From positions 1-49,715 of IMG/VR virus record IMGVR_UViG_3300017746_000020: 49,715 nucleotides of DNA. One strand, given 5' to 3'. This document shows, in pieces, positions 1 to 49,715 of the stretch; position 1 is the first letter of the stretch; the number at the start of each line of letters is the position of its first letter. The translations under genes and the position numbers were made by a program. The notes below the pieces were generated by a model. That model was not told the origin of the DNA. It saw only the letters and a list, made by a program, of their open reading frames with translations, and did no database searches. Source of the stretch: a virus.

Positions 1-1
1 C

Positions 2-139
2 GCAAAAGAAAAAGATTTACCGATACAATGGGGAGGCGATTGGAAAAGCTTCGTTGATATGCCCCATTTTGAATACAAAAACGGGAAAACTACCGCAGCG
101 ATGAGAAAGTTAATAGCCGAAGGGAAATCAGTGATATGA
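2..139 (+). CDS. M15-family peptidase endolysin, C-terminal fragment
   Basis: The first 45 in-frame codons of the window end in TGA and encode the tail of a protein containing IQWGGDWKSFVDMPHFEY. The WGGDW...DMPHFE signature is the C-terminal zinc-binding part of M15/VanY-like L-Ala-D-Glu peptidases, which many phages use as endolysins; the His in MPHFE is the expected last metal ligand. The N-terminal part lies outside the window. The stop overlaps the next start as ATGA. A holin-like gene and spanins follow, which fits a lysis role. I read the family from this motif alone, but it is distinctive. Confidence 0.8.
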   Translation, partial: AKEKDLPIQWGGDWKSFVDMPHFEYKNGKTTAAMRKLIAEGKSVI

Positions 140-1314
140 AAAAAGATGCAGAATATTTTAAGGCATTGATTGAATTTGCTGACACAGACTTGCAACGCGC
201 AGCATTAACGGCTGTTATTGAAAATAATGGTAGCGCTCGAGCAGCGGGTAAAAAAACAAACAAATGTCACAGCAGCATTCTCCGAACTATAAAGCGAGTT
301 GAAAAGTATGCAGCGCAGAAAGGCTGGTCTGGTGCTTACGACGTCACATCATTTTGCCCACCTGGGTATCATTTGAAAGGGACGTCCACGCTGCTTGATG
401 GGGAAGGCGGCGTAGTTCAGCAATGGGTAAAGACTGATAAAAATCGATCAAGAGAATATGAGATAGCACAAGAGATTTACGAAGATTTAGCTCAGGATGT
501 CAAACGACTGCCAGCATTGAAGAAACCAAAGTCTTGTGATGCAGACTTGTTGAATTTTTACGTGCTGACTGATTGCCACATTGGAATGTTATCTTGCCCA
601 GAGGAAACAGGGCGTGCATGGAATACACAGATTGCCGAAACCGTTATCATAGATGCGTTCCGAGCTATGGTGCAACAAAGCCCCAAAGCAAAGCGGTGCG
701 TCATAGCGCAACTGGGGGATCTGCTGCATTGGGACTCAATGATCCCGGTTACTCCCGCAAGTGGCCATATTGTAGATTCTAGCGATAGATATTCAAACGT
801 TGTAGCGATAGCCGTCAAAATCATTCGGACAGTCATGGACGATGCTTTGGCTAAGCATGAAGAAGTTCACGCAGTCATGGCTACCGGGAACCATGATCAG
901 TCTGGATCTATTTGGCTAAGAACTTTACTTGCCGCACTCTACGAAAACGAACCTCGAGTGACTGTTGATGTGAGCTCTTCCCCGTTCTACAGCCACAAGC
1001 ACGGCTCAACAATGCTAGCTATGCATCACGGGCATCTCGTAAAACCAGTAACAATGCCCGGCTTGTTTGCTGCTACTGAACCTGAAATGTGGGGTCAGAC
1101 CAAATACCGCTACGCTCACGTCGGCCACAAACATAACTCGAAAATGCAAGAGAGCGAGGTGGGCGGTATGCACGTCATCGAACATCCTACTTTAGCTGCG
1201 CGAGACGCTTACGCATCTAGCCACGGGTATTTCTCAAACAGCGGAGCTAGATCAACAACGTATCACGTTGAACACGGCGAATGTGGAAATGTAGTAGTGC
1301 GGCCAAAGATTTAA
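136..1314 (+). CDS. Metallophosphoesterase with N-terminal HTH-like segment
   Basis: This 392-residue protein carries the metallophosphatase motifs in order: TDCHIG (D146, H148), GDLLHWD (D195), GNHD (N252-D254), HHGH (H298, H300) and GHKH (H331, H333). These ligands bind two metals in calcineurin-like phosphoesterases and nucleases. Residues about 5-60 look like a helix-turn-helix for DNA or RNA binding. Similar proteins are common in podoviruses and may act as nucleases or phosphatases; the substrate cannot be told from sequence. The start overlaps the endolysin stop (ATGA), so the two are probably translated together although their functions differ. Confidence 0.85.
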   Translation: MKKDAEYFKALIEFADTDLQRAALTAVIENNGSARAAGKKTNKCHSSILRTIKRVEKYAAQKGWSGAYDVTSFCPPGYHLKGTSTLLDGEGGVVQQWVKTDKNRSREYEIAQEIYEDLAQDVKRLPALKKPKSCDADLLNFYVLTDCHIGMLSCPEETGRAWNTQIAETVIIDAFRAMVQQSPKAKRCVIAQLGDLLHWDSMIPVTPASGHIVDSSDRYSNVVAIAVKIIRTVMDDALAKHEEVHAVMATGNHDQSGSIWLRTLLAALYENEPRVTVDVSSSPFYSHKHGSTMLAMHHGHLVKPVTMPGLFAATEPEMWGQTKYRYAHVGHKHNSKMQESEVGGMHVIEHPTLAARDAYASSHGYFSNSGARSTTYHVEHGECGNVVVRPKI

Positions 1315-1316
1315 TC

Positions 1317-1607
1317 ATGGAAAACAAAACCTCAAAAGCTCTGCAGCGGTTCAACCTCAGCGGAGTCAATAAACCAAAACGGACTCCGAACCATCCAACG
1401 AAGAGCCACGTTGTGCTAGCCTCTGAAGGCGGTAAGACAAAGTTGATTCGATTTGGTGAACAAGGGGCTAAAACTGCTGGCAAACCTAAAGCTGGTGAAT
1501 CTGAAAAAATGAAAGCAAAGCGCAGGAGTTTCAAAGCTAGGCACGGCGCCAACATCAAGAAGGGAAAGATGTCGGCAGCTTATTGGGCCTCAAAAACGAA
1601 ATGGTAA
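1317..1607 (+). CDS. Small basic phage protein (unknown function)
   Basis: The 96-residue product is rich in Lys, Arg and Gly. It includes FGEQGAKTAGKPK and, at the C-terminus, RHGANIKKGKMSAAYWA. Proteins with this C-terminal signature recur in marine podoviruses and cyanophages as conserved hypotheticals. I know of no function; the charge suggests nucleic-acid or capsid contact. I chose the ATG at 1317, two bases after the phosphoesterase stop, rather than an earlier in-frame ATG at 1281 that would overlap the upstream gene. Confidence 0.75.
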   Translation: MENKTSKALQRFNLSGVNKPKRTPNHPTKSHVVLASEGGKTKLIRFGEQGAKTAGKPKAGESEKMKAKRRSFKARHGANIKKGKMSAAYWASKTKW

Positions 1608-1662
1608 TTCTCTTTGCGTGTGCCATGTTTTAAGCGCATTTAGCAATCAACAAATAAATATT

Positions 1663-1830
1663 ATGAATAAAGAATCCATACTCGGAGTAGTTCGCCACAT
1701 ACTAACGTTTGGCGGGGGGCTTCTCGTAGCCAAAGGAACCATTGAAGAGCCCATGATGCTCGAAGCCGTAGGTAGTATCATTACACTGATTGGCATTGTC
1801 TGGTCTATTCGCCAGAAGTCAGAGCAATGA
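1663..1830 (+). CDS. Putative holin (small two-TM protein)
   Basis: The 55-residue protein has two hydrophobic stretches, about residues 8-22 (VVRHILTFGGGLLVA) and 30-47 (LEAVGSIITLIGIVW), separated by a short acidic turn and ending in a charged tail. This size and hairpin topology match small phage holins that let endolysin through or depolarise the inner membrane. The ATG at 1663 follows an A/T-rich leader without a Shine-Dalgarno; an earlier in-frame ATG at 1618 would add an unlikely N-terminus. The stop overlaps the spanin start as ATGA. The position between endolysin and spanins supports the call. Confidence 0.7.
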   Translation: MNKESILGVVRHILTFGGGLLVAKGTIEEPMMLEAVGSIITLIGIVWSIRQKSEQ

Positions 1831-2081
1831 GAGCAGTTCTAGCTGCGCTCGCCTCTGCTCTTTCGGCGTTGGCATCATATTATAAGACCGTATTCCCGGT
1901 TAGAGAGATGCGCTCGTTACAGAAGGAAATCTACGACTATGAAGATGAAATTTATCGCCTCGGTGATCGTGGCAATCCTGCTGACAAACTGCGCATCGAG
2001 GTCATCGCTACGAGAAAGCGAGACGCAGCAGAACAACTCAGCACTTTACGATCCGCCTACCGTAACTCTGATCAAGGGTAA
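1827..2081 (+). CDS. Putative inner-membrane spanin (Rz-like)
   Basis: The 84-residue protein begins with a hydrophobic segment (residues 3-22, Ala/Leu-rich) that would anchor it in the inner membrane. A long charged helix follows (about residues 25-80) with heptad-like spacing, as in Rz i-spanins whose periplasmic coiled coil bridges to the outer membrane. The second half of the gene is overlapped in another frame by a lipoprotein gene, the classic Rz/Rz1 arrangement. It starts in an ATGA overlap with the holin-like gene. Confidence 0.7.
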   Translation: MRAVLAALASALSALASYYKTVFPVREMRSLQKEIYDYEDEIYRLGDRGNPADKLRIEVIATRKRDAAEQLSTLRSAYRNSDQG

Positions 2082-2190
2082 AACCTATCAGTTCAAAGAA
2101 GGCGCAATTGAAGGTCGCGGCCAGAAACTTCATTCCCACTACAGCTATGTAATGGCACTGCTAACGGGCCGACCTTACAATGAAAAATAA
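1939..2190 (+). CDS. Putative outer-membrane spanin lipoprotein (Rz1-like)
   Basis: The 83-residue product has a signal peptide (MKMKFIASVIVAILLTNC) with a lipobox-like LTNC, so Cys18 would be lipidated. The -1 Asn is atypical, since Gly, Ala or Ser is usual. The mature part of about 65 residues would reach from the outer membrane to the Rz-like partner. The gene starts inside the i-spanin gene in the +1 frame and runs 109 bases past its stop. This overlapped architecture, rather than fully embedded, is a known Rz1 type and implies a host with an outer membrane. Confidence 0.7.
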   Translation: MKMKFIASVIVAILLTNCASRSSLRESETQQNNSALYDPPTVTLIKGKTYQFKEGAIEGRGQKLHSHYSYVMALLTGRPYNEK

Positions 2191-2338
2191 CAAGAAAAAG
2201 ACAGCTACGACAGTCACTTGCGGCAATGCGCCATGGAACCGTTACTTTTTCACCCGCATAGCAAAAGAATGCGGTTTTCGTCAAGATGGGGTTTTACCGA
2301 GCGTGAAAACTGCAGATTCGGAGAAAACTAGCTCCTAA
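2180..2338 (+). CDS. Small hypothetical protein at end of lysis operon
   Basis: A 52-codon frame opens with ATG inside the last codons of the o-spanin gene (11-base overlap) and ends eight bases before the convergent NlpC/P60-like gene. The product is Lys-rich at the N-terminus and contains two Cys. I recognise no family. The overlapping start is typical of the real genes in this genome, which is the main reason to list it. Confidence 0.4.
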   Translation: MKNNKKKTATTVTCGNAPWNRYFFTRIAKECGFRQDGVLPSVKTADSEKTSS

Positions 2339-2346
2339 ATATTTGC

Positions 2347-2808
2347 TCATCTTGCTCTTCTGATTCCTAGAATCCTTGGCTTGCAGCTTTCAAGCGATAC
2401 GCGCGAGACGGCCCTACTGTAAGTTGGTCGATGGATGCACTGGCCATTCCCAACGTAAATAAGTATATGGCCAGCGGTTCCCGACCTCGAGCCTCTCCAC
2501 TGCACTATAATGTCTCCTGGGCGGGGAGATCCAACTACAGGACGCCCAAACTTGAGCCAATTCCTAGCGAGACTGTGGCCGGGGGGCGGCTGAATGCCAG
2601 CGGAAGACATCACCTCGCCAACGAAATTAGCACATTGCCGCGAGACTCCCGGCCGGTAATATTTGTTTTCCCAAGCTTTCGCTTTTGATACGATTACATT
2701 AGAGCTAACGCCCTTTAACCAATCGATAGACGGCTTCCAATTCTCAGCATTGGTAATAGCGACAACGCTGAACAGAACCGCAAATGTAAGTTGAGTTGCT
2801 TTTATCAT
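2347..2808 (-). CDS. Exported NlpC/P60- or CHAP-like cell-wall hydrolase
   Basis: The 153-residue protein has a clear Sec signal peptide (MIKATQLTFAVLFSVVAITNA, cleavage before Glu22). The mature enzyme contains QCANFVGEVM with the likely catalytic Cys, PGDIIV, and GHILIYVG with the likely catalytic His, the layout of papain-like NlpC/P60 and CHAP amidases or endopeptidases that cut peptidoglycan. It would act in the periplasm without a holin. The ATG at 2808 overlaps the upstream stop (ATGA); an upstream in-frame start would add a non-signal N-terminus. It sits in the early leftward operon, away from the lysis cassette, so a role other than lysis is possible. Confidence 0.75.
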   Translation of the reverse strand: MIKATQLTFAVLFSVVAITNAENWKPSIDWLKGVSSNVIVSKAKAWENKYYRPGVSRQCANFVGEVMSSAGIQPPPGHSLARNWLKFGRPVVGSPRPGDIIVQWRGSRSGTAGHILIYVGNGQCIHRPTYSRAVSRVSLESCKPRILGIRRAR

Positions 2809-3287
2809 GCTTTTTTTCCGGTATTCCAACCATCTAACCACGCAATCCTCAATAAATCGTCTGCTGTATTCCCATCGTTGCCTTCGTTCAATTTTGATCT
2901 GAGCTCATGGTATTCCGAACTGTCAGTGTAATTGAGCCAATCTTTTGTCTCTGGTCGCCCATCGTAAATTTTATTGCTAAAAATCACTTTGCTGGCTTTG
3001 AGCTTAGCGTGATACCGCACTGCCTCTTCGCCTTCATTAAAGGACGCATCTACAAGGTCTGCGGCAACAAGATACGCCAGTAGGTTGATCCACCAGCTGA
3101 GGCTATTGTCAGCTAGGCCCAAATACTCATTTATTGACCCTTTTTCTTCGGGTTTAGGGCGACCTCCAAACTGTTCGTCAAATTCCTCAACAGTTTTAGT
3201 CGTTTGAAGGAACCCAATGATTTCATTGATCTCAGCGGAGAACTCTTTAATCACATCGATAATGTGCGCTTTTTCTGCATCTTCCAT
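2805..3287 (-). CDS. Hypothetical acidic protein
   Basis: This 160-residue acidic, mostly helical protein has no motif I recognise; it has aromatic patches (LSWWINLLAYLV, about residues 65-76). I use the ATG at 3287 (MEDAEK); a TTG five codons upstream is possible. Its stop overlaps the start of the secreted hydrolase, suggesting coupled translation. A weak terminator-like hairpin separates it from the repressor gene upstream, so the pair may be expressed at a lower or different level. Confidence 0.6.
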   Translation of the reverse strand: MEDAEKAHIIDVIKEFSAEINEIIGFLQTTKTVEEFDEQFGGRPKPEEKGSINEYLGLADNSLSWWINLLAYLVAADLVDASFNEGEEAVRYHAKLKASKVIFSNKIYDGRPETKDWLNYTDSSEYHELRSKLNEGNDGNTADDLLRIAWLDGWNTGKKA

Positions 3288-3304
3288 AAATATATTTGAC
3301 AAGG

Positions 3305-3335
3305 GTAAAAAATTGAACCTATCGGTAAATAGGTT
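3305..3335 (-). terminator. Weak intrinsic terminator after repressor gene
   Basis: On the minus strand the stem AACCTAT (3335-3329) pairs with ATAGGTT (3322-3316) around a six-base loop, followed by CAATTTTTT. The stem begins within the stop codon of the XRE-type gene. With seven A/T-rich pairs it is probably leaky. Confidence 0.45.
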
Positions 3336-3558
3336 AATTCGTTTTTTCCAACGTAATAACTAACCTCAAATTTAAAAACGTAGCCAGAGGAGTCAAGAAG
3401 GACAAGGTGGCTGGTCTACGTCCATGTTTAATGTCGCTATAAACACTGATGTTTGATTCAGTAGCTCTGCACAATTCCGTTTGTGTTATTTTTTTAGATA
3501 ATCGCTCAGTCTCGATTGCCTCAAACAACTCATTCTCGATTTTTCTTTTGGATTTCAT
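3334..3558 (-). CDS. Cro/CI-type (XRE) DNA-binding protein
   Basis: The 74-residue protein is almost all helix-turn-helix. KKITQTELCRATESNISVYSD matches helices 2-3 of XRE repressors, followed by KHGRRPATLSFLTPLATFLN. Its size suits a Cro-like regulator. It is last in a run of overlapping early genes; the start overlaps the SSB stop as ATGA. The inverted repeat in the 5195-5303 divergent promoter region is a candidate operator for it, which is inference from position. Confidence 0.75.
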   Translation of the reverse strand: MKSKRKIENELFEAIETERLSKKITQTELCRATESNISVYSDIKHGRRPATLSFLTPLATFLNLRLVITLEKTN

Positions 3559-3953
3559 GCCGGGTAATCATCGTGCGATTGACTAGGCGCGTTTGATTGA
3601 TGCGAATCTTGCGAATCTTTAGGGCTGCTTAGAAACTGCACCTCAGCGCCAATGACCTTGAGTTTGCTGCGATTTGATCCTGTGGCTTTGTCTTGCCAAG
3701 TATCAAGCTTTAGACGGCCTTCCACATAGATTTGTCGCCCTTTTGAGCAGTATTGATCGATGACTTCAGCAGTCCTACCGAAAAAGGTAATATCTACGAA
3801 AGTAACCTCTTCATGGGTTTGCCCTGATTCGTCCTTTCGGCGGCGACTCGTAGCCAAAGCAATGTCAGTCACAGCCATGCCGCTAGGCGTTTTTGATGTT
3901 TGAGGGTCTCTAGTGAGATTTCCGATTAATTGAACTTTATTTAGTGTTGCCAT
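3555..3953 (-). CDS. ssb: Single-stranded DNA-binding protein
   Basis: The 132-residue protein has the SSB OB-fold pattern: MATLNKVQLIGNLTRDPQ at the N-terminus, then VTDIALATSRR, VTFVDITFFGRTAEVIDQYCSKG and IYVEGRLKLDTWQDKATG. A disordered Ser/Gln/Asp-rich tail ends in DDYPA, similar in charge to but not identical with the bacterial DDDIPF tip that recruits replication proteins. I chose ATG 3953, which begins exactly at the conserved domain. It coats ssDNA during replication and RecT-type annealing. A second SSB-like gene lies at 6742-7044. Confidence 0.92.
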   Translation of the reverse strand: MATLNKVQLIGNLTRDPQTSKTPSGMAVTDIALATSRRRKDESGQTHEEVTFVDITFFGRTAEVIDQYCSKGRQIYVEGRLKLDTWQDKATGSNRSKLKVIGAEVQFLSSPKDSQDSHQSNAPSQSHDDYPA

Positions 3954-4128
3954 ATGTATTTTGTTTTTTGTTTGAAGAATTGATAATTTTAGCGCAGCGG
4001 ACACGCGCTTCAGTGGCGGTCTCACCCCACGCAGAGAAGTTGCGAAACAGAGCGACATATCCCCCGTCATAGCCGTCTTGATCAGCGGCTTTTACAACGG
4101 GCAAATCCTCAGCGTTTATAGTGCTCAC
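3937..4128 (-). CDS. Small hypothetical protein
   Basis: This 63-residue protein starts at a GTG that overlaps the upstream stop as GTGA and ends 17 bases inside ssb. It contains DQDGYDGGYVALFRNFSAWGETATEA, loosely like the short fold of HicB-type proteins, but there is no HicA partner and I do not claim it. The overlaps at both ends support that it is translated. Confidence 0.5.
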   Translation of the reverse strand: MSTINAEDLPVVKAADQDGYDGGYVALFRNFSAWGETATEARVRCAKIINSSNKKQNTYGNTK

Positions 4129-4499
4129 TTATCTAATGCAAGCTTGAGCAATTGGAACAGGTCTGCGTTTTGGTTTTGGAAAAACTGCAAGGTTTCGCGC
4201 AATTGCTCAATCTGAGGGTCATCTATTGACTCAGCCTGAGATATTTTGCGCCTTGAGGTCGCGCGTTTCTTTTGCGCATCCGCAGGGATTGGTCTAGTTC
4301 GACCGTGCGGCACACGAAATATTAGAGTGTTTACTAGTGAATCTCTGATAACCGCTGAAACCTCAGGGCCGTATTTTTCAACAGCACATTCGTGAGCCTC
4401 AGAAATTTTTGTCTGAGACATAGCATTCACATTGATAATTGCGGTTTGCAGTGAATCAATAATCGATTCGAGTTCTTTAATTGCTTCAATCTTGTCCAT
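4125..4499 (-). CDS. Hypothetical helical protein
   Basis: The 124-residue product has an N-terminal amphipathic helix (MDKIEAIKELESIIDSLQT), a basic centre and a Gln/Leu-rich helical C-terminus. No family is recognised. I chose ATG 4499, giving a 14-base overlap with the upstream gene, over longer forms whose extra residues read as an upstream-gene shadow. It is part of the leftward early operon. Confidence 0.55.
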   Translation of the reverse strand: MDKIEAIKELESIIDSLQTAIINVNAMSQTKISEAHECAVEKYGPEVSAVIRDSLVNTLIFRVPHGRTRPIPADAQKKRATSRRKISQAESIDDPQIEQLRETLQFFQNQNADLFQLLKLALDK

Positions 4500-4875
4500 T
4501 AGGGGAAGCATCAACAAAGGGCGCGGCTTTGTCCAACATCTTTTGCACGGTTTTGCGAAATTCAGATGAGTGATTGAGCATATCTTGAAGCTCATCAACG
4601 GTTGAGACGCTGCGATGAATCCTCTCCTCTCTGCGTATTGGCAGTCCCATTGTGCGGTTTAACCACATTTCGATGGATCTCAGCCGGGTAGCCCAATCAA
4701 TTCCGTCATCTTTGCTCGAGGCCGTCATTGCCTCGTAGAGTTGCTGCACGATGTCATCGCCAACGTCGCGATCTTCCATCTTCTCCAGCATTGTGCGTCG
4801 CCCCTGGACTTGGAGCGCGTTTGTTTCCATTTTGTTTTTGGCGTTAGTCGCCGTTTTCTTTTTTTGTGGAGGCAT
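4486..4875 (-). CDS. Hypothetical protein, possibly small-terminase-like
   Basis: The 129-residue protein begins with a basic tail (MPPQKKKTATNAKNK). It contains DWATRLRSIEMWLNRTMGLP, a helical segment resembling small phage proteins sometimes annotated as terminase small subunits or transcription regulators, then an acidic helical C-terminus. The large terminase is 8 kb away on the other strand, so I treat the small-terminase idea as weak. Start 4875 overlaps the upstream gene by 32 bases. Confidence 0.5.
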   Translation of the reverse strand: MPPQKKKTATNAKNKMETNALQVQGRRTMLEKMEDRDVGDDIVQQLYEAMTASSKDDGIDWATRLRSIEMWLNRTMGLPIRREERIHRSVSTVDELQDMLNHSSEFRKTVQKMLDKAAPFVDASPNGQD

Positions 4876-5194
4876 GATATTTCGTTTTTGTGACTGAAAC
4901 TGACTCAGGCAATAATTCAATGCCGTTGGGCGTGCGAATTGGAATGTAGGAATAATCTAGCCTCACGACAGGCTCGTCGTCCCAACAGAACCAGGCTCTG
5001 CCCCGGCGCGACGCAAAATTACTACTATTGTATTCTGAATCTAAATTCCATGCAAAAAATTCCCAAAACTCTGATCCGGTTACCATTCGGTCGAAATCTT
5101 GTTCAATGTGTTCAACCAGCAATAATTCGCATTTTTCGGCAGCTAACTCATCGCCTAACAGTTCGCTGAATGCGTTAGGCAATAACAGAAGCAT
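4844..5194 (-). CDS. Hypothetical protein, first gene of leftward early operon
   Basis: The 116-residue acidic protein is rich in aromatics (WEFFAWNL, AWFCWDDEPVVRLDYSYIP) and has no recognised motif. It is the promoter-proximal gene of the leftward operon starting from the 5195-5303 divergent region, a position where phages often place host-takeover or regulatory genes. The ATG at 5194 follows an A-rich leader with no Shine-Dalgarno. Confidence 0.5.
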   Translation of the reverse strand: MLLLLPNAFSELLGDELAAEKCELLLVEHIEQDFDRMVTGSEFWEFFAWNLDSEYNSSNFASRRGRAWFCWDDEPVVRLDYSYIPIRTPNGIELLPESVSVTKTKYHASTKKENGD

Positions 5195-5221
5195 TCTGTA
5201 TTTTTAACGGTTTTTTCCCAA

Positions 5222-5265
5222 TTTGCACTATTTTACTTGCACTTTTACGCATTTTCGCGTAAATT
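5222..5265 (+). promoter_or_regulatory. Divergent early promoter/operator region
   Basis: The gap between the divergent early operons holds two copies of TTGCACT (5223-5229 and 5238-5244, 15 bases apart) and an inverted repeat, TTTACGC (5244-5250) and GCGTAAA (5257-5263). TTGCAC at 5238 with TAAATT at 5260 (16-base spacer) could be a rightward sigma70-like promoter overlapped by the operator. A weaker leftward pair, TTGACC (5293-5288) and TGTTAA (5270-5265), has a 17-base spacer. These assignments are by eye. Confidence 0.4.
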
Positions 5266-5291
5266 TAACAACGATCAGCACGTCGCTGGTC

Positions 5292-5301
5292 AATCCTACT
5301 A
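5292..5301 (+). promoter_or_regulatory. AATCCTACTA start-proximal motif, copy 1
   Basis: AATCCTACTA ends two bases before the ATG at 5304. Near-identical copies lie beside four other starts in the early half of the window. The sequence is not complementary to the usual 16S rRNA 3' end, so it is not a Shine-Dalgarno. Confidence 0.45.
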
Positions 5302-5303
5302 TT

Positions 5304-5579
5304 ATGAACCGTATTGAAATCGAACGCATAAGGCGTCGCGCCCGGCGCCTTTTGGAACTCAAGGCTCAGGAGCGTAAGCTCCACCTTGAAATCAGGAAGA
5401 CGCAGAGCTTCCTCAAAGAAGTCCTTGGCGAAGGAGGCGTTGTTACGCTTCCCAAGGAACAGCAAGAGCTTGTTGTTCAGCAGCAATCTGAAACCACGAT
5501 CCCGCAACACATTCGCGCTGCCCACAGCCGCATCGTGTTGCGCAAACGCTCAACTAGAAAGGCGGTAAAAACAGTATGA
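5304..5579 (+). CDS. Hypothetical basic coiled-coil protein
   Basis: The 91-residue product starts MNRIEIERIRRRARR and is strongly basic and helical (ARRLLELKAQERKLHLEIRK), consistent with a short coiled coil. The C-terminus is also basic. It may bind nucleic acid; no family is recognised. I chose ATG 5304 next to the AATCCTACTA motif rather than an upstream ATG at 5223, which would read through the promoter/operator region. The stop overlaps the next start as ATGA. Confidence 0.55.
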   Translation: MNRIEIERIRRRARRLLELKAQERKLHLEIRKTQSFLKEVLGEGGVVTLPKEQQELVVQQQSETTIPQHIRAAHSRIVLRKRSTRKAVKTV

Positions 5580-5785
5580 AAGATTACAAACCACTAAAAG
5601 GCACTTATGAATTTTACGTGCCTTTTGGACAGCATGATGGGCAAGGGGCAGCTGTTGATTTTGAGCGTGAAATCAACGGATATTTACACCTTGAGAACGC
5701 GCGGTTAGTCTCAAACGACCAACCAATCGATGTTGATGCAGAGTTATACTCAATAATTGAATCTTGGATTGATTATGAAAATTAA
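5576..5785 (+). CDS. Small acidic hypothetical protein
   Basis: The 69-residue acidic protein (FYVPFGQHDGQGAAVDFERE, then IDVDAELYSIIESWIDYEN) has no recognised family. It starts in an ATGA overlap with the preceding gene and contains the start of a 21-codon frame near its end. Confidence 0.5.
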   Translation: MKDYKPLKGTYEFYVPFGQHDGQGAAVDFEREINGYLHLENARLVSNDQPIDVDAELYSIIESWIDYEN

Positions 5786-5840
5786 GGAAGCCGCTGAAAT
5801 TGCTATCACTTGGATTTTGAAGACCCCTATTAAATTATGA
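5775..5840 (+). CDS. Candidate 21-residue microprotein
   Basis: A 21-codon frame, MKIKEAAEIAITWILKTPIK plus Leu, begins 11 bases before the end of the upstream gene, and its TGA overlaps the next ATG (ATGA). Both junctions match the coupling style of the operon. The peptide could form one amphipathic or membrane helix. It may simply be a translational bridge that carries ribosomes across the gap. Confidence 0.35.
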   Translation: MKIKEAAEIAITWILKTPIKL

Positions 5841-6094
5841 CACAAAAAATAACCGTTAGCCTCATTGAGAGTGAGGCTAGAATGGCCTTTGATCGGGCTA
5901 TGCAGTCGCAACCCTCCTATTGGCTTGGCCACGCATTCTATTGGATGTCGTTTGGCCTTGGCAAACGCCGATACAGAATTTGTATTGGTTACACTGATGG
6001 TCGCGAGAACCTCAACACCATCGCTGATGACGTCGCAGCTTTCTTTGACGGCACAGAAGTGGAAAACGTGAGCGTCACGTTCAACCTAGACTAA
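5837..6094 (+). CDS. Small hypothetical protein
   Basis: The 85-residue protein starts MTQKITVSLIESEARMAFDR, has an aromatic central segment (SYWLGHAFYWMSFGLGKRRY) and a mixed C-terminus. No family is recognised. It is fourth in the rightward early operon counting the microprotein, and is followed by the AATCCTACTA motif before the next gene. Confidence 0.5.
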   Translation: MTQKITVSLIESEARMAFDRAMQSQPSYWLGHAFYWMSFGLGKRRYRICIGYTDGRENLNTIADDVAAFFDGTEVENVSVTFNLD

Positions 6095-6102
6095 ACTAAA
6101 CC

Positions 6103-6120
6103 AATCCTACTACTACTATG
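6103..6120 (+). promoter_or_regulatory. AATCCTACTA start-proximal motif, copy 2
   Basis: AATCCTACTACTACT runs straight into ATG at 6118. This is the longest copy, with the CTA unit repeated. Confidence 0.45.
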
Positions 6121-6669
6121 AACCTAAATACCGAAATCAAAATAAAGTCGTTTAAAACCTCGCATGGCCTAAGTGAAGAAACGCTCGCCTTCACGGGAAA
6201 GCTTTACATCGGCAAAGTTTATGTTGCCGACTTATGTAGTCGCGGAACCGGCGGCGGCGTTGATTATTATGAAGTTGAGACTGACAGCAAAAATGATGCA
6301 CTTAGTGAGCTCAGTGCATTAGTCAAACAGTTTGAAGCAACCCACGAAATGGGAGGGAAAACAATCACTCTTGACCTTTCGCTTAATTGGTTTTTAGCGG
6401 AACTCGCCGGACAATTAGATGACTTAGCTTATCAGAAGTCTCAGATGCGAGGTCGCACTTTCGTGCGATTAAAGGGCAAAGAGTATAACGACGACGGGTG
6501 GAGTTCGTTTAAAATTCCTTACCGCAATGGTGCTGCGATTGATCGACTCGAGAGGCAAAACAAAGTAATTACAGAATGCTTGAATGAGCAGCTAAGTAAA
6601 AAAACCTTCACAATTGGCGACATCTTAGAAGCTATGGGCGTTGAGGGTCAAAAGCTTGCGCTATTGTAA
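6118..6669 (+). CDS. Hypothetical protein, last gene of rightward early operon
   Basis: The 183-residue protein contains SRGTGGGVDYYEVETDSKND and a helical second half (WFLAELAGQLDDLAYQKSQM; IDRLERQNKVITECLNEQL). I recognise no family; the C-terminal TIGDILEAMGVEGQKLALL resembles a small helical interaction domain. It is the largest product of the operon and is followed by a strong terminator. Confidence 0.55.
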   Translation: MNLNTEIKIKSFKTSHGLSEETLAFTGKLYIGKVYVADLCSRGTGGGVDYYEVETDSKNDALSELSALVKQFEATHEMGGKTITLDLSLNWFLAELAGQLDDLAYQKSQMRGRTFVRLKGKEYNDDGWSSFKIPYRNGAAIDRLERQNKVITECLNEQLSKKTFTIGDILEAMGVEGQKLALL

Positions 6670-6699
6670 TTGCGTAGATCCGCCTCTAGTCCGCACAAC

Positions 6700-6735
6700 A
6701 GCCTCTGCTGGTCTCTGAACCGGCAGAGGCTTTTT
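6700..6735. terminator. Strong intrinsic terminator between convergent operons
   Basis: AGCCTCTGCTGG (6700-6711) pairs with CCGGCAGAGGCT (6720-6731), a 12-pair stem with one G-T pair and an eight-base loop, followed by TTTTT. Outer CACAACA and TGTTGTG can pair further. It ends the rightward operon (stop 6669); the leftward operon (stop 6742) also runs into it. Confidence 0.85.
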
Positions 6736-6741
6736 GTTGTG

Positions 6742-7044
6742 TCAGCTGATCTGGTTTAGCCACGCTGCGACCAACACCAGCTGCTGATGCTTTCCGCTAG
6801 TATTCTGCCTAAGAACACCCTTGATCCTCCCAGAGACAATTACGCGGTCGCCTTTTTGCCAATCACTAGTGATCTCTGCTAATGCGTCCCAAGCGTCAAC
6901 TGAGATATATGCTGGCGCGGGATCAACGTCGTTGCTGACTGCGACAACGAACTCTGTAACGACTCTGTCGCTTTTGGTCTCCTTGTAGATTGCGTTGTCC
7001 ACAAGGTTTCCGCTAATTACAATTTCATTTAGGTTTCGGGCCAT
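6742..7044 (-). CDS. Second SSB/PriB-like OB-fold protein
   Basis: The 100-residue protein has an SSB-type OB-fold: LNEIVISGNLVDNAIYKETK, VTEFVVAVSNDVD, YISVDAWDALAEI and GDRVIVSGRIKGVLR. It lacks the acidic C-terminal tail of the first SSB and is close in size to PriB. It could bind ssDNA with a different partner or modify the first SSB. It is the last gene of the DNA-metabolism operon and overlaps the upstream gene by 20 bases. Confidence 0.75.
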   Translation of the reverse strand: MARNLNEIVISGNLVDNAIYKETKSDRVVTEFVVAVSNDVDPAPAYISVDAWDALAEITSDWQKGDRVIVSGRIKGVLRQNTSGKHQQLVLVAAWLNQIS

Positions 7045-7387
7045 TTGCTATTTTCAATAGAACATCAGCATGAGACGGCTCATCGTCTCGATCAAAACAC
7101 GCTAAATCTTTGCCCCGTAAATTATTCCAAATATCAGTTAGGCTGATCAGCAAATCTCCAGCGTGTAAAGCTGACTCAAATTTATCGACACACTCTTGTT
7201 TGGTTTCGCATCGGAAATTTTTCAAACGCAATTTTTTTGCTGCTGACAAATCAATTGTTGACCAAGGTATAGATTTTGAACTAGCTAAAAAAAATGGATT
7301 TCCCCATCTCCCTGGGCGATCAACGCGCACAACACCAGCGCCGACTTCTTTCACTCCTCTTTTTTGGCGGTAAAATCTTTTGGGCAT
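7025..7387 (-). CDS. DUF4326-like protein with lost cysteines
   Basis: The 120-residue protein matches the DUF4326 pattern: VVRVDRPGRWGNPFFL near residue 19, then ECVDKFESAL, LRGKDLACF and SHADVLLKIAN at the C-terminus. Family members usually end in CxC...CHxDVL, a likely metal or catalytic cluster. Here the second Cys and the Cys before His are replaced (ACFDRDDEPSHADV), leaving one Cys. The family function is unknown, and this copy may have lost metal binding. An ATCCTACT motif lies just before the ATG. Confidence 0.75.
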   Translation of the reverse strand: MPKRFYRQKRGVKEVGAGVVRVDRPGRWGNPFFLASSKSIPWSTIDLSAAKKLRLKNFRCETKQECVDKFESALHAGDLLISLTDIWNNLRGKDLACFDRDDEPSHADVLLKIANGPKPK

Positions 7388-7397
7388 ACAGTAGGAT
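7388..7397 (-). promoter_or_regulatory. ATCCTACT start-proximal motif, copy 3
   Basis: On the minus strand ATCCTACTGT runs directly into the ATG at 7387. It matches the core of the motif seen at 5292 and 6103. Confidence 0.4.
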
Positions 7398-7407
7398 AAT
7401 TAAATAA

Positions 7408-8886
7408 CTAATCGTTTTGCGATAAAATTTTCCACGCTAAAGCAGCGGCTTGAGGGCATTGCCCATTGCCAATAGCCTTCAACCTCCCTACACGATGTTT
7501 TCTTTCGCTGGTAACTCTGGGGATTTGGCCTGTGTTGCTGCGTTCTGTCAGCATGACCTGAGAAGGTAAGTTTTCGTTAAACCCTGTTGGATGATTTGGC
7601 GTTATTGTGTGACCCTTGCTATCTCTCGAAACGGGTGTAGACCAAGTTTCAGTTTGCAATTCATCGGCTGGATCAACAGACCAATCTCGCCAATCGAGCT
7701 CGGTTATTGCATCCATACTAGTCCACCCAACAGGCCACCCCATAATCCATTCAACCCAATCTGGATTAAGGTGTCCGGTCACAGTCTCAACGCCTTTTCC
7801 GTCAATGACCGCGTTTGGTAAAGCATCATGCGCACGGCTTTTGCCATCCTTTCGCGTCAGTGATTCAGTTTTATATCCACCTTTGAAATCTCTGGCGGTT
7901 GGCGTTGGATAGATTTTGTGAGGATTGAATGCAGCTGCGGTAAGGTTGTTTTGATGATTCTCTCGCCACTTTTTGGTGGCTTTGTTGGAATCTTGAACTG
8001 TTGGCGTAGGCCAATTTTGATCTCGCTTCGCAACTTGAACTCGAAGTGAATGCTTTGTCCCTTGATGTTCAGTTTGCATTTCCCATTCAGTTGGCTCTCC
8101 GTGTTTGGCTTCTTGAGCTCGCGGCGTAGGCCACTGAGCGTGTTCCACGGCGGCTGTGAGGTTGTGTTTTACGGCGGCGGTCATTCCCTTGCGTTTGATG
8201 AGTGTATCGAGACCTTCCTCGCCTCCGACTCTGGGCGTGGGCCACCTTACTTTTGCGGCAACTTGTTGCGGCAAGCCTATTTGAGCCAACCCTCCGTTTT
8301 TTTTGTAGTAATGTCTGCAATTGCTGCCAACAGGCTCGCCATTTTGAGTTTCTAATTGGTCAAGGGTAATTCCTGGTTCGTTAGCTGCCGGACTGCGCCA
8401 ACTCTCCACCAATCCAGATTCTATCTCGCTTGTGGGGAGCTCCGACATGATGCGCTCCGACAACACCCCACTTCGCATCATACCCCATTTCGGTAAGGTC
8501 ACTGAGGACTCTGGTAAGTCCTCTTCCCACAAGCATTGGTGAGTTTTCCACGAAGACGAATCTCGGTCGTATTTCACCGACAATTCTTGCCATGTGTTCC
8601 CACATACCTGATCGCTCTCCGTCGATCCCGGCTCCTTTTCCTGCACAAGAGATGTCTTGACAGGGAAAGCCGCCAGATACGACATCAACACGTCCTCGCC
8701 ATTGTTTTCCGTCAAAAGTTTGAACGTCATCCCAGATTGGGAAAGGTTGCAGTTGGCCATCGTTCTGGCGTTGAACCAAGACGGAAGCTGCATAGGCGTC
8801 CCATTCCACAGCGCACACTGTTCGCCATCCAAGAAGTTTTCCCCCAAGTATTCCTCCGCCAGCACCTGCGAATAAAGCCAACTCAT
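7408..8886 (-). CDS. 492-aa partner frame overprinting the C5 methyltransferase
   Basis: This 492-codon frame covers the whole methyltransferase frame (8381-8890) in the +1 frame and extends about 970 bases past it. Its N-terminal part (FPVKTSLVQEKEPGS, KYDRDSSSWKTHQCLWEEDL, LPKWGMMRSGVL) resembles a protein type I recall from phages and prophages beside cytosine methyltransferases. The middle has five copies of a [WY]xTPxxxD unit (WPTPRVGG, WPTPRAQEA, WPTPTVQDS, YPTPTARDF, WSTPVSRDS). The C-terminus has LNPDWVEWIMGWPVGWT and RLKAIGNGQCPQAAALAWKIL, the latter looking like methyltransferase motif X. It may be a separate partner protein, the target-recognition half of a split enzyme, or the product of +1 frameshifting. 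Start 8886 follows the upstream stop with no gap. Confidence 0.7.
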   Translation of the reverse strand: MSWLYSQVLAEEYLGENFLDGEQCALWNGTPMQLPSWFNARTMANCNLSQSGMTFKLLTENNGEDVLMSYLAAFPVKTSLVQEKEPGSTESDQVCGNTWQELSVKYDRDSSSWKTHQCLWEEDLPESSVTLPKWGMMRSGVLSERIMSELPTSEIESGLVESWRSPAANEPGITLDQLETQNGEPVGSNCRHYYKKNGGLAQIGLPQQVAAKVRWPTPRVGGEEGLDTLIKRKGMTAAVKHNLTAAVEHAQWPTPRAQEAKHGEPTEWEMQTEHQGTKHSLRVQVAKRDQNWPTPTVQDSNKATKKWRENHQNNLTAAAFNPHKIYPTPTARDFKGGYKTESLTRKDGKSRAHDALPNAVIDGKGVETVTGHLNPDWVEWIMGWPVGWTSMDAITELDWRDWSVDPADELQTETWSTPVSRDSKGHTITPNHPTGFNENLPSQVMLTERSNTGQIPRVTSERKHRVGRLKAIGNGQCPQAAALAWKILSQND

Positions 8887-8890
8887 TCAT
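8381..8890 (-). CDS. C5-cytosine DNA methyltransferase, catalytic part
   Basis: The 169-residue product carries the catalytic motifs of Dcm-type enzymes: motif I LFAGAGGGILGG, motif IV GGFPCQDIS with the nucleophilic Cys, motif VI FVFVENSP and motif VIII HKRDRIWI. It then stops (TAA at 8383-8381) without target-recognition domain or motifs IX-X. A typical phage enzyme of this type runs to about 300 residues or more. A motif X-like segment lies in the overlapping +1 frame. Either the enzyme is split, made full length by frameshifting, or truncated. The start overlaps the HTH gene stop as ATGA. Confidence 0.85.
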   Translation of the reverse strand: MNELALFAGAGGGILGGKLLGWRTVCAVEWDAYAASVLVQRQNDGQLQPFPIWDDVQTFDGKQWRGRVDVVSGGFPCQDISCAGKGAGIDGERSGMWEHMARIVGEIRPRFVFVENSPMLVGRGLTRVLSDLTEMGYDAKWGVVGAHHVGAPHKRDRIWIGGELAQSGS

Positions 8891-9216
8891 TTCTGTGGGT
8901 TTGAGGTTTCATTTTGATTTGCGTCGCTGACTCGCAGGAACTCTTCAAGACTTGGGTTGCTGCGCAGCCTTATCAATCGACCACTCGGGCCTCTTTCTAT
9001 TTCTGCCTCTGGGCAAGTTTTGCTTTTAAGTCTCCGCTGCAGCGTTGATGAGGATATTCCTGTTCTGTTGCATAAATCATTAGGCGATTCCCAAGATCGC
9101 AAACTATGGATACCATAATTTTGCAATTTGAGCCAATGCTGAACTTTTTCTAGCATTTCGCTTTGTGAGGTTGCTACTAAGGTAATTACAGTTCTAGGTG
9201 TTTCAAGATTTGGCAT
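8887..9216 (-). CDS. Small HTH DNA-binding protein
   Basis: The 109-residue protein contains a helix-turn-helix, ESPNDLCNRTGISSSTLQRR (about residues 43-62), followed by a basic wing-like segment (RGPSGRLIRLRSNPSLEEFL). It may be a regulator or an excisionase-like accessory protein; no integrase is present to support the latter. It overlaps the replication-initiator gene by 14 bases. Its TGA is shared with the methyltransferase start and directly abuts the start of the overprinting frame. Confidence 0.6.
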   Translation of the reverse strand: MPNLETPRTVITLVATSQSEMLEKVQHWLKLQNYGIHSLRSWESPNDLCNRTGISSSTLQRRLKSKTCPEAEIERGPSGRLIRLRSNPSLEEFLRVSDANQNETSNPQK

Positions 9217-10159
9217 TTTTCCAAGTTTCGTATTCGTTTTCTAAGTTTTCCCAAGCTCCCTTTCTGCCGATGAGATCAGGATTGTAGTCATTGAGGAAAT
9301 CCTCAAAATCTGCTGGTTGTCCGCGCTTCAGCGTAGTTTTCTTGGCGACGCCCCCGGTAGCAGTGTTTTTTCTGCGGGTAGCCCTATCAACCTCGCCAAG
9401 CCAATTGTGCAACAGCGTAATCAAATCTCTGCGCCTTATGTCAGAATGCGATTCGATGGTCGCACGGTAATATGAGCGCACGTCGCGGTATTCGCTCTCG
9501 TCAAGGGGAAGGATGTTGAGAAGTGCTTTCGCCTCAGCGACCGTCCAGAGCGTGGTCTCTCTGCGATTGAATAAGCTTCCAAGCTCAACCATCAACGGAG
9601 TATTCCGATTCACTCTGCGCGTCATCGCTGCTTTCTCACTGAGAGATTTCCATCCTGATGGCATCACTCCTTGAACTTCGAGAGAAGTTTTATCAGTTTC
9701 TTCTACTCTTTTCTCTTCTACTCTTTTCTCTTCTATTCTAGAAGGAGTTGATTCGTCTTGAATCGGAGTCGGCTCAGAGCTAACTCCGAACATATCTATT
9801 TGCTCTTGTGTATCAAGGGTTTCGACTAATAACCAACCGATTTCGGAGCTAGACAAAACGTCAAGAGCTCGCTGAATCTTTTGTCTTGGAACTCTTAGTT
9901 TGACTGACAGCGTGCGAGCGTCATGCGGTGTGCCGTTTATACCTCGGATCAAAACTCCTCTTGTATCGGATTGTGAAGCCTCGAGGACTAAGAGAATGAA
10001 TAGACCATAGATTTCTAAGCCATCCTTCTCCATCAGAAGCGCCGACATACCGTAGCTAGCTGGATTATAAGGGACGGGAACCCACTTCATTGTGTCACAA
10101 CGCTTTGACTGCGACACTTCAAAGGTCGAAGACCATTTGCTGATTCGATAAATTTTCAT
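9203..10159 (-). CDS. Putative phage replication initiator / helicase-loader-like protein
   Basis: The 318-residue protein has an N-terminal winged-helix-like region (GLEIYGLFILLVLEASQS; ARTLSVKLRVPRQKIQRALD) like replication organisers of temperate phages. A Glu/Arg-rich linker (RIEEKRVEEKRVEE) is encoded by 15-base tandem repeats. A helical C-terminal part follows (residues about 175-318), ending in basic and acidic segments. Its place next to RecE/RecT supports a replication role. No polymerase or helicase is encoded here, so it would load host proteins. I chose ATG 10159 (MKIYRISKW); the longer form starts inside the nuclease gene. Confidence 0.6.
   Translation of the reverse strand: MKIYRISKWSSTFEVSQSKRCDTMKWVPVPYNPASYGMSALLMEKDGLEIYGLFILLVLEASQSDTRGVLIRGINGTPHDARTLSVKLRVPRQKIQRALDVLSSSEIGWLLVETLDTQEQIDMFGVSSEPTPIQDESTPSRIEEKRVEEKRVEETDKTSLEVQGVMPSGWKSLSEKAAMTRRVNRNTPLMVELGSLFNRRETTLWTVAEAKALLNILPLDESEYRDVRSYYRATIESHSDIRRRDLITLLHNWLGEVDRATRRKNTATGGVAKKTTLKRGQPADFEDFLNDYNPDLIGRKGAWENLENEYETWKNAKS
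9701..9745. repeat. 15-bp tandem repeat inside initiator gene
   Basis: TTCTACTCTTTTCTC occurs twice in tandem (9701-9715, 9716-9730), followed by a decayed third copy. The unit is five codons (EEKRV). As repeats inside a replication-initiator gene, these could be origin iterons as in lambdoid O genes, or only a low-complexity linker. Confidence 0.8.
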
Positions 10160-10173
10160 GTTCGTAATTATCC

Positions 10174-11115
10174 TTAAATATTGTTGAGTAGTTGCTCCAC
10201 CCACGCTGGCGGCATGATTTCTGCAACTCCAATTCTAGGCCAATCGTCATGCTGGTAGGCGTTGGCAATATTAAACAAGTCGCAGCGATACTCTCTACGG
10301 CCAAGCTCAAGCCATTCATCTGGTATCCAATGCAAAGCGCACTCGTAAGGCCATTCTTTCTCAACTGCTAGTATTCCAGCGCGACGCTTGTCAAGGCCAG
10401 CCAATCTGCAGACATCAACATAAAACGCTAATTGCTTGTGGTAACCATATTTCTGGATGTGCGCAGAGAATGGCTCAACCGCAGCGTTGAAAGTTGTTTT
10501 CAAATCTATTACAGAGTCGTTCTCGTTTTTGAGTAAATCCAATCTAGCTTTTAATTGCATTGCCCAAGGCTGATCGTTTTGGCCACCAGAGTAGGCGCCA
10601 AACACAGTCACCTCTGTATCGCTGCCGCAAATCAACTCCCAAACTTCTGTGTATTCTCGGATTGATTCGCACATTCCAGACATTTGCAGAAACCAATCTG
10701 CGTCGATTTCTTCAACGCCTTGATCGAATCCTTGTCTCCAATCTTTGTATGATTTGTGCGCCCTAGAAAAAGAAGTTGGTATTTTGAGCTGGCGTGATGG
10801 AGGGCGCTCAGCATTTACTTGCTTCACGCGCTCCACCTCCATTTTCATCAACTCTTCTTTTTGCGCCGAATCAAGCAGTATGTTGGTTTTGTAAAACAGT
10901 TCTGGTTCCAACAGAAGCGTGTGGAACTGGCGACCAGCGAGCAAGGCTTGTGTTTCCTTCATGCCGCGATCAGGATTATCGACTATAGTTTTGAACCGCC
11001 AGAGGCTTCTCTGCGCGGCTTTCATTTTAGTATTGTTTAGTCCATCAGCTAGCGCATACGCCTCAAATGACAAATCTGGGAAAACTCCGTTAATTGGTGT
11101 AGTAGGATTGAACAT
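10174..11115 (-). CDS. RecE-like PD-(D/E)XK exonuclease
   Basis: The 313-residue protein matches the nuclease domain of RecE-like phage exonucleases (DUF3799/PDDEXK group). It has an N-terminal QSSLWRFK-like segment (AAQRSLWRFKTIVDNPDRG), GRQFHTLLLEPE near residue 60, LKARLDLL with metal-binding Asp, VIDLKTT with catalytic Asp and Lys, and the helix YGYHKQLAFYVDVC. It would resect dsDNA ends 5'-3' to give ssDNA for the RecT-like annealing protein encoded just upstream (stop 11120, four bases away). It is much shorter than E. coli RecE, as usual for phages. Confidence 0.88.
   Translation of the reverse strand: MFNPTTPINGVFPDLSFEAYALADGLNNTKMKAAQRSLWRFKTIVDNPDRGMKETQALLAGRQFHTLLLEPELFYKTNILLDSAQKEELMKMEVERVKQVNAERPPSRQLKIPTSFSRAHKSYKDWRQGFDQGVEEIDADWFLQMSGMCESIREYTEVWELICGSDTEVTVFGAYSGGQNDQPWAMQLKARLDLLKNENDSVIDLKTTFNAAVEPFSAHIQKYGYHKQLAFYVDVCRLAGLDKRRAGILAVEKEWPYECALHWIPDEWLELGRREYRCDLFNIANAYQHDDWPRIGVAEIMPPAWVEQLLNNI
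11098..11109 (-). promoter_or_regulatory. AATCCTACTACA motif inside first codons, copy 4
   Basis: The sequence AATCCTACTACA spans codons 3-6 of the RecE-like gene (encoding NPTT). Unlike the other copies it lies after the start, so it may be chance or an element not tied to initiation. Confidence 0.3.
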
Positions 11116-11119
11116 GATT

Positions 11120-12127
11120 TTAGGTGTTTGAATTTATTGATTGAGTTTCATTAACAAGTGTATCGAATTTTTCTATAATAGACCTCAGCGTAGGGATTCC
11201 TAAATCTCGCCAGCTTTGCCCTGGTTTGATTATGCGATGCGCCTCTAGAATATCGTAAAGCATTGCATCGTTTAGCTCTTTCTCTTCAAGAAGCGCTTCA
11301 ACCTCTTGGAATATATCAGCTGTAGCATTATCGAGAAGTTGCACGTCAGCCTTTTCTTCAATTTTTATTTCGGCTGAGAGACGCTCCTCGTTTTCGGATT
11401 CTCTGACGGGATCATGGCGATTGTCCATATCGACCATCCTAGTAAACTCATCTGTTCGCGGGAGCCACTTCATCATGTTTTTGAGGCAAGTTCGCTTACG
11501 CATATCATCAGGATCACTTTGGTTGGGGCCGCTTTTAAAACTTTTAGATCGCTGGCGTTTATTCTCTACGTCCGCAATATCCATGACGTGGATTTGCACA
11601 GGTGAGTCTGCAAACTTTACGCGCGTATAAACGGCTATTGGTTCAGCGGCTCCCCTTGGAAATGTGGGCTTGTGAATTAGCTTGTCGCTGCCATCTTCGT
11701 TGCCGCCAGCGATAAACTCAAATTCATCGCCGTCATAGACTACGTTGCCATCGACAATTTGTGCTTTTGCGTAATCTCGCAACACCCGAACGAAACCCTT
11801 GTAATCAACAATCAGACTGCACTCTAGTTTGTAAGAGCCGTCAGCTTGCTTCCGATTGTAGGGTATCAAGTGCGCGTCATAGCCGTTAGGCATCAGCCCA
11901 AACTCCACTAGCTCAAGGACGCATCTGGCAATAGACAATTTTGTGCATTGCTGCAACTTTGCATTCTTCTCAATGGCCGTAGTGAATGAACGCTCAAGGC
12001 GCTTCACGAACGATTCTCGGTCAGGGGCAGCAATTGATGACGGCAATGCTTTTGCGATTTCGGCGTGAGTGTTGTCTGATCTGACCCACTCCACCAACGA
12101 TTTGACTTTTGGATTGTTTCTGCTCAT
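11120..12127 (-). CDS. recT: RecT-family ssDNA annealing protein
   Basis: The 335-residue protein matches RecT. The N-terminal half includes LERSFTTAIEKNAKLQQC, VLELVEFGLMPNGYDAHLIPY and LECSLIVDYKGFVRVLRDYA, the core of the annealing domain; YTRVKFAD and KNMMKWLPRTDEF follow. The acidic C-terminus (about residues 245-335) is variable, as in the family. It pairs complementary ssDNA made by the RecE-like nuclease and probably acts in recombination-dependent replication or repair. An ATCCTACTACC motif sits 9 bases before the ATG. Confidence 0.92.
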   Translation of the reverse strand: MSRNNPKVKSLVEWVRSDNTHAEIAKALPSSIAAPDRESFVKRLERSFTTAIEKNAKLQQCTKLSIARCVLELVEFGLMPNGYDAHLIPYNRKQADGSYKLECSLIVDYKGFVRVLRDYAKAQIVDGNVVYDGDEFEFIAGGNEDGSDKLIHKPTFPRGAAEPIAVYTRVKFADSPVQIHVMDIADVENKRQRSKSFKSGPNQSDPDDMRKRTCLKNMMKWLPRTDEFTRMVDMDNRHDPVRESENEERLSAEIKIEEKADVQLLDNATADIFQEVEALLEEKELNDAMLYDILEAHRIIKPGQSWRDLGIPTLRSIIEKFDTLVNETQSINSNT

Positions 12128-12136
12128 TTTGTTTTT

Positions 12137-12147
12137 GGTAGTAGGAT
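12137..12147 (-). promoter_or_regulatory. ATCCTACTACC motif upstream of recT, copy 5
   Basis: ATCCTACTACC on the minus strand is followed by CAAAAACAA and the ATG at 12127. It lies just after a hairpin (12151-12186). Confidence 0.4.
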
Positions 12148-12150
12148 GCC

Positions 12151-12186
12151 ATTAGGGGCGGGTTGACATTTGTCCTCGCCCCTAAT
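12151..12186. other. Stable hairpin between winged-helix gene and recT
   Basis: ATTAGGGGCG (12151-12160) and CGCCCCTAAT (12177-12186) form a perfect 10-pair stem around a 16-base loop. A T-run follows only on the plus strand (12185-12191), where no gene needs terminating. In the leftward transcript it could be an attenuator, a processing site or mRNA stabiliser before recT. Confidence 0.65.
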
Positions 12187-12198
12187 TTTTCCTAGTGA

Positions 12199-12705
12199 TT
12201 AAATACTCAAAGTTCCTGCGCGGAATCTTTTCAAATAAGCGAAGCCCAGGAAAACACCTTCGATGTGATACCCATTCCTTGCGTTTTTAAAGGCGCCCAC
12301 TCTGACAGATTCTGGATTTTCATTGAAATCTGGAAAATGACTAACGGCAACTAATTCGCCAACGTCAGGCAAAGCTTGCTTTTTCCTTTCGTGTTCACCA
12401 TTGCCTGTGACCCAAACGATTTGCTCTCGACCGCTTTCGCCAAGTCGCCGCTTACCGCTGTCGGCAATGATACCCTTGCGTCGAAGTGGAGCTAGGCGCG
12501 GAGTAAGGCTTTCGTGTTTAATGCCTGTAATTTGCTGAATTTGAGAAGAGGTTAACCCATCCTCAGAATTTGAGACGGCAGCAGCAACTTTCTTCGCTAT
12601 TGAAGAAGCGTTTTTTCCCTTCATAGAGTGTGCTGCCGCTAGCGACGTTTTTGGGTCTAATGCGCGAGACCAAGCCTCAGCGGTTTCATTTTTTTCTTGT
12701 TCCAT
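12199..12705 (-). CDS. Winged-helix DNA-binding protein
   Basis: The 168-residue protein has a MarR/Lrp-like winged helix at about residues 50-98: LTSSQIQQITGIKHESLTPR (recognition region), LAPLRRKGIIADSGKRR and a wing ending REQIVWV. Such proteins in phage recombination operons are usually regulators or nuclease accessories. The last 60 residues have no motif I know. The start overlaps the RusA gene end by 20 bases. Confidence 0.65.
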   Translation of the reverse strand: MEQEKNETAEAWSRALDPKTSLAAAHSMKGKNASSIAKKVAAAVSNSEDGLTSSQIQQITGIKHESLTPRLAPLRRKGIIADSGKRRLGESGREQIVWVTGNGEHERKKQALPDVGELVAVSHFPDFNENPESVRVGAFKNARNGYHIEGVFLGFAYLKRFRAGTLSI

Positions 12706-13063
12706 TTATTTTTATTTCAGTTTTTTGTTCTGTGACTTTCGCCACCTTAACTTGGTGACAAAAAATGTTTGTGACTACCGAAGGGTCATCCTCTATCAGA
12801 ATGCCAGCGTGCCTCATGGCATCTAGCGGGACTTTGCAAGCGGCGTAGAGGTTATCGATGTCTAGGGGTTGCCGCGCATAATGCCTAACTATTTCTATTT
12901 CGGCTTCCTCAAAAGGTTCTCCAAAATCGTTGCCAGCAGCAGCCCGGATCATAAGAATCCATTTTTCTTTGACCTTCCTGTAGGCGTGAAAATGCATCCG
13001 CATCAGCCCTTTGCTACCGTTTAAACTGGGGGCTAACTCGTCAACTATGAGCTTTGTGGTCAT
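12686..13063 (-). CDS. rusA: RusA-like Holliday junction resolvase
   Basis: The 125-residue protein matches RusA. It has an N-terminal strand segment, then RQPLDIDNLYAACKVPLDAM with the DxDN metal motif, and GILIEDDPSVV with the second acidic pair. RusA is a dimeric endonuclease that resolves four-way junctions formed in recombination and replication. I chose ATG 13063 (MTTKLIVDEL), which keeps the divergent gap to the terminase; a longer form would overlap terL. It is the first gene of the DNA-metabolism operon. Confidence 0.88.
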   Translation of the reverse strand: MTTKLIVDELAPSLNGSKGLMRMHFHAYRKVKEKWILMIRAAAGNDFGEPFEEAEIEIVRHYARQPLDIDNLYAACKVPLDAMRHAGILIEDDPSVVTNIFCHQVKVAKVTEQKTEIKINGTRKK

Positions 13064-13145
13064 ATTAGGTTCAAAAAGACCGATTAAATTGACCGTTTCT
13101 AGGGAATTATCAAGAAAAATGGACAATTTAATTTGAACGCCTATT

Positions 13146-14933
13146 ATGTCGGCAATGGATGCACTGAATCTGATGGGCGCTTTGAGGGCTAATGGAGGCG
13201 CCTGGTTTGAGTCGTTTGGCCGCATCAAGTTGAAGAGCGGGGCTATCGGCAGGCCGTCGATGAACGCGTATCAACAAGACATTAATGAGGTGCATCAATA
13301 TTGTAAACAGAACGATTTGCCGTGCAGGATTATAGGCTTAAAGCCTAGACAGAAAGGCAGCAGCACGTTTTTCAGTAACCTGCTTTACACAGACGTGCGA
13401 GCTCCAGATGGCAACTCTTCAGAGGTATCGGCTTGTGTAATGGGAGGACAATATTCACAAGTAGACAATCTGTGGCAAATAATCAACCGCTACGAATCTT
13501 ACGACACTTTTGAATGGGGCAATAAATTCCAGATTAACAGCCTTGAAGCTGTGTGTTCCAACGGAGGGAGGATTGTAAAAGAAACTGCAGGAGACTTTGA
13601 CGCCGCGCGAAGCGGCACGTTCCAATGGCTTCTCACAACTGAAACGGCTCGCTGGAGAGACGAAGGGGTGGCCAATGCCCACAAGGTTTTACAAGGAGCG
13701 ATGGCTTGCGTTCCAGACTTGCCAGGGACGGTTGTGGTATTAGAATCAACCGCTAACGGTTCGTCTGGTGCGTATTACGATTTTTGGCAACGCGCTGTAA
13801 GCCTTGAGCAATTCAAGAAAGGAAAAAGGGGGAATGGTTTCGTGCGAGTGTTTCGCGCTTGGTTTGAGTTTCCAGATTCTGTTATCCCACTGACTTCCGA
13901 ACAACACGCAGAAATTGCTGATTCTCTCAACGAGGATGAAAAATCTTTAATCAATGACTATGGCTGCAGCATAGAAAACATTGCGTATCGACGAAACAAA
14001 ATTGAAGGCGAATGCGGCGGCGACGTTGATTTGTTTGAGCAAGAATACCCAAGAACGGCAGCAACAGCGTTCTTGCTGTCAGGCAGAAGGCGCTTCAATA
14101 AAATCGGTATTGAATGGCAGAAAAAAAGATTAACAAACTCTTCTGCGATAGAAGGAAACATTGAATTAATTAATGACAATGGTGCAGATCGAACCGTTTG
14201 GCGTAACGCCCAAGACGAAAACGACGTTGAATTTGTGCAATGGGAAAAGCCAATTCCTGATAAAAAGTATCTGGTAGCAATTGACACAATGACGGGCGCT
14301 TCTCAAGCAATGGGACTTGATCCCGATAACCATAGCGTTCTTTGCCTCCGAAAAGGTTATTTTGATGCCAAAGGCTGGCATCCCACGCGTGTAGCAGCAA
14401 GGTTGTTCAGTCCGTGCAAATGGGACATTGACGTATTGGAACACGCCGTCTATCGCCTCTCGCATTACTACGGCAGATGCATGATTGTTCCAGAGATCAA
14501 TAATGATCGCGGCCTAATAGAGCTTTTAAAGCTTAGGAGGGGCATAAAAATCTATCGGCGCAGAGTTACAAACAAAAAGACAGGCAAGATTAGTGACGCC
14601 TACGGATGGCAAACGAATGTTCATACGCGCAGAAACATTGAAGACGTAGTTGCTAGAGCGATTCGAGAATGGGATCAAGACGGCGAAGGCGTTAATGTCG
14701 AATGCCCTCATATTATCAGCGAGCTAGAAACTTTCATAGTTAATGAAAAAGGCAAAGCTGAGGCTGCTGACGGAGCTCACGATGACGATGTGATTGCTCT
14801 TGGGATAGGATTATGCACTATTGATGCCGCAACTATGTATGTAGAGCCAATGCAAAGAGAGTTCATAGCCCCTGACATAAAAAAAGATTTCAGAGGACGA
14901 CGCACGAAAACACAAGATGCTAATTATTCATAA
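13146..14933 (+). CDS. terL: Terminase large subunit
   Basis: The 595-residue protein has both terminase domains. The ATPase has a divergent Walker A, KPRQKGSST (about residues 65-73, where GKS/T is usual), and a Walker B-like QWLLTTETARW. The RNase H-like nuclease has AIDTMTG (D380), VPEINNDRG (E450) and GAHDDDV (D546-D548) as its acidic triad. It packages DNA into the head through the portal. Walker B ends TE rather than DE, which is unusual but occurs in distant terminases. Starts at 13146 and 13155 are both possible. It is divergent from rusA. Confidence 0.93.
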   Translation: MSAMDALNLMGALRANGGAWFESFGRIKLKSGAIGRPSMNAYQQDINEVHQYCKQNDLPCRIIGLKPRQKGSSTFFSNLLYTDVRAPDGNSSEVSACVMGGQYSQVDNLWQIINRYESYDTFEWGNKFQINSLEAVCSNGGRIVKETAGDFDAARSGTFQWLLTTETARWRDEGVANAHKVLQGAMACVPDLPGTVVVLESTANGSSGAYYDFWQRAVSLEQFKKGKRGNGFVRVFRAWFEFPDSVIPLTSEQHAEIADSLNEDEKSLINDYGCSIENIAYRRNKIEGECGGDVDLFEQEYPRTAATAFLLSGRRRFNKIGIEWQKKRLTNSSAIEGNIELINDNGADRTVWRNAQDENDVEFVQWEKPIPDKKYLVAIDTMTGASQAMGLDPDNHSVLCLRKGYFDAKGWHPTRVAARLFSPCKWDIDVLEHAVYRLSHYYGRCMIVPEINNDRGLIELLKLRRGIKIYRRRVTNKKTGKISDAYGWQTNVHTRRNIEDVVARAIREWDQDGEGVNVECPHIISELETFIVNEKGKAEAADGAHDDDVIALGIGLCTIDAATMYVEPMQREFIAPDIKKDFRGRRTKTQDANYS

Positions 14934-15335
14934 ATGAAACTAATCGAAAAAATACTAGAAATCATCACCCCAGTCAGCCGTAGGAGGTATCGCAAAAGCT
15001 TAGAAATTTTGCGATCTCTTGAAAAATTAGCAAACGACAGAAGGGGCGATCAAATATTAGCTGAGCGCAATTTGCATTATGCTCTTGGTGATTTAACTCG
15101 AAAAATGTCTACTTGGGTAGCTAAAGAAAAAGGTGAGTCTATTGACATTGGATTACGGGTAGACAAAGAAATGGCTAGAGCAGCTTTACAAGGAAGCCCA
15201 GAAGAGTTCAAAAAGTTTTTAGCGCAGCAATTAGCGGCCAGAGTTATTCAAGCACTGAACGAGCTAGAAGAAGATCGCGAAGCGCAATTGGAAGCACTAA
15301 ACTCACACAAGCCGAGCAAAATCATAAGACCGTAA
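14934..15335 (+). CDS. Hypothetical helical protein downstream of terL
   Basis: The 133-residue, mainly helical, charged protein (RRRYRKSLEILRSLEKLAND; ALNELEEDREAQLEALNSH) starts immediately after the terL stop with no gap. No family is recognised. Position suggests a packaging or head role. A bidirectional terminator follows. Confidence 0.6.
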   Translation: MKLIEKILEIITPVSRRRYRKSLEILRSLEKLANDRRGDQILAERNLHYALGDLTRKMSTWVAKEKGESIDIGLRVDKEMARAALQGSPEEFKKFLAQQLAARVIQALNELEEDREAQLEALNSHKPSKIIRP

Positions 15336-15374
15336 AAAAACGCCGTGAAGCTATTAGCTAAGCACGGCGTTTTT
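15336..15374. terminator. Bidirectional intrinsic terminator
   Basis: CGCCGTG (15341-15347) pairs with CACGGCG (15363-15369), flanked by AAAAA and TTTTT that extend the stem. Inner AAGCTA/TAGCT can also pair. It lies between convergent transcripts: terL operon (stop 15335) and the leftward late operon (stop 15408). Confidence 0.85.
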
Positions 15375-15407
15375 GCGGTCAACAATGACCATTGTTTATC
15401 GCTTTGA

Positions 15408-15518
15408 TCACCCTTTTTTCTTGCCCATCTTCCCTTTATTTGATGAAGATTTTCTAGTTGCAGACTTTTTGGGTGGTCTTCCTACTTTTGAACCATAGGT
15501 TCCTTTTCCTTGCGGCAT
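15408..15518 (-). CDS. 36-aa basic phage protein (MPQGKGTYGS family)
   Basis: The frame starts at ATG 15518, encodes MPQGKGTYGSKVGRPPKK, then a Ser/Lys-rich tail ending MGKKKG, and stops at 15408. Very similar tiny proteins beginning MPQGKGTYGS recur in many tailed phages, often near structural genes, with no known function. The strong basicity and AT-hook-like GRPPKK suggest DNA binding, perhaps inside the head. It is the last gene of the leftward late operon. Confidence 0.75.
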   Translation of the reverse strand: MPQGKGTYGSKVGRPPKKSATRKSSSNKGKMGKKKG

Positions 15519-15547
15519 TTTTTTACCTTTCTTTTTTTGTGTTGCGC

Positions 15548-15802
15548 TCAACTTTTGTTGAGCAAATGAGATGCTTGGGGTGGCAATAAATTACCAATTT
15601 TCCCATGCTCTCGAAATACCATAGCACCATCATCTCTGCGCCTTGGTCGCCAATGCACGCCTCCTGGGTTGCGATAATCGATCCTTGCCCTGCGAGCAAA
15701 CGGGTGCTTTTTGGGATTTATATTAGCCTCTCTTGCTGCTCTCCAAGCAGTCCCGCTATTTCGGAGGTGAGAAATATTTCTGTGATTTGAAATTGCAGCC
15801 AT
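15548..15802 (-). CDS. Small basic hypothetical protein
   Basis: The 84-residue product is rich in Arg, His and Asn (AWRAAREANINPKKHPFARRAR; PGGVHWRPRRRDDG). I chose ATG 15802; a TTG at 15844 is possible. No family is recognised; basicity and position between late genes suggest a DNA-associated virion component, but that is weak. Confidence 0.45.
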   Translation of the reverse strand: MAAISNHRNISHLRNSGTAWRAAREANINPKKHPFARRARIDYRNPGGVHWRPRRRDDGAMVFREHGKIGNLLPPQASHLLNKS

Positions 15803-15862
15803 ATTCGGATCGAAAAATTCCCGTGAATTATGGCGTGATCTCAATCAAAAATCAATAATTGT

Positions 15863-16192
15863 TTATTTTTTTCCTTCAACTGCGTTGATGATTTCGGATG
15901 CTAAAATTCCCATAGATTTTAAACCAGCGAGCTCGCCTTTCAATTGCCCCATCTGCACTGACATCTCTAAAAGCTGTCTATTAGACTCCTCATGTTTTTC
16001 TTCGCACTCCTCGAGCTTTTTATGCAAACGCTCTTCTTGCTCTCTCATTTCTTTATTTAAAGATCGAAACAAAAAACTAACAGCAGTGGCCAACGCACAA
16101 ATTGCAGTTCCAACACCCGTTAAAACTTGGCCGATAGTTAAGTTGGTAGTAGTTTCAGCAATTGCTGCGTTTGATATAAAATATTCAATCAT
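15863..16192 (-). CDS. Single-TM coiled-coil membrane protein
   Basis: The 109-residue protein has one hydrophobic segment (about residues 20-43, IGQVLTGVGTAICALATAVSFLF) followed by a charged coiled coil (NKEMREQEERLHKKLEECEE; about residues 46-90). Topology resembles small phage membrane proteins such as holins or i-spanins, but a full lysis set exists at the other end of the window. The start overlaps the sulfotransferase end by eight bases. It may anchor something at the membrane; function unknown. Confidence 0.6.
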   Translation of the reverse strand: MIEYFISNAAIAETTTNLTIGQVLTGVGTAICALATAVSFLFRSLNKEMREQEERLHKKLEECEEKHEESNRQLLEMSVQMGQLKGELAGLKSMGILASEIINAVEGKK

Positions 16193-16862
16193 AGATAGCA
16201 CCTTTCCAAAGCGGTTTGTTTTTAGACATACTCTCATAGAGAGCTAAATCATTTTTGTAAAAATCTAAAATACGCTCTTTTGCAAAATTGCTTATAAACT
16301 CAGAAGACGGTCTGTTTGAAGCATGAACCTTTTTGTCTCCTAGCACTATTTGCTCGCCACCGTAGTGAGCTACTAAGCCGTCAAGACCTTCTTGCAAAGC
16401 ATCGAAGCTTATTAAATCGATCTCCCCCGGTAGATCCAAATACTTGCATTGTGGCGTGAAATGATGACACACAGAAACCAGTGCAGGGAAATCAACGCGC
16501 TCAAAAAATTTGGAGGGGCAACTGACAAAAAACAGACTAGAGAACAGCGAAGCAAAACTATTATCGACCAATGGCTCCCATACCGTGTATCTAGAACACC
16601 ACGCCCATGCTTTGATTGCCCTATCTAAAGGATGTCGCACTACAGCAAACATCTGCTTGTTTCTAGCTGAATCAAATGCTTGGATCATCTTGCTAGCCTT
16701 GTGGTGATGAAACGAGCGGTGATTACCACCGTGTTGGCCTATTGCTTTCCTTATTGACCCGCCGGCGTTGCCTGGAATATGCAGAAACCACAAAGAATCA
16801 TGCCCATCAGACTCGCAGGACAACGCTAAATCAGATCGCGGATTTGAATAATTAGACAGCAT
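16185..16862 (-). CDS. Sulfotransferase-like protein 1
   Basis: The 225-residue protein resembles Golgi-type carbohydrate sulfotransferases, which move sulfate from PAPS to sugars or proteins. LWFLHIPGNAGGSIRKAI (about residues 24-41) matches the 5'-phosphosulfate loop, normally HIPKTxGTS. FAVVRHPLDRAIKAW (residues about 72-86) matches the 3'-phosphate site. HHFTPQCKYLDLP and a C-terminal FYKNDLALYESM also fit the family. The loop Lys is replaced (IPGNAGG), so activity is uncertain. It overlaps the GT9-type gene by 11 bases and lies downstream of the tail fibre. Confidence 0.75.
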   Translation of the reverse strand: MLSNYSNPRSDLALSCESDGHDSLWFLHIPGNAGGSIRKAIGQHGGNHRSFHHHKASKMIQAFDSARNKQMFAVVRHPLDRAIKAWAWCSRYTVWEPLVDNSFASLFSSLFFVSCPSKFFERVDFPALVSVCHHFTPQCKYLDLPGEIDLISFDALQEGLDGLVAHYGGEQIVLGDKKVHASNRPSSEFISNFAKERILDFYKNDLALYESMSKNKPLWKGAIYD

Positions 16863-17895
16863 AGCGTTGCAGGAATGATTGAATTTGCGGGAACACTTCT
16901 GCTACGCTCTGCTGCAAGCAAGGAGGGTGATCATAGTTTGCGTCGTATTTGCAATATATCTTACCGCGACAAGGCTGTTGCCCGATAGGACAGTAACCGG
17001 TAATAGCAAGCGCTGGAACGCCGTAAATGCTCATTGTTTGCTGCGCAGGATAAGAACCAAAAAGACCTACCAACGGAATCTTATGAGCTCCTGCTACGTG
17101 CAGCCAGCTTGTATCTGGCGTAATAACCACTTTGCTTTGACTAATCAGCGCAGCTTGCTGCCTAACGGTCAGACCTTGTGTTGTCGGCTCTACTCCCTCA
17201 AACAACTCAGCGTGTTCTATGAGATACGCGTCAAAATCCCATTGTATCCGTTGAAATAACTCAAGGATGTTCTGGAAGTTCTTAGTTGAGCTAGCAGTTT
17301 GATAAACTACGCCAACAGGAGTCTTCAAGCCTCGATGAGCAAACCAATTACGCGCCCACTGTTTTTCCGCTTCGGTAACAACTAATTCGGGCTTGTGCGT
17401 TTTGTTGAGACCTATAGCTGCGCCGAATAACATCGCTCTGTTACCAGGTTCTGGTGAACGGAAATACCCTTCGATAGTGGCACATGGGCCGGGGTTGGAT
17501 AAATCAACAATGCGAGAATTGAGGTTTAAATCTTCTTTTGCAGAGATGATTCGGTCAATGCTCTTATGATGCTGCGCTATTGAAACGATAGGTTCTTCGC
17601 CCATCAGAGTAATTTTTACATGTGGATGTTTTTCTGAAAAGGCAGAGATAGCGCCCAGCAAGGATACCATATCCCCAAGGCCGCGCCGCGTGCGCAAGAA
17701 TGTAACCTCGCGACAAGAGCCAAGATCAATAGGAACAAGTGGCAAGTCTCTTGAGAGATTGCTGTAGGGGATTTTTGTTACAACCTTAGTTTGATATGAT
17801 GTAGCGGAACCGTCCGAGAATGCCGACAAAACAGCATTTTTTTTTGCTGTTTTTTCACTGGGGTGAGGAATGAGTTCTACATCATTATTGATCAT
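16852..17895 (-). CDS. GT9-family (heptosyltransferase-like) glycosyltransferase
   Basis: The 347-residue protein has the GT9 pattern: FLRTRRGLGDMVSLLGAISA (about residues 66-85, donor-site loop), ITLMGEEP, VGVVYQTASSTKNF at the second domain, and VVITPDTSWLHVAGAHKIPLVGLFG (about 256-280), the hallmark of ADP-heptose:LPS transferases. A four-Cys C-terminal segment (GYCPIGQQPCRGKIYCKYD...C) may bind a metal. It starts in an ATGA overlap with the tail-fibre stop and precedes a sulfotransferase. It may glycosylate virion proteins or remodel host surface sugar; the acceptor is unknown. Confidence 0.85.
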   Translation of the reverse strand: MINNDVELIPHPSEKTAKKNAVLSAFSDGSATSYQTKVVTKIPYSNLSRDLPLVPIDLGSCREVTFLRTRRGLGDMVSLLGAISAFSEKHPHVKITLMGEEPIVSIAQHHKSIDRIISAKEDLNLNSRIVDLSNPGPCATIEGYFRSPEPGNRAMLFGAAIGLNKTHKPELVVTEAEKQWARNWFAHRGLKTPVGVVYQTASSTKNFQNILELFQRIQWDFDAYLIEHAELFEGVEPTTQGLTVRQQAALISQSKVVITPDTSWLHVAGAHKIPLVGLFGSYPAQQTMSIYGVPALAITGYCPIGQQPCRGKIYCKYDANYDHPPCLQQSVAEVFPQIQSFLQRYAV

Positions 17896-19592
17896 TTCTC
17901 AATAAGGACGGTAACCATTAAGCCTTTATACCCGTTGCTGCTCGCAAACGAGGTAGTGTTGCCAGAACTAAAGCCAACACAAAAAATTTGTCCTGCCGAC
18001 AAAGAAAGATTTAAGCTGGCTGCTGTTATTCCGCTATTTTGTGAAATGTCCCACGCAACGCTAGTCAAAGTATTATCAAGACTACCACCGCTGACGCTCT
18101 TGGTTCCGAAGTCGAGAGTTACATCGTCGTAACTGTCGCCATTATTTTCAGAGAGATAAGATACTGTTATTCTCTTAATAGTTACAGCAGTTGTGGCTAG
18201 GAAAATTGGCGCACCAATATCTTGGCCTGTGTCAGCATTTATAGTGTCAAACCAACCCTCAAGGTCATTGCCGTCTTCTAATAAGACTTGCGAAACGAAC
18301 GACTGCTCTGCGCTAGACGCTGCGCTGGTGAGGCGACCTTGATCATCAACTGTAATGTCTGCTTTTGTATAGCTCCCGGCAGTTACACTTGTGTTAGCTA
18401 ATTTGTCAGCAGTGACTGCGTCATTGGCTAGTTTTTGTGTTGTTACAGAGAGGTCAGACAGAGCTCCGCCACCTCCAGATAACACAATCCATTTTCCGAA
18501 AGAACTTACATAAAAAAACAAAACTAGCTTGTTTGTGTCATCTAACTCTACGTCTTCTCCTCCTGAGCACCAAATGTTCCCAGTGTTGTGCTTTACAACA
18601 ACAGTTCGAGATGCGTTTGAAGCATAAGCATAAAAGAAGTCGCCGTCACTCGCACTAGTGGCAACAACAGTATCAAGATCATCAGTTGCGGCTAAGCTTT
18701 CTGTTTCAAAGCTGTGATGCTGTGTGGATGGCGTAACTTGACCGCTAGAAATGTTCAACGCAGAAACCGCGCCAGCGGTAAATTCTACGTTTGCTAATGC
18801 ATTGTTAATGCCAGCGAGATGAGCAGTTAACTGCGAAGTATTTGTAACCTCAGCTGGAGAGGCATCTTGCGTGTAGTTTGTCGGCGACCAACTTACCTCA
18901 ATTGTATCACCATCGAGGTCGCCCTCTAAAGTGTTTAAAGCGTTGTCAACGCCCTTGATGATTGCCCCAAGGTGCGTGAGGGAGCTTACTTCGGAGGGCG
19001 TAGTGTCTGGAGTAATTGCATTTAAACTGACATCAACTTGTAATTTGTCAGCATCTATTGCGTCGCCGCCCCCTTGGATATGCTCTGCTTTGTGTGCTGC
19101 AGGCGCTCTACCGTCCGTAAGCCTCGTATCGTCTCCTTTTACCACTTCGCCGCTTGCGGCGTTCCCTGTGGCCGCTACGTCCAAAGCAGCGGATGTTCCA
19201 GCGTCACTGATCGTAGAGAGAGCTTGTGTTCCTGTATGATTAGCTCTACTCAAAACTCCAGAAATATTTTGACCAGCATCTGACAAGATTTCTCCGGTTG
19301 TGCCGTTGAAAGTTGCAATATTCTGATCAACAGAACTACCTGGGCCTTGAACGTCGGCGTCGATTGCTGAGATAGCAGATTGCACAAACGCTGTGCTGGC
19401 AATGTTTGTAGAATTATCGCCCCCTGCAGGCGTAGGCGTTGTAGGAGTGCCTGTGAAAATTGGGCTATTAGTAGAAGCTGCTTCAACGCCGTTAATTTTT
19501 AGTAAATTAACATTTGCTTCTGCCCAAGGTTTTTCGCTTGTGCCTAGCTTTCCTTCACCCCCGGCTCGAGGAACAAAATTTCTGGTAGCCAT
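17892..19592 (-). CDS. Tail fibre / appendage protein
   Basis: The 566-residue protein opens with FVPRAGGEGKLGTSEKPWAE, typical of virion fibre N-termini. It contains SPIFTGTPTTPTPAGGDNST and IASTAFVQSAI, repeats known from T4-type and other fibres, then NHTGTQALSTISDAG, EVVKGDDTRLTDGRAPAAH and SLTHLGAIIKG spacer modules. The C-terminal 130 residues form a probable beta-rich receptor or carbohydrate-binding tip. I chose ATG 19592, two bases after the previous stop. The gene is coupled by ATGA to a glycosyltransferase. No diversity-generating repeat or reverse transcriptase is present. Confidence 0.85.
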   Translation of the reverse strand: MATRNFVPRAGGEGKLGTSEKPWAEANVNLLKINGVEAASTNSPIFTGTPTTPTPAGGDNSTNIASTAFVQSAISAIDADVQGPGSSVDQNIATFNGTTGEILSDAGQNISGVLSRANHTGTQALSTISDAGTSAALDVAATGNAASGEVVKGDDTRLTDGRAPAAHKAEHIQGGGDAIDADKLQVDVSLNAITPDTTPSEVSSLTHLGAIIKGVDNALNTLEGDLDGDTIEVSWSPTNYTQDASPAEVTNTSQLTAHLAGINNALANVEFTAGAVSALNISSGQVTPSTQHHSFETESLAATDDLDTVVATSASDGDFFYAYASNASRTVVVKHNTGNIWCSGGEDVELDDTNKLVLFFYVSSFGKWIVLSGGGGALSDLSVTTQKLANDAVTADKLANTSVTAGSYTKADITVDDQGRLTSAASSAEQSFVSQVLLEDGNDLEGWFDTINADTGQDIGAPIFLATTAVTIKRITVSYLSENNGDSYDDVTLDFGTKSVSGGSLDNTLTSVAWDISQNSGITAASLNLSLSAGQIFCVGFSSGNTTSFASSNGYKGLMVTVLIEK

Positions 19593-19594
19593 AT

Positions 19595-19822
19595 CTATTC
19601 TTTCGGTTGCCAATCGGCGTTTGAATCTAGTTCTAAAAATTCGTCTGTAGTTGCAGTATTACTTGGCATCAAAGAACCAATTTCATCAAGTTGCAATGCT
19701 TGTCCGGTTGCCAAATAAATAGCGTCAGTAGGCCGAATCTCGCCTGCGTTTTCGATTTCTAGCGCATCGCCGAACACAGCTTGCGGGTAATGATTAATTG
19801 GAACTCTTGAAACCAAAGACAT
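19595..19822 (-). CDS. Small virion-region protein
   Basis: The 75-residue acidic protein (INHYPQAVFGDALEIENAGE; IYLATGQALQLDEIGSLMPS) lies between Thr-rich proteins and the tail fibre, four bases after one stop and two before the next start. No family is recognised; it may belong to the tail or fibre base. Confidence 0.55.
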   Translation of the reverse strand: MSLVSRVPINHYPQAVFGDALEIENAGEIRPTDAIYLATGQALQLDEIGSLMPSNTATTDEFLELDSNADWQPKE

Positions 19823-19826
19823 AATA

Positions 19827-20132
19827 TTAACAAGGTGATGGGGTTGCCTCGCCGGGAGGAGGAACGGGGGTTTCATTTGCAAACCGAACTGTGAAACTTA
19901 ACGTCAGCGTTGCGTCATCAGTTGTTACTACGCTTGTTGGATCAGCTTCTTTACTTGAGGTTCTGGATGTGGTAAAAGAGTCTGCTGTCTGTGTTTGTGT
20001 TTGCGTTGTTACAGCATCGCCGGGCGTGACTGAACGATTCCTTGAACTGCTTCGAGGGTCTGCGGTTTGCACGGTTTGTCTACCTGAACCGCGCTGCGTT
20101 GTTGTTTCGGTTGCTATTAATTCAATGGCCAT
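19827..20132 (-). CDS. Thr/Ser-rich protein A (mucin-like N-terminal half)
   Basis: The 101-residue protein begins MAIELIATETTTQRGSGRQT. For about 65 residues it is dominated by Thr, Ser, Gln, Arg and Asp (TPGDAVTTQTQTQTADSFTT), then ends with a possible beta-strand segment LTLSFTVRFANE and a Pro-rich tail. Such composition is disordered and typical of O-glycosylated stretches in other systems. Similar composition in the adjacent protein at 20153-20566 suggests a shared role. It is in the fibre operon upstream of the glycosyltransferase and sulfotransferase. Confidence 0.6.
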   Translation of the reverse strand: MAIELIATETTTQRGSGRQTVQTADPRSSSRNRSVTPGDAVTTQTQTQTADSFTTSRTSSKEADPTSVVTTDDATLTLSFTVRFANETPVPPPGEATPSPC

Positions 20133-20152
20133 AATCGTTCAATGATTTAAGA

Positions 20153-20566
20153 CTACTGACTACCGTATTGGCGCTCTACAAGTGTGTTGTCTGTGCCTGA
20201 GTCAGTTGTTACCGATGTAGTTTGTGTTTGAGAATTGGAATCACTTGAGCTCTCAACTGTTTCTTCTTCTGTTTTTGTTGTTTGAGATTCCGTTGTAGTA
20301 ATGCGCTCTGGACTTTGCTCAGAAGACGTTTCAGTAGTATCTCCGGGCGTGGTTGTTTGCGTTCTTTGAATAGAGCTAATTGCACCGTCTTTTCCAAACA
20401 CTACTTGGAAAGCCACTTCTTTAGGAAGATCGACTTGCAAACCAGCAGCAGAACCATCGCCAGTGTTTTGGTCTTTTCTGACATAATAGCAAGCAGCATT
20501 AATCTCCAGCAATGCGCTGATGATTGTGTCGCGTAATTCGTTTTCTTTATCGGTTATAACCGCCAT
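20153..20566 (-). CDS. Thr/Ser-rich protein B (folded N-terminus, mucin-like tail)
   Basis: The 137-residue protein has a folded N-terminal half (NELRDTIISALLEINAACYY; VAFQVVFGKDGAISSIQRTQ). The last 65 residues are almost only Thr, Ser, Glu, Gln and Asp (TTTPGDTTETSSEQSPE; TTTESQTTKTEEETVESSS). The TPGD element is shared with the neighbour at 19827. It starts in a TGATG overlap with the connector-type gene. Function unknown; probably virion-associated. Confidence 0.6.
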   Translation of the reverse strand: MAVITDKENELRDTIISALLEINAACYYVRKDQNTGDGSAAGLQVDLPKEVAFQVVFGKDGAISSIQRTQTTTPGDTTETSSEQSPERITTTESQTTKTEEETVESSSDSNSQTQTTSVTTDSGTDNTLVERQYGSQ

Positions 20567-21459
20567 CAGTAACCTCTTTTAGTTCCAATTGTATTTCTTG
20601 AACGAGCAAAATCAGTTGTTATTTTTGTCATCTCTAATCTAGCAACTGCTGCTAATTCATTTATTTTATCTTCTGCTTTTTTTGTGCCATTCCAAACGGA
20701 ACAACCAATGAGCCTTGATTCGATTAGAGGAATCAAAATTAAGTTGGCATGGCCGTCAGTTACCGGGATTTTAACCGGTGTAGACATATCAAACATGCTG
20801 ATAGGGTTTGGATAATAATCTGCATCAAACCTAATAACAATTTCCTCAGTAGGGATGGGGTCAAGGCGCAGAATAACTACAACGTCGCTGTTTTGACTTT
20901 GACCCCCATATTCAACGCCATATCTCGTTGGCTTGCCAAACTTTCTGAAGCCGCTTGAGTTCCAAAATCGCCTGTAATCACCATGATGTTTGATGCGATC
21001 ATCCCTAGTGAGAGTGCAACCGTCATTATGTATTCTAGGATCGCTGACGATTTTTTTAAGAACAATGTCTTGCAGCGTTATGGCGTCTGGATAAATCGTG
21101 GCTGTATCAGTGCCGCTCTCACCTGGGTAAGTATCAAGCACCATGTTTGTATCGATTACCTCATTCCATTCATCAGGGGCGCCGTCGAATTTTATGCTTC
21201 TTCCTTTTTCTTCGGCTAAAAATGGTATGTTTGAAATTACAGGACTACCGTTAGTTACATCGCATTGCAGCTGCCTAGCAGCAGGGACGCGAAAGGAAAA
21301 TGTTGATCGCGACCAAACGTCAGGAATGTTCTCAAAGAACTCCATAAGACCCGCTGTGATTTCTCCAGCAATCTCTTGTTTTACTCTAGCAGACAACGTG
21401 CCTACATCAGCAACTGAAAGATGTCGCGTGAGTCTGTTTAATAGCTCTACAGAGTTCAT
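20566..21459 (-). CDS. Putative head-tail connector / tail protein
   Basis: The 297-residue protein starts with a helical part (VKQEIAGEITAGLMEFFENI) and continues with a mixed beta region (TFSFRVPAARQLQCDVTNGS; VVVILRLDPIPTEEIVIRFD) of the type found in podovirus connector proteins lying between portal and tail. Detailed family not assigned. The start overlaps the upstream connector-type gene (ATGA). Confidence 0.55.
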   Translation of the reverse strand: MNSVELLNRLTRHLSVADVGTLSARVKQEIAGEITAGLMEFFENIPDVWSRSTFSFRVPAARQLQCDVTNGSPVISNIPFLAEEKGRSIKFDGAPDEWNEVIDTNMVLDTYPGESGTDTATIYPDAITLQDIVLKKIVSDPRIHNDGCTLTRDDRIKHHGDYRRFWNSSGFRKFGKPTRYGVEYGGQSQNSDVVVILRLDPIPTEEIVIRFDADYYPNPISMFDMSTPVKIPVTDGHANLILIPLIESRLIGCSVWNGTKKAEDKINELAAVARLEMTKITTDFARSRNTIGTKRGY

Positions 21460-22181
21460 TCTTTAGGTCTTGCTGCTTCGCGCCGCGATTTGCTGTCCGC
21501 GCTGTAAATTTGAGGATCAGAAACTCCTAAAGCTGCCATAGCAGCAGAAAAGGCTTTTTCATATTCTGGCAAAGTTTCCATTCTCGAAAACCTAGCGTCT
21601 TTCGTCATATAGTATTCTGCGATAGGCAGAAGTATCGATTCGTGATATTTATGCGGTATAGGCAACTTTGTGCCGTCGCAAAAACTTGATTCCGTAAACA
21701 CAGGGCATTCTTTTGCCACATCAACACTAAGGTTGTAAACCCCATCTGGGGTAGGCGCTAAACGTAGATAAATTTCAACTATCTCGTCATCTGCGTCTCC
21801 AGTTTTGCGCAGGCGGTCAACGTAAAAAACCTCTGGGTCTGATTGGTCGATAGAATAATTGTCGCCGCTATAAATAGGCCCAAACGACAAAAATTCTCCT
21901 TTTGAATCACAAGGAGCAATAGGCTTACCGGTAGCAACAAACGTAAGTGGCCCAAGCACATCTTGCACGTTGTCGTTTAATTTATAGCTAGCTGTCCCAG
22001 CTGCCGTTGTAAATATGTTCTCCTCTCGAGTTAAGAAGTCACTGTTAGGAGACAGCCATATTGTCTGGAAAGCTTGATTTAGACAGCGCACAGCCGACGC
22101 CCTGATGTAATCAGGGGCCGATCCTGCGAGCTCAATATCAACCACCCTATAAAGATGGTCTCTGAGTGTTTCGATGGTCAT
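21456..22181 (-). CDS. Putative head-tail adaptor (gp11-like)
   Basis: The 241-residue protein has the layout of podovirus head-tail adaptors (T7 tubular-protein-A class): an N-terminal helical part (MTIETLRDHLYRVVDIELAG; ASAVRCLNQAFQTIWLSP), then FLTREENIFTTAAGTASYKL and LRLAPTPDGVYNLSVDVAKE, and a C-terminal helix (HESILLPIAEYYMTKDARFS). I chose ATG 22181; a TTG two codons upstream is also in frame. Confidence 0.6.
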   Translation of the reverse strand: MTIETLRDHLYRVVDIELAGSAPDYIRASAVRCLNQAFQTIWLSPNSDFLTREENIFTTAAGTASYKLNDNVQDVLGPLTFVATGKPIAPCDSKGEFLSFGPIYSGDNYSIDQSDPEVFYVDRLRKTGDADDEIVEIYLRLAPTPDGVYNLSVDVAKECPVFTESSFCDGTKLPIPHKYHESILLPIAEYYMTKDARFSRMETLPEYEKAFSAAMAALGVSDPQIYSADSKSRREAARPKE

Positions 22182-22204
22182 TGCCAAAAGGCAAGATCAC
22201 CAAG

Positions 22205-22519
22205 CTATTTTTCGCTTTTGCTTACCTGCTTTTTCTTAGCGGGAGCTTTTTTGGCAGGAGCTTGTTTTTTCTTAGGCGTCTCTGGTTGCTCGGCTTGAAC
22301 GAAAACAAGCTTAACAAAAGGCGGTTGGAAAAATCGGCCATCTACCGAAAGTGTTCTACTGTCTTTGTTAAATTGATCCACATCATCAGCGCCGTAAGTG
22401 CGGCCTTTGTAAATCAACTCTCCAAATTCAGAAGCAACGAAATCACCTACCCTACCCTTTTGATTTGCGGAAGAGCGGCGATAGCAAATAATTGCTCGGA
22501 GTTCTTGTTGTTTGCTCAT
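22205..22519 (-). CDS. Small virion-region protein with histone-like tail
   Basis: The 104-residue protein has a folded part (IICYRRSSANQKGRVGDFVA; GELIYKGRTYGADDVD) and a C-terminal 30-residue tail of Lys, Ala and Pro (KKKQAPAKKAPAKKKQ). Such tails bind DNA or capsid acidic patches. It lies just downstream of the capsid-gene terminator, so it begins a weaker transcription unit or depends on read-through. Function unknown. Confidence 0.6.
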   Translation of the reverse strand: MSKQQELRAIICYRRSSANQKGRVGDFVASEFGELIYKGRTYGADDVDQFNKDSRTLSVDGRFFQPPFVKLVFVQAEQPETPKKKQAPAKKAPAKKKQVSKSEK

Positions 22520-22530
22520 AATTAAAAGGA

Positions 22531-22561
22531 ATGCCCCCAAGGTGATTATCCTTGGGGGCAT
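22531..22561 (-). terminator. Intrinsic terminator after capsid gene
   Basis: Perfect 12-pair stem ATGCCCCCAAGG (22531-22542) / CCTTGGGGGCAT (22550-22561) with a seven-base loop, seven bases after the capsid stop; the minus strand continues TCCTTTTAATT. It would lower expression of downstream genes relative to capsid. Confidence 0.85.
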
Positions 22562-22567
22562 AAGTGA

Positions 22568-24109
22568 TTAGCTACTAATCTCTGGAGTAGGAACTCCAGC
22601 GTAGTTAATTGCATGAGCAAGCATGACGAAACCAGGGAACTCGCCAGCTGCATTTGCGCGAGGCTGTTGTCCGAAGTAAGAGCGCACAAAGACGTCCTTT
22701 ACGTATCCGTCTTCGTGAGACTGCTCACCGCGCTTGTTGCGATGTTTGCCGTATCCGCGACGTGCAGACTCAGCGCCCATCATAAGCGTCCAACCGTAGG
22801 TCTGACCCTTAGAGTTGGCAAGCATGACAAGTGCATCTTCAGCCCAATCGTCAGCGATAAGACCAGCAAACGCGCCAGAAGCATCAGTTACGCTTCCAAC
22901 AGTGTCCTTGAAGACTGATCCATTTCCGCCTGAGACAGAAGTTTGGAGAACTTCAGAGAGAACAATGTTGTGACCGTTGTTAGTGCTAACTTTAGCGAAG
23001 CCAAACTTGTTCTTTTGGTCAGCAGCAACGCCAGTAGCGTCAGGTGCGTTGTAGACCACAATGTAGAAGTCATCCGCTCCAGACACGTTAAGCTGATCAA
23101 GCTCGTTGAACTTGAAAGCAAACTTAGGGAAATACTTGAAGTAATCCCGGTAGCCAGCGCCAGAAGGATCGGTGGCGCGAGACCCGCCGCCCTTGAGGGT
23201 TACTGTGCTGTCCTTGTCTGCTGACCCAAACCAAGCACTGCCGTCAAGGATTGCTCCAGATCCGTCAGTTTTGATGTAAGCTTTAGGGTTCCACGGGCAA
23301 GCAATTGCTCCATCACCGTCATGGTCGATTGGGTTCCACTTGTGGAACGTATGACCGCGAGCGTGTGTGTAACCGCCTTTGAAAAGGAAGTTAGTGTCAC
23401 CACGATTGCCAGCATCGCGAAGGATTTGCTTGTAGTTGTCATCCAACTCAAGGTCGTAAAGACCGTCAGTGGTTGAACAAACGTGATTGCACTCAACGAT
23501 GTTGCCGTTGACCGTTTTGGTCTCAGCAGAAGTTCCTCCTTGACGCTCAAGGCGAACGCCCATCTTAACAACCTCATCGAAAGAAAGGGTGTCAGAAGAG
23601 GTGAGGTCATCAACGCTAGAACTATCGCCAGCAAAAACAGTGTTGCTAGAGGTTCCTTTTTCGCGATACATCATGGCCATGCGCTCACTCTTGAGGCGAC
23701 CAAGCCACTTACCCATTTCAGCAGGAAGACCGCTGACGATTTCGCCGCGCATTCCCATGTGCTCTTCCATGCGCTCAGTGTAACGCACAGCGTGACGCAT
23801 GACGTCCAATACAAGATCGTCTTCGTCAAATTTGAGCCCCTCGAAATCAGTAGAGTTTTCGTAAAGCTGTTCAGCGTGTTTTGGCTCTTGATAAAGCCCT
23901 GCCATTGAAGTGAACGTGATGCGGTGACCACGGCCCTTTGATGTGTCAGTGACGGTGCGAATAGCGGAAGAAGGGCTGTTACCCTCGAACTGCTGGAAGA
24001 AATCCCGCGTTTGCTCGAAGATGTCAACGCCAGCTTTCCACATAGTGTGCGGATCAATCTGACTACCGACACTAGTGCCGGTGTTTGGAGAAGTAATTTC
24101 CCAAGACAT
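22568..24109 (-). CDS. Major capsid protein, N4-gp56 type
   Basis: The 513-residue protein has features of the N4-gp56 capsid family: an N-terminal MWKAGVDIFEQTRDFFQQFE, KGRGHRITFTSMAGLYQEP, an early helix with RMEEHMGMRGEIVSGLP, and a C-terminal LMMGAESARRGYGKHRNKR followed by VFVRSYFGQQP. It is preceded by an acidic scaffold-like gene and followed by a strong terminator, both common around capsid genes. The ATG at 24109 has an A/T-rich leader without a Shine-Dalgarno. Confidence 0.85.
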   Translation of the reverse strand: MSWEITSPNTGTSVGSQIDPHTMWKAGVDIFEQTRDFFQQFEGNSPSSAIRTVTDTSKGRGHRITFTSMAGLYQEPKHAEQLYENSTDFEGLKFDEDDLVLDVMRHAVRYTERMEEHMGMRGEIVSGLPAEMGKWLGRLKSERMAMMYREKGTSSNTVFAGDSSSVDDLTSSDTLSFDEVVKMGVRLERQGGTSAETKTVNGNIVECNHVCSTTDGLYDLELDDNYKQILRDAGNRGDTNFLFKGGYTHARGHTFHKWNPIDHDGDGAIACPWNPKAYIKTDGSGAILDGSAWFGSADKDSTVTLKGGGSRATDPSGAGYRDYFKYFPKFAFKFNELDQLNVSGADDFYIVVYNAPDATGVAADQKNKFGFAKVSTNNGHNIVLSEVLQTSVSGGNGSVFKDTVGSVTDASGAFAGLIADDWAEDALVMLANSKGQTYGWTLMMGAESARRGYGKHRNKRGEQSHEDGYVKDVFVRSYFGQQPRANAAGEFPGFVMLAHAINYAGVPTPEISS

Positions 24110-24150
24110 AATATTAGTTTTTTAAGTGTTTAAGGTTTTGGCTAAACCGA

Positions 24151-25233
24151 TTAGGAAGTAGTCAATCGACCATCTTTCAAGGCTTCCATAGCAGCATAAT
24201 AATCTGCAGGATTTTTGACTCCATCCAGAGGGTTCGCCGGTTGTGTAGGTGCGGCTGTTGATCTGGCATTGCCAGAAGCAATAGGCGCTTTAGGGGTTTC
24301 GGTACGAGGCTTGGTAGCCTCTTGTGTTTTAGCCTGTAATTTTTGAGAATTTGGATCAATGGGTGCTACGCCTTTGTTTTTAGCTGCCATTTTGGTCAGC
24401 TGCCAAACATAGTCGGCATCAGTGATTCGATCATCGCCTGTCTGAGAAAGTGCTTCGTGGATTGAGACCATTTCATTGTGGAAATCTGTGCCTTCCACTC
24501 CAGAATCTGGATAGTATTGCTCAGCCTTATGAGCAGCTTCATTAAATGCGGAGTTCATTTCCGCTGCAAACTGCTCTTGGCGTTGAGCGTCTCTAACTTC
24601 TAGAGACTTTTCTAGCTTCTGTAGGTCGTAAATCTCTTTGTCAATTCGCCCGGCTTCGGCTAGATCGAAATCTTCCGTTTGGGCTTTGACTTTCGCTTCT
24701 ACTAATTCGTCTAGGCGTTGTTCTAATTCTTCCAGGCTAGTTGGCGCTGAGGGATCTAAATCTTCCTCTTGTTGCGGTTCTTCGGCTTCGGCTTGTGGCA
24801 AAACAATCCCTGCGCTAATCGCAAGGTTTTGCTGAGCTTCGGCTTGTAGTTCTGCAAACGATCTATCAGGATTAGTTTTCTGTAGCTTTAAAACTTCAGC
24901 CAACATTGGGTCAGATGTTCTGACTCGCTGCCGATGAATTTCAGATTCTGAGCCTTCTTCAAGCCCTTGATCTGATTCGGGTTCTGTAGTTTCTTCAACT
25001 GCTTCAAACTGCTGAGTCTCTTCCTGTTCCATCTCTGCATCAACCGGCGTCTCGCCTAGTTGTTCAGTTTGTGGGTCAGGTTGTTCTTCAGGTTCTTGAA
25101 AAGCAAGCGCTGCGTTTGTCCAAGCTGCCGCATCATTGATATGACCGCTTGATTGCTGGTTTTCGGCCCCTTCTACGGTGGCCGCCGTCTCTGGAGAATC
25201 CTGGGCTATCGCCTCAGACGAATCTATTTCCAT
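24151..25233 (-). CDS. Scaffolding-like protein
   Basis: The 360-residue protein is very acidic and Gln/Glu-rich in its first half (AEMEQEETQQFEAVEETTEP) and helical in the middle (SLEELEQRLDELVEAKVKAQ; YDLQKLEKSLEVRDAQRQEQ). It ends with a Pro/Ala-rich linker and a short C-terminal helix (KNPADYYAAMEALKDGRL), which in scaffolds contacts the capsid. Its place directly upstream of the capsid gene supports assembly scaffolding. It is first in the leftward capsid operon and divergent from the plus-strand island. Confidence 0.8.
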   Translation of the reverse strand: MEIDSSEAIAQDSPETAATVEGAENQQSSGHINDAAAWTNAALAFQEPEEQPDPQTEQLGETPVDAEMEQEETQQFEAVEETTEPESDQGLEEGSESEIHRQRVRTSDPMLAEVLKLQKTNPDRSFAELQAEAQQNLAISAGIVLPQAEAEEPQQEEDLDPSAPTSLEELEQRLDELVEAKVKAQTEDFDLAEAGRIDKEIYDLQKLEKSLEVRDAQRQEQFAAEMNSAFNEAAHKAEQYYPDSGVEGTDFHNEMVSIHEALSQTGDDRITDADYVWQLTKMAAKNKGVAPIDPNSQKLQAKTQEATKPRTETPKAPIASGNARSTAAPTQPANPLDGVKNPADYYAAMEALKDGRLTTS

Positions 25234-25238
25234 AAATA

Positions 25239-25261
25239 ACGTCTGAGTGCTATTATGACGT
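25239..25261. promoter_or_regulatory. Divergent gap with small inverted repeat
   Basis: The 46-base gap between the scaffold gene and the plus-strand island contains ACGTC (25239-25243) and GACGT (25257-25261). It must hold the promoters or be crossed by read-through; I see no convincing sigma70 boxes. Confidence 0.3.
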
Positions 25262-25279
25262 AGTCAACCCATTTTTTTT

Positions 25280-25903
25280 ATGCCATACGACGCACCAATG
25301 TCCGAAAACGATTACATGGGGCCAAACCCCGGTGATAATTATGACCCAGATTCAGCACTTATGGCTGCGAGATCCATACAGGGTCTGCAACAACAAATGC
25401 AATGGTTATTAAAATTGTTAGAGCCTTTTGAGGTAGAGCTTTTAATTGATGGAGATGGAAAACAATTTGAGGCGCTTGTTGATTTATCATCTCGCGATAC
25501 AACGAGGCTCGCGCCTTATACGCTTTTTACCGATGGCGAAGATTTTGTAGTGCGGTTTGGAGAAACTAGATGCAGGAGAGAAGACGCAGCATACAGCAGA
25601 ACCGCTACCGATATGACAGAAGAAGACGGCTTTGTAGTGCCGGGAGAATTGGCTGACGGTGACAAAGTGTTCCTCAAGCTCGAGGTTGATTATCCCAATA
25701 TTGCTAAAGAACTGACAATTGAAACAGCAGCTGAATTACCGGACGATGTTATCATCGATAGCGGTGAAAGCACGGGTTACTATTATTTGTTAATTGGCTC
25801 AGTCTCTATTGACGGAGATGACAAAGGCGTTAATTCTGTAGCGAGCTCCAATTTCATTTTCGACGTAGCCTGCGACGGCTTAGCAATTTGGGGTAGATTG
25901 TAA
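25280..25903 (+). CDS. Hypothetical, probable virion protein
   Basis: The 207-residue protein has a Pro/Asp/Asn-rich start (GPNPGDNYDPDSALMAARSI), a helix (QGLQQQMQWLLKLLEPFE) and a beta-rich C-terminal 140 residues (DGKQFEALVDLSSRDTTRL; STGYYYLLIGSVSIDGDDKG). The layout of helix then beta domain suggests a tail or capsid appendage. Starts at 25280 or 25298 are possible. It is the first gene of an inverted three-gene island. Confidence 0.5.
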   Translation: MPYDAPMSENDYMGPNPGDNYDPDSALMAARSIQGLQQQMQWLLKLLEPFEVELLIDGDGKQFEALVDLSSRDTTRLAPYTLFTDGEDFVVRFGETRCRREDAAYSRTATDMTEEDGFVVPGELADGDKVFLKLEVDYPNIAKELTIETAAELPDDVIIDSGESTGYYYLLIGSVSIDGDDKGVNSVASSNFIFDVACDGLAIWGRL

Positions 25904-26640
25904 TGCCAACGCCCTACAGAGAAAAAGGTGGGAATCCGCACGTTCATTATCAGCGGAATTTGCACCGAGCAAACTGGCCTTGTGAAACAGACCTTATGAT
26001 GGAGGTCACAATTACTTGGTCAGAAACCGATGACAATGATACTCATAGACGCTATTTCGGGAAGCTCTGGAAAAACGGTCTACCTATAGAACTGCCAGTA
26101 GCTTTTGCGGCTGGCGAAGTTCGCTCAACTACTACCACTGGCGGTTCAACAACAGCAGAGGGTGGATACACCTACGGGACAACAATTACGCTTCTTGCAT
26201 ATTATTATCAGTCTTGGCGTTGGGGTTATGGGAATGTTGCAATCAACAGCAATGAAAATTTAGCTGGCACTGCTATAGGCGCTAAAAACGATGATTTATG
26301 CATCAGTGGAGGATTTTGCTTTAGGCACAAAGGGTCGATATACATTTTCGATATAGACACTCCATCTAGCCCTAGCCCACTTTTCACATTTGGCGTTTGG
26401 GGAATACAAGAATCTGGCACTTGGCCTAATTACTTCAGCGCTTTAGAAGTAAAGGGTGACTCTGCAACTAATCAAACCAACGACGCGTCCTTGCAGCAAT
26501 CGTTACCTGATCCAGATACATTTATTGACATCACTAGCGCCAACACAGGAGCGCACGTAAATTCTCTTGTGATAAGCGATGGCGCCACCGTAAGCTGGTC
26601 GCCGGTAGACCCTTCAGACGACGAGTGGATACCCGTTTAG
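25903..26640 (+). CDS. Hypothetical, probable virion or adhesin-like protein
   Basis: The 245-residue protein starts one base inside the previous stop (TAATG). It is rich in Thr, Gly, Trp and Tyr (SQSWRWGYGNVAINSNENL-like middle; TTTTGGSTTAEGGYTYG). Repeated aromatic-Gly beta strands suggest an outer virion or carbohydrate-binding protein. No family is recognised. A sulfotransferase gene follows eight bases downstream. Confidence 0.5.
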   Translation: MPTPYREKGGNPHVHYQRNLHRANWPCETDLMMEVTITWSETDDNDTHRRYFGKLWKNGLPIELPVAFAAGEVRSTTTTGGSTTAEGGYTYGTTITLLAYYYQSWRWGYGNVAINSNENLAGTAIGAKNDDLCISGGFCFRHKGSIYIFDIDTPSSPSPLFTFGVWGIQESGTWPNYFSALEVKGDSATNQTNDASLQQSLPDPDTFIDITSANTGAHVNSLVISDGATVSWSPVDPSDDEWIPV

Positions 26641-26648
26641 ATTTAATT

Positions 26649-27737
26649 ATGGCCAAGATAATTGCTGTCACAGGCAGTCCCAGAGGTGGCACATCGCTAA
26701 CAATGCAAATTTTCGCCAAAGCCCTGGGCGAAGACCGCATCATATTTAGTAAAGCGAAAGCCAAAAGCAACAAAGCGAAACTACCCAAGGAAGTAAAAGC
26801 TTTAGCTGATTGGATTAAACGAAGAGACGGTTATTCAGAAAGTGCTGAGCAAAAAAAAGATTTAAACCCTAGAGGGTTTTATGAGGGCTGGCCATGTATG
26901 GGAATACCTTGGAACTTCATTAACCAAAAAAGACTGCAAAGCTTGCAAGAAGCAGAAACTGATGCGGTAGCCAAAATTGTGGGACAAGGGCTTGCTATCA
27001 CGAACCCTGATTACATCAGCAAGCTAGTGGTCATAGTGAGGCATCCTAGAGCAGTGGCTCGCAGTCAAGAGAAGCTTGTTAATCGCGTGAACATACGAGA
27101 TTCGCATAAGGGTATGCACAATGTCAGAAGAGAAGCGAAAATTCACAATCCTGATTTCTGGCTGTCAAACATGCTGTCGATAGCGCAATGGATTTCTGCG
27201 TTCCCAGATGTTCCCTTCTATGTTTTGTCATACGAGCGACTTACAAGCGCAAGTTGGCGCTGTGAGATCGATATGAATGAGTTGCAGAAATTCATTGGTG
27301 AAGGGGATTTTGTCAAAGCTAGCCAAGAATCAATAGATAGCAGCTTGATTAGGTCATACCCAAAAACTGATTGCAGTGAGGAAGTCCAAAAGCAGTTCTT
27401 GTTTGCTGAAGAAATCTACAGTTTGGCCTGCAACGGGGAATGGGAGGACGTGCTGCTTGCTTTTTCAGAACGAGCGAAACAACAAACGGAGGAAGACGCG
27501 AACAAGAAGCCAACAAAGTATCTTTGCTATAGAGCAAACCGCACAGTCCTGCAAGCGCAATGCAAAGAGTGCATCAAGGGCAAGACCGTGATGCAGAGTT
27601 TTAAAGAGCTAGCCGAAAAAGCGCAAGTCGATTGGAGAAAAGAACCGTGCGTTTATGAATGCGCCTTCAGAAACGACAGCAGCAAATACAAAACTCCCAG
27701 CGAAAGCATTAAACAAAACTTTTGGACTCACAGCTGA
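26649..27737 (+). CDS. Sulfotransferase-like protein 2
   Basis: The 362-residue protein has a good sulfotransferase fold signature. IIAVTGSPRGGTSLTMQIFA (residues about 4-23) is the PAPS 5'-phosphosulfate loop, close to the GxPRSGTS consensus. LVVIVRHPRAVARSQEKL (about 127-144) is the 3'-phosphate site. FPDVPFYVLSYERL fits the later conserved strand. The C-terminal 80 residues contain six Cys (CYRANRTVLQAQCKEC; CVYEC), perhaps a metal-binding appendix. I chose ATG 26649. It is unlike sulfotransferase 1 in sequence, so the two were probably acquired separately. Confidence 0.8.
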   Translation: MAKIIAVTGSPRGGTSLTMQIFAKALGEDRIIFSKAKAKSNKAKLPKEVKALADWIKRRDGYSESAEQKKDLNPRGFYEGWPCMGIPWNFINQKRLQSLQEAETDAVAKIVGQGLAITNPDYISKLVVIVRHPRAVARSQEKLVNRVNIRDSHKGMHNVRREAKIHNPDFWLSNMLSIAQWISAFPDVPFYVLSYERLTSASWRCEIDMNELQKFIGEGDFVKASQESIDSSLIRSYPKTDCSEEVQKQFLFAEEIYSLACNGEWEDVLLAFSERAKQQTEEDANKKPTKYLCYRANRTVLQAQCKECIKGKTVMQSFKELAEKAQVDWRKEPCVYECAFRNDSSKYKTPSESIKQNFWTHS

Positions 27738-27982
27738 TTGCTAGCTGCATTCATCTTCAAAAGCATCTGCTCATCTCTCGCTGGCTTTTCCAACATCTTT
27801 CTTATTGCTTTGGCCTCCAGACGCATTAGTTCCCTCTCTTCTGGGAGGATGTCTTCTTTCCTCAATACTTTAGACTCAAGCGTAGTTGCTTGTAGCTCAA
27901 GGTCAGGCTTCAAGTAATTATTCCAGAAACCGCTTTCTTGAAATTTACGGATAAGAGTCAGCTTTTCTTCGTTAGTCTGCAT
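27728..27982 (-). CDS. Small helical protein next to portal
   Basis: The 84-residue helical protein (EKLTLIRKFQESGFWNNYLK; EERELMRLEAKAIRKMLEKP) lies two bases after the portal stop. It overlaps the convergent sulfotransferase gene by ten bases. Small proteins with a GFWxxYLxP element near portals are common in this phage group; the function is not known. Confidence 0.6.
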   Translation of the reverse strand: MQTNEEKLTLIRKFQESGFWNNYLKPDLELQATTLESKVLRKEDILPEERELMRLEAKAIRKMLEKPARDEQMLLKMNAASNQL

Positions 27983-27984
27983 AT

Positions 27985-30168
27985 TTAGAATAACGGCCCT
28001 GTTTGACCAGCTTGCGGCTGAGCCACTGCTTGCTGCGCTTGTTGCGGGTTAATAGCTGCAGAATCTTGTATCGGAGCTTGTTGCGGCTGCAGATAACGCT
28101 CTGCATTTGGTATTTGAAATTGTTTCAAAATATTGACGTAAAATTGAACAGTCACGGCTTGCACCTCAAAAGGCAATGAATAAAACTCACGCACAACTGT
28201 AGCTGCTTGCAAATTTTGCTGCAACAATTGTTCAGCGTGATACCTAGTCATCTCAAGCCTTATGTTTAGGTCTAGATTATTGATTTCCGCCGGGCTTATC
28301 ACACCCATTTCGGCTGTGTCGCCCTCAAAGAACTCAAAGATTTCATCTTCGTCTAGGTTTGCCAGCAAGACTAATACATTTTGATGGATAACGTCTTCAA
28401 TGCCATCTTCCATATCGCTGACATAAACGCCGAAAAGCTCATGCCCAGATAAATCCATGTTTCGGATTCCGGTTGCTAGCTTAGTGCTGTCAAGTCCAGC
28501 AGCAGCCGTGTCGTTGCTGTTCGCAACTCCGCTCATGTTCATTCCGATTTGCATATTGAAATCGATAATGTCTTTTAGGTCGTTTGCCTTGATGTCTTCA
28601 AGGTAAACCGTCTCAATAACGTCTTTAGCATTTTTGTCGGGTAACGGCGTATAGGTTCCTCCCCAATTCATTTCTAAGCGTTGATCAGCTTCTCCTTCGT
28701 ATGTGTTGTATGGGCGGAACAAGTCAATGCGACCGCTCATGCTTTGACCGAAATTCCAACGATTAAAAGTTAGATCAACAATTTTTTGAAGCGGCTCAAA
28801 TATCTCCATCGAACCAGTGCCGTGCCAACGTCCTTCAACTGGATTTATCCTAACCACTCGGAAAGGTCTTTTGCCGTCAGGCGTAACATTGGCAACATGA
28901 TCGTAAAACAAAGGAACTTTATTCTTGCGGTCATAGACTAATAGAATGTCTTCATATCTACCGTCTTCATCTACATCAAATCTGAGATAGGTTTCAGCTA
29001 TTTCTGTTTTTGGTTCAATTGCGCTAGAACTATCGCCGTGTTCTGAAAGATTGTTTGTGCCAACTCCAGTTTCATCAAGTTCTGGTCTAGGCTGTTCTTT
29101 GGCTGATGAAGGCTGGCCACTTTCGCTAGCAACCTCTCTGATTAAAGAAAGCCCTGCAGCAAACTCATTGTCTACACCAGTGATTGACTCGTTTTGATAA
29201 AGCATATCTACCAGGCTCATCACTGGCATGTCATATAAGTGACAGATTTGATCTGCATCTTGCACTGTCTCTGCGTTGAGCGGACACAAAAAATCTCTGA
29301 AGTAAACCGGCTTGGAATCTGGCCCTTTGTAGTGCGTTATGCGCCTTTCAATTTTTCGCAGTTCGTATTTCCTCATGTCTTGAGGCGGCAGAGGTGTAAT
29401 TTCGTCTCTTGCCAACACAACCATAGGAACAAACTGAGAAGGGTCTTCGCCTTCTGGAATAACGGCTGCTATCATCTTTTCGCCGTCAGACTCATAAATG
29501 TAATCCCCGTCTGCAGCAATAACGGGTTTATCGTCTGGGCCTATAAGCACTACAGCTTCAGTTTCATAAGAAATGCTTTTGTCCAAATGAGTGGTTTTAA
29601 CAACTGTCTCTCCGCGAATAAATGCCCCGTAAATTGCTCGCTCAATCGTTTTTTTCAGCTTGCTCTTGCGCAGCTTGTAATTGGCAAAGCGATTAATTTT
29701 CTCAGCTTTTACCTTGTCTTGCTCTCCAACCGCTGAAGCCGCAAAAAAAGGCTCAGTGCCTACAAAATATTTAATACCCCTACTTACTTGTTGTTGGATG
29801 ATGCGCCTACTTAATGGAACGGTATGATTAGATTTTTCAAATATCCCTCGCATTATATGCGCTCGATAATCTACTTTGTTGGCGAAGCCCATCTCATACA
29901 ACACTCGTCTTCCAATAAACGATTTTGCCGCTTGCGCAGCGTTGCCCGGATTGCTGGAATACCAATCTGCGTCATAAAGATTTTCTCGCCCAAGTTCTCC
30001 TTCAAGCCTTTGATTGGTTCCCTCAGCCCACTCCATCAGCCGATCTTCTTGTAAACGCGAAAGCTTCAAAGCGCTGCTAATCATTACTCGCGGCTCATTA
30101 GGCTTGTCAGGCGCAGGATATGCGGGAGCTTTGTTTTCTAGTATTGTATCTACTTGTGACTCTGACAT
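27985..30168 (-). CDS. Portal protein
   Basis: The 727-residue protein matches large podovirus portals (N4-type size). It has a basic N-terminal region with RIIQQQVSRGIKYFVGTEPF, a stem-like stretch with KKTIERAIYGAFIRGETVVK, YLRFDVDEDGRYEDILLVYD, and PFRVVRINPVEGRWHGTGSM followed by QKIVDLTFNRWNFGQSM, a typical portal core. The last 60 residues are Gln/Ala/Pro-rich. It forms the dodecameric DNA entry ring. The giant protein gene ends six bases upstream of the start. Confidence 0.88.
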   Translation of the reverse strand: MSESQVDTILENKAPAYPAPDKPNEPRVMISSALKLSRLQEDRLMEWAEGTNQRLEGELGRENLYDADWYSSNPGNAAQAAKSFIGRRVLYEMGFANKVDYRAHIMRGIFEKSNHTVPLSRRIIQQQVSRGIKYFVGTEPFFAASAVGEQDKVKAEKINRFANYKLRKSKLKKTIERAIYGAFIRGETVVKTTHLDKSISYETEAVVLIGPDDKPVIAADGDYIYESDGEKMIAAVIPEGEDPSQFVPMVVLARDEITPLPPQDMRKYELRKIERRITHYKGPDSKPVYFRDFLCPLNAETVQDADQICHLYDMPVMSLVDMLYQNESITGVDNEFAAGLSLIREVASESGQPSSAKEQPRPELDETGVGTNNLSEHGDSSSAIEPKTEIAETYLRFDVDEDGRYEDILLVYDRKNKVPLFYDHVANVTPDGKRPFRVVRINPVEGRWHGTGSMEIFEPLQKIVDLTFNRWNFGQSMSGRIDLFRPYNTYEGEADQRLEMNWGGTYTPLPDKNAKDVIETVYLEDIKANDLKDIIDFNMQIGMNMSGVANSNDTAAAGLDSTKLATGIRNMDLSGHELFGVYVSDMEDGIEDVIHQNVLVLLANLDEDEIFEFFEGDTAEMGVISPAEINNLDLNIRLEMTRYHAEQLLQQNLQAATVVREFYSLPFEVQAVTVQFYVNILKQFQIPNAERYLQPQQAPIQDSAAINPQQAQQAVAQPQAGQTGPLF

Positions 30169-30174
30169 GATTTT

Positions 30175-32130
30175 TTAGGGTTGAGGCCCAACATAACGAC
30201 CATTTATAAATAACTTATCTTTTGCTTCACGTCTAGCCTCGCTAAGCAGACTCTTAAATTCTGACAAATGATCTTCTGTAGGCATCTTAAATTTAATCGG
30301 ATCAGCCCAAGCTCTTACTTTTTTGTCAAATAAACCTCCAGATATTTTTTGGAAATAATTTCTCTCAGCGTCAGTCATATCAACATATTCACCATCAGCA
30401 CCTTTGTATTTGTTGGTTGTCCCAGAGCCAAATGGTGAAGGCAGCTTGCCTGTCATCTCGGGGTATCTGTAAACAAGTGCCGACAAGAAACGGTCGCCTG
30501 GATGAGTAGCTTCAACATCAAGAGGCGTTGTAACTGCAATTCGGGCTGGCCCTGATAGAGTTTTCTCAAAATCCCTGCCGTAGAGATCGCGCTTAGGAAG
30601 GCCAAATGCGCCGGCGTTAGTTAGGCTATACAAATACCCTGATCTAGCTCGAGGGATTGGGTCAAGCTGACGCAATGGCTGTCGCAGAAGGTTGGGAACA
30701 AATCCTCGTAAGAAATCTTTTCCACTGTCTTCAATCAGCATTTTCGCTTTCGTTGCGTCTTTCTCCATAGCGATTGTTCTAGAAAAATCAAAAGCGTCGA
30801 TAATGGTTCTAAATCCCTGTAGGAAAGTTTTCTCTTCGGTTTGCTGCAGTATGCTGCCGTAAACTCTAGTGAGCATTGTTAAATCAAACTCCTTCGATTG
30901 TTTGCGCATCGCAATTAGGTCAACTACAGAGGTCAATATTGTTGAGATTGGCTCATAACGACCATAGGCAATGTGCATTCCATTTTTGCCTCCGATTCTG
31001 ATGATTTGCGCACCGCCATACTTTCTGTCGGCAAGCGCCCTCTCTCCAGCGTTGTATCTGTTGTAAGGTCGAGACCCAACAAGCAAGAACGGTTTGTCAT
31101 CGTCATCCTCGTCACCCTCTGCTGCGCTGTAAAGCAAGGCTGTGATGATCCCGGCTATCCCTTGCTCAGTTATATCTCTAATCAACTCTCGCCGCCCCAT
31201 GTCGCCGTAATTGGCGTTAAATGTTGCTTTGCCATTAGGCCCATAAGTGGCCATACCCGAACGCGCAAGCTTGTAAATCAAGTTTGCCGCTCCTATAGGA
31301 CTTTTGCGTAAGCCTTGTTGGAAAATGCGGTATGGCGTTCTAATGAAAGGGAAAAGAAACGTCAGGATTAATTTCAGTCCCGCATGTTCTGCGTTTTGAA
31401 TCCTTCCTGATCTAGCTTGTTGCACAGCTACCATTAACTTTTCACGGCTATCTTTAGAATTGGGATCAAAAGAATTTGTAAATGTAAGCTCTTTAGCTTT
31501 TTCAACAGCCAAAGTCCAAGCGGGAGAACCGTGTTCCATGAGCTCCGCAATTCTTTCTTGCATTTGATCTTCTTTGAGGTCTCCTGAAATCATTTGCGCG
31601 TTTGCAATTCGATATGCTTGCACAGCAACTTCTCCCTGCGAAATCATCGTCTTGAAGAAAGTGTCCATTGCTTGCAATGCATTTCCGGGCGTTCTGATTA
31701 CTTTGCCTTTGCGACCTTTGATCGATGGTGCAAAATGACCTTCAACTTTACTGACGTCGAATTGTTCAGCCGGCTCCCTCATCGCCCAAGCCTCAAAGAA
31801 ATCAAGGCCGTCACTCTTGAATGAATCAATGGCGTTCCTTGCAGCGGGAACGGCTCCTTGCCAAAACCCTTTCCAGAACCGACGCATATCTCCTATTTGT
31901 GTAGCTTCGGCCTTATCACCAGGGATAATTAGGTTAACTATTGATTCCCCCATAGTCTGCAGCGTCTTGTCCCAAACGATATTAATAGCATTAGAGCCAA
32001 TGTTTACTGCGTGTGTTTGTGGGCCAGAAAGTATTGCGTTGATCCAATATTCGCTAACTGCGTTATAAGCGTTTCCGTTAAATACAGATGCTAAACTTCT
32101 AGCAGCCCATGCTGCGTGTCTGGGGTCAGT
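30175..32130 (-). other. Giant protein: internal-virion-protein-like C-terminus
   Basis: YWINAILSGPQTHAVNIGSN and FPFIRTPYRIFQQGLRKSP are signatures of the C-terminal domain shared by polyvalent proteins and podovirus internal virion proteins. Several hydrophobic helices (AGIITALLYSAA; LTSVVDLIAM) could insert in membrane. An HTH-like element (KKIAKKLGISVDQIAKIEQD) lies just before, at about 32,330. This part probably packages or ejects the protein. Confidence 0.7.
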
Positions 32131-35100
32131 AATATCAAACTGACCGTTTGTTTCACGATTGAACGTATTTTTATTCCGAATATCTGCTTCAACTAGAACG
32201 TCTTGATCGAACGTCTTACCGTCAGATTGGCGTTCAGCCATGCCCTGCGCAGCCTTGCCAAACTCTAAGCGAAGAGCCTTTCTGAAGTCTTGCTCAATCT
32301 TTGCAATTTGATCGACAGAAATTCCAAGTTTCTTGGCGATTTTTTTGTCAGGCTGTCTGTTTACTAGCATCTTAGCAGTCTCTTTCGCTGCTTTAGAGCC
32401 CATTCTAGCAACAGCAGCTTTGACAGCTGGCGCCTGTCTAGCTGCTCTTATTCTGTCTCCATCAAACACGTCCCGCAATGTAACGCCATAAGTTCCAAGC
32501 ACGTTGGCAGCATCGTCAAATTTCTTCTGTTGTATTTTAGCATCTACCTCAACCGCTTTTAATTCTTCTTTTAGCGTTGCGAGTTCGCGCTGCAATTTTC
32601 TGAGAGATTGGGGGTCACTTTCTGCAGCAACTAATCGGTGCAACTCTCTGACGCGATCTCTGCGCTGCGGCCCTAACTGCATATTGTCGAGTCGCCCCTG
32701 CTCAACAGAGCCATGTCCAGAGAAACCTAAAAAGCTTGAGATCATTTCTGCGTGCCGCTCAGCAGGAGTCTTAGAGGGATCTCTGCCTGCAGCAAGTTCT
32801 CTAGCAGCTTCAGTTCTTGTGCGCTGGTATGCGTGCGATAAAACTTGCGCCTCAGCCAATGCTTGCGTGTCGTTTCTTGCGATAGCGTCACGCCATACTC
32901 GGCCTAATACTGTTTTGGCAGCGTGAACATAAACTGCATTGCCAAGAGATTCTCGCTTAGCGCCTCTCTCCAAAACGTGCGCTTTGACCGCCTCAAATTG
33001 AGTGTCGGCCATTTCTCTGCCTTGCTCATAAATATCATCTTCGACCATGCGCTCTCGCTCTTTGTCGTATGCCCATTGCACAATAGAGTTCGCTTGTCTG
33101 ACTTTTTCATCACCACTAATATTGGCCAACCTTGGAACGCCAATGGTAACTTCGCCTTCAGCTTGTCCAGACCTAGCTTTGTAATCTGCAATAAAATCAT
33201 CTAAATCTTGCAGGTCTTCGCTCAAGATGCGTACAGACTCCTCAATAACGTCATCTAATGGCGTTTCATCGTTGATGTCGCTTGTGTCTGATCTCTTCGC
33301 TGCTTGAAGGTCTACTCCCTTTGAAAACATCATCATGTCTTCTGGGTCAAACGCGATGTAAGAATCGCCAGTTGCTTCGCCTTGTGCAGTCAAGCCTTCA
33401 AAATCATTTTGATAAACAATGCCGTCATATCCTTTGCCAATAAGATAGTCGCGGATCGCTTCAAACTGTTTTGCTATACCAGCAGGCGTGAAATCTTTGG
33501 TATTGATCTTGGGCATATCATCGAAGCCCGTAGTTTTCAATTCCTCAATAATACTGTATGGATCATCCCACGTTGCGATGTCGCGCATTCTCAGAGGGTT
33601 TCCTTGTTTCACGTAAACGCCTATCACGCGTTCTCCAGTGCGCGGATATGTCCTCTCAATGAAGCCGGGAGAGCCATCGTCTTGCGCACGATTCAATCTC
33701 CACAAGGCTTGATTGGGACTGCCGAAATGAATCCCTAAGTCGGCAGTTGGACTCTGGAATTGATCATACAATTCAGCTGTGCCGTGATACACAGGGCCAA
33801 CATTGAAACCTTGTTCTGCTGCGAAAGCAGCGTCGCTCGCGCTTGGCTCTGGAATATCTCTTTGAGCTGCGCCTTGGTCAATTACGCTTGTGCGTTCTTG
33901 CTCGCTATCTGCTCGAGTAGCGTCTTGTTGATCGCTGCGAGTTCCTTGTCCATCTCTTGGCGGTCGCTCGGGTCTTGGCTGTTGTCCATCGGCCCCTGAA
34001 ATAATTTCTCCCCGGATTGTTCCTCGGTCGAGGGTGAGTCTTGTGATTGCTCCTGTGTCTGCATTCTGCGTTTCTGTGAAATAAACTCCTTGATCAATTG
34101 CTCGACCAACTGCGTCAGCGTCAATTACCCCATTACCTTGCATCAAATCGTATGTAAGATCAAGACTTGAGTGACCAACTGCTTCGTTTTTAATTGCGTT
34201 CCAACCGTGCCAATGAAGACCCCCTACGTTCGCGTGCGGCCCAAGAAATTGTGTCAAAGCCGTTGATGCTTCAATTGATTCTTGCAAAACCTTTTCCATT
34301 CCTTCGTAGAACGCTAACGAAAAATATGGATTTGGCTGTTCAACGTCCTTTATTGGGCCTCCATAATAACTCGTAGGATCGGTAGGAGCGGCAGTATTCA
34401 GATTGTATTTGAAAAACTCTCTAGGCGTATTGGCTCCTTGTGAAGCCATCAAGTCAGGAAGCCAGAACTCAACAAATTTCCAGCGATCCATAATTAAGCC
34501 AGGGTTACCATACGTTAAGCCTATAAATCGCTGAACTTTGTTTTTAATTCCAAGGGCGCCAGCATCTGCAACAAGAGCATTCCAAGCTCTGCCAGATTCA
34601 ATTGAGTTTGTGTCCCGGTAGACAGATTCAACTTCATTCCAGCGACCGTCTAAACGGCTCAAAAGCATAAATATGTCATTCGCTTGACTTGTTACTTGAT
34701 TGCCAATTGAAAGCGCAGCTTCATTGGTTTGATCTCTAGACTCTATGACTATCTCAGTCCAGACATGCGAAGGTTGAACGGGCCTTATACCGTTTTTGCT
34801 CATTCGACTAGATGCTGTCGCCTTGTCAATGCGCTCACGGTTGCTCTCAAATTCAGACGCAATAAAATCGTTGAACGTGCCATCAATCGATTTTTGCATT
34901 GCTTCACGCGCTCTAGGATTTGACAGCAGCCGCAGCCACATAGCTTCTTGTTGCACTGGTGTAGCTTGTTTGGAAAGCGTTCCCCATGCGTGATGCAGCA
35001 ACAAAACCCAACTTGGAATTTCGCCTCTGCGATTAATTTCTGCTTTCATGGCTAGTGTTGAGTCTAAACCAGATCGCGCAGCTTCATGCACACCAGGAAC

Positions 35101-38100
35101 CGTCAAGTCGCCGTGATAACCTCCATCTATCAAAGATACATATTCGTCAGGACGATTAACAATCGTGTCAACAGCGCTTGGCGCTGCGAATATTTTTCCA
35201 TGAACTCCTGCTTTCCTCATAAATTCAACATAACCTTTTGGGTTAGCGAATTTACTTACGTCTTGACTAAGCCAATTGAGCGCTTCATCCAAACGAGCAT
35301 TTGCTAGTTTTTGTTTGTCTTCTGTTTTTGGATATGCTTTAGGTAGCGAACCGGCAACCTTGCGAGCTTCATACATTGCTATCGGCCCCCCATCAATGGT
35401 TTTAACTCCAGATGGAGCAGGATTTGGGTAGTCTCTAGCGGCAGCAAACTGCTCAACACCCTGACTCACTTTTTCTCTAAGCTGAGGAGTCAACTCGAGC
35501 ATTGTTGTAGTTAGCGTAGGATAATTTGGATATTCGACGCCATTGAACATTATCGTTTGTTCACCGTCAGAATACTTAACGAATCTGCTGTCGGAATATT
35601 CGCTCTGCGCTGCGAGGTCTCTTTCGTAATCGTTAAAATTAAAGTCGTCGCGATTTTCAAAAGGATTACGGTCGCGATCTATTCTGCGAGCTTCGTCAAA
35701 ATCAAATGGATCAATATCTTCATCTACACCCAACAAGTTTCCCTGAGAGTCATAAACGTTAAGTCCTCCATTTTGTGCTTTTGGATTCTCACCGTCTACA
35801 TAAACATTCAATTGATCTGGGTTTCGCATCACCATTGGCTTGAGCTCTGGAGCAACTCCAACGCTTTTTCCTAGTTTGGTAAGGGCTTTAGGCACTATAG
35901 AATCATAGATCATTTTGTGCATTGCACCGCCGATTGAGAGATTGTCCTCTTCGATCTTAAATGTTTCGTTGACGCCTAGCGCTCTAACGGCGTCATCATT
36001 TTGCTTGTTATTAGTGAAATCTGACAAAGTGAAATTTTTGCCGTTTTGCCGCGTAGTGCCATTTGATGGGATATAAATTGAATAGTTTATTCCCATCTTA
36101 TTAAACGTCACTTTGTAAACGTCGGCGTCTTGCTTAGTTAGGTTTAATGCATCACCTACGGTTGCCCGGTAAGCTTCCATTTTTGCCACGTTCTCAGCAT
36201 AATTTGCAAATCGCGAATCGGTTGTGTATCGCGGCATGTCAAAATTTTGATCGCTAGCATATCCACCCAGAATATAATCGGTGCGATAAAACGTGTCTCT
36301 GGGCATCGATCCTACAGCAGCATTCATCAATTGCTGAGCGTCAACATTTACACGCGCGGCATAAGGCACGAAACCTTGTCGATTTATATCGATCAAATTA
36401 AACGAGCGGCCATTTTCTGTGCTTATGTCTAATTCTTGTAGCGGAACGAACGCCGTCTCAGGTTTTGCTGGATCTATGAGCGGTTGCCCAGCACCGTGCA
36501 TATTGTTTCTTGCGGTAAGCTCAAATGTTGTATCTGAGGTTGTATTGAATTTGTAGTGAGGCTCTTCTTGTGTTCGATAATAGACATCTTGTGGCCTCGA
36601 AGCATCTTTGATGGCAGCGGCTGCTGTAACTAGCTCATTCAATTTGCGAATTTTTTTGTCATGCTCTGCGTTGCCTTCAACTTTGGCAAAAAACACTTCT
36701 GAGGATCCTTTAATTACATCTCTGGCTTTCAGCTGCGCCCCTTCACTCTGCAAGTGCGCAGGAGCAAAGCCCCTATACTCACCAGTTCTGCTATCCTTTA
36801 CAATTACGATTGCGGAAAGATCATCAACAGCGCCTGCATAAGCTTTTGCGCCGCTCATTTTTTCATACGAAATATCTTGTCTCTTACTTTCTTTGGTGAA
36901 CTCAATGCTCTCAACCCGTGTGCGAAAGTCGTTTGTGTTTAAATCGATTTGATGTAATCCCGTAGGGAAAGCGATGGCATCGTATCCACTCTGCGCAGCC
37001 ATCTGAACCATTCTGTTCGTTGCTAGCTTCGGCCAAGAGTTGCCCCAAGGCGCATAAGGAACTGGATTTTGTTCCATTTTTTGTCTGTGCGCAGTAAATA
37101 TTTCCCAATCGGCAGCATCTGCCCAATCAGGTTTGTCTGAGCCAATTTGTTGCCGCACATATTCTCTAGCGTCAACGAAACCATCATAATCCGGAAAGCC
37201 AAACTCTTCAGCAGCTTGTTTTAGCAAATTTTCCTCAGCCTTTTGGAACTCAGCATCTTCAGCTGCCGTGATATATCCAGCATTGCGTCCTCTCTGATGC
37301 CAATCAGATTGGATTTCATTTACATACATCACTTTGCGCCCTTGTGTGTCGTAGCGGTCAGAAACCCTGGCGTGAAACATCACGTTTTCCTGATCCCAAT
37401 GAGATCCTGTAAGCGTGTTAAATGTATTTTCTCCTTCGGGCTTGTAGATGAACAAAATTTCTCTGTAGTTTTCGCCGCCGTCAGTAGCGTATTCTTCGTA
37501 GCGAGTTGCATGATTTTTGTCTGCAGAGTCAATTTCTCTGATAATCGGTTGTGAAGTTTTGATGAAATCAAGAACCTCTTTCTTTGAAAAGCTGCGCTGG
37601 CCTTCAAGAAAATCCAACACACCACTCGCTTCTATCTCTTCTTGTGTGACACTACTTTGCCAGCGCACAACTCCCGGCAAGTCTGCAGCAAAACCTTCAG
37701 CTGCATCACGTTGCGTTGCTGGAAACTTGCGACGCATTTTGCCCACTTGATCTTCAGTTCCTTCGTGAACTTGCCAGTTGCCGATAATTGCGCCCACTTG
37801 ATCGACACCAGCTTTCTCAGGCATCTTGGCATCGATTGCGGTCTGCATAGTGCTGATGTAAAGAGGAGAGGGAGATGGGGTTTCTCGCGTTGCTGCTTGT
37901 TGCTCCGAAGGCTTGATGGCAGTAATCACACCCTCTTTTCTTGAGACATTTTCTTCGCCAAAGATGTCTGCAATTAGATCAACGTAGTAATCAGGTTTAG
38001 CAGCAACTTGATAGGTATCCTCGCCAGATGGCCCCTCTTTTTCTGCTTTGTAAATTGTGACATAAAACGTGCCACCGGGTTTTAAAGCGTTCTCAGCCTG

Positions 38101-41100
38101 CAGAATCAGCCGGCGTTGATTGGTAACCTCTTTGATGACATTCAGCGCATTGTTTGAAACTACAATGTCGCTCTGACCGTTGGCTGCTTTTTTGACCGCT
38201 GCAATCCTGTCTGCAGAGCGTTCCTCAAACCACGGCTCATAGGAGTAAAATACACCACCCATCCTCGCAACCGCCTTGTCAGCGTGGCGGTATGGCCCTG
38301 TGCCAATATCCAAGACAACTTGTCTCGGGCGGATTAGGCCATTTTCCTCTAAATAGGTATATCCTCTGGGAAGTCTGTTGGAGTTTCCTCGCGAAGTGTC
38401 TGCAGAGGTGAACTCTTGCTGCGGGATTCCCCAGAGATCATTGGTTCTCCGCGCAGTTTCTTGAGGTGCTTGCGCGTTTCTTCTAGCATTTTCTTTTTGG
38501 CGTCCTGCCTCAAGGACAGCTTCGAGTGCTGCTGCGTCCCGCTTGCCGAGTCCGAGGTAGGCGACTTGCGAGTTTGTGAGGGAATCAATGCTTGGAAGTC
38601 CATACTTAGAAAGTAGGTCGTCTACGACCTCTTGACCAGACTTTTCAACTGTAGCAAACCTGTCTAATTTTGCAACTGTTTCAGCCCTGGGCTTCAAATA
38701 CCTGCTGTTGCCAGTTTGCGCAGAATGAGATGCAGCTAAAGCAAAAACAGCCACTGCGTTCCCGCCGCTTCTCTCAATGTATTTGCGGATTTCATTGACC
38801 GTAGATCCCGTGGTCAATACGTCATCAATAATCACGTAGTCTCTGCCAGCTTGCACTTCTCCGCCAAACTCAGGCACTCTGAACAATCTCTCTATTGCGT
38901 TTGCATTTGTATGATTCCCTGCAACCAACTCTACTATTTTCTCATCTACTTCAAGGCCAGTCATGTCTGCTAGCGCTGCTGCTGCTGCTGCCGGGATAGC
39001 ATTTGTTCCCCCCATTTCTTGGCTATCAGGAAACACTAGAATTGAATTAGGGTAATTATTTGCAACTTCTTGAGCTATCTCTGGTTTAATCGACTCAATT
39101 GCAATTTGCGTAGCGGCTAACGTGTCGCCAGCTTTGGCGGATTCGTGACGTTTTCTTTTGTCGCTTCCTTCTTTGCCCCTCAAGAATGGCAATGTTGTGT
39201 TGACGTGGGCATCTGGGAAAGTTTCTGGGAAGGGTCTTGCTGCGCTGTTGAGCTCCGTTTTGTAAACCTCATCGCCAAAGGCTGTAGTAATCTCTCCGTT
39301 GCTTTGATCAAGCATTTCTAACTTGAGATCATTAAACTGCACGTTTTCGATAGAAAATGTTTTGCCGCCGCTGTTAATTGAATGCACGTAGTCTCCGATC
39401 TTCAAATCGAGTAGAGGAGCCAAGTTATTAAGAGCGTTCTCAGCTTGTTTATCAGAGAGAAATTCACCTATCAGCAAATCGTTGGCATAAGCAGCGTATT
39501 TGCTTTTGCTAATCATTTTGACGCAAGCATCACATTTCTCTCTTGTGCTTTGCAGATATGCTTGATGGTTTAACACTTCGATATTTTTAGCAGGAGTGAA
39601 CGTGCTAATCGGCTCTTGCGCCGTGTGCATCAAAATGTGTTCTATGACCGGGACTGACCAACTGTTCCCAATACCTTGATATTTTGCCGTGTTGCTTACT
39701 CCCTCAACATCCGATAGATAACCGTCTGGGAAACCCATAAGACGCGCTACTTCTGGAAGGGTGATTTTGCGGTATCTGCCCTTCTGATCAACTAACAGAT
39801 TTTTTGGTGCGCCTTTAGCGATGTTTCGTGTGATTGCTTTAGCCTTATCTCTTTTGACATCGTGATGATCTCCCATGTTCCAGCGAGAACGACCGCGACG
39901 GTCAACATAGCTCATTAGTTTCTCAATGCCCTCTTGATTCCAAAAAGCGTCTTGAGGGACTTCTTGATCAATAACATCAATTAATTTCACGCCCATGTCT
40001 TTTGGTTGCGTGATTGGAAAATTAGCCCAATACAAGCGATCTCTCAAAGCGCCGGTAGAGAGCTTAGAATTTATTCTTACGGGGGAGACGCCAAGTGCTT
40101 CTGTGATAACAGCTTGGTCTTCTTTTTTCATTGAGGCATTGTTCTCGAGCAAGAAAAACTTGGGTTTTTTGCCTTTGATTTGTTTTACAAATTCCCAAAA
40201 CAATGCGCTACGAGGGTCGGCCATCCCTGCTCTTTTGCCTCGACAAGAAAATCCCTGGCACGGCGATCCGCCCCATATGAGATCAATAGGCGCCATTTTT
40301 ATAGATTTAAGCTTTTGAACGTCACCAACATCCTCAATGAAGTTGTGATTAGCTTTCTGGATTTTTATTGCTGACTCTTCAATTTCTGACGAATAATAAT
40401 TATCAATCGGGATGCCAAGGTTTTTGATTGCTTGCGCCCCAGCTGCGATTCCATCAAACAAACTTAGCACGTTCCAAGCGCCGTTTTCTCCACTTCCTTG
40501 CGGCCACTCTACTTCTGGCGCGGAAACAAGCCTCCCAGCGAAGTCTCGTTCTAATCCGAAGGCATCACTTCTTCTAGTTTTGGCGCGGTTGGATGCTGCC
40601 TTTTGAATATCGGGTAAACTAGGTTCAAAAGTTGTTCCCCTTTCGGCTGCGCCTTGATCGCCCTCACGATTGCTTTGAGTTGGCTCTCTGTCTGAGCTAA
40701 ACTCAAATGACTCACGAAGACTAAAATCTCTATGTTCTCCTTTTTCTTTTGTGAGTCCTGTTGGCGTTCCGTTGATGAAGGTTTTGTAGTCATTGTTGTT
40801 ATTTATTGATTCTTTCTCTAATGCTTCAGATAGAAAATCTCCCAAGCCAGCTTCAAACAAGGAGTTTACATCATCAGCTAATTGTTCAACAAATGGGAAA
40901 TACATTGGCCCCATTCGCGTAATATTGCGAGTAAGGACGTATGAGTATTGCTCGGTAGCGTCTCCATATCCTGAGTTATGAGTAAGCTCATGCAGGAGCG
41001 TTGTTACTAACTCAGCAGCGAACATACTGCTGTCATCGCCATATTGATCTAATCCTAGCTCTGCTGTTTCTCTCTTATTTATGATTCTTTTATATATGCG

Positions 41101-44100
41101 AAATGGAGATACGGTGATTCCATATTTGTTGTTATTGAATCGATATTCACCTGCATTTGTATTAGTTGCAGATGAAGTAAAATTGACTCCCAAAGCAGTC
41201 ATTCCAACATTGATACCAATTAAATCGCTTTTTGTCGCAGACTCAAAACCGCTTCTCTCCAGATGTGCAGACAACTTGTCATAATATTTTTGCACAACCT
41301 CCATCACTTGATTGGTTAGGTCGTTTTGCGACAGTTCGACAGCCAGATCAGCGTTGCTCCCCGTAAGGTCAAAAACTTTTAGAGTTTTTACATTTTGCTG
41401 TTTGAGATTTGGGCTGTTTCTATATTGAGAAATGATTTTATTAACTTTTGCTGCTGCAGCAGTTTTTCGATAATTATTAAACAAATCGTTGTAAGCAATC
41501 GTTCCAGTTGTGCTGAAGTTATCTCGTCCCGCATTGAAAGGATAAGCATTAGATTTAGGATCAATCTTAGTAGAAACATTGATTGTTATAGAGCTCGGCA
41601 GAGGAATGCTTGACTCAAAAGCGAAATTCTTTGAAAATTGCCAGATCCCTTTGTTTAATATGTTAACTTTAATAGAGCTTCTTTCAGATATATCATCTCT
41701 TTGCAAAAGAGTGTATTTAGTCCCTTTATCATTTTTCGTTCCTAAATAGGATAAAGGTTCAGAACTTCTTCTTACTGCTTTTGCGTTGTTTTTGTTTGTT
41801 CCTATGGAGAACCGCACGCCCATAGGATCATTAACAGCTATAAGGTTTGCTGTTTTCTCAGCTTCGACAAAATCGAAATTTATAGCATCACCACTATTAT
41901 CGTTTTGTTGTGTTGGTATTTGTGTTGTTATTTTTGTGTAGGAGCCAGGCTTGTTAACTGTGATAATCTCACTAGAGAAATTTTTAGGAAATTCCTCTAA
42001 AAGCATATCTGTTAACGCCGCCATCGACGGGTCGAGCTCCATATAGCGCTCTTCAAATATTTGGTTCAGATAGTTGTGACCAGAATATTCTTGTCCACCA
42101 AAGCTGTATTTTGCTCCAAGTTTTTCACCAAAAAAATCTTCGCCTTCGTTTTTGATGATGATTTCAATCGGAGTCCTATTTGTATCCACTAAAATGCGAT
42201 TAAAATTCTCTACGATACGGTCTCGCAATGGCGGCGGCAGGTATCCCAACGCCTTGAAAAACTTATCTGTCGCAACATTTAAGGAGTTGTCTGGGTCAAA
42301 AACGGGCATCGCTTCTAACAGAGTTAGGTCTTCATCAGAAGTGACTTGAGTTCTAGTTATGAAGTTCCCAGTTTTTTTTCTATATTCGTAATCCTCAATT
42401 TCTGAATTGAGGCTGAGAAGTGAATTTACAGGGTAAGGGAAATAAGCACTCGCAAGATTGTCCAGAGATGCGTGTAGCGGGTGAGAATAATCTTGGAGGA
42501 TGTCAACGACTTCTTGTTGGCGTTCCCTAAAAACTTTAGGGATGTCTGGAACCAAATTAGGATTAATATTCCAATTGAACAAATTATAGGAATCTACCTC
42601 GAGAGAAAACCCTTTAGGAAGCACGTTGCTAAGTGGCAAAGCCATGTTCTCAAAAGCAGAAATGTCTTTAATCTGCTTGGTAGCGAATGTGTTTTTTAAT
42701 ACAACAGTTTCAGCACCAGAAGAAACAGCTGCATTGCGATTAGCTACAATTGATACCCCGTTTGGTTTGTCATTAATTGTGTTCAACCATTTTTGACCAT
42801 CACCAGTCATTGTGGTTTTGGTGAAGGAGCCGTCATTCTCCTCAAACATTGTTTCAACTGTAAAGTTGTCGCTGTTACCAAAAATAACAGCCTTGGCTAA
42901 ACCGTAACCCCCGGCGCCTCCCGTTTCTTTGAAACTTTTAGTTATGTCAATAAGTGCTGAGGCAACTCTCTCTGGAGGCATGCCGTGACCAGTATCTTCT
43001 ATTGTAAGGGTTCTGTTTTCCTCATCAATTATTACAACAACTTCGTTGTCAGAACCTTCCTTATTTCCTTTTTCAACGTCAGGGCGAATTGCATCAAGAC
43101 TATTTTGCAAAAGCTCTCTTACAATAACAACGCCCATGTCCTGGGAGTATATCTTGTTTTGCACCACGTTTATTAAATCGCTCTTTTCAGATGTTATGTT
43201 TGGTTGCACCTCAACGCCCACTCTTTGCGCTGCATACTGCAATGGGTCTCGCCTTTTTCTAGCAAGACCTCCAAACATTCCGTAAACGGGTTTTGCGTTC
43301 CAAACTAAAGCGTGCCAAGTATCTTGTTCCTGCACTACTTCCATTCTTGGGAAATACGACGTAGCGTTCATAATTACGCCGTCGTAATCAAGCAACTTGA
43401 GCGCTTCTGCGAACACTTCGCCGCCATTTTCAAAAACTTCGGAGGACATGTTCCTCAAGTTCCGAAAGCTTAACGGAGAAATTTCAAATACGTTGAGAGC
43501 AAAGTCTGTCATGCTCATGCGAGCATCTTCTTGGATCAGCTCAAATTTAGATTCCAACAAAGAATCTATCGCTTTGCTATTAACGGCATCAAAAATCTGG
43601 TCATTATTTTCCAACACATCTATAGCTGCATCTATAATTCGAATAGCTTCTCCGCTTGCCGGGATGTCATCGCCTAATTCATTGGCTTTTATAATAGCTT
43701 CTGATTTGAAATATTCTTCATTGATTCCTCGAGAATCCAAATAGCCCTCAAAACTCAGCAGTTCATTTCCGTTTCGTTGATCGTAAGCATAGTCTTCTTG
43801 CAAGTCGGCTAGAATGTCTTCTCGGTATCGATCAACGTCTATTTCAACACCAGCTGATACAAAAATTTCCTCTCGGTTGCTAGGATCGAGTATCGCCCAT
43901 TTTTGACCGTGCAAATAAACAGGCGTGATGCGCGGAGAAAAGCGATTAGCAAAAAGTGCTTTTGCAATGTTGTCAGCTTGTTCGCTATCTGTTTCTGGGT
44001 TGTCAGCTTCAATATTGTCTGCTGTTTCTTCCGCCAAAAACTCTAAAAACTCTTTGGCGTTATCGGGGTGCAAATCGACATCGGCGTAGTTATTTGCGTC

Positions 44101-47100
44101 ATCAATTGAAGTTGTGAAATACAATCCTGACCCCAAGAAAGAGCCATGTCTAGACGGTGTATTGAACAAATCATTGTCAAAATGCCCTCTAAAAAATGAC
44201 GTAGGCAATCCGCTGTAATCTCTTGTGAGCGGGTGAGAGGTTGACCACTTAGCCGTGAGTTCTTCATTCTCTCCTCGCATAGCAGCAAACTGCAGATCGA
44301 GTTCGTCATCTGTATATAACTCACTGAAATGAGGCTCATAACCGTCAATGAGGTTATACTCCTCAGCACGCTGGTAGAAACCTTCCGCTGACTCAACAAT
44401 TCCTTCTACATAAATTGGGCCGTCAATGCGACTGCGAAGCCAAGCCAGCATTTCCATGCCGCGCACCCCGAACTCGCGTTGCCTAAATACACCTGTCACA
44501 ATGGCGCCTTCGCTGCCGTCGTAGTCCAAAGCCTCCATTGTCTCTGGATCATCTGTGTATATCAAATCTCCACCTTTGAACTTAGCCATGCGCATTTGCT
44601 CGCCGGGCTTGTCCTCTTTCATGCCAGCTAGACTGATTGTCTCAACAGTTTCTGGTTCTGGCCATTCACGCGGCGCGGCGCCCTGATCGCCAAAACCGGC
44701 TGATTCTGGAACTTGCGTCTTTTGAGCTGCTGCGTCACGCTCTCGCCTAGCTTGCGTAAGGATCTTAGCGACATTTTCTTTCGCTCTCTGCAGTATATTC
44801 TCGACTGCTTTAGTAGACTTTCCTAATTCAGCAGCAATATCCTCATTTGATTTATTTTCTATATAACTCTTTTCAAAAACCTCAGCTTGCAGCTTTGGTA
44901 GTTTCGCAATCACTTTGCGTAGCACTTCATCGCCTTGAGACTTGGCATCTTGCTCTGTTGTAGGCGTTTGCGTTTTGAGGAAATCCATTACGTCTGGGCG
45001 CAATGGGAGCGGCATGACCGCACTATCAGGAATTATGTCAGCAATGCGCTCTTCAATTGCTTTCTGAGCTTGTCGCACAACTTCTTCTCTAAAGTTTTCT
45101 GGTTTTTGCACTGCGCGGCTAACGCCTACATTTGCTGCAGCTACCAAAATCTCAGGTGAGATGCCGACGTTGCGATATTGCGCTGCTACCATTTGCGGGA
45201 TCGCAGCCTCCCTCACGTATTCCAACCGCTTTGCCGGCGTGTCTAGTTGTTTGTCGGTTCGCGTTTCAGCAAACAAATCAATAAGCCCGGCTTCAACAAA
45301 GCTCTGCGCTTGGATTGTTAGGTCGCGAAGGTTTTCAATCTCGCGTCGCAAGCCAGGGTCTGTTACGTTCTTGTCTGTTAGCAATGAATTTAATTTGCCA
45401 ACAAGATTTTCAAGGATTGCAACGATCTTTTCCCAAAGTGATTCATCGTTAGGCAGCATCTGCGCTATGCCAACCTGACCGTCTCTCGCAGCCTCAACCA
45501 CCATATTGAGATATTCATGGCCCATGTAGGTTGAGTTTGATGCCCTTTGGATGTCTGCCTCAAATTCTGCAGGCCACTGATTAACAGGGACGTTAGTGAG
45601 GTCTATGCCTCGCTGCCTTTTTGCCTTGTTGATGGTGTAGGCAAAATAACTTTGCGTTGTTAAATCTTTAAGCTCTTGAGGCAATCGCTCCCAAATGCTT
45701 GCAACAGCTTGATCGCCTACAAGCCGGCGGATAATGTTGTGCGTCGATTCCTCTAAAACTGTTTTTCTTGCAACTTCGACTGCTTCAGCAACAGATGCTC
45801 CTGATGAAATTGCTTGCAAGGATTGGTTAATCAACAACTCTGGGTCAATTTTTAGCGTGCCGTCAAATTCAACAGCTGCAGTGCCGCCAAACCTTCCTAC
45901 TTGCACTTTTTTGAAAGCGGTTTCTTGCTGCGAAACAGTTTCAATAATCTGTTCCACTATAGCGCCAGCTATGTTGTATCTCTGCTCTTCGCTAAGATTT
46001 GGTAGGGCATCAGCACTAGCAGCAACAGCGGAATCAATCAAAGCAGCGCTAGCAGAACGCATTGCTTGTTCGCCTGCCTTTTGCCCTCTCCTGGGCTTCA
46101 TCAGCTTCTTGACGTTGTATTTAGGCAAATTTGCTAGCTCAGGATCAACTGGCATCTGCTCTCTGCGCTCTCTTTCGGCCTGTGTTTGCTCCTGAGCCGC
46201 TTCTACGCTTTCTAGTGTTGGCGACAAGCCTTCGTATTCTCGAGCTCTTGGCGGCTGCATGACGCCATCTGCAATTCGCTTGCGAGTCTCAGCCTCTGAC
46301 ATCTCAATCAATGCTCGGTTCGCAGGAGCCGCTTCAGCAGCCCAAGCGACAGCATCATCCAGAATAATTGGAACAGAGCCTCCTTCTGCCTCTACCGCTT
46401 CTAAGGCTGCGGGTAATCCTAACTCCGGGGAGCCTTGCTCAAGGAGTGATTTTTCTTCGTTTGAAAGTTGCACAGTGCTGCCTTGCGACATTTTTGTGGC
46501 AGCGTGTAATTGATTTAGTCTTGCCTTTTGCAACAACAAATCATTGAGAGAATTTTGTATGCCTTGCACTGCGTTGGCTGGCATCAAGCCCCCTTCTTGC
46601 GCTTGCCTCAGATTAGTTTCAGCGCGATCAATCGCAGCATCGAGATCAGCTGATTGTTGCTTGTATTCTTTGAGCGCAACTGCCTGCGCAGCCATGCGAT
46701 TTGCTGCTGTAGAACTTTGCGTGGCTTTAGCAATTTTAACAGCGTTGAATGCGATTTGTGCTTTTTCGCTGTCGAATCCGTATTCTTCGTTTGCTCGAGC
46801 AAGTTCTTGTTCAAGATACTCAACTTGGCTTTGTCCGGGTGCTGACGCAGCTTCGACGCCGCCAAATATCAACTGCAGTTCTGCTACCTCTGCTTCGGTA
46901 ATGGTAACGCCCTCTGGCAAGTATTCTTGCAACACAACTGCTGCATCTGGGCCGCTAAGTGCCTCTGCTAGCGCAGCAGATGCCTCCTCAACTTGAGATA
47001 ATTCCGCTTGATTGCTTTTTTGGATGTTGCGCGATCTGCGCCCTACAGAGCCAACAGTAGCTAGCGCCATAATTAATCCTATGCTAGAGCCTATCCCAGC

Positions 47101-49715
47101 CTCCATTAGCATACCTTGCTCCTCTTCATCAAAGCGAGACATAAAGCGCTCACCGTATGACATTTGCAATTGTTTTACCTCATCGCCAATATTTACTGAT
47201 TCAAATTCGGCAGGTAATACGGCTTCGCCTACTAACAAATTAAGGTAACTTAGGCCACCCTCTTGCGCACCTTCAGTGATGGTTTCGCCTGCTACGGCAG
47301 CAGCTTTTTGACGAAGCGTAGGCGGGAGCTTACTGAATCTCAATCGCTCTAAGCCTTTGGCAATTGGTATGCCCTCTGTCATACCTAATGCTGCAAAGGC
47401 CAATAGCGTGCCTGCATTTCTAAGATCACTAGAAACATCAACATCAGGATTTTGCGCTGCGATGTTTATTCGTTGTTCGATTTGATCGAACGCTGCCATA
47501 GAGTTGTAAGCAGCACCTTGGCCAGCCGTCAAACCCCAAGGCTTAGAAGCATAGTCAAGCTGCTTAGGTGCAAGTTTTAGGTTGAACAACCTGTCTCCTT
47601 TCGCACCCAATCGCACTGCGCCGCCCGTCTTTGATAGGCCAGCAACAGCTATTCGGCTAGGTAACATAAACGCCACCATGCTTCCAACGCCTGACGAAAA
47701 TTGAGAAGCTGTGTTTTGATCAAATCTAGGATCAGTAAAATTGAGTGATTCACCAATTGCTTCAAAACTTCTGACGATAGGGTTGTCTGAAATGTCGTTT
47801 CCTACATAAGCGTCGATGGAATCATACTCAGTTTCGACTTCTTGTTTTGCTTTATCTGATAGCGATTTGTAATTATCACTTTTTCTAAACACTCGCAAAG
47901 CTTCCAGATATTGAATTGCATTAATCTCCCCCGGCATGTTCCCCTTGAAACCAAGGCCGGTTTTCATCTGAACATTGTTATCGAAAATGTCGATTTGTTG
48001 TTCTTGGCCGCTTTCATCTAGATAGCGCAACGGTTCAACAAATTGCTCAAAAGGCCGTCGCGCTAATTCGTTAAAAGCGGTTTGTGGCTCTACTCGAGAA
48101 AAAGTTCCTGTAGTGAGATCGACATAAGGCAACACGTTGCTGGCAAGAGAACCAAGCAAATGACCAGATTGTGAGATACCCTCCATTCCAAACGTGCCTT
48201 GCGTCACGCCAGCTACAAATCGCAGAGGCAAATCCAATCCTTGCCGAGCCTCAAGCGTAAAACCCTCTCTGCCAGCTGCAGCACGCACCTCATCATCAAG
48301 CAGTTGCTGTTCTATTTCAGTGAGGGGTTGAGAAGTAAAATCTCTCCTTGGGTTGTCTCTAATTGCAATCCTTTTCTTCAGATTATCTTCTGCAATTTGC
48401 AAGCCTACGATCTGCTTAATTGTTTCTTCTGACTCATACCTGTTGAACAGAAGTAGGTTTCCGTTTTCGCCAATGTATTGCTGCAGGGCATCTGCATAAT
48501 CGCTGGAAATCGGAGAAGCTATGCCTTGCTCTTCAAAGTAATCTTGAGAAAATGATTTGTAATCGACGGGCGGCTTTGCGCTCATGTTCATCATGCGGCC
48601 CAATCGCAACACTTCCATCAAGTCGCCGCCGCCAGCAAAAGCTGCGTCGCGAATACGAAGAATCTCATTTGCGATGCTAGCTCCTTTGTCGCCAAGGCCA
48701 TTGGCGCCGTAAATCTTGTCAAATTCTGCTTTGTATTTTCTTTCGCCTTCTTCAGCAGAGATTTTTCCATTAGCTACGGCCACTTGTATTGCCGTTAAAC
48801 TATTGTCTAGTTTAAGCTTCTTAACCTCTTCATGGAACTTCGGTATTTCGGAAGCTACAGAATCAATATCTGCAGGCGTAAATGTAAGCGCAGGATCTAG
48901 TGCATTAGTTGCCGTTTGCTCACCGCGAAAGGTCGCCGCAACGTCTTCGCGTATTGCATTTACTACTTCAGGCTTGTATCTGCCCGGCGCGTTATATTCC
49001 TTGTCTGGATCATATACATTGATGCCGTAGATAGCTTTGAGAATCTCAAGGTTCTCATTTGGCCGCTGTATGACATTGATTGGTTTGCCGTCGATGAGTG
49101 GCAATGCCTCAGTCACTTTGTCTGCGTAGATGTTAAAAATTTCAGAGCTTTCGCCGTTTGCCCTTTTCCTCTCTCGAGCAAAACCAATTACTTCTCCGTT
49201 TAGCGCAACTTTTCCTTTTACGCTTTTGTCTTGTAATAAAAGACGGTCAGCGATTAACGCTTGTTCAGATGCAACTAGAGAGTCAGCTTGTATTCTAAGC
49301 TGCTCGGTTGGCTGAGGGCCACCCATAGAGGTTGGGAGCGGAGCAGGTTGCTCTCGTAGTGCTTTTTTCCGCGCAGCAATATCTTGTTCGGCTGCGCTGA
49401 TGTAGGTATCATCTACTTGTTCAATGCTCAATTCACCTACAGGCTTTGACGGCTCTTGTTCCTTTGGGGCAATCTCGTTGAGGTTCTTGACCGTATTGGC
49501 AAATTCTTTGTATTTCTCTTTTCTAGCTGCTTGCTCATTAACAAGTTTTTGTAAGCCTGCACGATGTTCAATCTCAGCTGCAGCATACGCTTGCTCTGCC
49601 GCTATAAGCTCTGGAGTTCTGATGGGCGCACCATATTGCGTAGTGCCAGCAGCCATAGTGAGCGAGGCAATCTCGTCTCTTCGTCTTTGCAAATCCTCAA
49701 AGCTCGCAGTGTTAC
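30175..49715 (-). CDS. Giant large polyvalent protein (partial, >6,500 codons)
   Basis: One frame without a stop runs from the right edge to 30175, about 39% of the window. The codons before 49692 are also open, so the true start is outside. From N- to C-terminus I read: a helical part with hydrophobic segments (47,040-47,690), degenerate zincin, sigma-like HTH module, ADP-ribosyltransferase, GHKL ATPase, HExxH zincin, C5 methyltransferase, phosphoribosyltransferase, SAM methyltransferase, a polyvalent-associated domain, a second ADP-ribosyltransferase, coiled coil, and an internal-virion-protein-like end. Such large polyvalent proteins are known to enter the host with phage DNA and act on host defence. 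Next to the portal, it is a likely ejected virion protein. Each domain is listed separately. Confidence 0.93.
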   Translation of the reverse strand, partial: NTASFEDLQRRRDEIASLTMAAGTTQYGAPIRTPELIAAEQAYAAAEIEHRAGLQKLVNEQAARKEKYKEFANTVKNLNEIAPKEQEPSKPVGELSIEQVDDTYISAAEQDIAARKKALREQPAPLPTSMGGPQPTEQLRIQADSLVASEQALIADRLLLQDKSVKGKVALNGEVIGFARERKRANGESSEIFNIYADKVTEALPLIDGKPINVIQRPNENLEILKAIYGINVYDPDKEYNAPGRYKPEVVNAIREDVAATFRGEQTATNALDPALTFTPADIDSVASEIPKFHEEVKKLKLDNSLTAIQVAVANGKISAEEGERKYKAEFDKIYGANGLGDKGASIANEILRIRDAAFAGGGDLMEVLRLGRMMNMSAKPPVDYKSFSQDYFEEQGIASPISSDYADALQQYIGENGNLLLFNRYESEETIKQIVGLQIAEDNLKKRIAIRDNPRRDFTSQPLTEIEQQLLDDEVRAAAGREGFTLEARQGLDLPLRFVAGVTQGTFGMEGISQSGHLLGSLASNVLPYVDLTTGTFSRVEPQTAFNELARRPFEQFVEPLRYLDESGQEQQIDIFDNNVQMKTGLGFKGNMPGEINAIQYLEALRVFRKSDNYKSLSDKAKQEVETEYDSIDAYVGNDISDNPIVRSFEAIGESLNFTDPRFDQNTASQFSSGVGSMVAFMLPSRIAVAGLSKTGGAVRLGAKGDRLFNLKLAPKQLDYASKPWGLTAGQGAAYNSMAAFDQIEQRINIAAQNPDVDVSSDLRNAGTLLAFAALGMTEGIPIAKGLERLRFSKLPPTLRQKAAAVAGETITEGAQEGGLSYLNLLVGEAVLPAEFESVNIGDEVKQLQMSYGERFMSRFDEEEQGMLMEAGIGSSIGLIMALATVGSVGRRSRNIQKSNQAELSQVEEASAALAEALSGPDAAVVLQEYLPEGVTITEAEVAELQLIFGGVEAASAPGQSQVEYLEQELARANEEYGFDSEKAQIAFNAVKIAKATQSSTAANRMAAQAVALKEYKQQSADLDAAIDRAETNLRQAQEGGLMPANAVQGIQNSLNDLLLQKARLNQLHAATKMSQGSTVQLSNEEKSLLEQGSPELGLPAALEAVEAEGGSVPIILDDAVAWAAEAAPANRALIEMSEAETRKRIADGVMQPPRAREYEGLSPTLESVEAAQEQTQAERERREQMPVDPELANLPKYNVKKLMKPRRGQKAGEQAMRSASAALIDSAVAASADALPNLSEEQRYNIAGAIVEQIIETVSQQETAFKKVQVGRFGGTAAVEFDGTLKIDPELLINQSLQAISSGASVAEAVEVARKTVLEESTHNIIRRLVGDQAVASIWERLPQELKDLTTQSYFAYTINKAKRQRGIDLTNVPVNQWPAEFEADIQRASNSTYMGHEYLNMVVEAARDGQVGIAQMLPNDESLWEKIVAILENLVGKLNSLLTDKNVTDPGLRREIENLRDLTIQAQSFVEAGLIDLFAETRTDKQLDTPAKRLEYVREAAIPQMVAAQYRNVGISPEILVAAANVGVSRAVQKPENFREEVVRQAQKAIEERIADIIPDSAVMPLPLRPDVMDFLKTQTPTTEQDAKSQGDEVLRKVIAKLPKLQAEVFEKSYIENKSNEDIAAELGKSTKAVENILQRAKENVAKILTQARRERDAAAQKTQVPESAGFGDQGAAPREWPEPETVETISLAGMKEDKPGEQMRMAKFKGGDLIYTDDPETMEALDYDGSEGAIVTGVFRQREFGVRGMEMLAWLRSRIDGPIYVEGIVESAEGFYQRAEEYNLIDGYEPHFSELYTDDELDLQFAAMRGENEELTAKWSTSHPLTRDYSGLPTSFFRGHFDNDLFNTPSRHGSFLGSGLYFTTSIDDANNYADVDLHPDNAKEFLEFLAEETADNIEADNPETDSEQADNIAKALFANRFSPRITPVYLHGQKWAILDPSNREEIFVSAGVEIDVDRYREDILADLQEDYAYDQRNGNELLSFEGYLDSRGINEEYFKSEAIIKANELGDDIPASGEAIRIIDAAIDVLENNDQIFDAVNSKAIDSLLESKFELIQEDARMSMTDFALNVFEISPLSFRNLRNMSSEVFENGGEVFAEALKLLDYDGVIMNATSYFPRMEVVQEQDTWHALVWNAKPVYGMFGGLARKRRDPLQYAAQRVGVEVQPNITSEKSDLINVVQNKIYSQDMGVVIVRELLQNSLDAIRPDVEKGNKEGSDNEVVVIIDEENRTLTIEDTGHGMPPERVASALIDITKSFKETGGAGGYGLAKAVIFGNSDNFTVETMFEENDGSFTKTTMTGDGQKWLNTINDKPNGVSIVANRNAAVSSGAETVVLKNTFATKQIKDISAFENMALPLSNVLPKGFSLEVDSYNLFNWNINPNLVPDIPKVFRERQQEVVDILQDYSHPLHASLDNLASAYFPYPVNSLLSLNSEIEDYEYRKKTGNFITRTQVTSDEDLTLLEAMPVFDPDNSLNVATDKFFKALGYLPPPLRDRIVENFNRILVDTNRTPIEIIIKNEGEDFFGEKLGAKYSFGGQEYSGHNYLNQIFEERYMELDPSMAALTDMLLEEFPKNFSSEIITVNKPGSYTKITTQIPTQQNDNSGDAINFDFVEAEKTANLIAVNDPMGVRFSIGTNKNNAKAVRRSSEPLSYLGTKNDKGTKYTLLQRDDISERSSIKVNILNKGIWQFSKNFAFESSIPLPSSITINVSTKIDPKSNAYPFNAGRDNFSTTGTIAYNDLFNNYRKTAAAAKVNKIISQYRNSPNLKQQNVKTLKVFDLTGSNADLAVELSQNDLTNQVMEVVQKYYDKLSAHLERSGFESATKSDLIGINVGMTALGVNFTSSATNTNAGEYRFNNNKYGITVSPFRIYKRIINKRETAELGLDQYGDDSSMFAAELVTTLLHELTHNSGYGDATEQYSYVLTRNITRMGPMYFPFVEQLADDVNSLFEAGLGDFLSEALEKESINNNNDYKTFINGTPTGLTKEKGEHRDFSLRESFEFSSDREPTQSNREGDQGAAERGTTFEPSLPDIQKAASNRAKTRRSDAFGLERDFAGRLVSAPEVEWPQGSGENGAWNVLSLFDGIAAGAQAIKNLGIPIDNYYSSEIEESAIKIQKANHNFIEDVGDVQKLKSIKMAPIDLIWGGSPCQGFSCRGKRAGMADPRSALFWEFVKQIKGKKPKFFLLENNASMKKEDQAVITEALGVSPVRINSKLSTGALRDRLYWANFPITQPKDMGVKLIDVIDQEVPQDAFWNQEGIEKLMSYVDRRGRSRWNMGDHHDVKRDKAKAITRNIAKGAPKNLLVDQKGRYRKITLPEVARLMGFPDGYLSDVEGVSNTAKYQGIGNSWSVPVIEHILMHTAQEPISTFTPAKNIEVLNHQAYLQSTREKCDACVKMISKSKYAAYANDLLIGEFLSDKQAENALNNLAPLLDLKIGDYVHSINSGGKTFSIENVQFNDLKLEMLDQSNGEITTAFGDEVYKTELNSAARPFPETFPDAHVNTTLPFLRGKEGSDKRKRHESAKAGDTLAATQIAIESIKPEIAQEVANNYPNSILVFPDSQEMGGTNAIPAAAAAALADMTGLEVDEKIVELVAGNHTNANAIERLFRVPEFGGEVQAGRDYVIIDDVLTTGSTVNEIRKYIERSGGNAVAVFALAASHSAQTGNSRYLKPRAETVAKLDRFATVEKSGQEVVDDLLSKYGLPSIDSLTNSQVAYLGLGKRDAAALEAVLEAGRQKENARRNAQAPQETARRTNDLWGIPQQEFTSADTSRGNSNRLPRGYTYLEENGLIRPRQVVLDIGTGPYRHADKAVARMGGVFYSYEPWFEERSADRIAAVKKAANGQSDIVVSNNALNVIKEVTNQRRLILQAENALKPGGTFYVTIYKAEKEGPSGEDTYQVAAKPDYYVDLIADIFGEENVSRKEGVITAIKPSEQQAATRETPSPSPLYISTMQTAIDAKMPEKAGVDQVGAIIGNWQVHEGTEDQVGKMRRKFPATQRDAAEGFAADLPGVVRWQSSVTQEEIEASGVLDFLEGQRSFSKKEVLDFIKTSQPIIREIDSADKNHATRYEEYATDGGENYREILFIYKPEGENTFNTLTGSHWDQENVMFHARVSDRYDTQGRKVMYVNEIQSDWHQRGRNAGYITAAEDAEFQKAEENLLKQAAEEFGFPDYDGFVDAREYVRQQIGSDKPDWADAADWEIFTAHRQKMEQNPVPYAPWGNSWPKLATNRMVQMAAQSGYDAIAFPTGLHQIDLNTNDFRTRVESIEFTKESKRQDISYEKMSGAKAYAGAVDDLSAIVIVKDSRTGEYRGFAPAHLQSEGAQLKARDVIKGSSEVFFAKVEGNAEHDKKIRKLNELVTAAAAIKDASRPQDVYYRTQEEPHYKFNTTSDTTFELTARNNMHGAGQPLIDPAKPETAFVPLQELDISTENGRSFNLIDINRQGFVPYAARVNVDAQQLMNAAVGSMPRDTFYRTDYILGGYASDQNFDMPRYTTDSRFANYAENVAKMEAYRATVGDALNLTKQDADVYKVTFNKMGINYSIYIPSNGTTRQNGKNFTLSDFTNNKQNDDAVRALGVNETFKIEEDNLSIGGAMHKMIYDSIVPKALTKLGKSVGVAPELKPMVMRNPDQLNVYVDGENPKAQNGGLNVYDSQGNLLGVDEDIDPFDFDEARRIDRDRNPFENRDDFNFNDYERDLAAQSEYSDSRFVKYSDGEQTIMFNGVEYPNYPTLTTTMLELTPQLREKVSQGVEQFAAARDYPNPAPSGVKTIDGGPIAMYEARKVAGSLPKAYPKTEDKQKLANARLDEALNWLSQDVSKFANPKGYVEFMRKAGVHGKIFAAPSAVDTIVNRPDEYVSLIDGGYHGDLTVPGVHEAARSGLDSTLAMKAEINRRGEIPSWVLLLHHAWGTLSKQATPVQQEAMWLRLLSNPRAREAMQKSIDGTFNDFIASEFESNRERIDKATASSRMSKNGIRPVQPSHVWTEIVIESRDQTNEAALSIGNQVTSQANDIFMLLSRLDGRWNEVESVYRDTNSIESGRAWNALVADAGALGIKNKVQRFIGLTYGNPGLIMDRWKFVEFWLPDLMASQGANTPREFFKYNLNTAAPTDPTSYYGGPIKDVEQPNPYFSLAFYEGMEKVLQESIEASTALTQFLGPHANVGGLHWHGWNAIKNEAVGHSSLDLTYDLMQGNGVIDADAVGRAIDQGVYFTETQNADTGAITRLTLDRGTIRGEIISGADGQQPRPERPPRDGQGTRSDQQDATRADSEQERTSVIDQGAAQRDIPEPSASDAAFAAEQGFNVGPVYHGTAELYDQFQSPTADLGIHFGSPNQALWRLNRAQDDGSPGFIERTYPRTGERVIGVYVKQGNPLRMRDIATWDDPYSIIEELKTTGFDDMPKINTKDFTPAGIAKQFEAIRDYLIGKGYDGIVYQNDFEGLTAQGEATGDSYIAFDPEDMMMFSKGVDLQAAKRSDTSDINDETPLDDVIEESVRILSEDLQDLDDFIADYKARSGQAEGEVTIGVPRLANISGDEKVRQANSIVQWAYDKERERMVEDDIYEQGREMADTQFEAVKAHVLERGAKRESLGNAVYVHAAKTVLGRVWRDAIARNDTQALAEAQVLSHAYQRTRTEAARELAAGRDPSKTPAERHAEMISSFLGFSGHGSVEQGRLDNMQLGPQRRDRVRELHRLVAAESDPQSLRKLQRELATLKEELKAVEVDAKIQQKKFDDAANVLGTYGVTLRDVFDGDRIRAARQAPAVKAAVARMGSKAAKETAKMLVNRQPDKKIAKKLGISVDQIAKIEQDFRKALRLEFGKAAQGMAERQSDGKTFDQDVLVEADIRNKNTFNRETNGQFDITDPRHAAWAARSLASVFNGNAYNAVSEYWINAILSGPQTHAVNIGSNAINIVWDKTLQTMGESIVNLIIPGDKAEATQIGDMRRFWKGFWQGAVPAARNAIDSFKSDGLDFFEAWAMREPAEQFDVSKVEGHFAPSIKGRKGKVIRTPGNALQAMDTFFKTMISQGEVAVQAYRIANAQMISGDLKEDQMQERIAELMEHGSPAWTLAVEKAKELTFTNSFDPNSKDSREKLMVAVQQARSGRIQNAEHAGLKLILTFLFPFIRTPYRIFQQGLRKSPIGAANLIYKLARSGMATYGPNGKATFNANYGDMGRRELIRDITEQGIAGIITALLYSAAEGDEDDDDKPFLLVGSRPYNRYNAGERALADRKYGGAQIIRIGGKNGMHIAYGRYEPISTILTSVVDLIAMRKQSKEFDLTMLTRVYGSILQQTEEKTFLQGFRTIIDAFDFSRTIAMEKDATKAKMLIEDSGKDFLRGFVPNLLRQPLRQLDPIPRARSGYLYSLTNAGAFGLPKRDLYGRDFEKTLSGPARIAVTTPLDVEATHPGDRFLSALVYRYPEMTGKLPSPFGSGTTNKYKGADGEYVDMTDAERNYFQKISGGLFDKKVRAWADPIKFKMPTEDHLSEFKSLLSEARREAKDKLFINGRYVGPQP
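33310..33880 (-). other. Giant protein: ADP-ribosyltransferase domain 2
   Basis: VYHGTAELYDQFQSPTADLG then IHFGSPNQALWRL, KGYDGIVYQNDFEG and DSYIAFDPEDMMMF follow the pattern of the ART group common in polyvalent proteins. It is preceded by a DQGAAxR linker, like ART 1. Confidence 0.75.
33859..33879 (-). repeat. DQGAAxR linker, copy 3
   Basis: Encodes DQGAAQR (SVIDQGAAQRDIPEPSAS) just before ADP-ribosyltransferase 2. Confidence 0.75.
36900..37800 (-). other. Giant protein: large-polyvalent-protein-associated domain
   Basis: GSHWDQENVMFHARVSDRYD, VMYVNEIQSDWHQRGRNAGY and NSWPKLATNRMVQMAAQSGY are characteristic of a domain spread through phage polyvalent proteins. A related tail segment, GGAMHKMIYDSIVPKAL, occurs at about 35,930. 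Its biochemical role is not established. Confidence 0.75.
37910..38400 (-). other. Giant protein: SAM-dependent methyltransferase domain
   Basis: RQVVLDIGTGPYRHADKAV (about 38,320-38,270) is the SAM loop of class I methyltransferases; QSDIVVSNNALNVI and ALKPGGTFYVTIY follow in the right order. Confidence 0.8.
38620..39200 (-). other. Giant protein: phosphoribosyltransferase domain
   Basis: DYVIIDDVLTTGSTVNEIRK (about 38,851-38,795) is the PRPP-binding loop of type I PRTases, followed by GGNAVAVFALAA. Upstream SILVFPDSQEMGGTNAIP may be the other half of the fold. The substrate, a base or a modified nucleotide, is unknown. Confidence 0.8.
39620..40480 (-). other. Giant protein: C5-cytosine DNA methyltransferase domain
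   Basis: A complete catalytic set: motif I VLSLFDGIAAG (about 40,473-40,438), motif IV GGSPCQGFS with catalytic Cys, motif VI FFLLENNASM, motif VIII RDRLYWAN and motif X GIGNSWSVPV (about 39,670). The target region contains RYRKITLPEVARLMGFPDGY. It differs from the stand-alone enzyme at 8381-8890 and looks closer to Dnmt-type enzymes. Confidence 0.88.
40639..40659 (-). repeat. DQGAAxR linker, copy 2
   Basis: Encodes DQGAAER between the zincin and the C5 methyltransferase, inside a low-complexity stretch (NREGDQGAAERGTTFEPS). Confidence 0.75.
40880..41010 (-). other. Giant protein: HExxH zincin metallopeptidase
   Basis: VTTLLHELTHNSGYGDATEQ has a complete HExxH (HELTH, 40992-40978), followed by GDATEQYSYVLTRN, which could hold the third ligand. 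This is a canonical zinc protease site and could process the giant protein itself or host targets. Confidence 0.8.
42690..43235 (-). other. Giant protein: GHKL/HSP90-like ATPase domain
   Basis: N-box VIVRELLQNSLDAI (about 43,131-43,093), G1 box IEDTGHGMP (about 43,005-42,979) and G2 box GGAGGYGLAKA (about 42,925-42,893) are the ATP-binding motifs of HSP90, MutL and MORC ATPases, all intact. About 1,400 bases of unassigned beta-rich sequence follows and may be the transducer domain. Confidence 0.85.
43250..44640 (-). other. Giant protein: ADP-ribosyltransferase domain 1
   Basis: FFRGHFDNDLFNTPSRHGSF then LGSGLYFTTSIDDANNYAD (about 44,200-44,080) matches the H-Y part of PARP/ART enzymes. LLDYDGVIMNA (about 43,400) is the strand usually near the C-terminal catalytic site. 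A long acidic helical insertion separates the halves. The target is unknown; host transcription or translation factors are usual for phage ARTs. Confidence 0.7.
44668..44688 (-). repeat. DQGAAxR linker, copy 1
   Basis: Encodes DQGAAPR (preceded by FG), between the sigma-like module and ADP-ribosyltransferase 1. The same heptad pattern occurs twice more in the giant protein. Confidence 0.75.
44770..45240 (-). other. Giant protein: sigma-like HTH module
   Basis: LPKLQAEVFEKSYIENKSNE, DIAAELGKSTKAVENILQRA (about 44,925-44,800) reads like sigma-70 region 4. The preceding helices (QMVAAQYRNVGISPEILVAA; VGVSRAVQKPENFREEVVRQ) resemble region 2. If real, the module could bind RNA polymerase or promoter DNA of the host. 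Confidence 0.6.
45480..45780 (-). other. Giant protein: degenerate zincin-like segment
   Basis: RKTVLEESTHNIIRRLVG holds EESTH (45753-45739), an HExxH site with the first His changed to Glu. YMGHEYLNMVVEAA follows at about the distance expected for a third ligand. The lost His argues for a binding or scaffold role, or a different metal arrangement. Confidence 0.45.

What the first reader, a model, noticed from the sequence alone, without database searches (positions are those of the whole stretch)
30175..49715. Phage polyvalent protein of more than 6,500 residues with about ten effector modules
One open frame covers at least 19.5 kb and is still open at the window edge. Seen directly: intact motifs for a GHKL ATPase, zincin, C5 methyltransferase, phosphoribosyltransferase, SAM methyltransferase and two ART-like domains, with an internal-virion-protein-like C-terminus beside the portal gene. 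Large polyvalent proteins are known in phages, but this length and combination looks exceptional. Inference: it is packaged and ejected to disarm the host or protect incoming DNA.
Basis: partly seen in the sequence, partly recalled or inferred. Interest (0 to 1): 0.9.

Follow-up and report, generated by a model that had tools for sequence, protein, structure and literature searches.

The report
Giant phage protein with delimited modules
A short-tailed bacterial virus devotes about a third of its genome to one giant protein, probably loaded into the particle and injected into the host, that strings together a gene-switching sigma factor and enzymes for tampering with the host, with a short repeated amino-acid motif at most of its module borders that may be where it is cut apart.

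Summary
The minus strand of 30175-49713 is one open frame (6,512 codons, still open at the contig end). A relative (G001) has the whole gene: 6,597 aa with an ATG start, collinear, with a 70% identical portal next door. That argues against a chimera and puts the full window protein near 6,930 aa (estimate). Profiles support a GHKL ATPase, C5 DNA methyltransferase and phosphoribosyltransferase; they weakly support a SAM methyltransferase and two ART-PolyVal-like domains. One HExxH zincin rests on motif only. The C-terminus is homologous to 'internal virion protein D' of marine T7-like phages (hhalign E 2e-26); T7 gp16 itself is not detected. So packaging and ejection are plausible but unshown.

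(1) A sigma-70-type module (PF08281 E 1.7e-15; all 50 displayed fold matches are sigma factors, mostly spanning regions 2+4). (2) A motif, QxAAxR, 7 copies here, 11 in G001, 10 in G002 (0.2 expected), lying between recognised modules. Codons differ between copies. Modules are swapped between relatives.

Best reading: a packaged 'polyvalent' polyprotein, anchored by an internal-virion domain, released as separate effectors, with a sigma module redirecting host RNA polymerase. New variant of a known kind.

The parts
30175..49713 (-). Giant polyvalent gene, at least 6,512 codons, start not in contig (estimated full length about 6,930 aa)
45964..49713 (-). N-terminal ~1,250 residues, no family assigned, ~26-39% identical to relatives in 100-residue bins, no QxAAxR motif
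45304..45846 (-). Zincin-like region with EESTHN (first zinc-ligand His lost, conserved as EExTHN in relatives); probably inactive
   Evidence: no profile; aminopeptidase N among weak fold hits; low confidence
44719..45246 (-). Sigma-70-type module, regions 2 and 4
44776..44925 (-). Sigma region 4 (PF08281), E 1.7e-15
43309..44241 (-). ART-like domain 1 (RGHFD / GLYFT / YDGVI: H-Y-D kept)
   Evidence: (weak, E 0.028)
42724..43236 (-). GHKL ATPase (Hsp90-type N-terminal fold), 70% identical in relatives
40834..41316 (-). Zincin with HELTHN (HExxH), conserved as HEITHN
   Evidence: motif only, no profile hit
39589..40506 (-). C5 cytosine DNA methyltransferase
   Evidence: PF00145 E 4e-41, phrog_116 E 1e-48
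38674..39186 (-). Phosphoribosyltransferase (DDVLTTGS)
   Evidence: phrog_22413 E 7e-36; PF00156 weak E 8e-4; ComF/orotate PRTase models E 1e-6
37939..38451 (-). SAM-dependent methyltransferase (LDIGTGP)
   Evidence: PF13489 weak E 0.002; motif conserved in relatives
36694..37881 (-). Swappable module with EIQSDWHQ, family unknown; also in G002/G003, absent from G001
33904..35430 (-). Variable module of unknown family
33328..33855 (-). ART-PolyVal-like domain 2 (YHGT kept, central Y replaced by H)
   Evidence: PF18760 E 1e-4, below cut-off
30178..33288 (-). Internal-virion-protein-D-like C-terminus, 61% identical in four relatives
44668..44688 (-). Delimiter DQGAAPR (sigma | next)
44275..44295 (-). 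Delimiter LQFAAMR (before ART1)
43222..43242 (-). Delimiter LQYAAQR (ART1 | GHKL)
40639..40659 (-). Delimiter DQGAAER (zincin | C5)
37885..37905 (-). Delimiter EQQAATR (SAM | EIQSDWHQ module)
35434..35454 (-). Delimiter EQFAAAR
33859..33879 (-). Delimiter DQGAAQR (before ART2)
33292..33312 (-). Delimiter variant DLQAAKR (ART2 | internal virion domain); relatives G001/G002 have QGAAQR here
27985..30168 (-). Portal protein, directly downstream of the giant gene
   Evidence: phrog_1216 E 4e-16, 70% identical in relatives
22568..24109 (-). Major capsid protein
   Evidence: phrog_334
13146..14933 (+). Terminase large subunit

Best explanation
The gene encodes a packaged polyvalent polyprotein of a short-tailed phage. 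The C-terminal ~1,040 residues act as the internal virion (ejection) domain that places the chain in the head above the portal and takes it into the host with the DNA (homology and synteny shown, packaging inferred). The remaining chain is cargo: a sigma-70-type module that would bind host core RNA polymerase and direct it to phage promoters, and enzymes (C5 DNA methylase, phosphoribosyltransferase, SAM methylase, ARTs, GHKL ATPase) that would protect the DNA or alter host proteins and nucleotides (inferred from domain type). QxAAxR motifs lie between modules (shown) and most likely serve as processing sites that release them, cut by the chain's own HExxH zincin or another protease (inferred). 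Modules are exchanged as cassettes, the best cases being C5, SAM and the variable region after it (shown by sequence comparison).
For: Open frame and complete relative. IVP-D homology, hhalign prob 99.7, E 2e-26 over 431 columns, and tblastn to phages whose hit gene is annotated internal virion protein D or lies in that position. Sigma: PF08281 E 1.7e-15 in the window, 1e-7 in G002, 2.3e-6 (below cut-off) in G001; RpoS chains align with region 2 and region 4 in order; all 50 displayed Foldseek matches of the module model are sigma factors, prob 0.97-1.00, alignments of 165-259 columns. Motif: 7/11/10 copies vs 0.2 in shuffles, and outside the giant gene (G003's broken copy included) in no other ORF of the phages; top-ranked of all 4-residue patterns in unbiased enumeration; codons vary between copies, so selection acts on protein; the first site lies in a low-confidence stretch of the model. 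Cassette exchange: dS 1.54 in C5 and 0.65 in SAM against 0.02-0.08 in several neighbouring segments, different modules in the variable region. No T7-type RNA polymerase seen in the contigs (that search had no positive control).
Against: No virion proteomics or host known. T7 gp16 itself is not detected by profile comparison. The Pfam region 2 profile (PF04542) does not hit; sigma models have moderate confidence (pLDDT 64-68, low TM-scores, Foldseek E only 1e-3 to 1e-2). No conserved phage promoter motif was found. Zincins in N4 vRNAP and some plasmid polyvalent proteins do not process their own chain before transfer (PMC5512222). The zincin here rests on motif alone. In the window itself two module borders (C5|PRT, PRT|SAM) carry only degenerate motif versions.
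Confidence: 0.55

Rival explanations
1. Packaged and ejected as one intact chain, like N4 virion RNA polymerase; QxAAxR is a non-cleaved linker or docking motif (for example for threading through the portal or for binding the internal core), not a processing site.
For: N4 vRNAP with a zincin domain is packaged unprocessed and plasmid TraC1/ArdC travel full-length (PMC5512222); the motif carries a conserved Q and R that could be a binding motif.
Against: The motif sits in linkers between recognised modules and is also found around newly acquired cassettes, as expected of a release site; P1 DdrB is cleaved.
Confidence: 0.27
2. The QxAAxR motifs are recombination joints: short stretches at which cassettes are exchanged, with no protein-level role.
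For: Modules are swapped at these positions between relatives.
Against: The codons used for Q, A, A and R differ between sites, leaving little DNA identity; orthologous sites at 1677, 1808 and 2159 are kept where no exchange is seen.
Confidence: 0.06
3. The sigma-like module is not a working sigma factor but a DNA-binding or RNA-polymerase-binding decoy (anti-host or regulatory HTH derived from region 4).
For: Region 2 is missed by the Pfam profile; region 4 is weaker in G001 (below cut-off).
Against: Region 2-like segment MVAAQYRxxGxSxxxLxxAAxxGxxxAxQK is invariant at those positions in the three giants and aligns in order with RpoS region 2; fold matches mostly span both regions.
Confidence: 0.3
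4. The long frame is an assembly artefact or a chimera of several genes.
For: The contig ends inside the gene; G002 and G003 show breaks.
Against: Separate records G001 and G002 are collinear across the gene outside the variable region, with the same neighbours; purifying selection overall.
Confidence: 0.03

Closest known systems
Polyvalent proteins of phages and conjugative elements (Iyer et al. 2017, PMC5512222)
   Same: Very large multidomain proteins near portal/packaging genes combining zincin, ART, DNA methylase, PRTase, GNAT and structural domains, predicted to be injected.
   Different: The words 'sigma' and 'GHKL' do not occur in that paper's text; no repeated delimiter motif was found described there ('linker' and 'interdomain' do not occur); here the structural domain is an internal virion protein D-like tail.
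DarB-like giant protein of Bcep22-like podoviruses (BcepMigl gp69, 4,658 aa; JC1, 22.1% of the genome, PMC9144972)
   Same: Giant polyvalent protein in the virion module of a podovirus taking a large share of the genome.
   Different: Smaller; no QxAAxR. No tblastn relation to the window protein was listed in the phage collection.
N4-type virion RNA polymerase (Schitoviridae, ~3,500 aa, PMC12633501) and P23-45 tape-measure-fused RNA polymerase (5,002 aa, PMC10770324)
   Same: Giant virion protein that brings a transcription activity into the host.
   Different: Those carry their own polymerase; here the module is a sigma-type factor that would need the host polymerase.
T7-like internal virion protein D of marine podoviruses (CRP-125 gp38, CRP-804, HTVC011P, S-TIP28)
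   Same: Homologous over ~430 columns to the C-terminal part.
   Different: Those proteins are about 1,190-1,300 aa, far smaller than the giant; T7 gp16 itself is not detected.

Membership tests
Phage polyvalent proteins | Several unrelated enzymatic domains in one chain | tested here: met
Phage polyvalent proteins | Linked to a portal-terminase packaging module | tested here: met
   Portal directly downstream, capsid and terminase in the contig
Phage polyvalent proteins | Zincin-like metallopeptidase (hub domain, in about 36% of them) | tested here: inconclusive
   HELTHN/HEITHN motif conserved in three giants, no profile hit
Phage polyvalent proteins | Packaged in the virion and injected | not testable with these tools
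   Needs virion proteomics
Internal virion protein D (marine T7-like podoviruses) | Sequence homology | tested here: met
   hhalign prob 99.7, E 2e-26
Internal virion protein D (marine T7-like podoviruses) | Homology to T7 gp16 | tested here: not met
   No alignment above noise for the window protein nor for the marine proteins
Sigma-70 family | Region 4 helix-turn-helix | tested here: met
   PF08281 E 1.7e-15 in the window, 1e-7 in G002; G001 E 2.3e-6, below cut-off
Sigma-70 family | Region 2 (core binding, -10 recognition) | tested here: inconclusive
   PF04542 no hit; RpoS region 2 aligned in order; fold matches mostly span both regions
Sigma-70 family | Directs core RNA polymerase to promoters | not testable with these tools
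   Needs biochemistry
GHKL ATPases | N, G1 and G2 boxes (ELLQNSLDA, DTGHGMP, GGAGGYG) | tested here: met
C5 DNA methyltransferases | Motifs I, IV (PCQ), VI (EN), VIII, X | tested here: met
   motif VI reads ENN instead of ENV
ART-PolyVal (H-Y-D) | H, Y, D active site | tested here: inconclusive
   ART1 H-Y-D kept but profile weak (E 0.028); ART2 has H in place of Y

The most novel reading that the evidence does not exclude
A phage injects a self-processing polyprotein of nearly 7,000 residues whose units are released at a QxAAxR code, into which new effector cassettes are inserted complete with their own sites, and which carries an ejected sigma factor to reprogramme host RNA polymerase.
Probability: 0.35. 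Interest if true: 0.92.

Novelty: new variant of a known kind. Interest (0 to 1): 0.74.

Why it matters
If right, it shows a phage polyprotein with a readable delimiter code, which would let other giant phage proteins be parsed into units, and a way of starting phage transcription that I found no description of in the papers searched: an ejected sigma factor. It also makes testable the question whether polyvalent proteins act as one chain or as released parts.

Tried and rejected
Chimera/assembly artefact: rejected by collinear relatives. QxAAxR as DNA joint: disfavoured by codon differences. Other phages with the QGAAQRD string (one exact-pattern scan restricted to a CAG codon, 42 loci): no ORF holding the string has more than one QxAAxR, so apparently chance. 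Phage-specific or Bacteroidota-type promoters: nothing that stood out above chance. Host by prophage search in genome contigs with the C-terminal domain and the portal: none. Single-protein or alignment searches of viral contigs with the C-terminal, N-terminal, sigma and EIQSDWHQ parts: only the same four relatives or none. Plasmid relatives of residues 1290-3000: none. Cultured-phage relatives of the first 2,999 residues: none. Region 2 Pfam profile: no hit. C-terminus against PDB sequences: nothing significant. RNA families in the window: none. A2 was a faulty alignment (stray peptide added) and was not used.

Full report
What is there. The window is a complete IMG/VR record of 49,715 bases. 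The minus strand of 30175-49713 is one open frame of 6,512 codons that runs off the end. Four related viral contigs were found through the portal protein (70% identity), two of them again through the giant gene's N-terminal part. G001 (56,647 b) contains the whole gene, 6,597 aa from an ATG, about 35% of that contig, and aligns to the window protein from residue 15 to 3939 and 5469 to 6510. About 437 residues of the G001 protein precede the point matching window residue 15, so the full window protein should be near 6,930 aa (estimate). G002 is broken once by a frameshift; because its capsid gene is split too, I read this as sequence error. Between G001 and G002 dN/dS is 0.29 over 6,399 codons. 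Gene order around the gene (portal, scaffold-position gene, capsid, tail genes) is shared.

Domains. HMM searches give: sigma-70 region 4, GHKL ATPase, C5 DNA methylase, phosphoribosyltransferase, and weakly SAM methylase and ART-PolyVal. Hsp90/topoisomerase-type chains in the PDB match the GHKL part. An HELTHN zincin motif is conserved as HEITHN in relatives but has no profile hit; an earlier region with EESTHN resembles a zincin that has lost a ligand. ART1 keeps its H-Y-D residues; ART2 does not keep the Y. The C-terminal ~1,040 residues are 61% identical in all four relatives and match internal virion protein D of marine T7-like podoviruses, in one of which the gene sits after the tail-tube B and internal genes. 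T7 gp16 itself was not detected from either side, so I claim homology to the marine family only.

The sigma module (residues ~1490-1665). PF08281 matches at E 1.7e-15 in the window and over cut-off in G002; in G001 it is below cut-off. A profile from three giants finds RpoS chains in the PDB (best E 0.003), with a weak region 2 alignment and a region 4 alignment in the right order. An AlphaFold2 model of the module (pLDDT 68) gives only sigma factors among the 50 displayed Foldseek matches (E 2e-3 to 3e-2, prob 0.97-1.00) with alignments of 165-259 columns; a longer model gave mostly sigma factors too. The Pfam region 2 profile alone does not hit. A two-region minimal sigma factor is therefore likely but not proven. 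No T7-type RNA polymerase was seen (a search without a positive control), nor a phage promoter motif.

The delimiter. Q-x-A-A-x-R occurs 7 times in the window protein, 11 in G001 and 10 in G002, against 0.2 in shuffled sequences, and outside the giant gene in no other ORF of these phages. It was also the top pattern when all four-residue patterns within seven positions were enumerated (window 7, G001 11, shuffles 4-5), and two other giant phage proteins, BcepMigl gp69 and the RPP1 virion RNA polymerase, have no copy. The copies lie between recognised modules. By my own partition of G001 into 12 units (sigma-bearing N-part, a small unit, ART1, GHKL+zincin, C5, PRT, SAM, GNAT, GNAT, DUF7178, ART2, virion domain) there are 11 copies, one per border; unit boundaries were drawn by me from profile hits and alignments, so this count is descriptive and not an independent test. 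The window itself is less regular: its C5|PRT and PRT|SAM borders have only degenerate versions and its last border has an L for the Q. The first copy is at residue 1677; none precede it. Codons for the motif differ among sites, so the motif is kept as protein. In the model the first copy lies in a stretch with pLDDT below 50. G004's partial gene has no exact QxAAxR, only L-x-A-A-x-R variants.

Cassettes. Between the otherwise close G001 and G002 the C5 module has dS 1.54 and the SAM module 0.65, while several neighbouring segments are 0.02-0.08, and the region after SAM is saturated or different. The window and G002/G003 carry an EIQSDWHQ module, G001 and G002 carry GNAT and DUF7178 modules, G004 an ASCH domain. 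So modules are exchanged as cassettes.

Mechanism. Best reading: the chain is packaged through its internal-virion domain and ejected with the DNA; units are released at QxAAxR, perhaps by its zincin; the sigma unit recruits host RNA polymerase, and the enzymes act on DNA, proteins and nucleotides. Shown: gene, domains, homology, motif statistics, cassette exchange. Inferred: packaging, ejection, cleavage, enzyme activities, sigma activity. Iyer et al. (PMC5512222) proposed zincin processing for polyvalent proteins, with P1 DdrB cleaved and N4 vRNAP packaged uncleaved; the present motif would be a candidate recognition site, and I know of no earlier one.

Comparison. The kind, polyvalent protein, is known (PMC5512222), and giant examples exist in podoviruses (BcepMigl gp69, 4,658 aa; JC1) and in P23-45 (5,002 aa). 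New here are size, a sigma module, the GHKL module, the internal-virion tail and the delimiter. I therefore rate it a new variant of a known kind. Literature searches covered open-access PMC papers only.

Host and environment are unknown. The start codons examined lack an evident Shine-Dalgarno sequence, which would fit hosts such as Bacteroidota; this is a hint only.

Noticed in passing
window 8381-8890 (-) and 7408-8886 (-): A C5 methylase N-terminal half (phrog_363, E 4e-55) lies inside a second frame that itself matches phrog_1008 (E 3e-26) and holds the C-terminal motif; starts are 4 nt apart and the overlap is conserved in G001 and G004. Dual-coding region or frameshifted gene.
   Followed up: partly
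window 25280-27737: Three plus-strand ORFs sit between portal and scaffold-position gene against the surrounding strand; only the first keeps a short conserved stretch in relatives: an accessory-gene slot.
   Followed up: no
window 16185-16862: Sulfotransferase-like gene (phrog_3347) next to the tail-fibre genes.
   Followed up: no
window and G001, gene starts: About 29 gene starts examined lack an evident Shine-Dalgarno sequence and many are A-rich upstream.
   Followed up: partly
window 2347-6669 versus G001 39197-45829: A roughly 4-7 kb block of genes is inverted between the window and G001.
   Followed up: no
L006:7302-8675: A 457-aa ORF with no PHROG match directly precedes the giant gene in G001; possibly another internal virion protein.
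   Followed up: no
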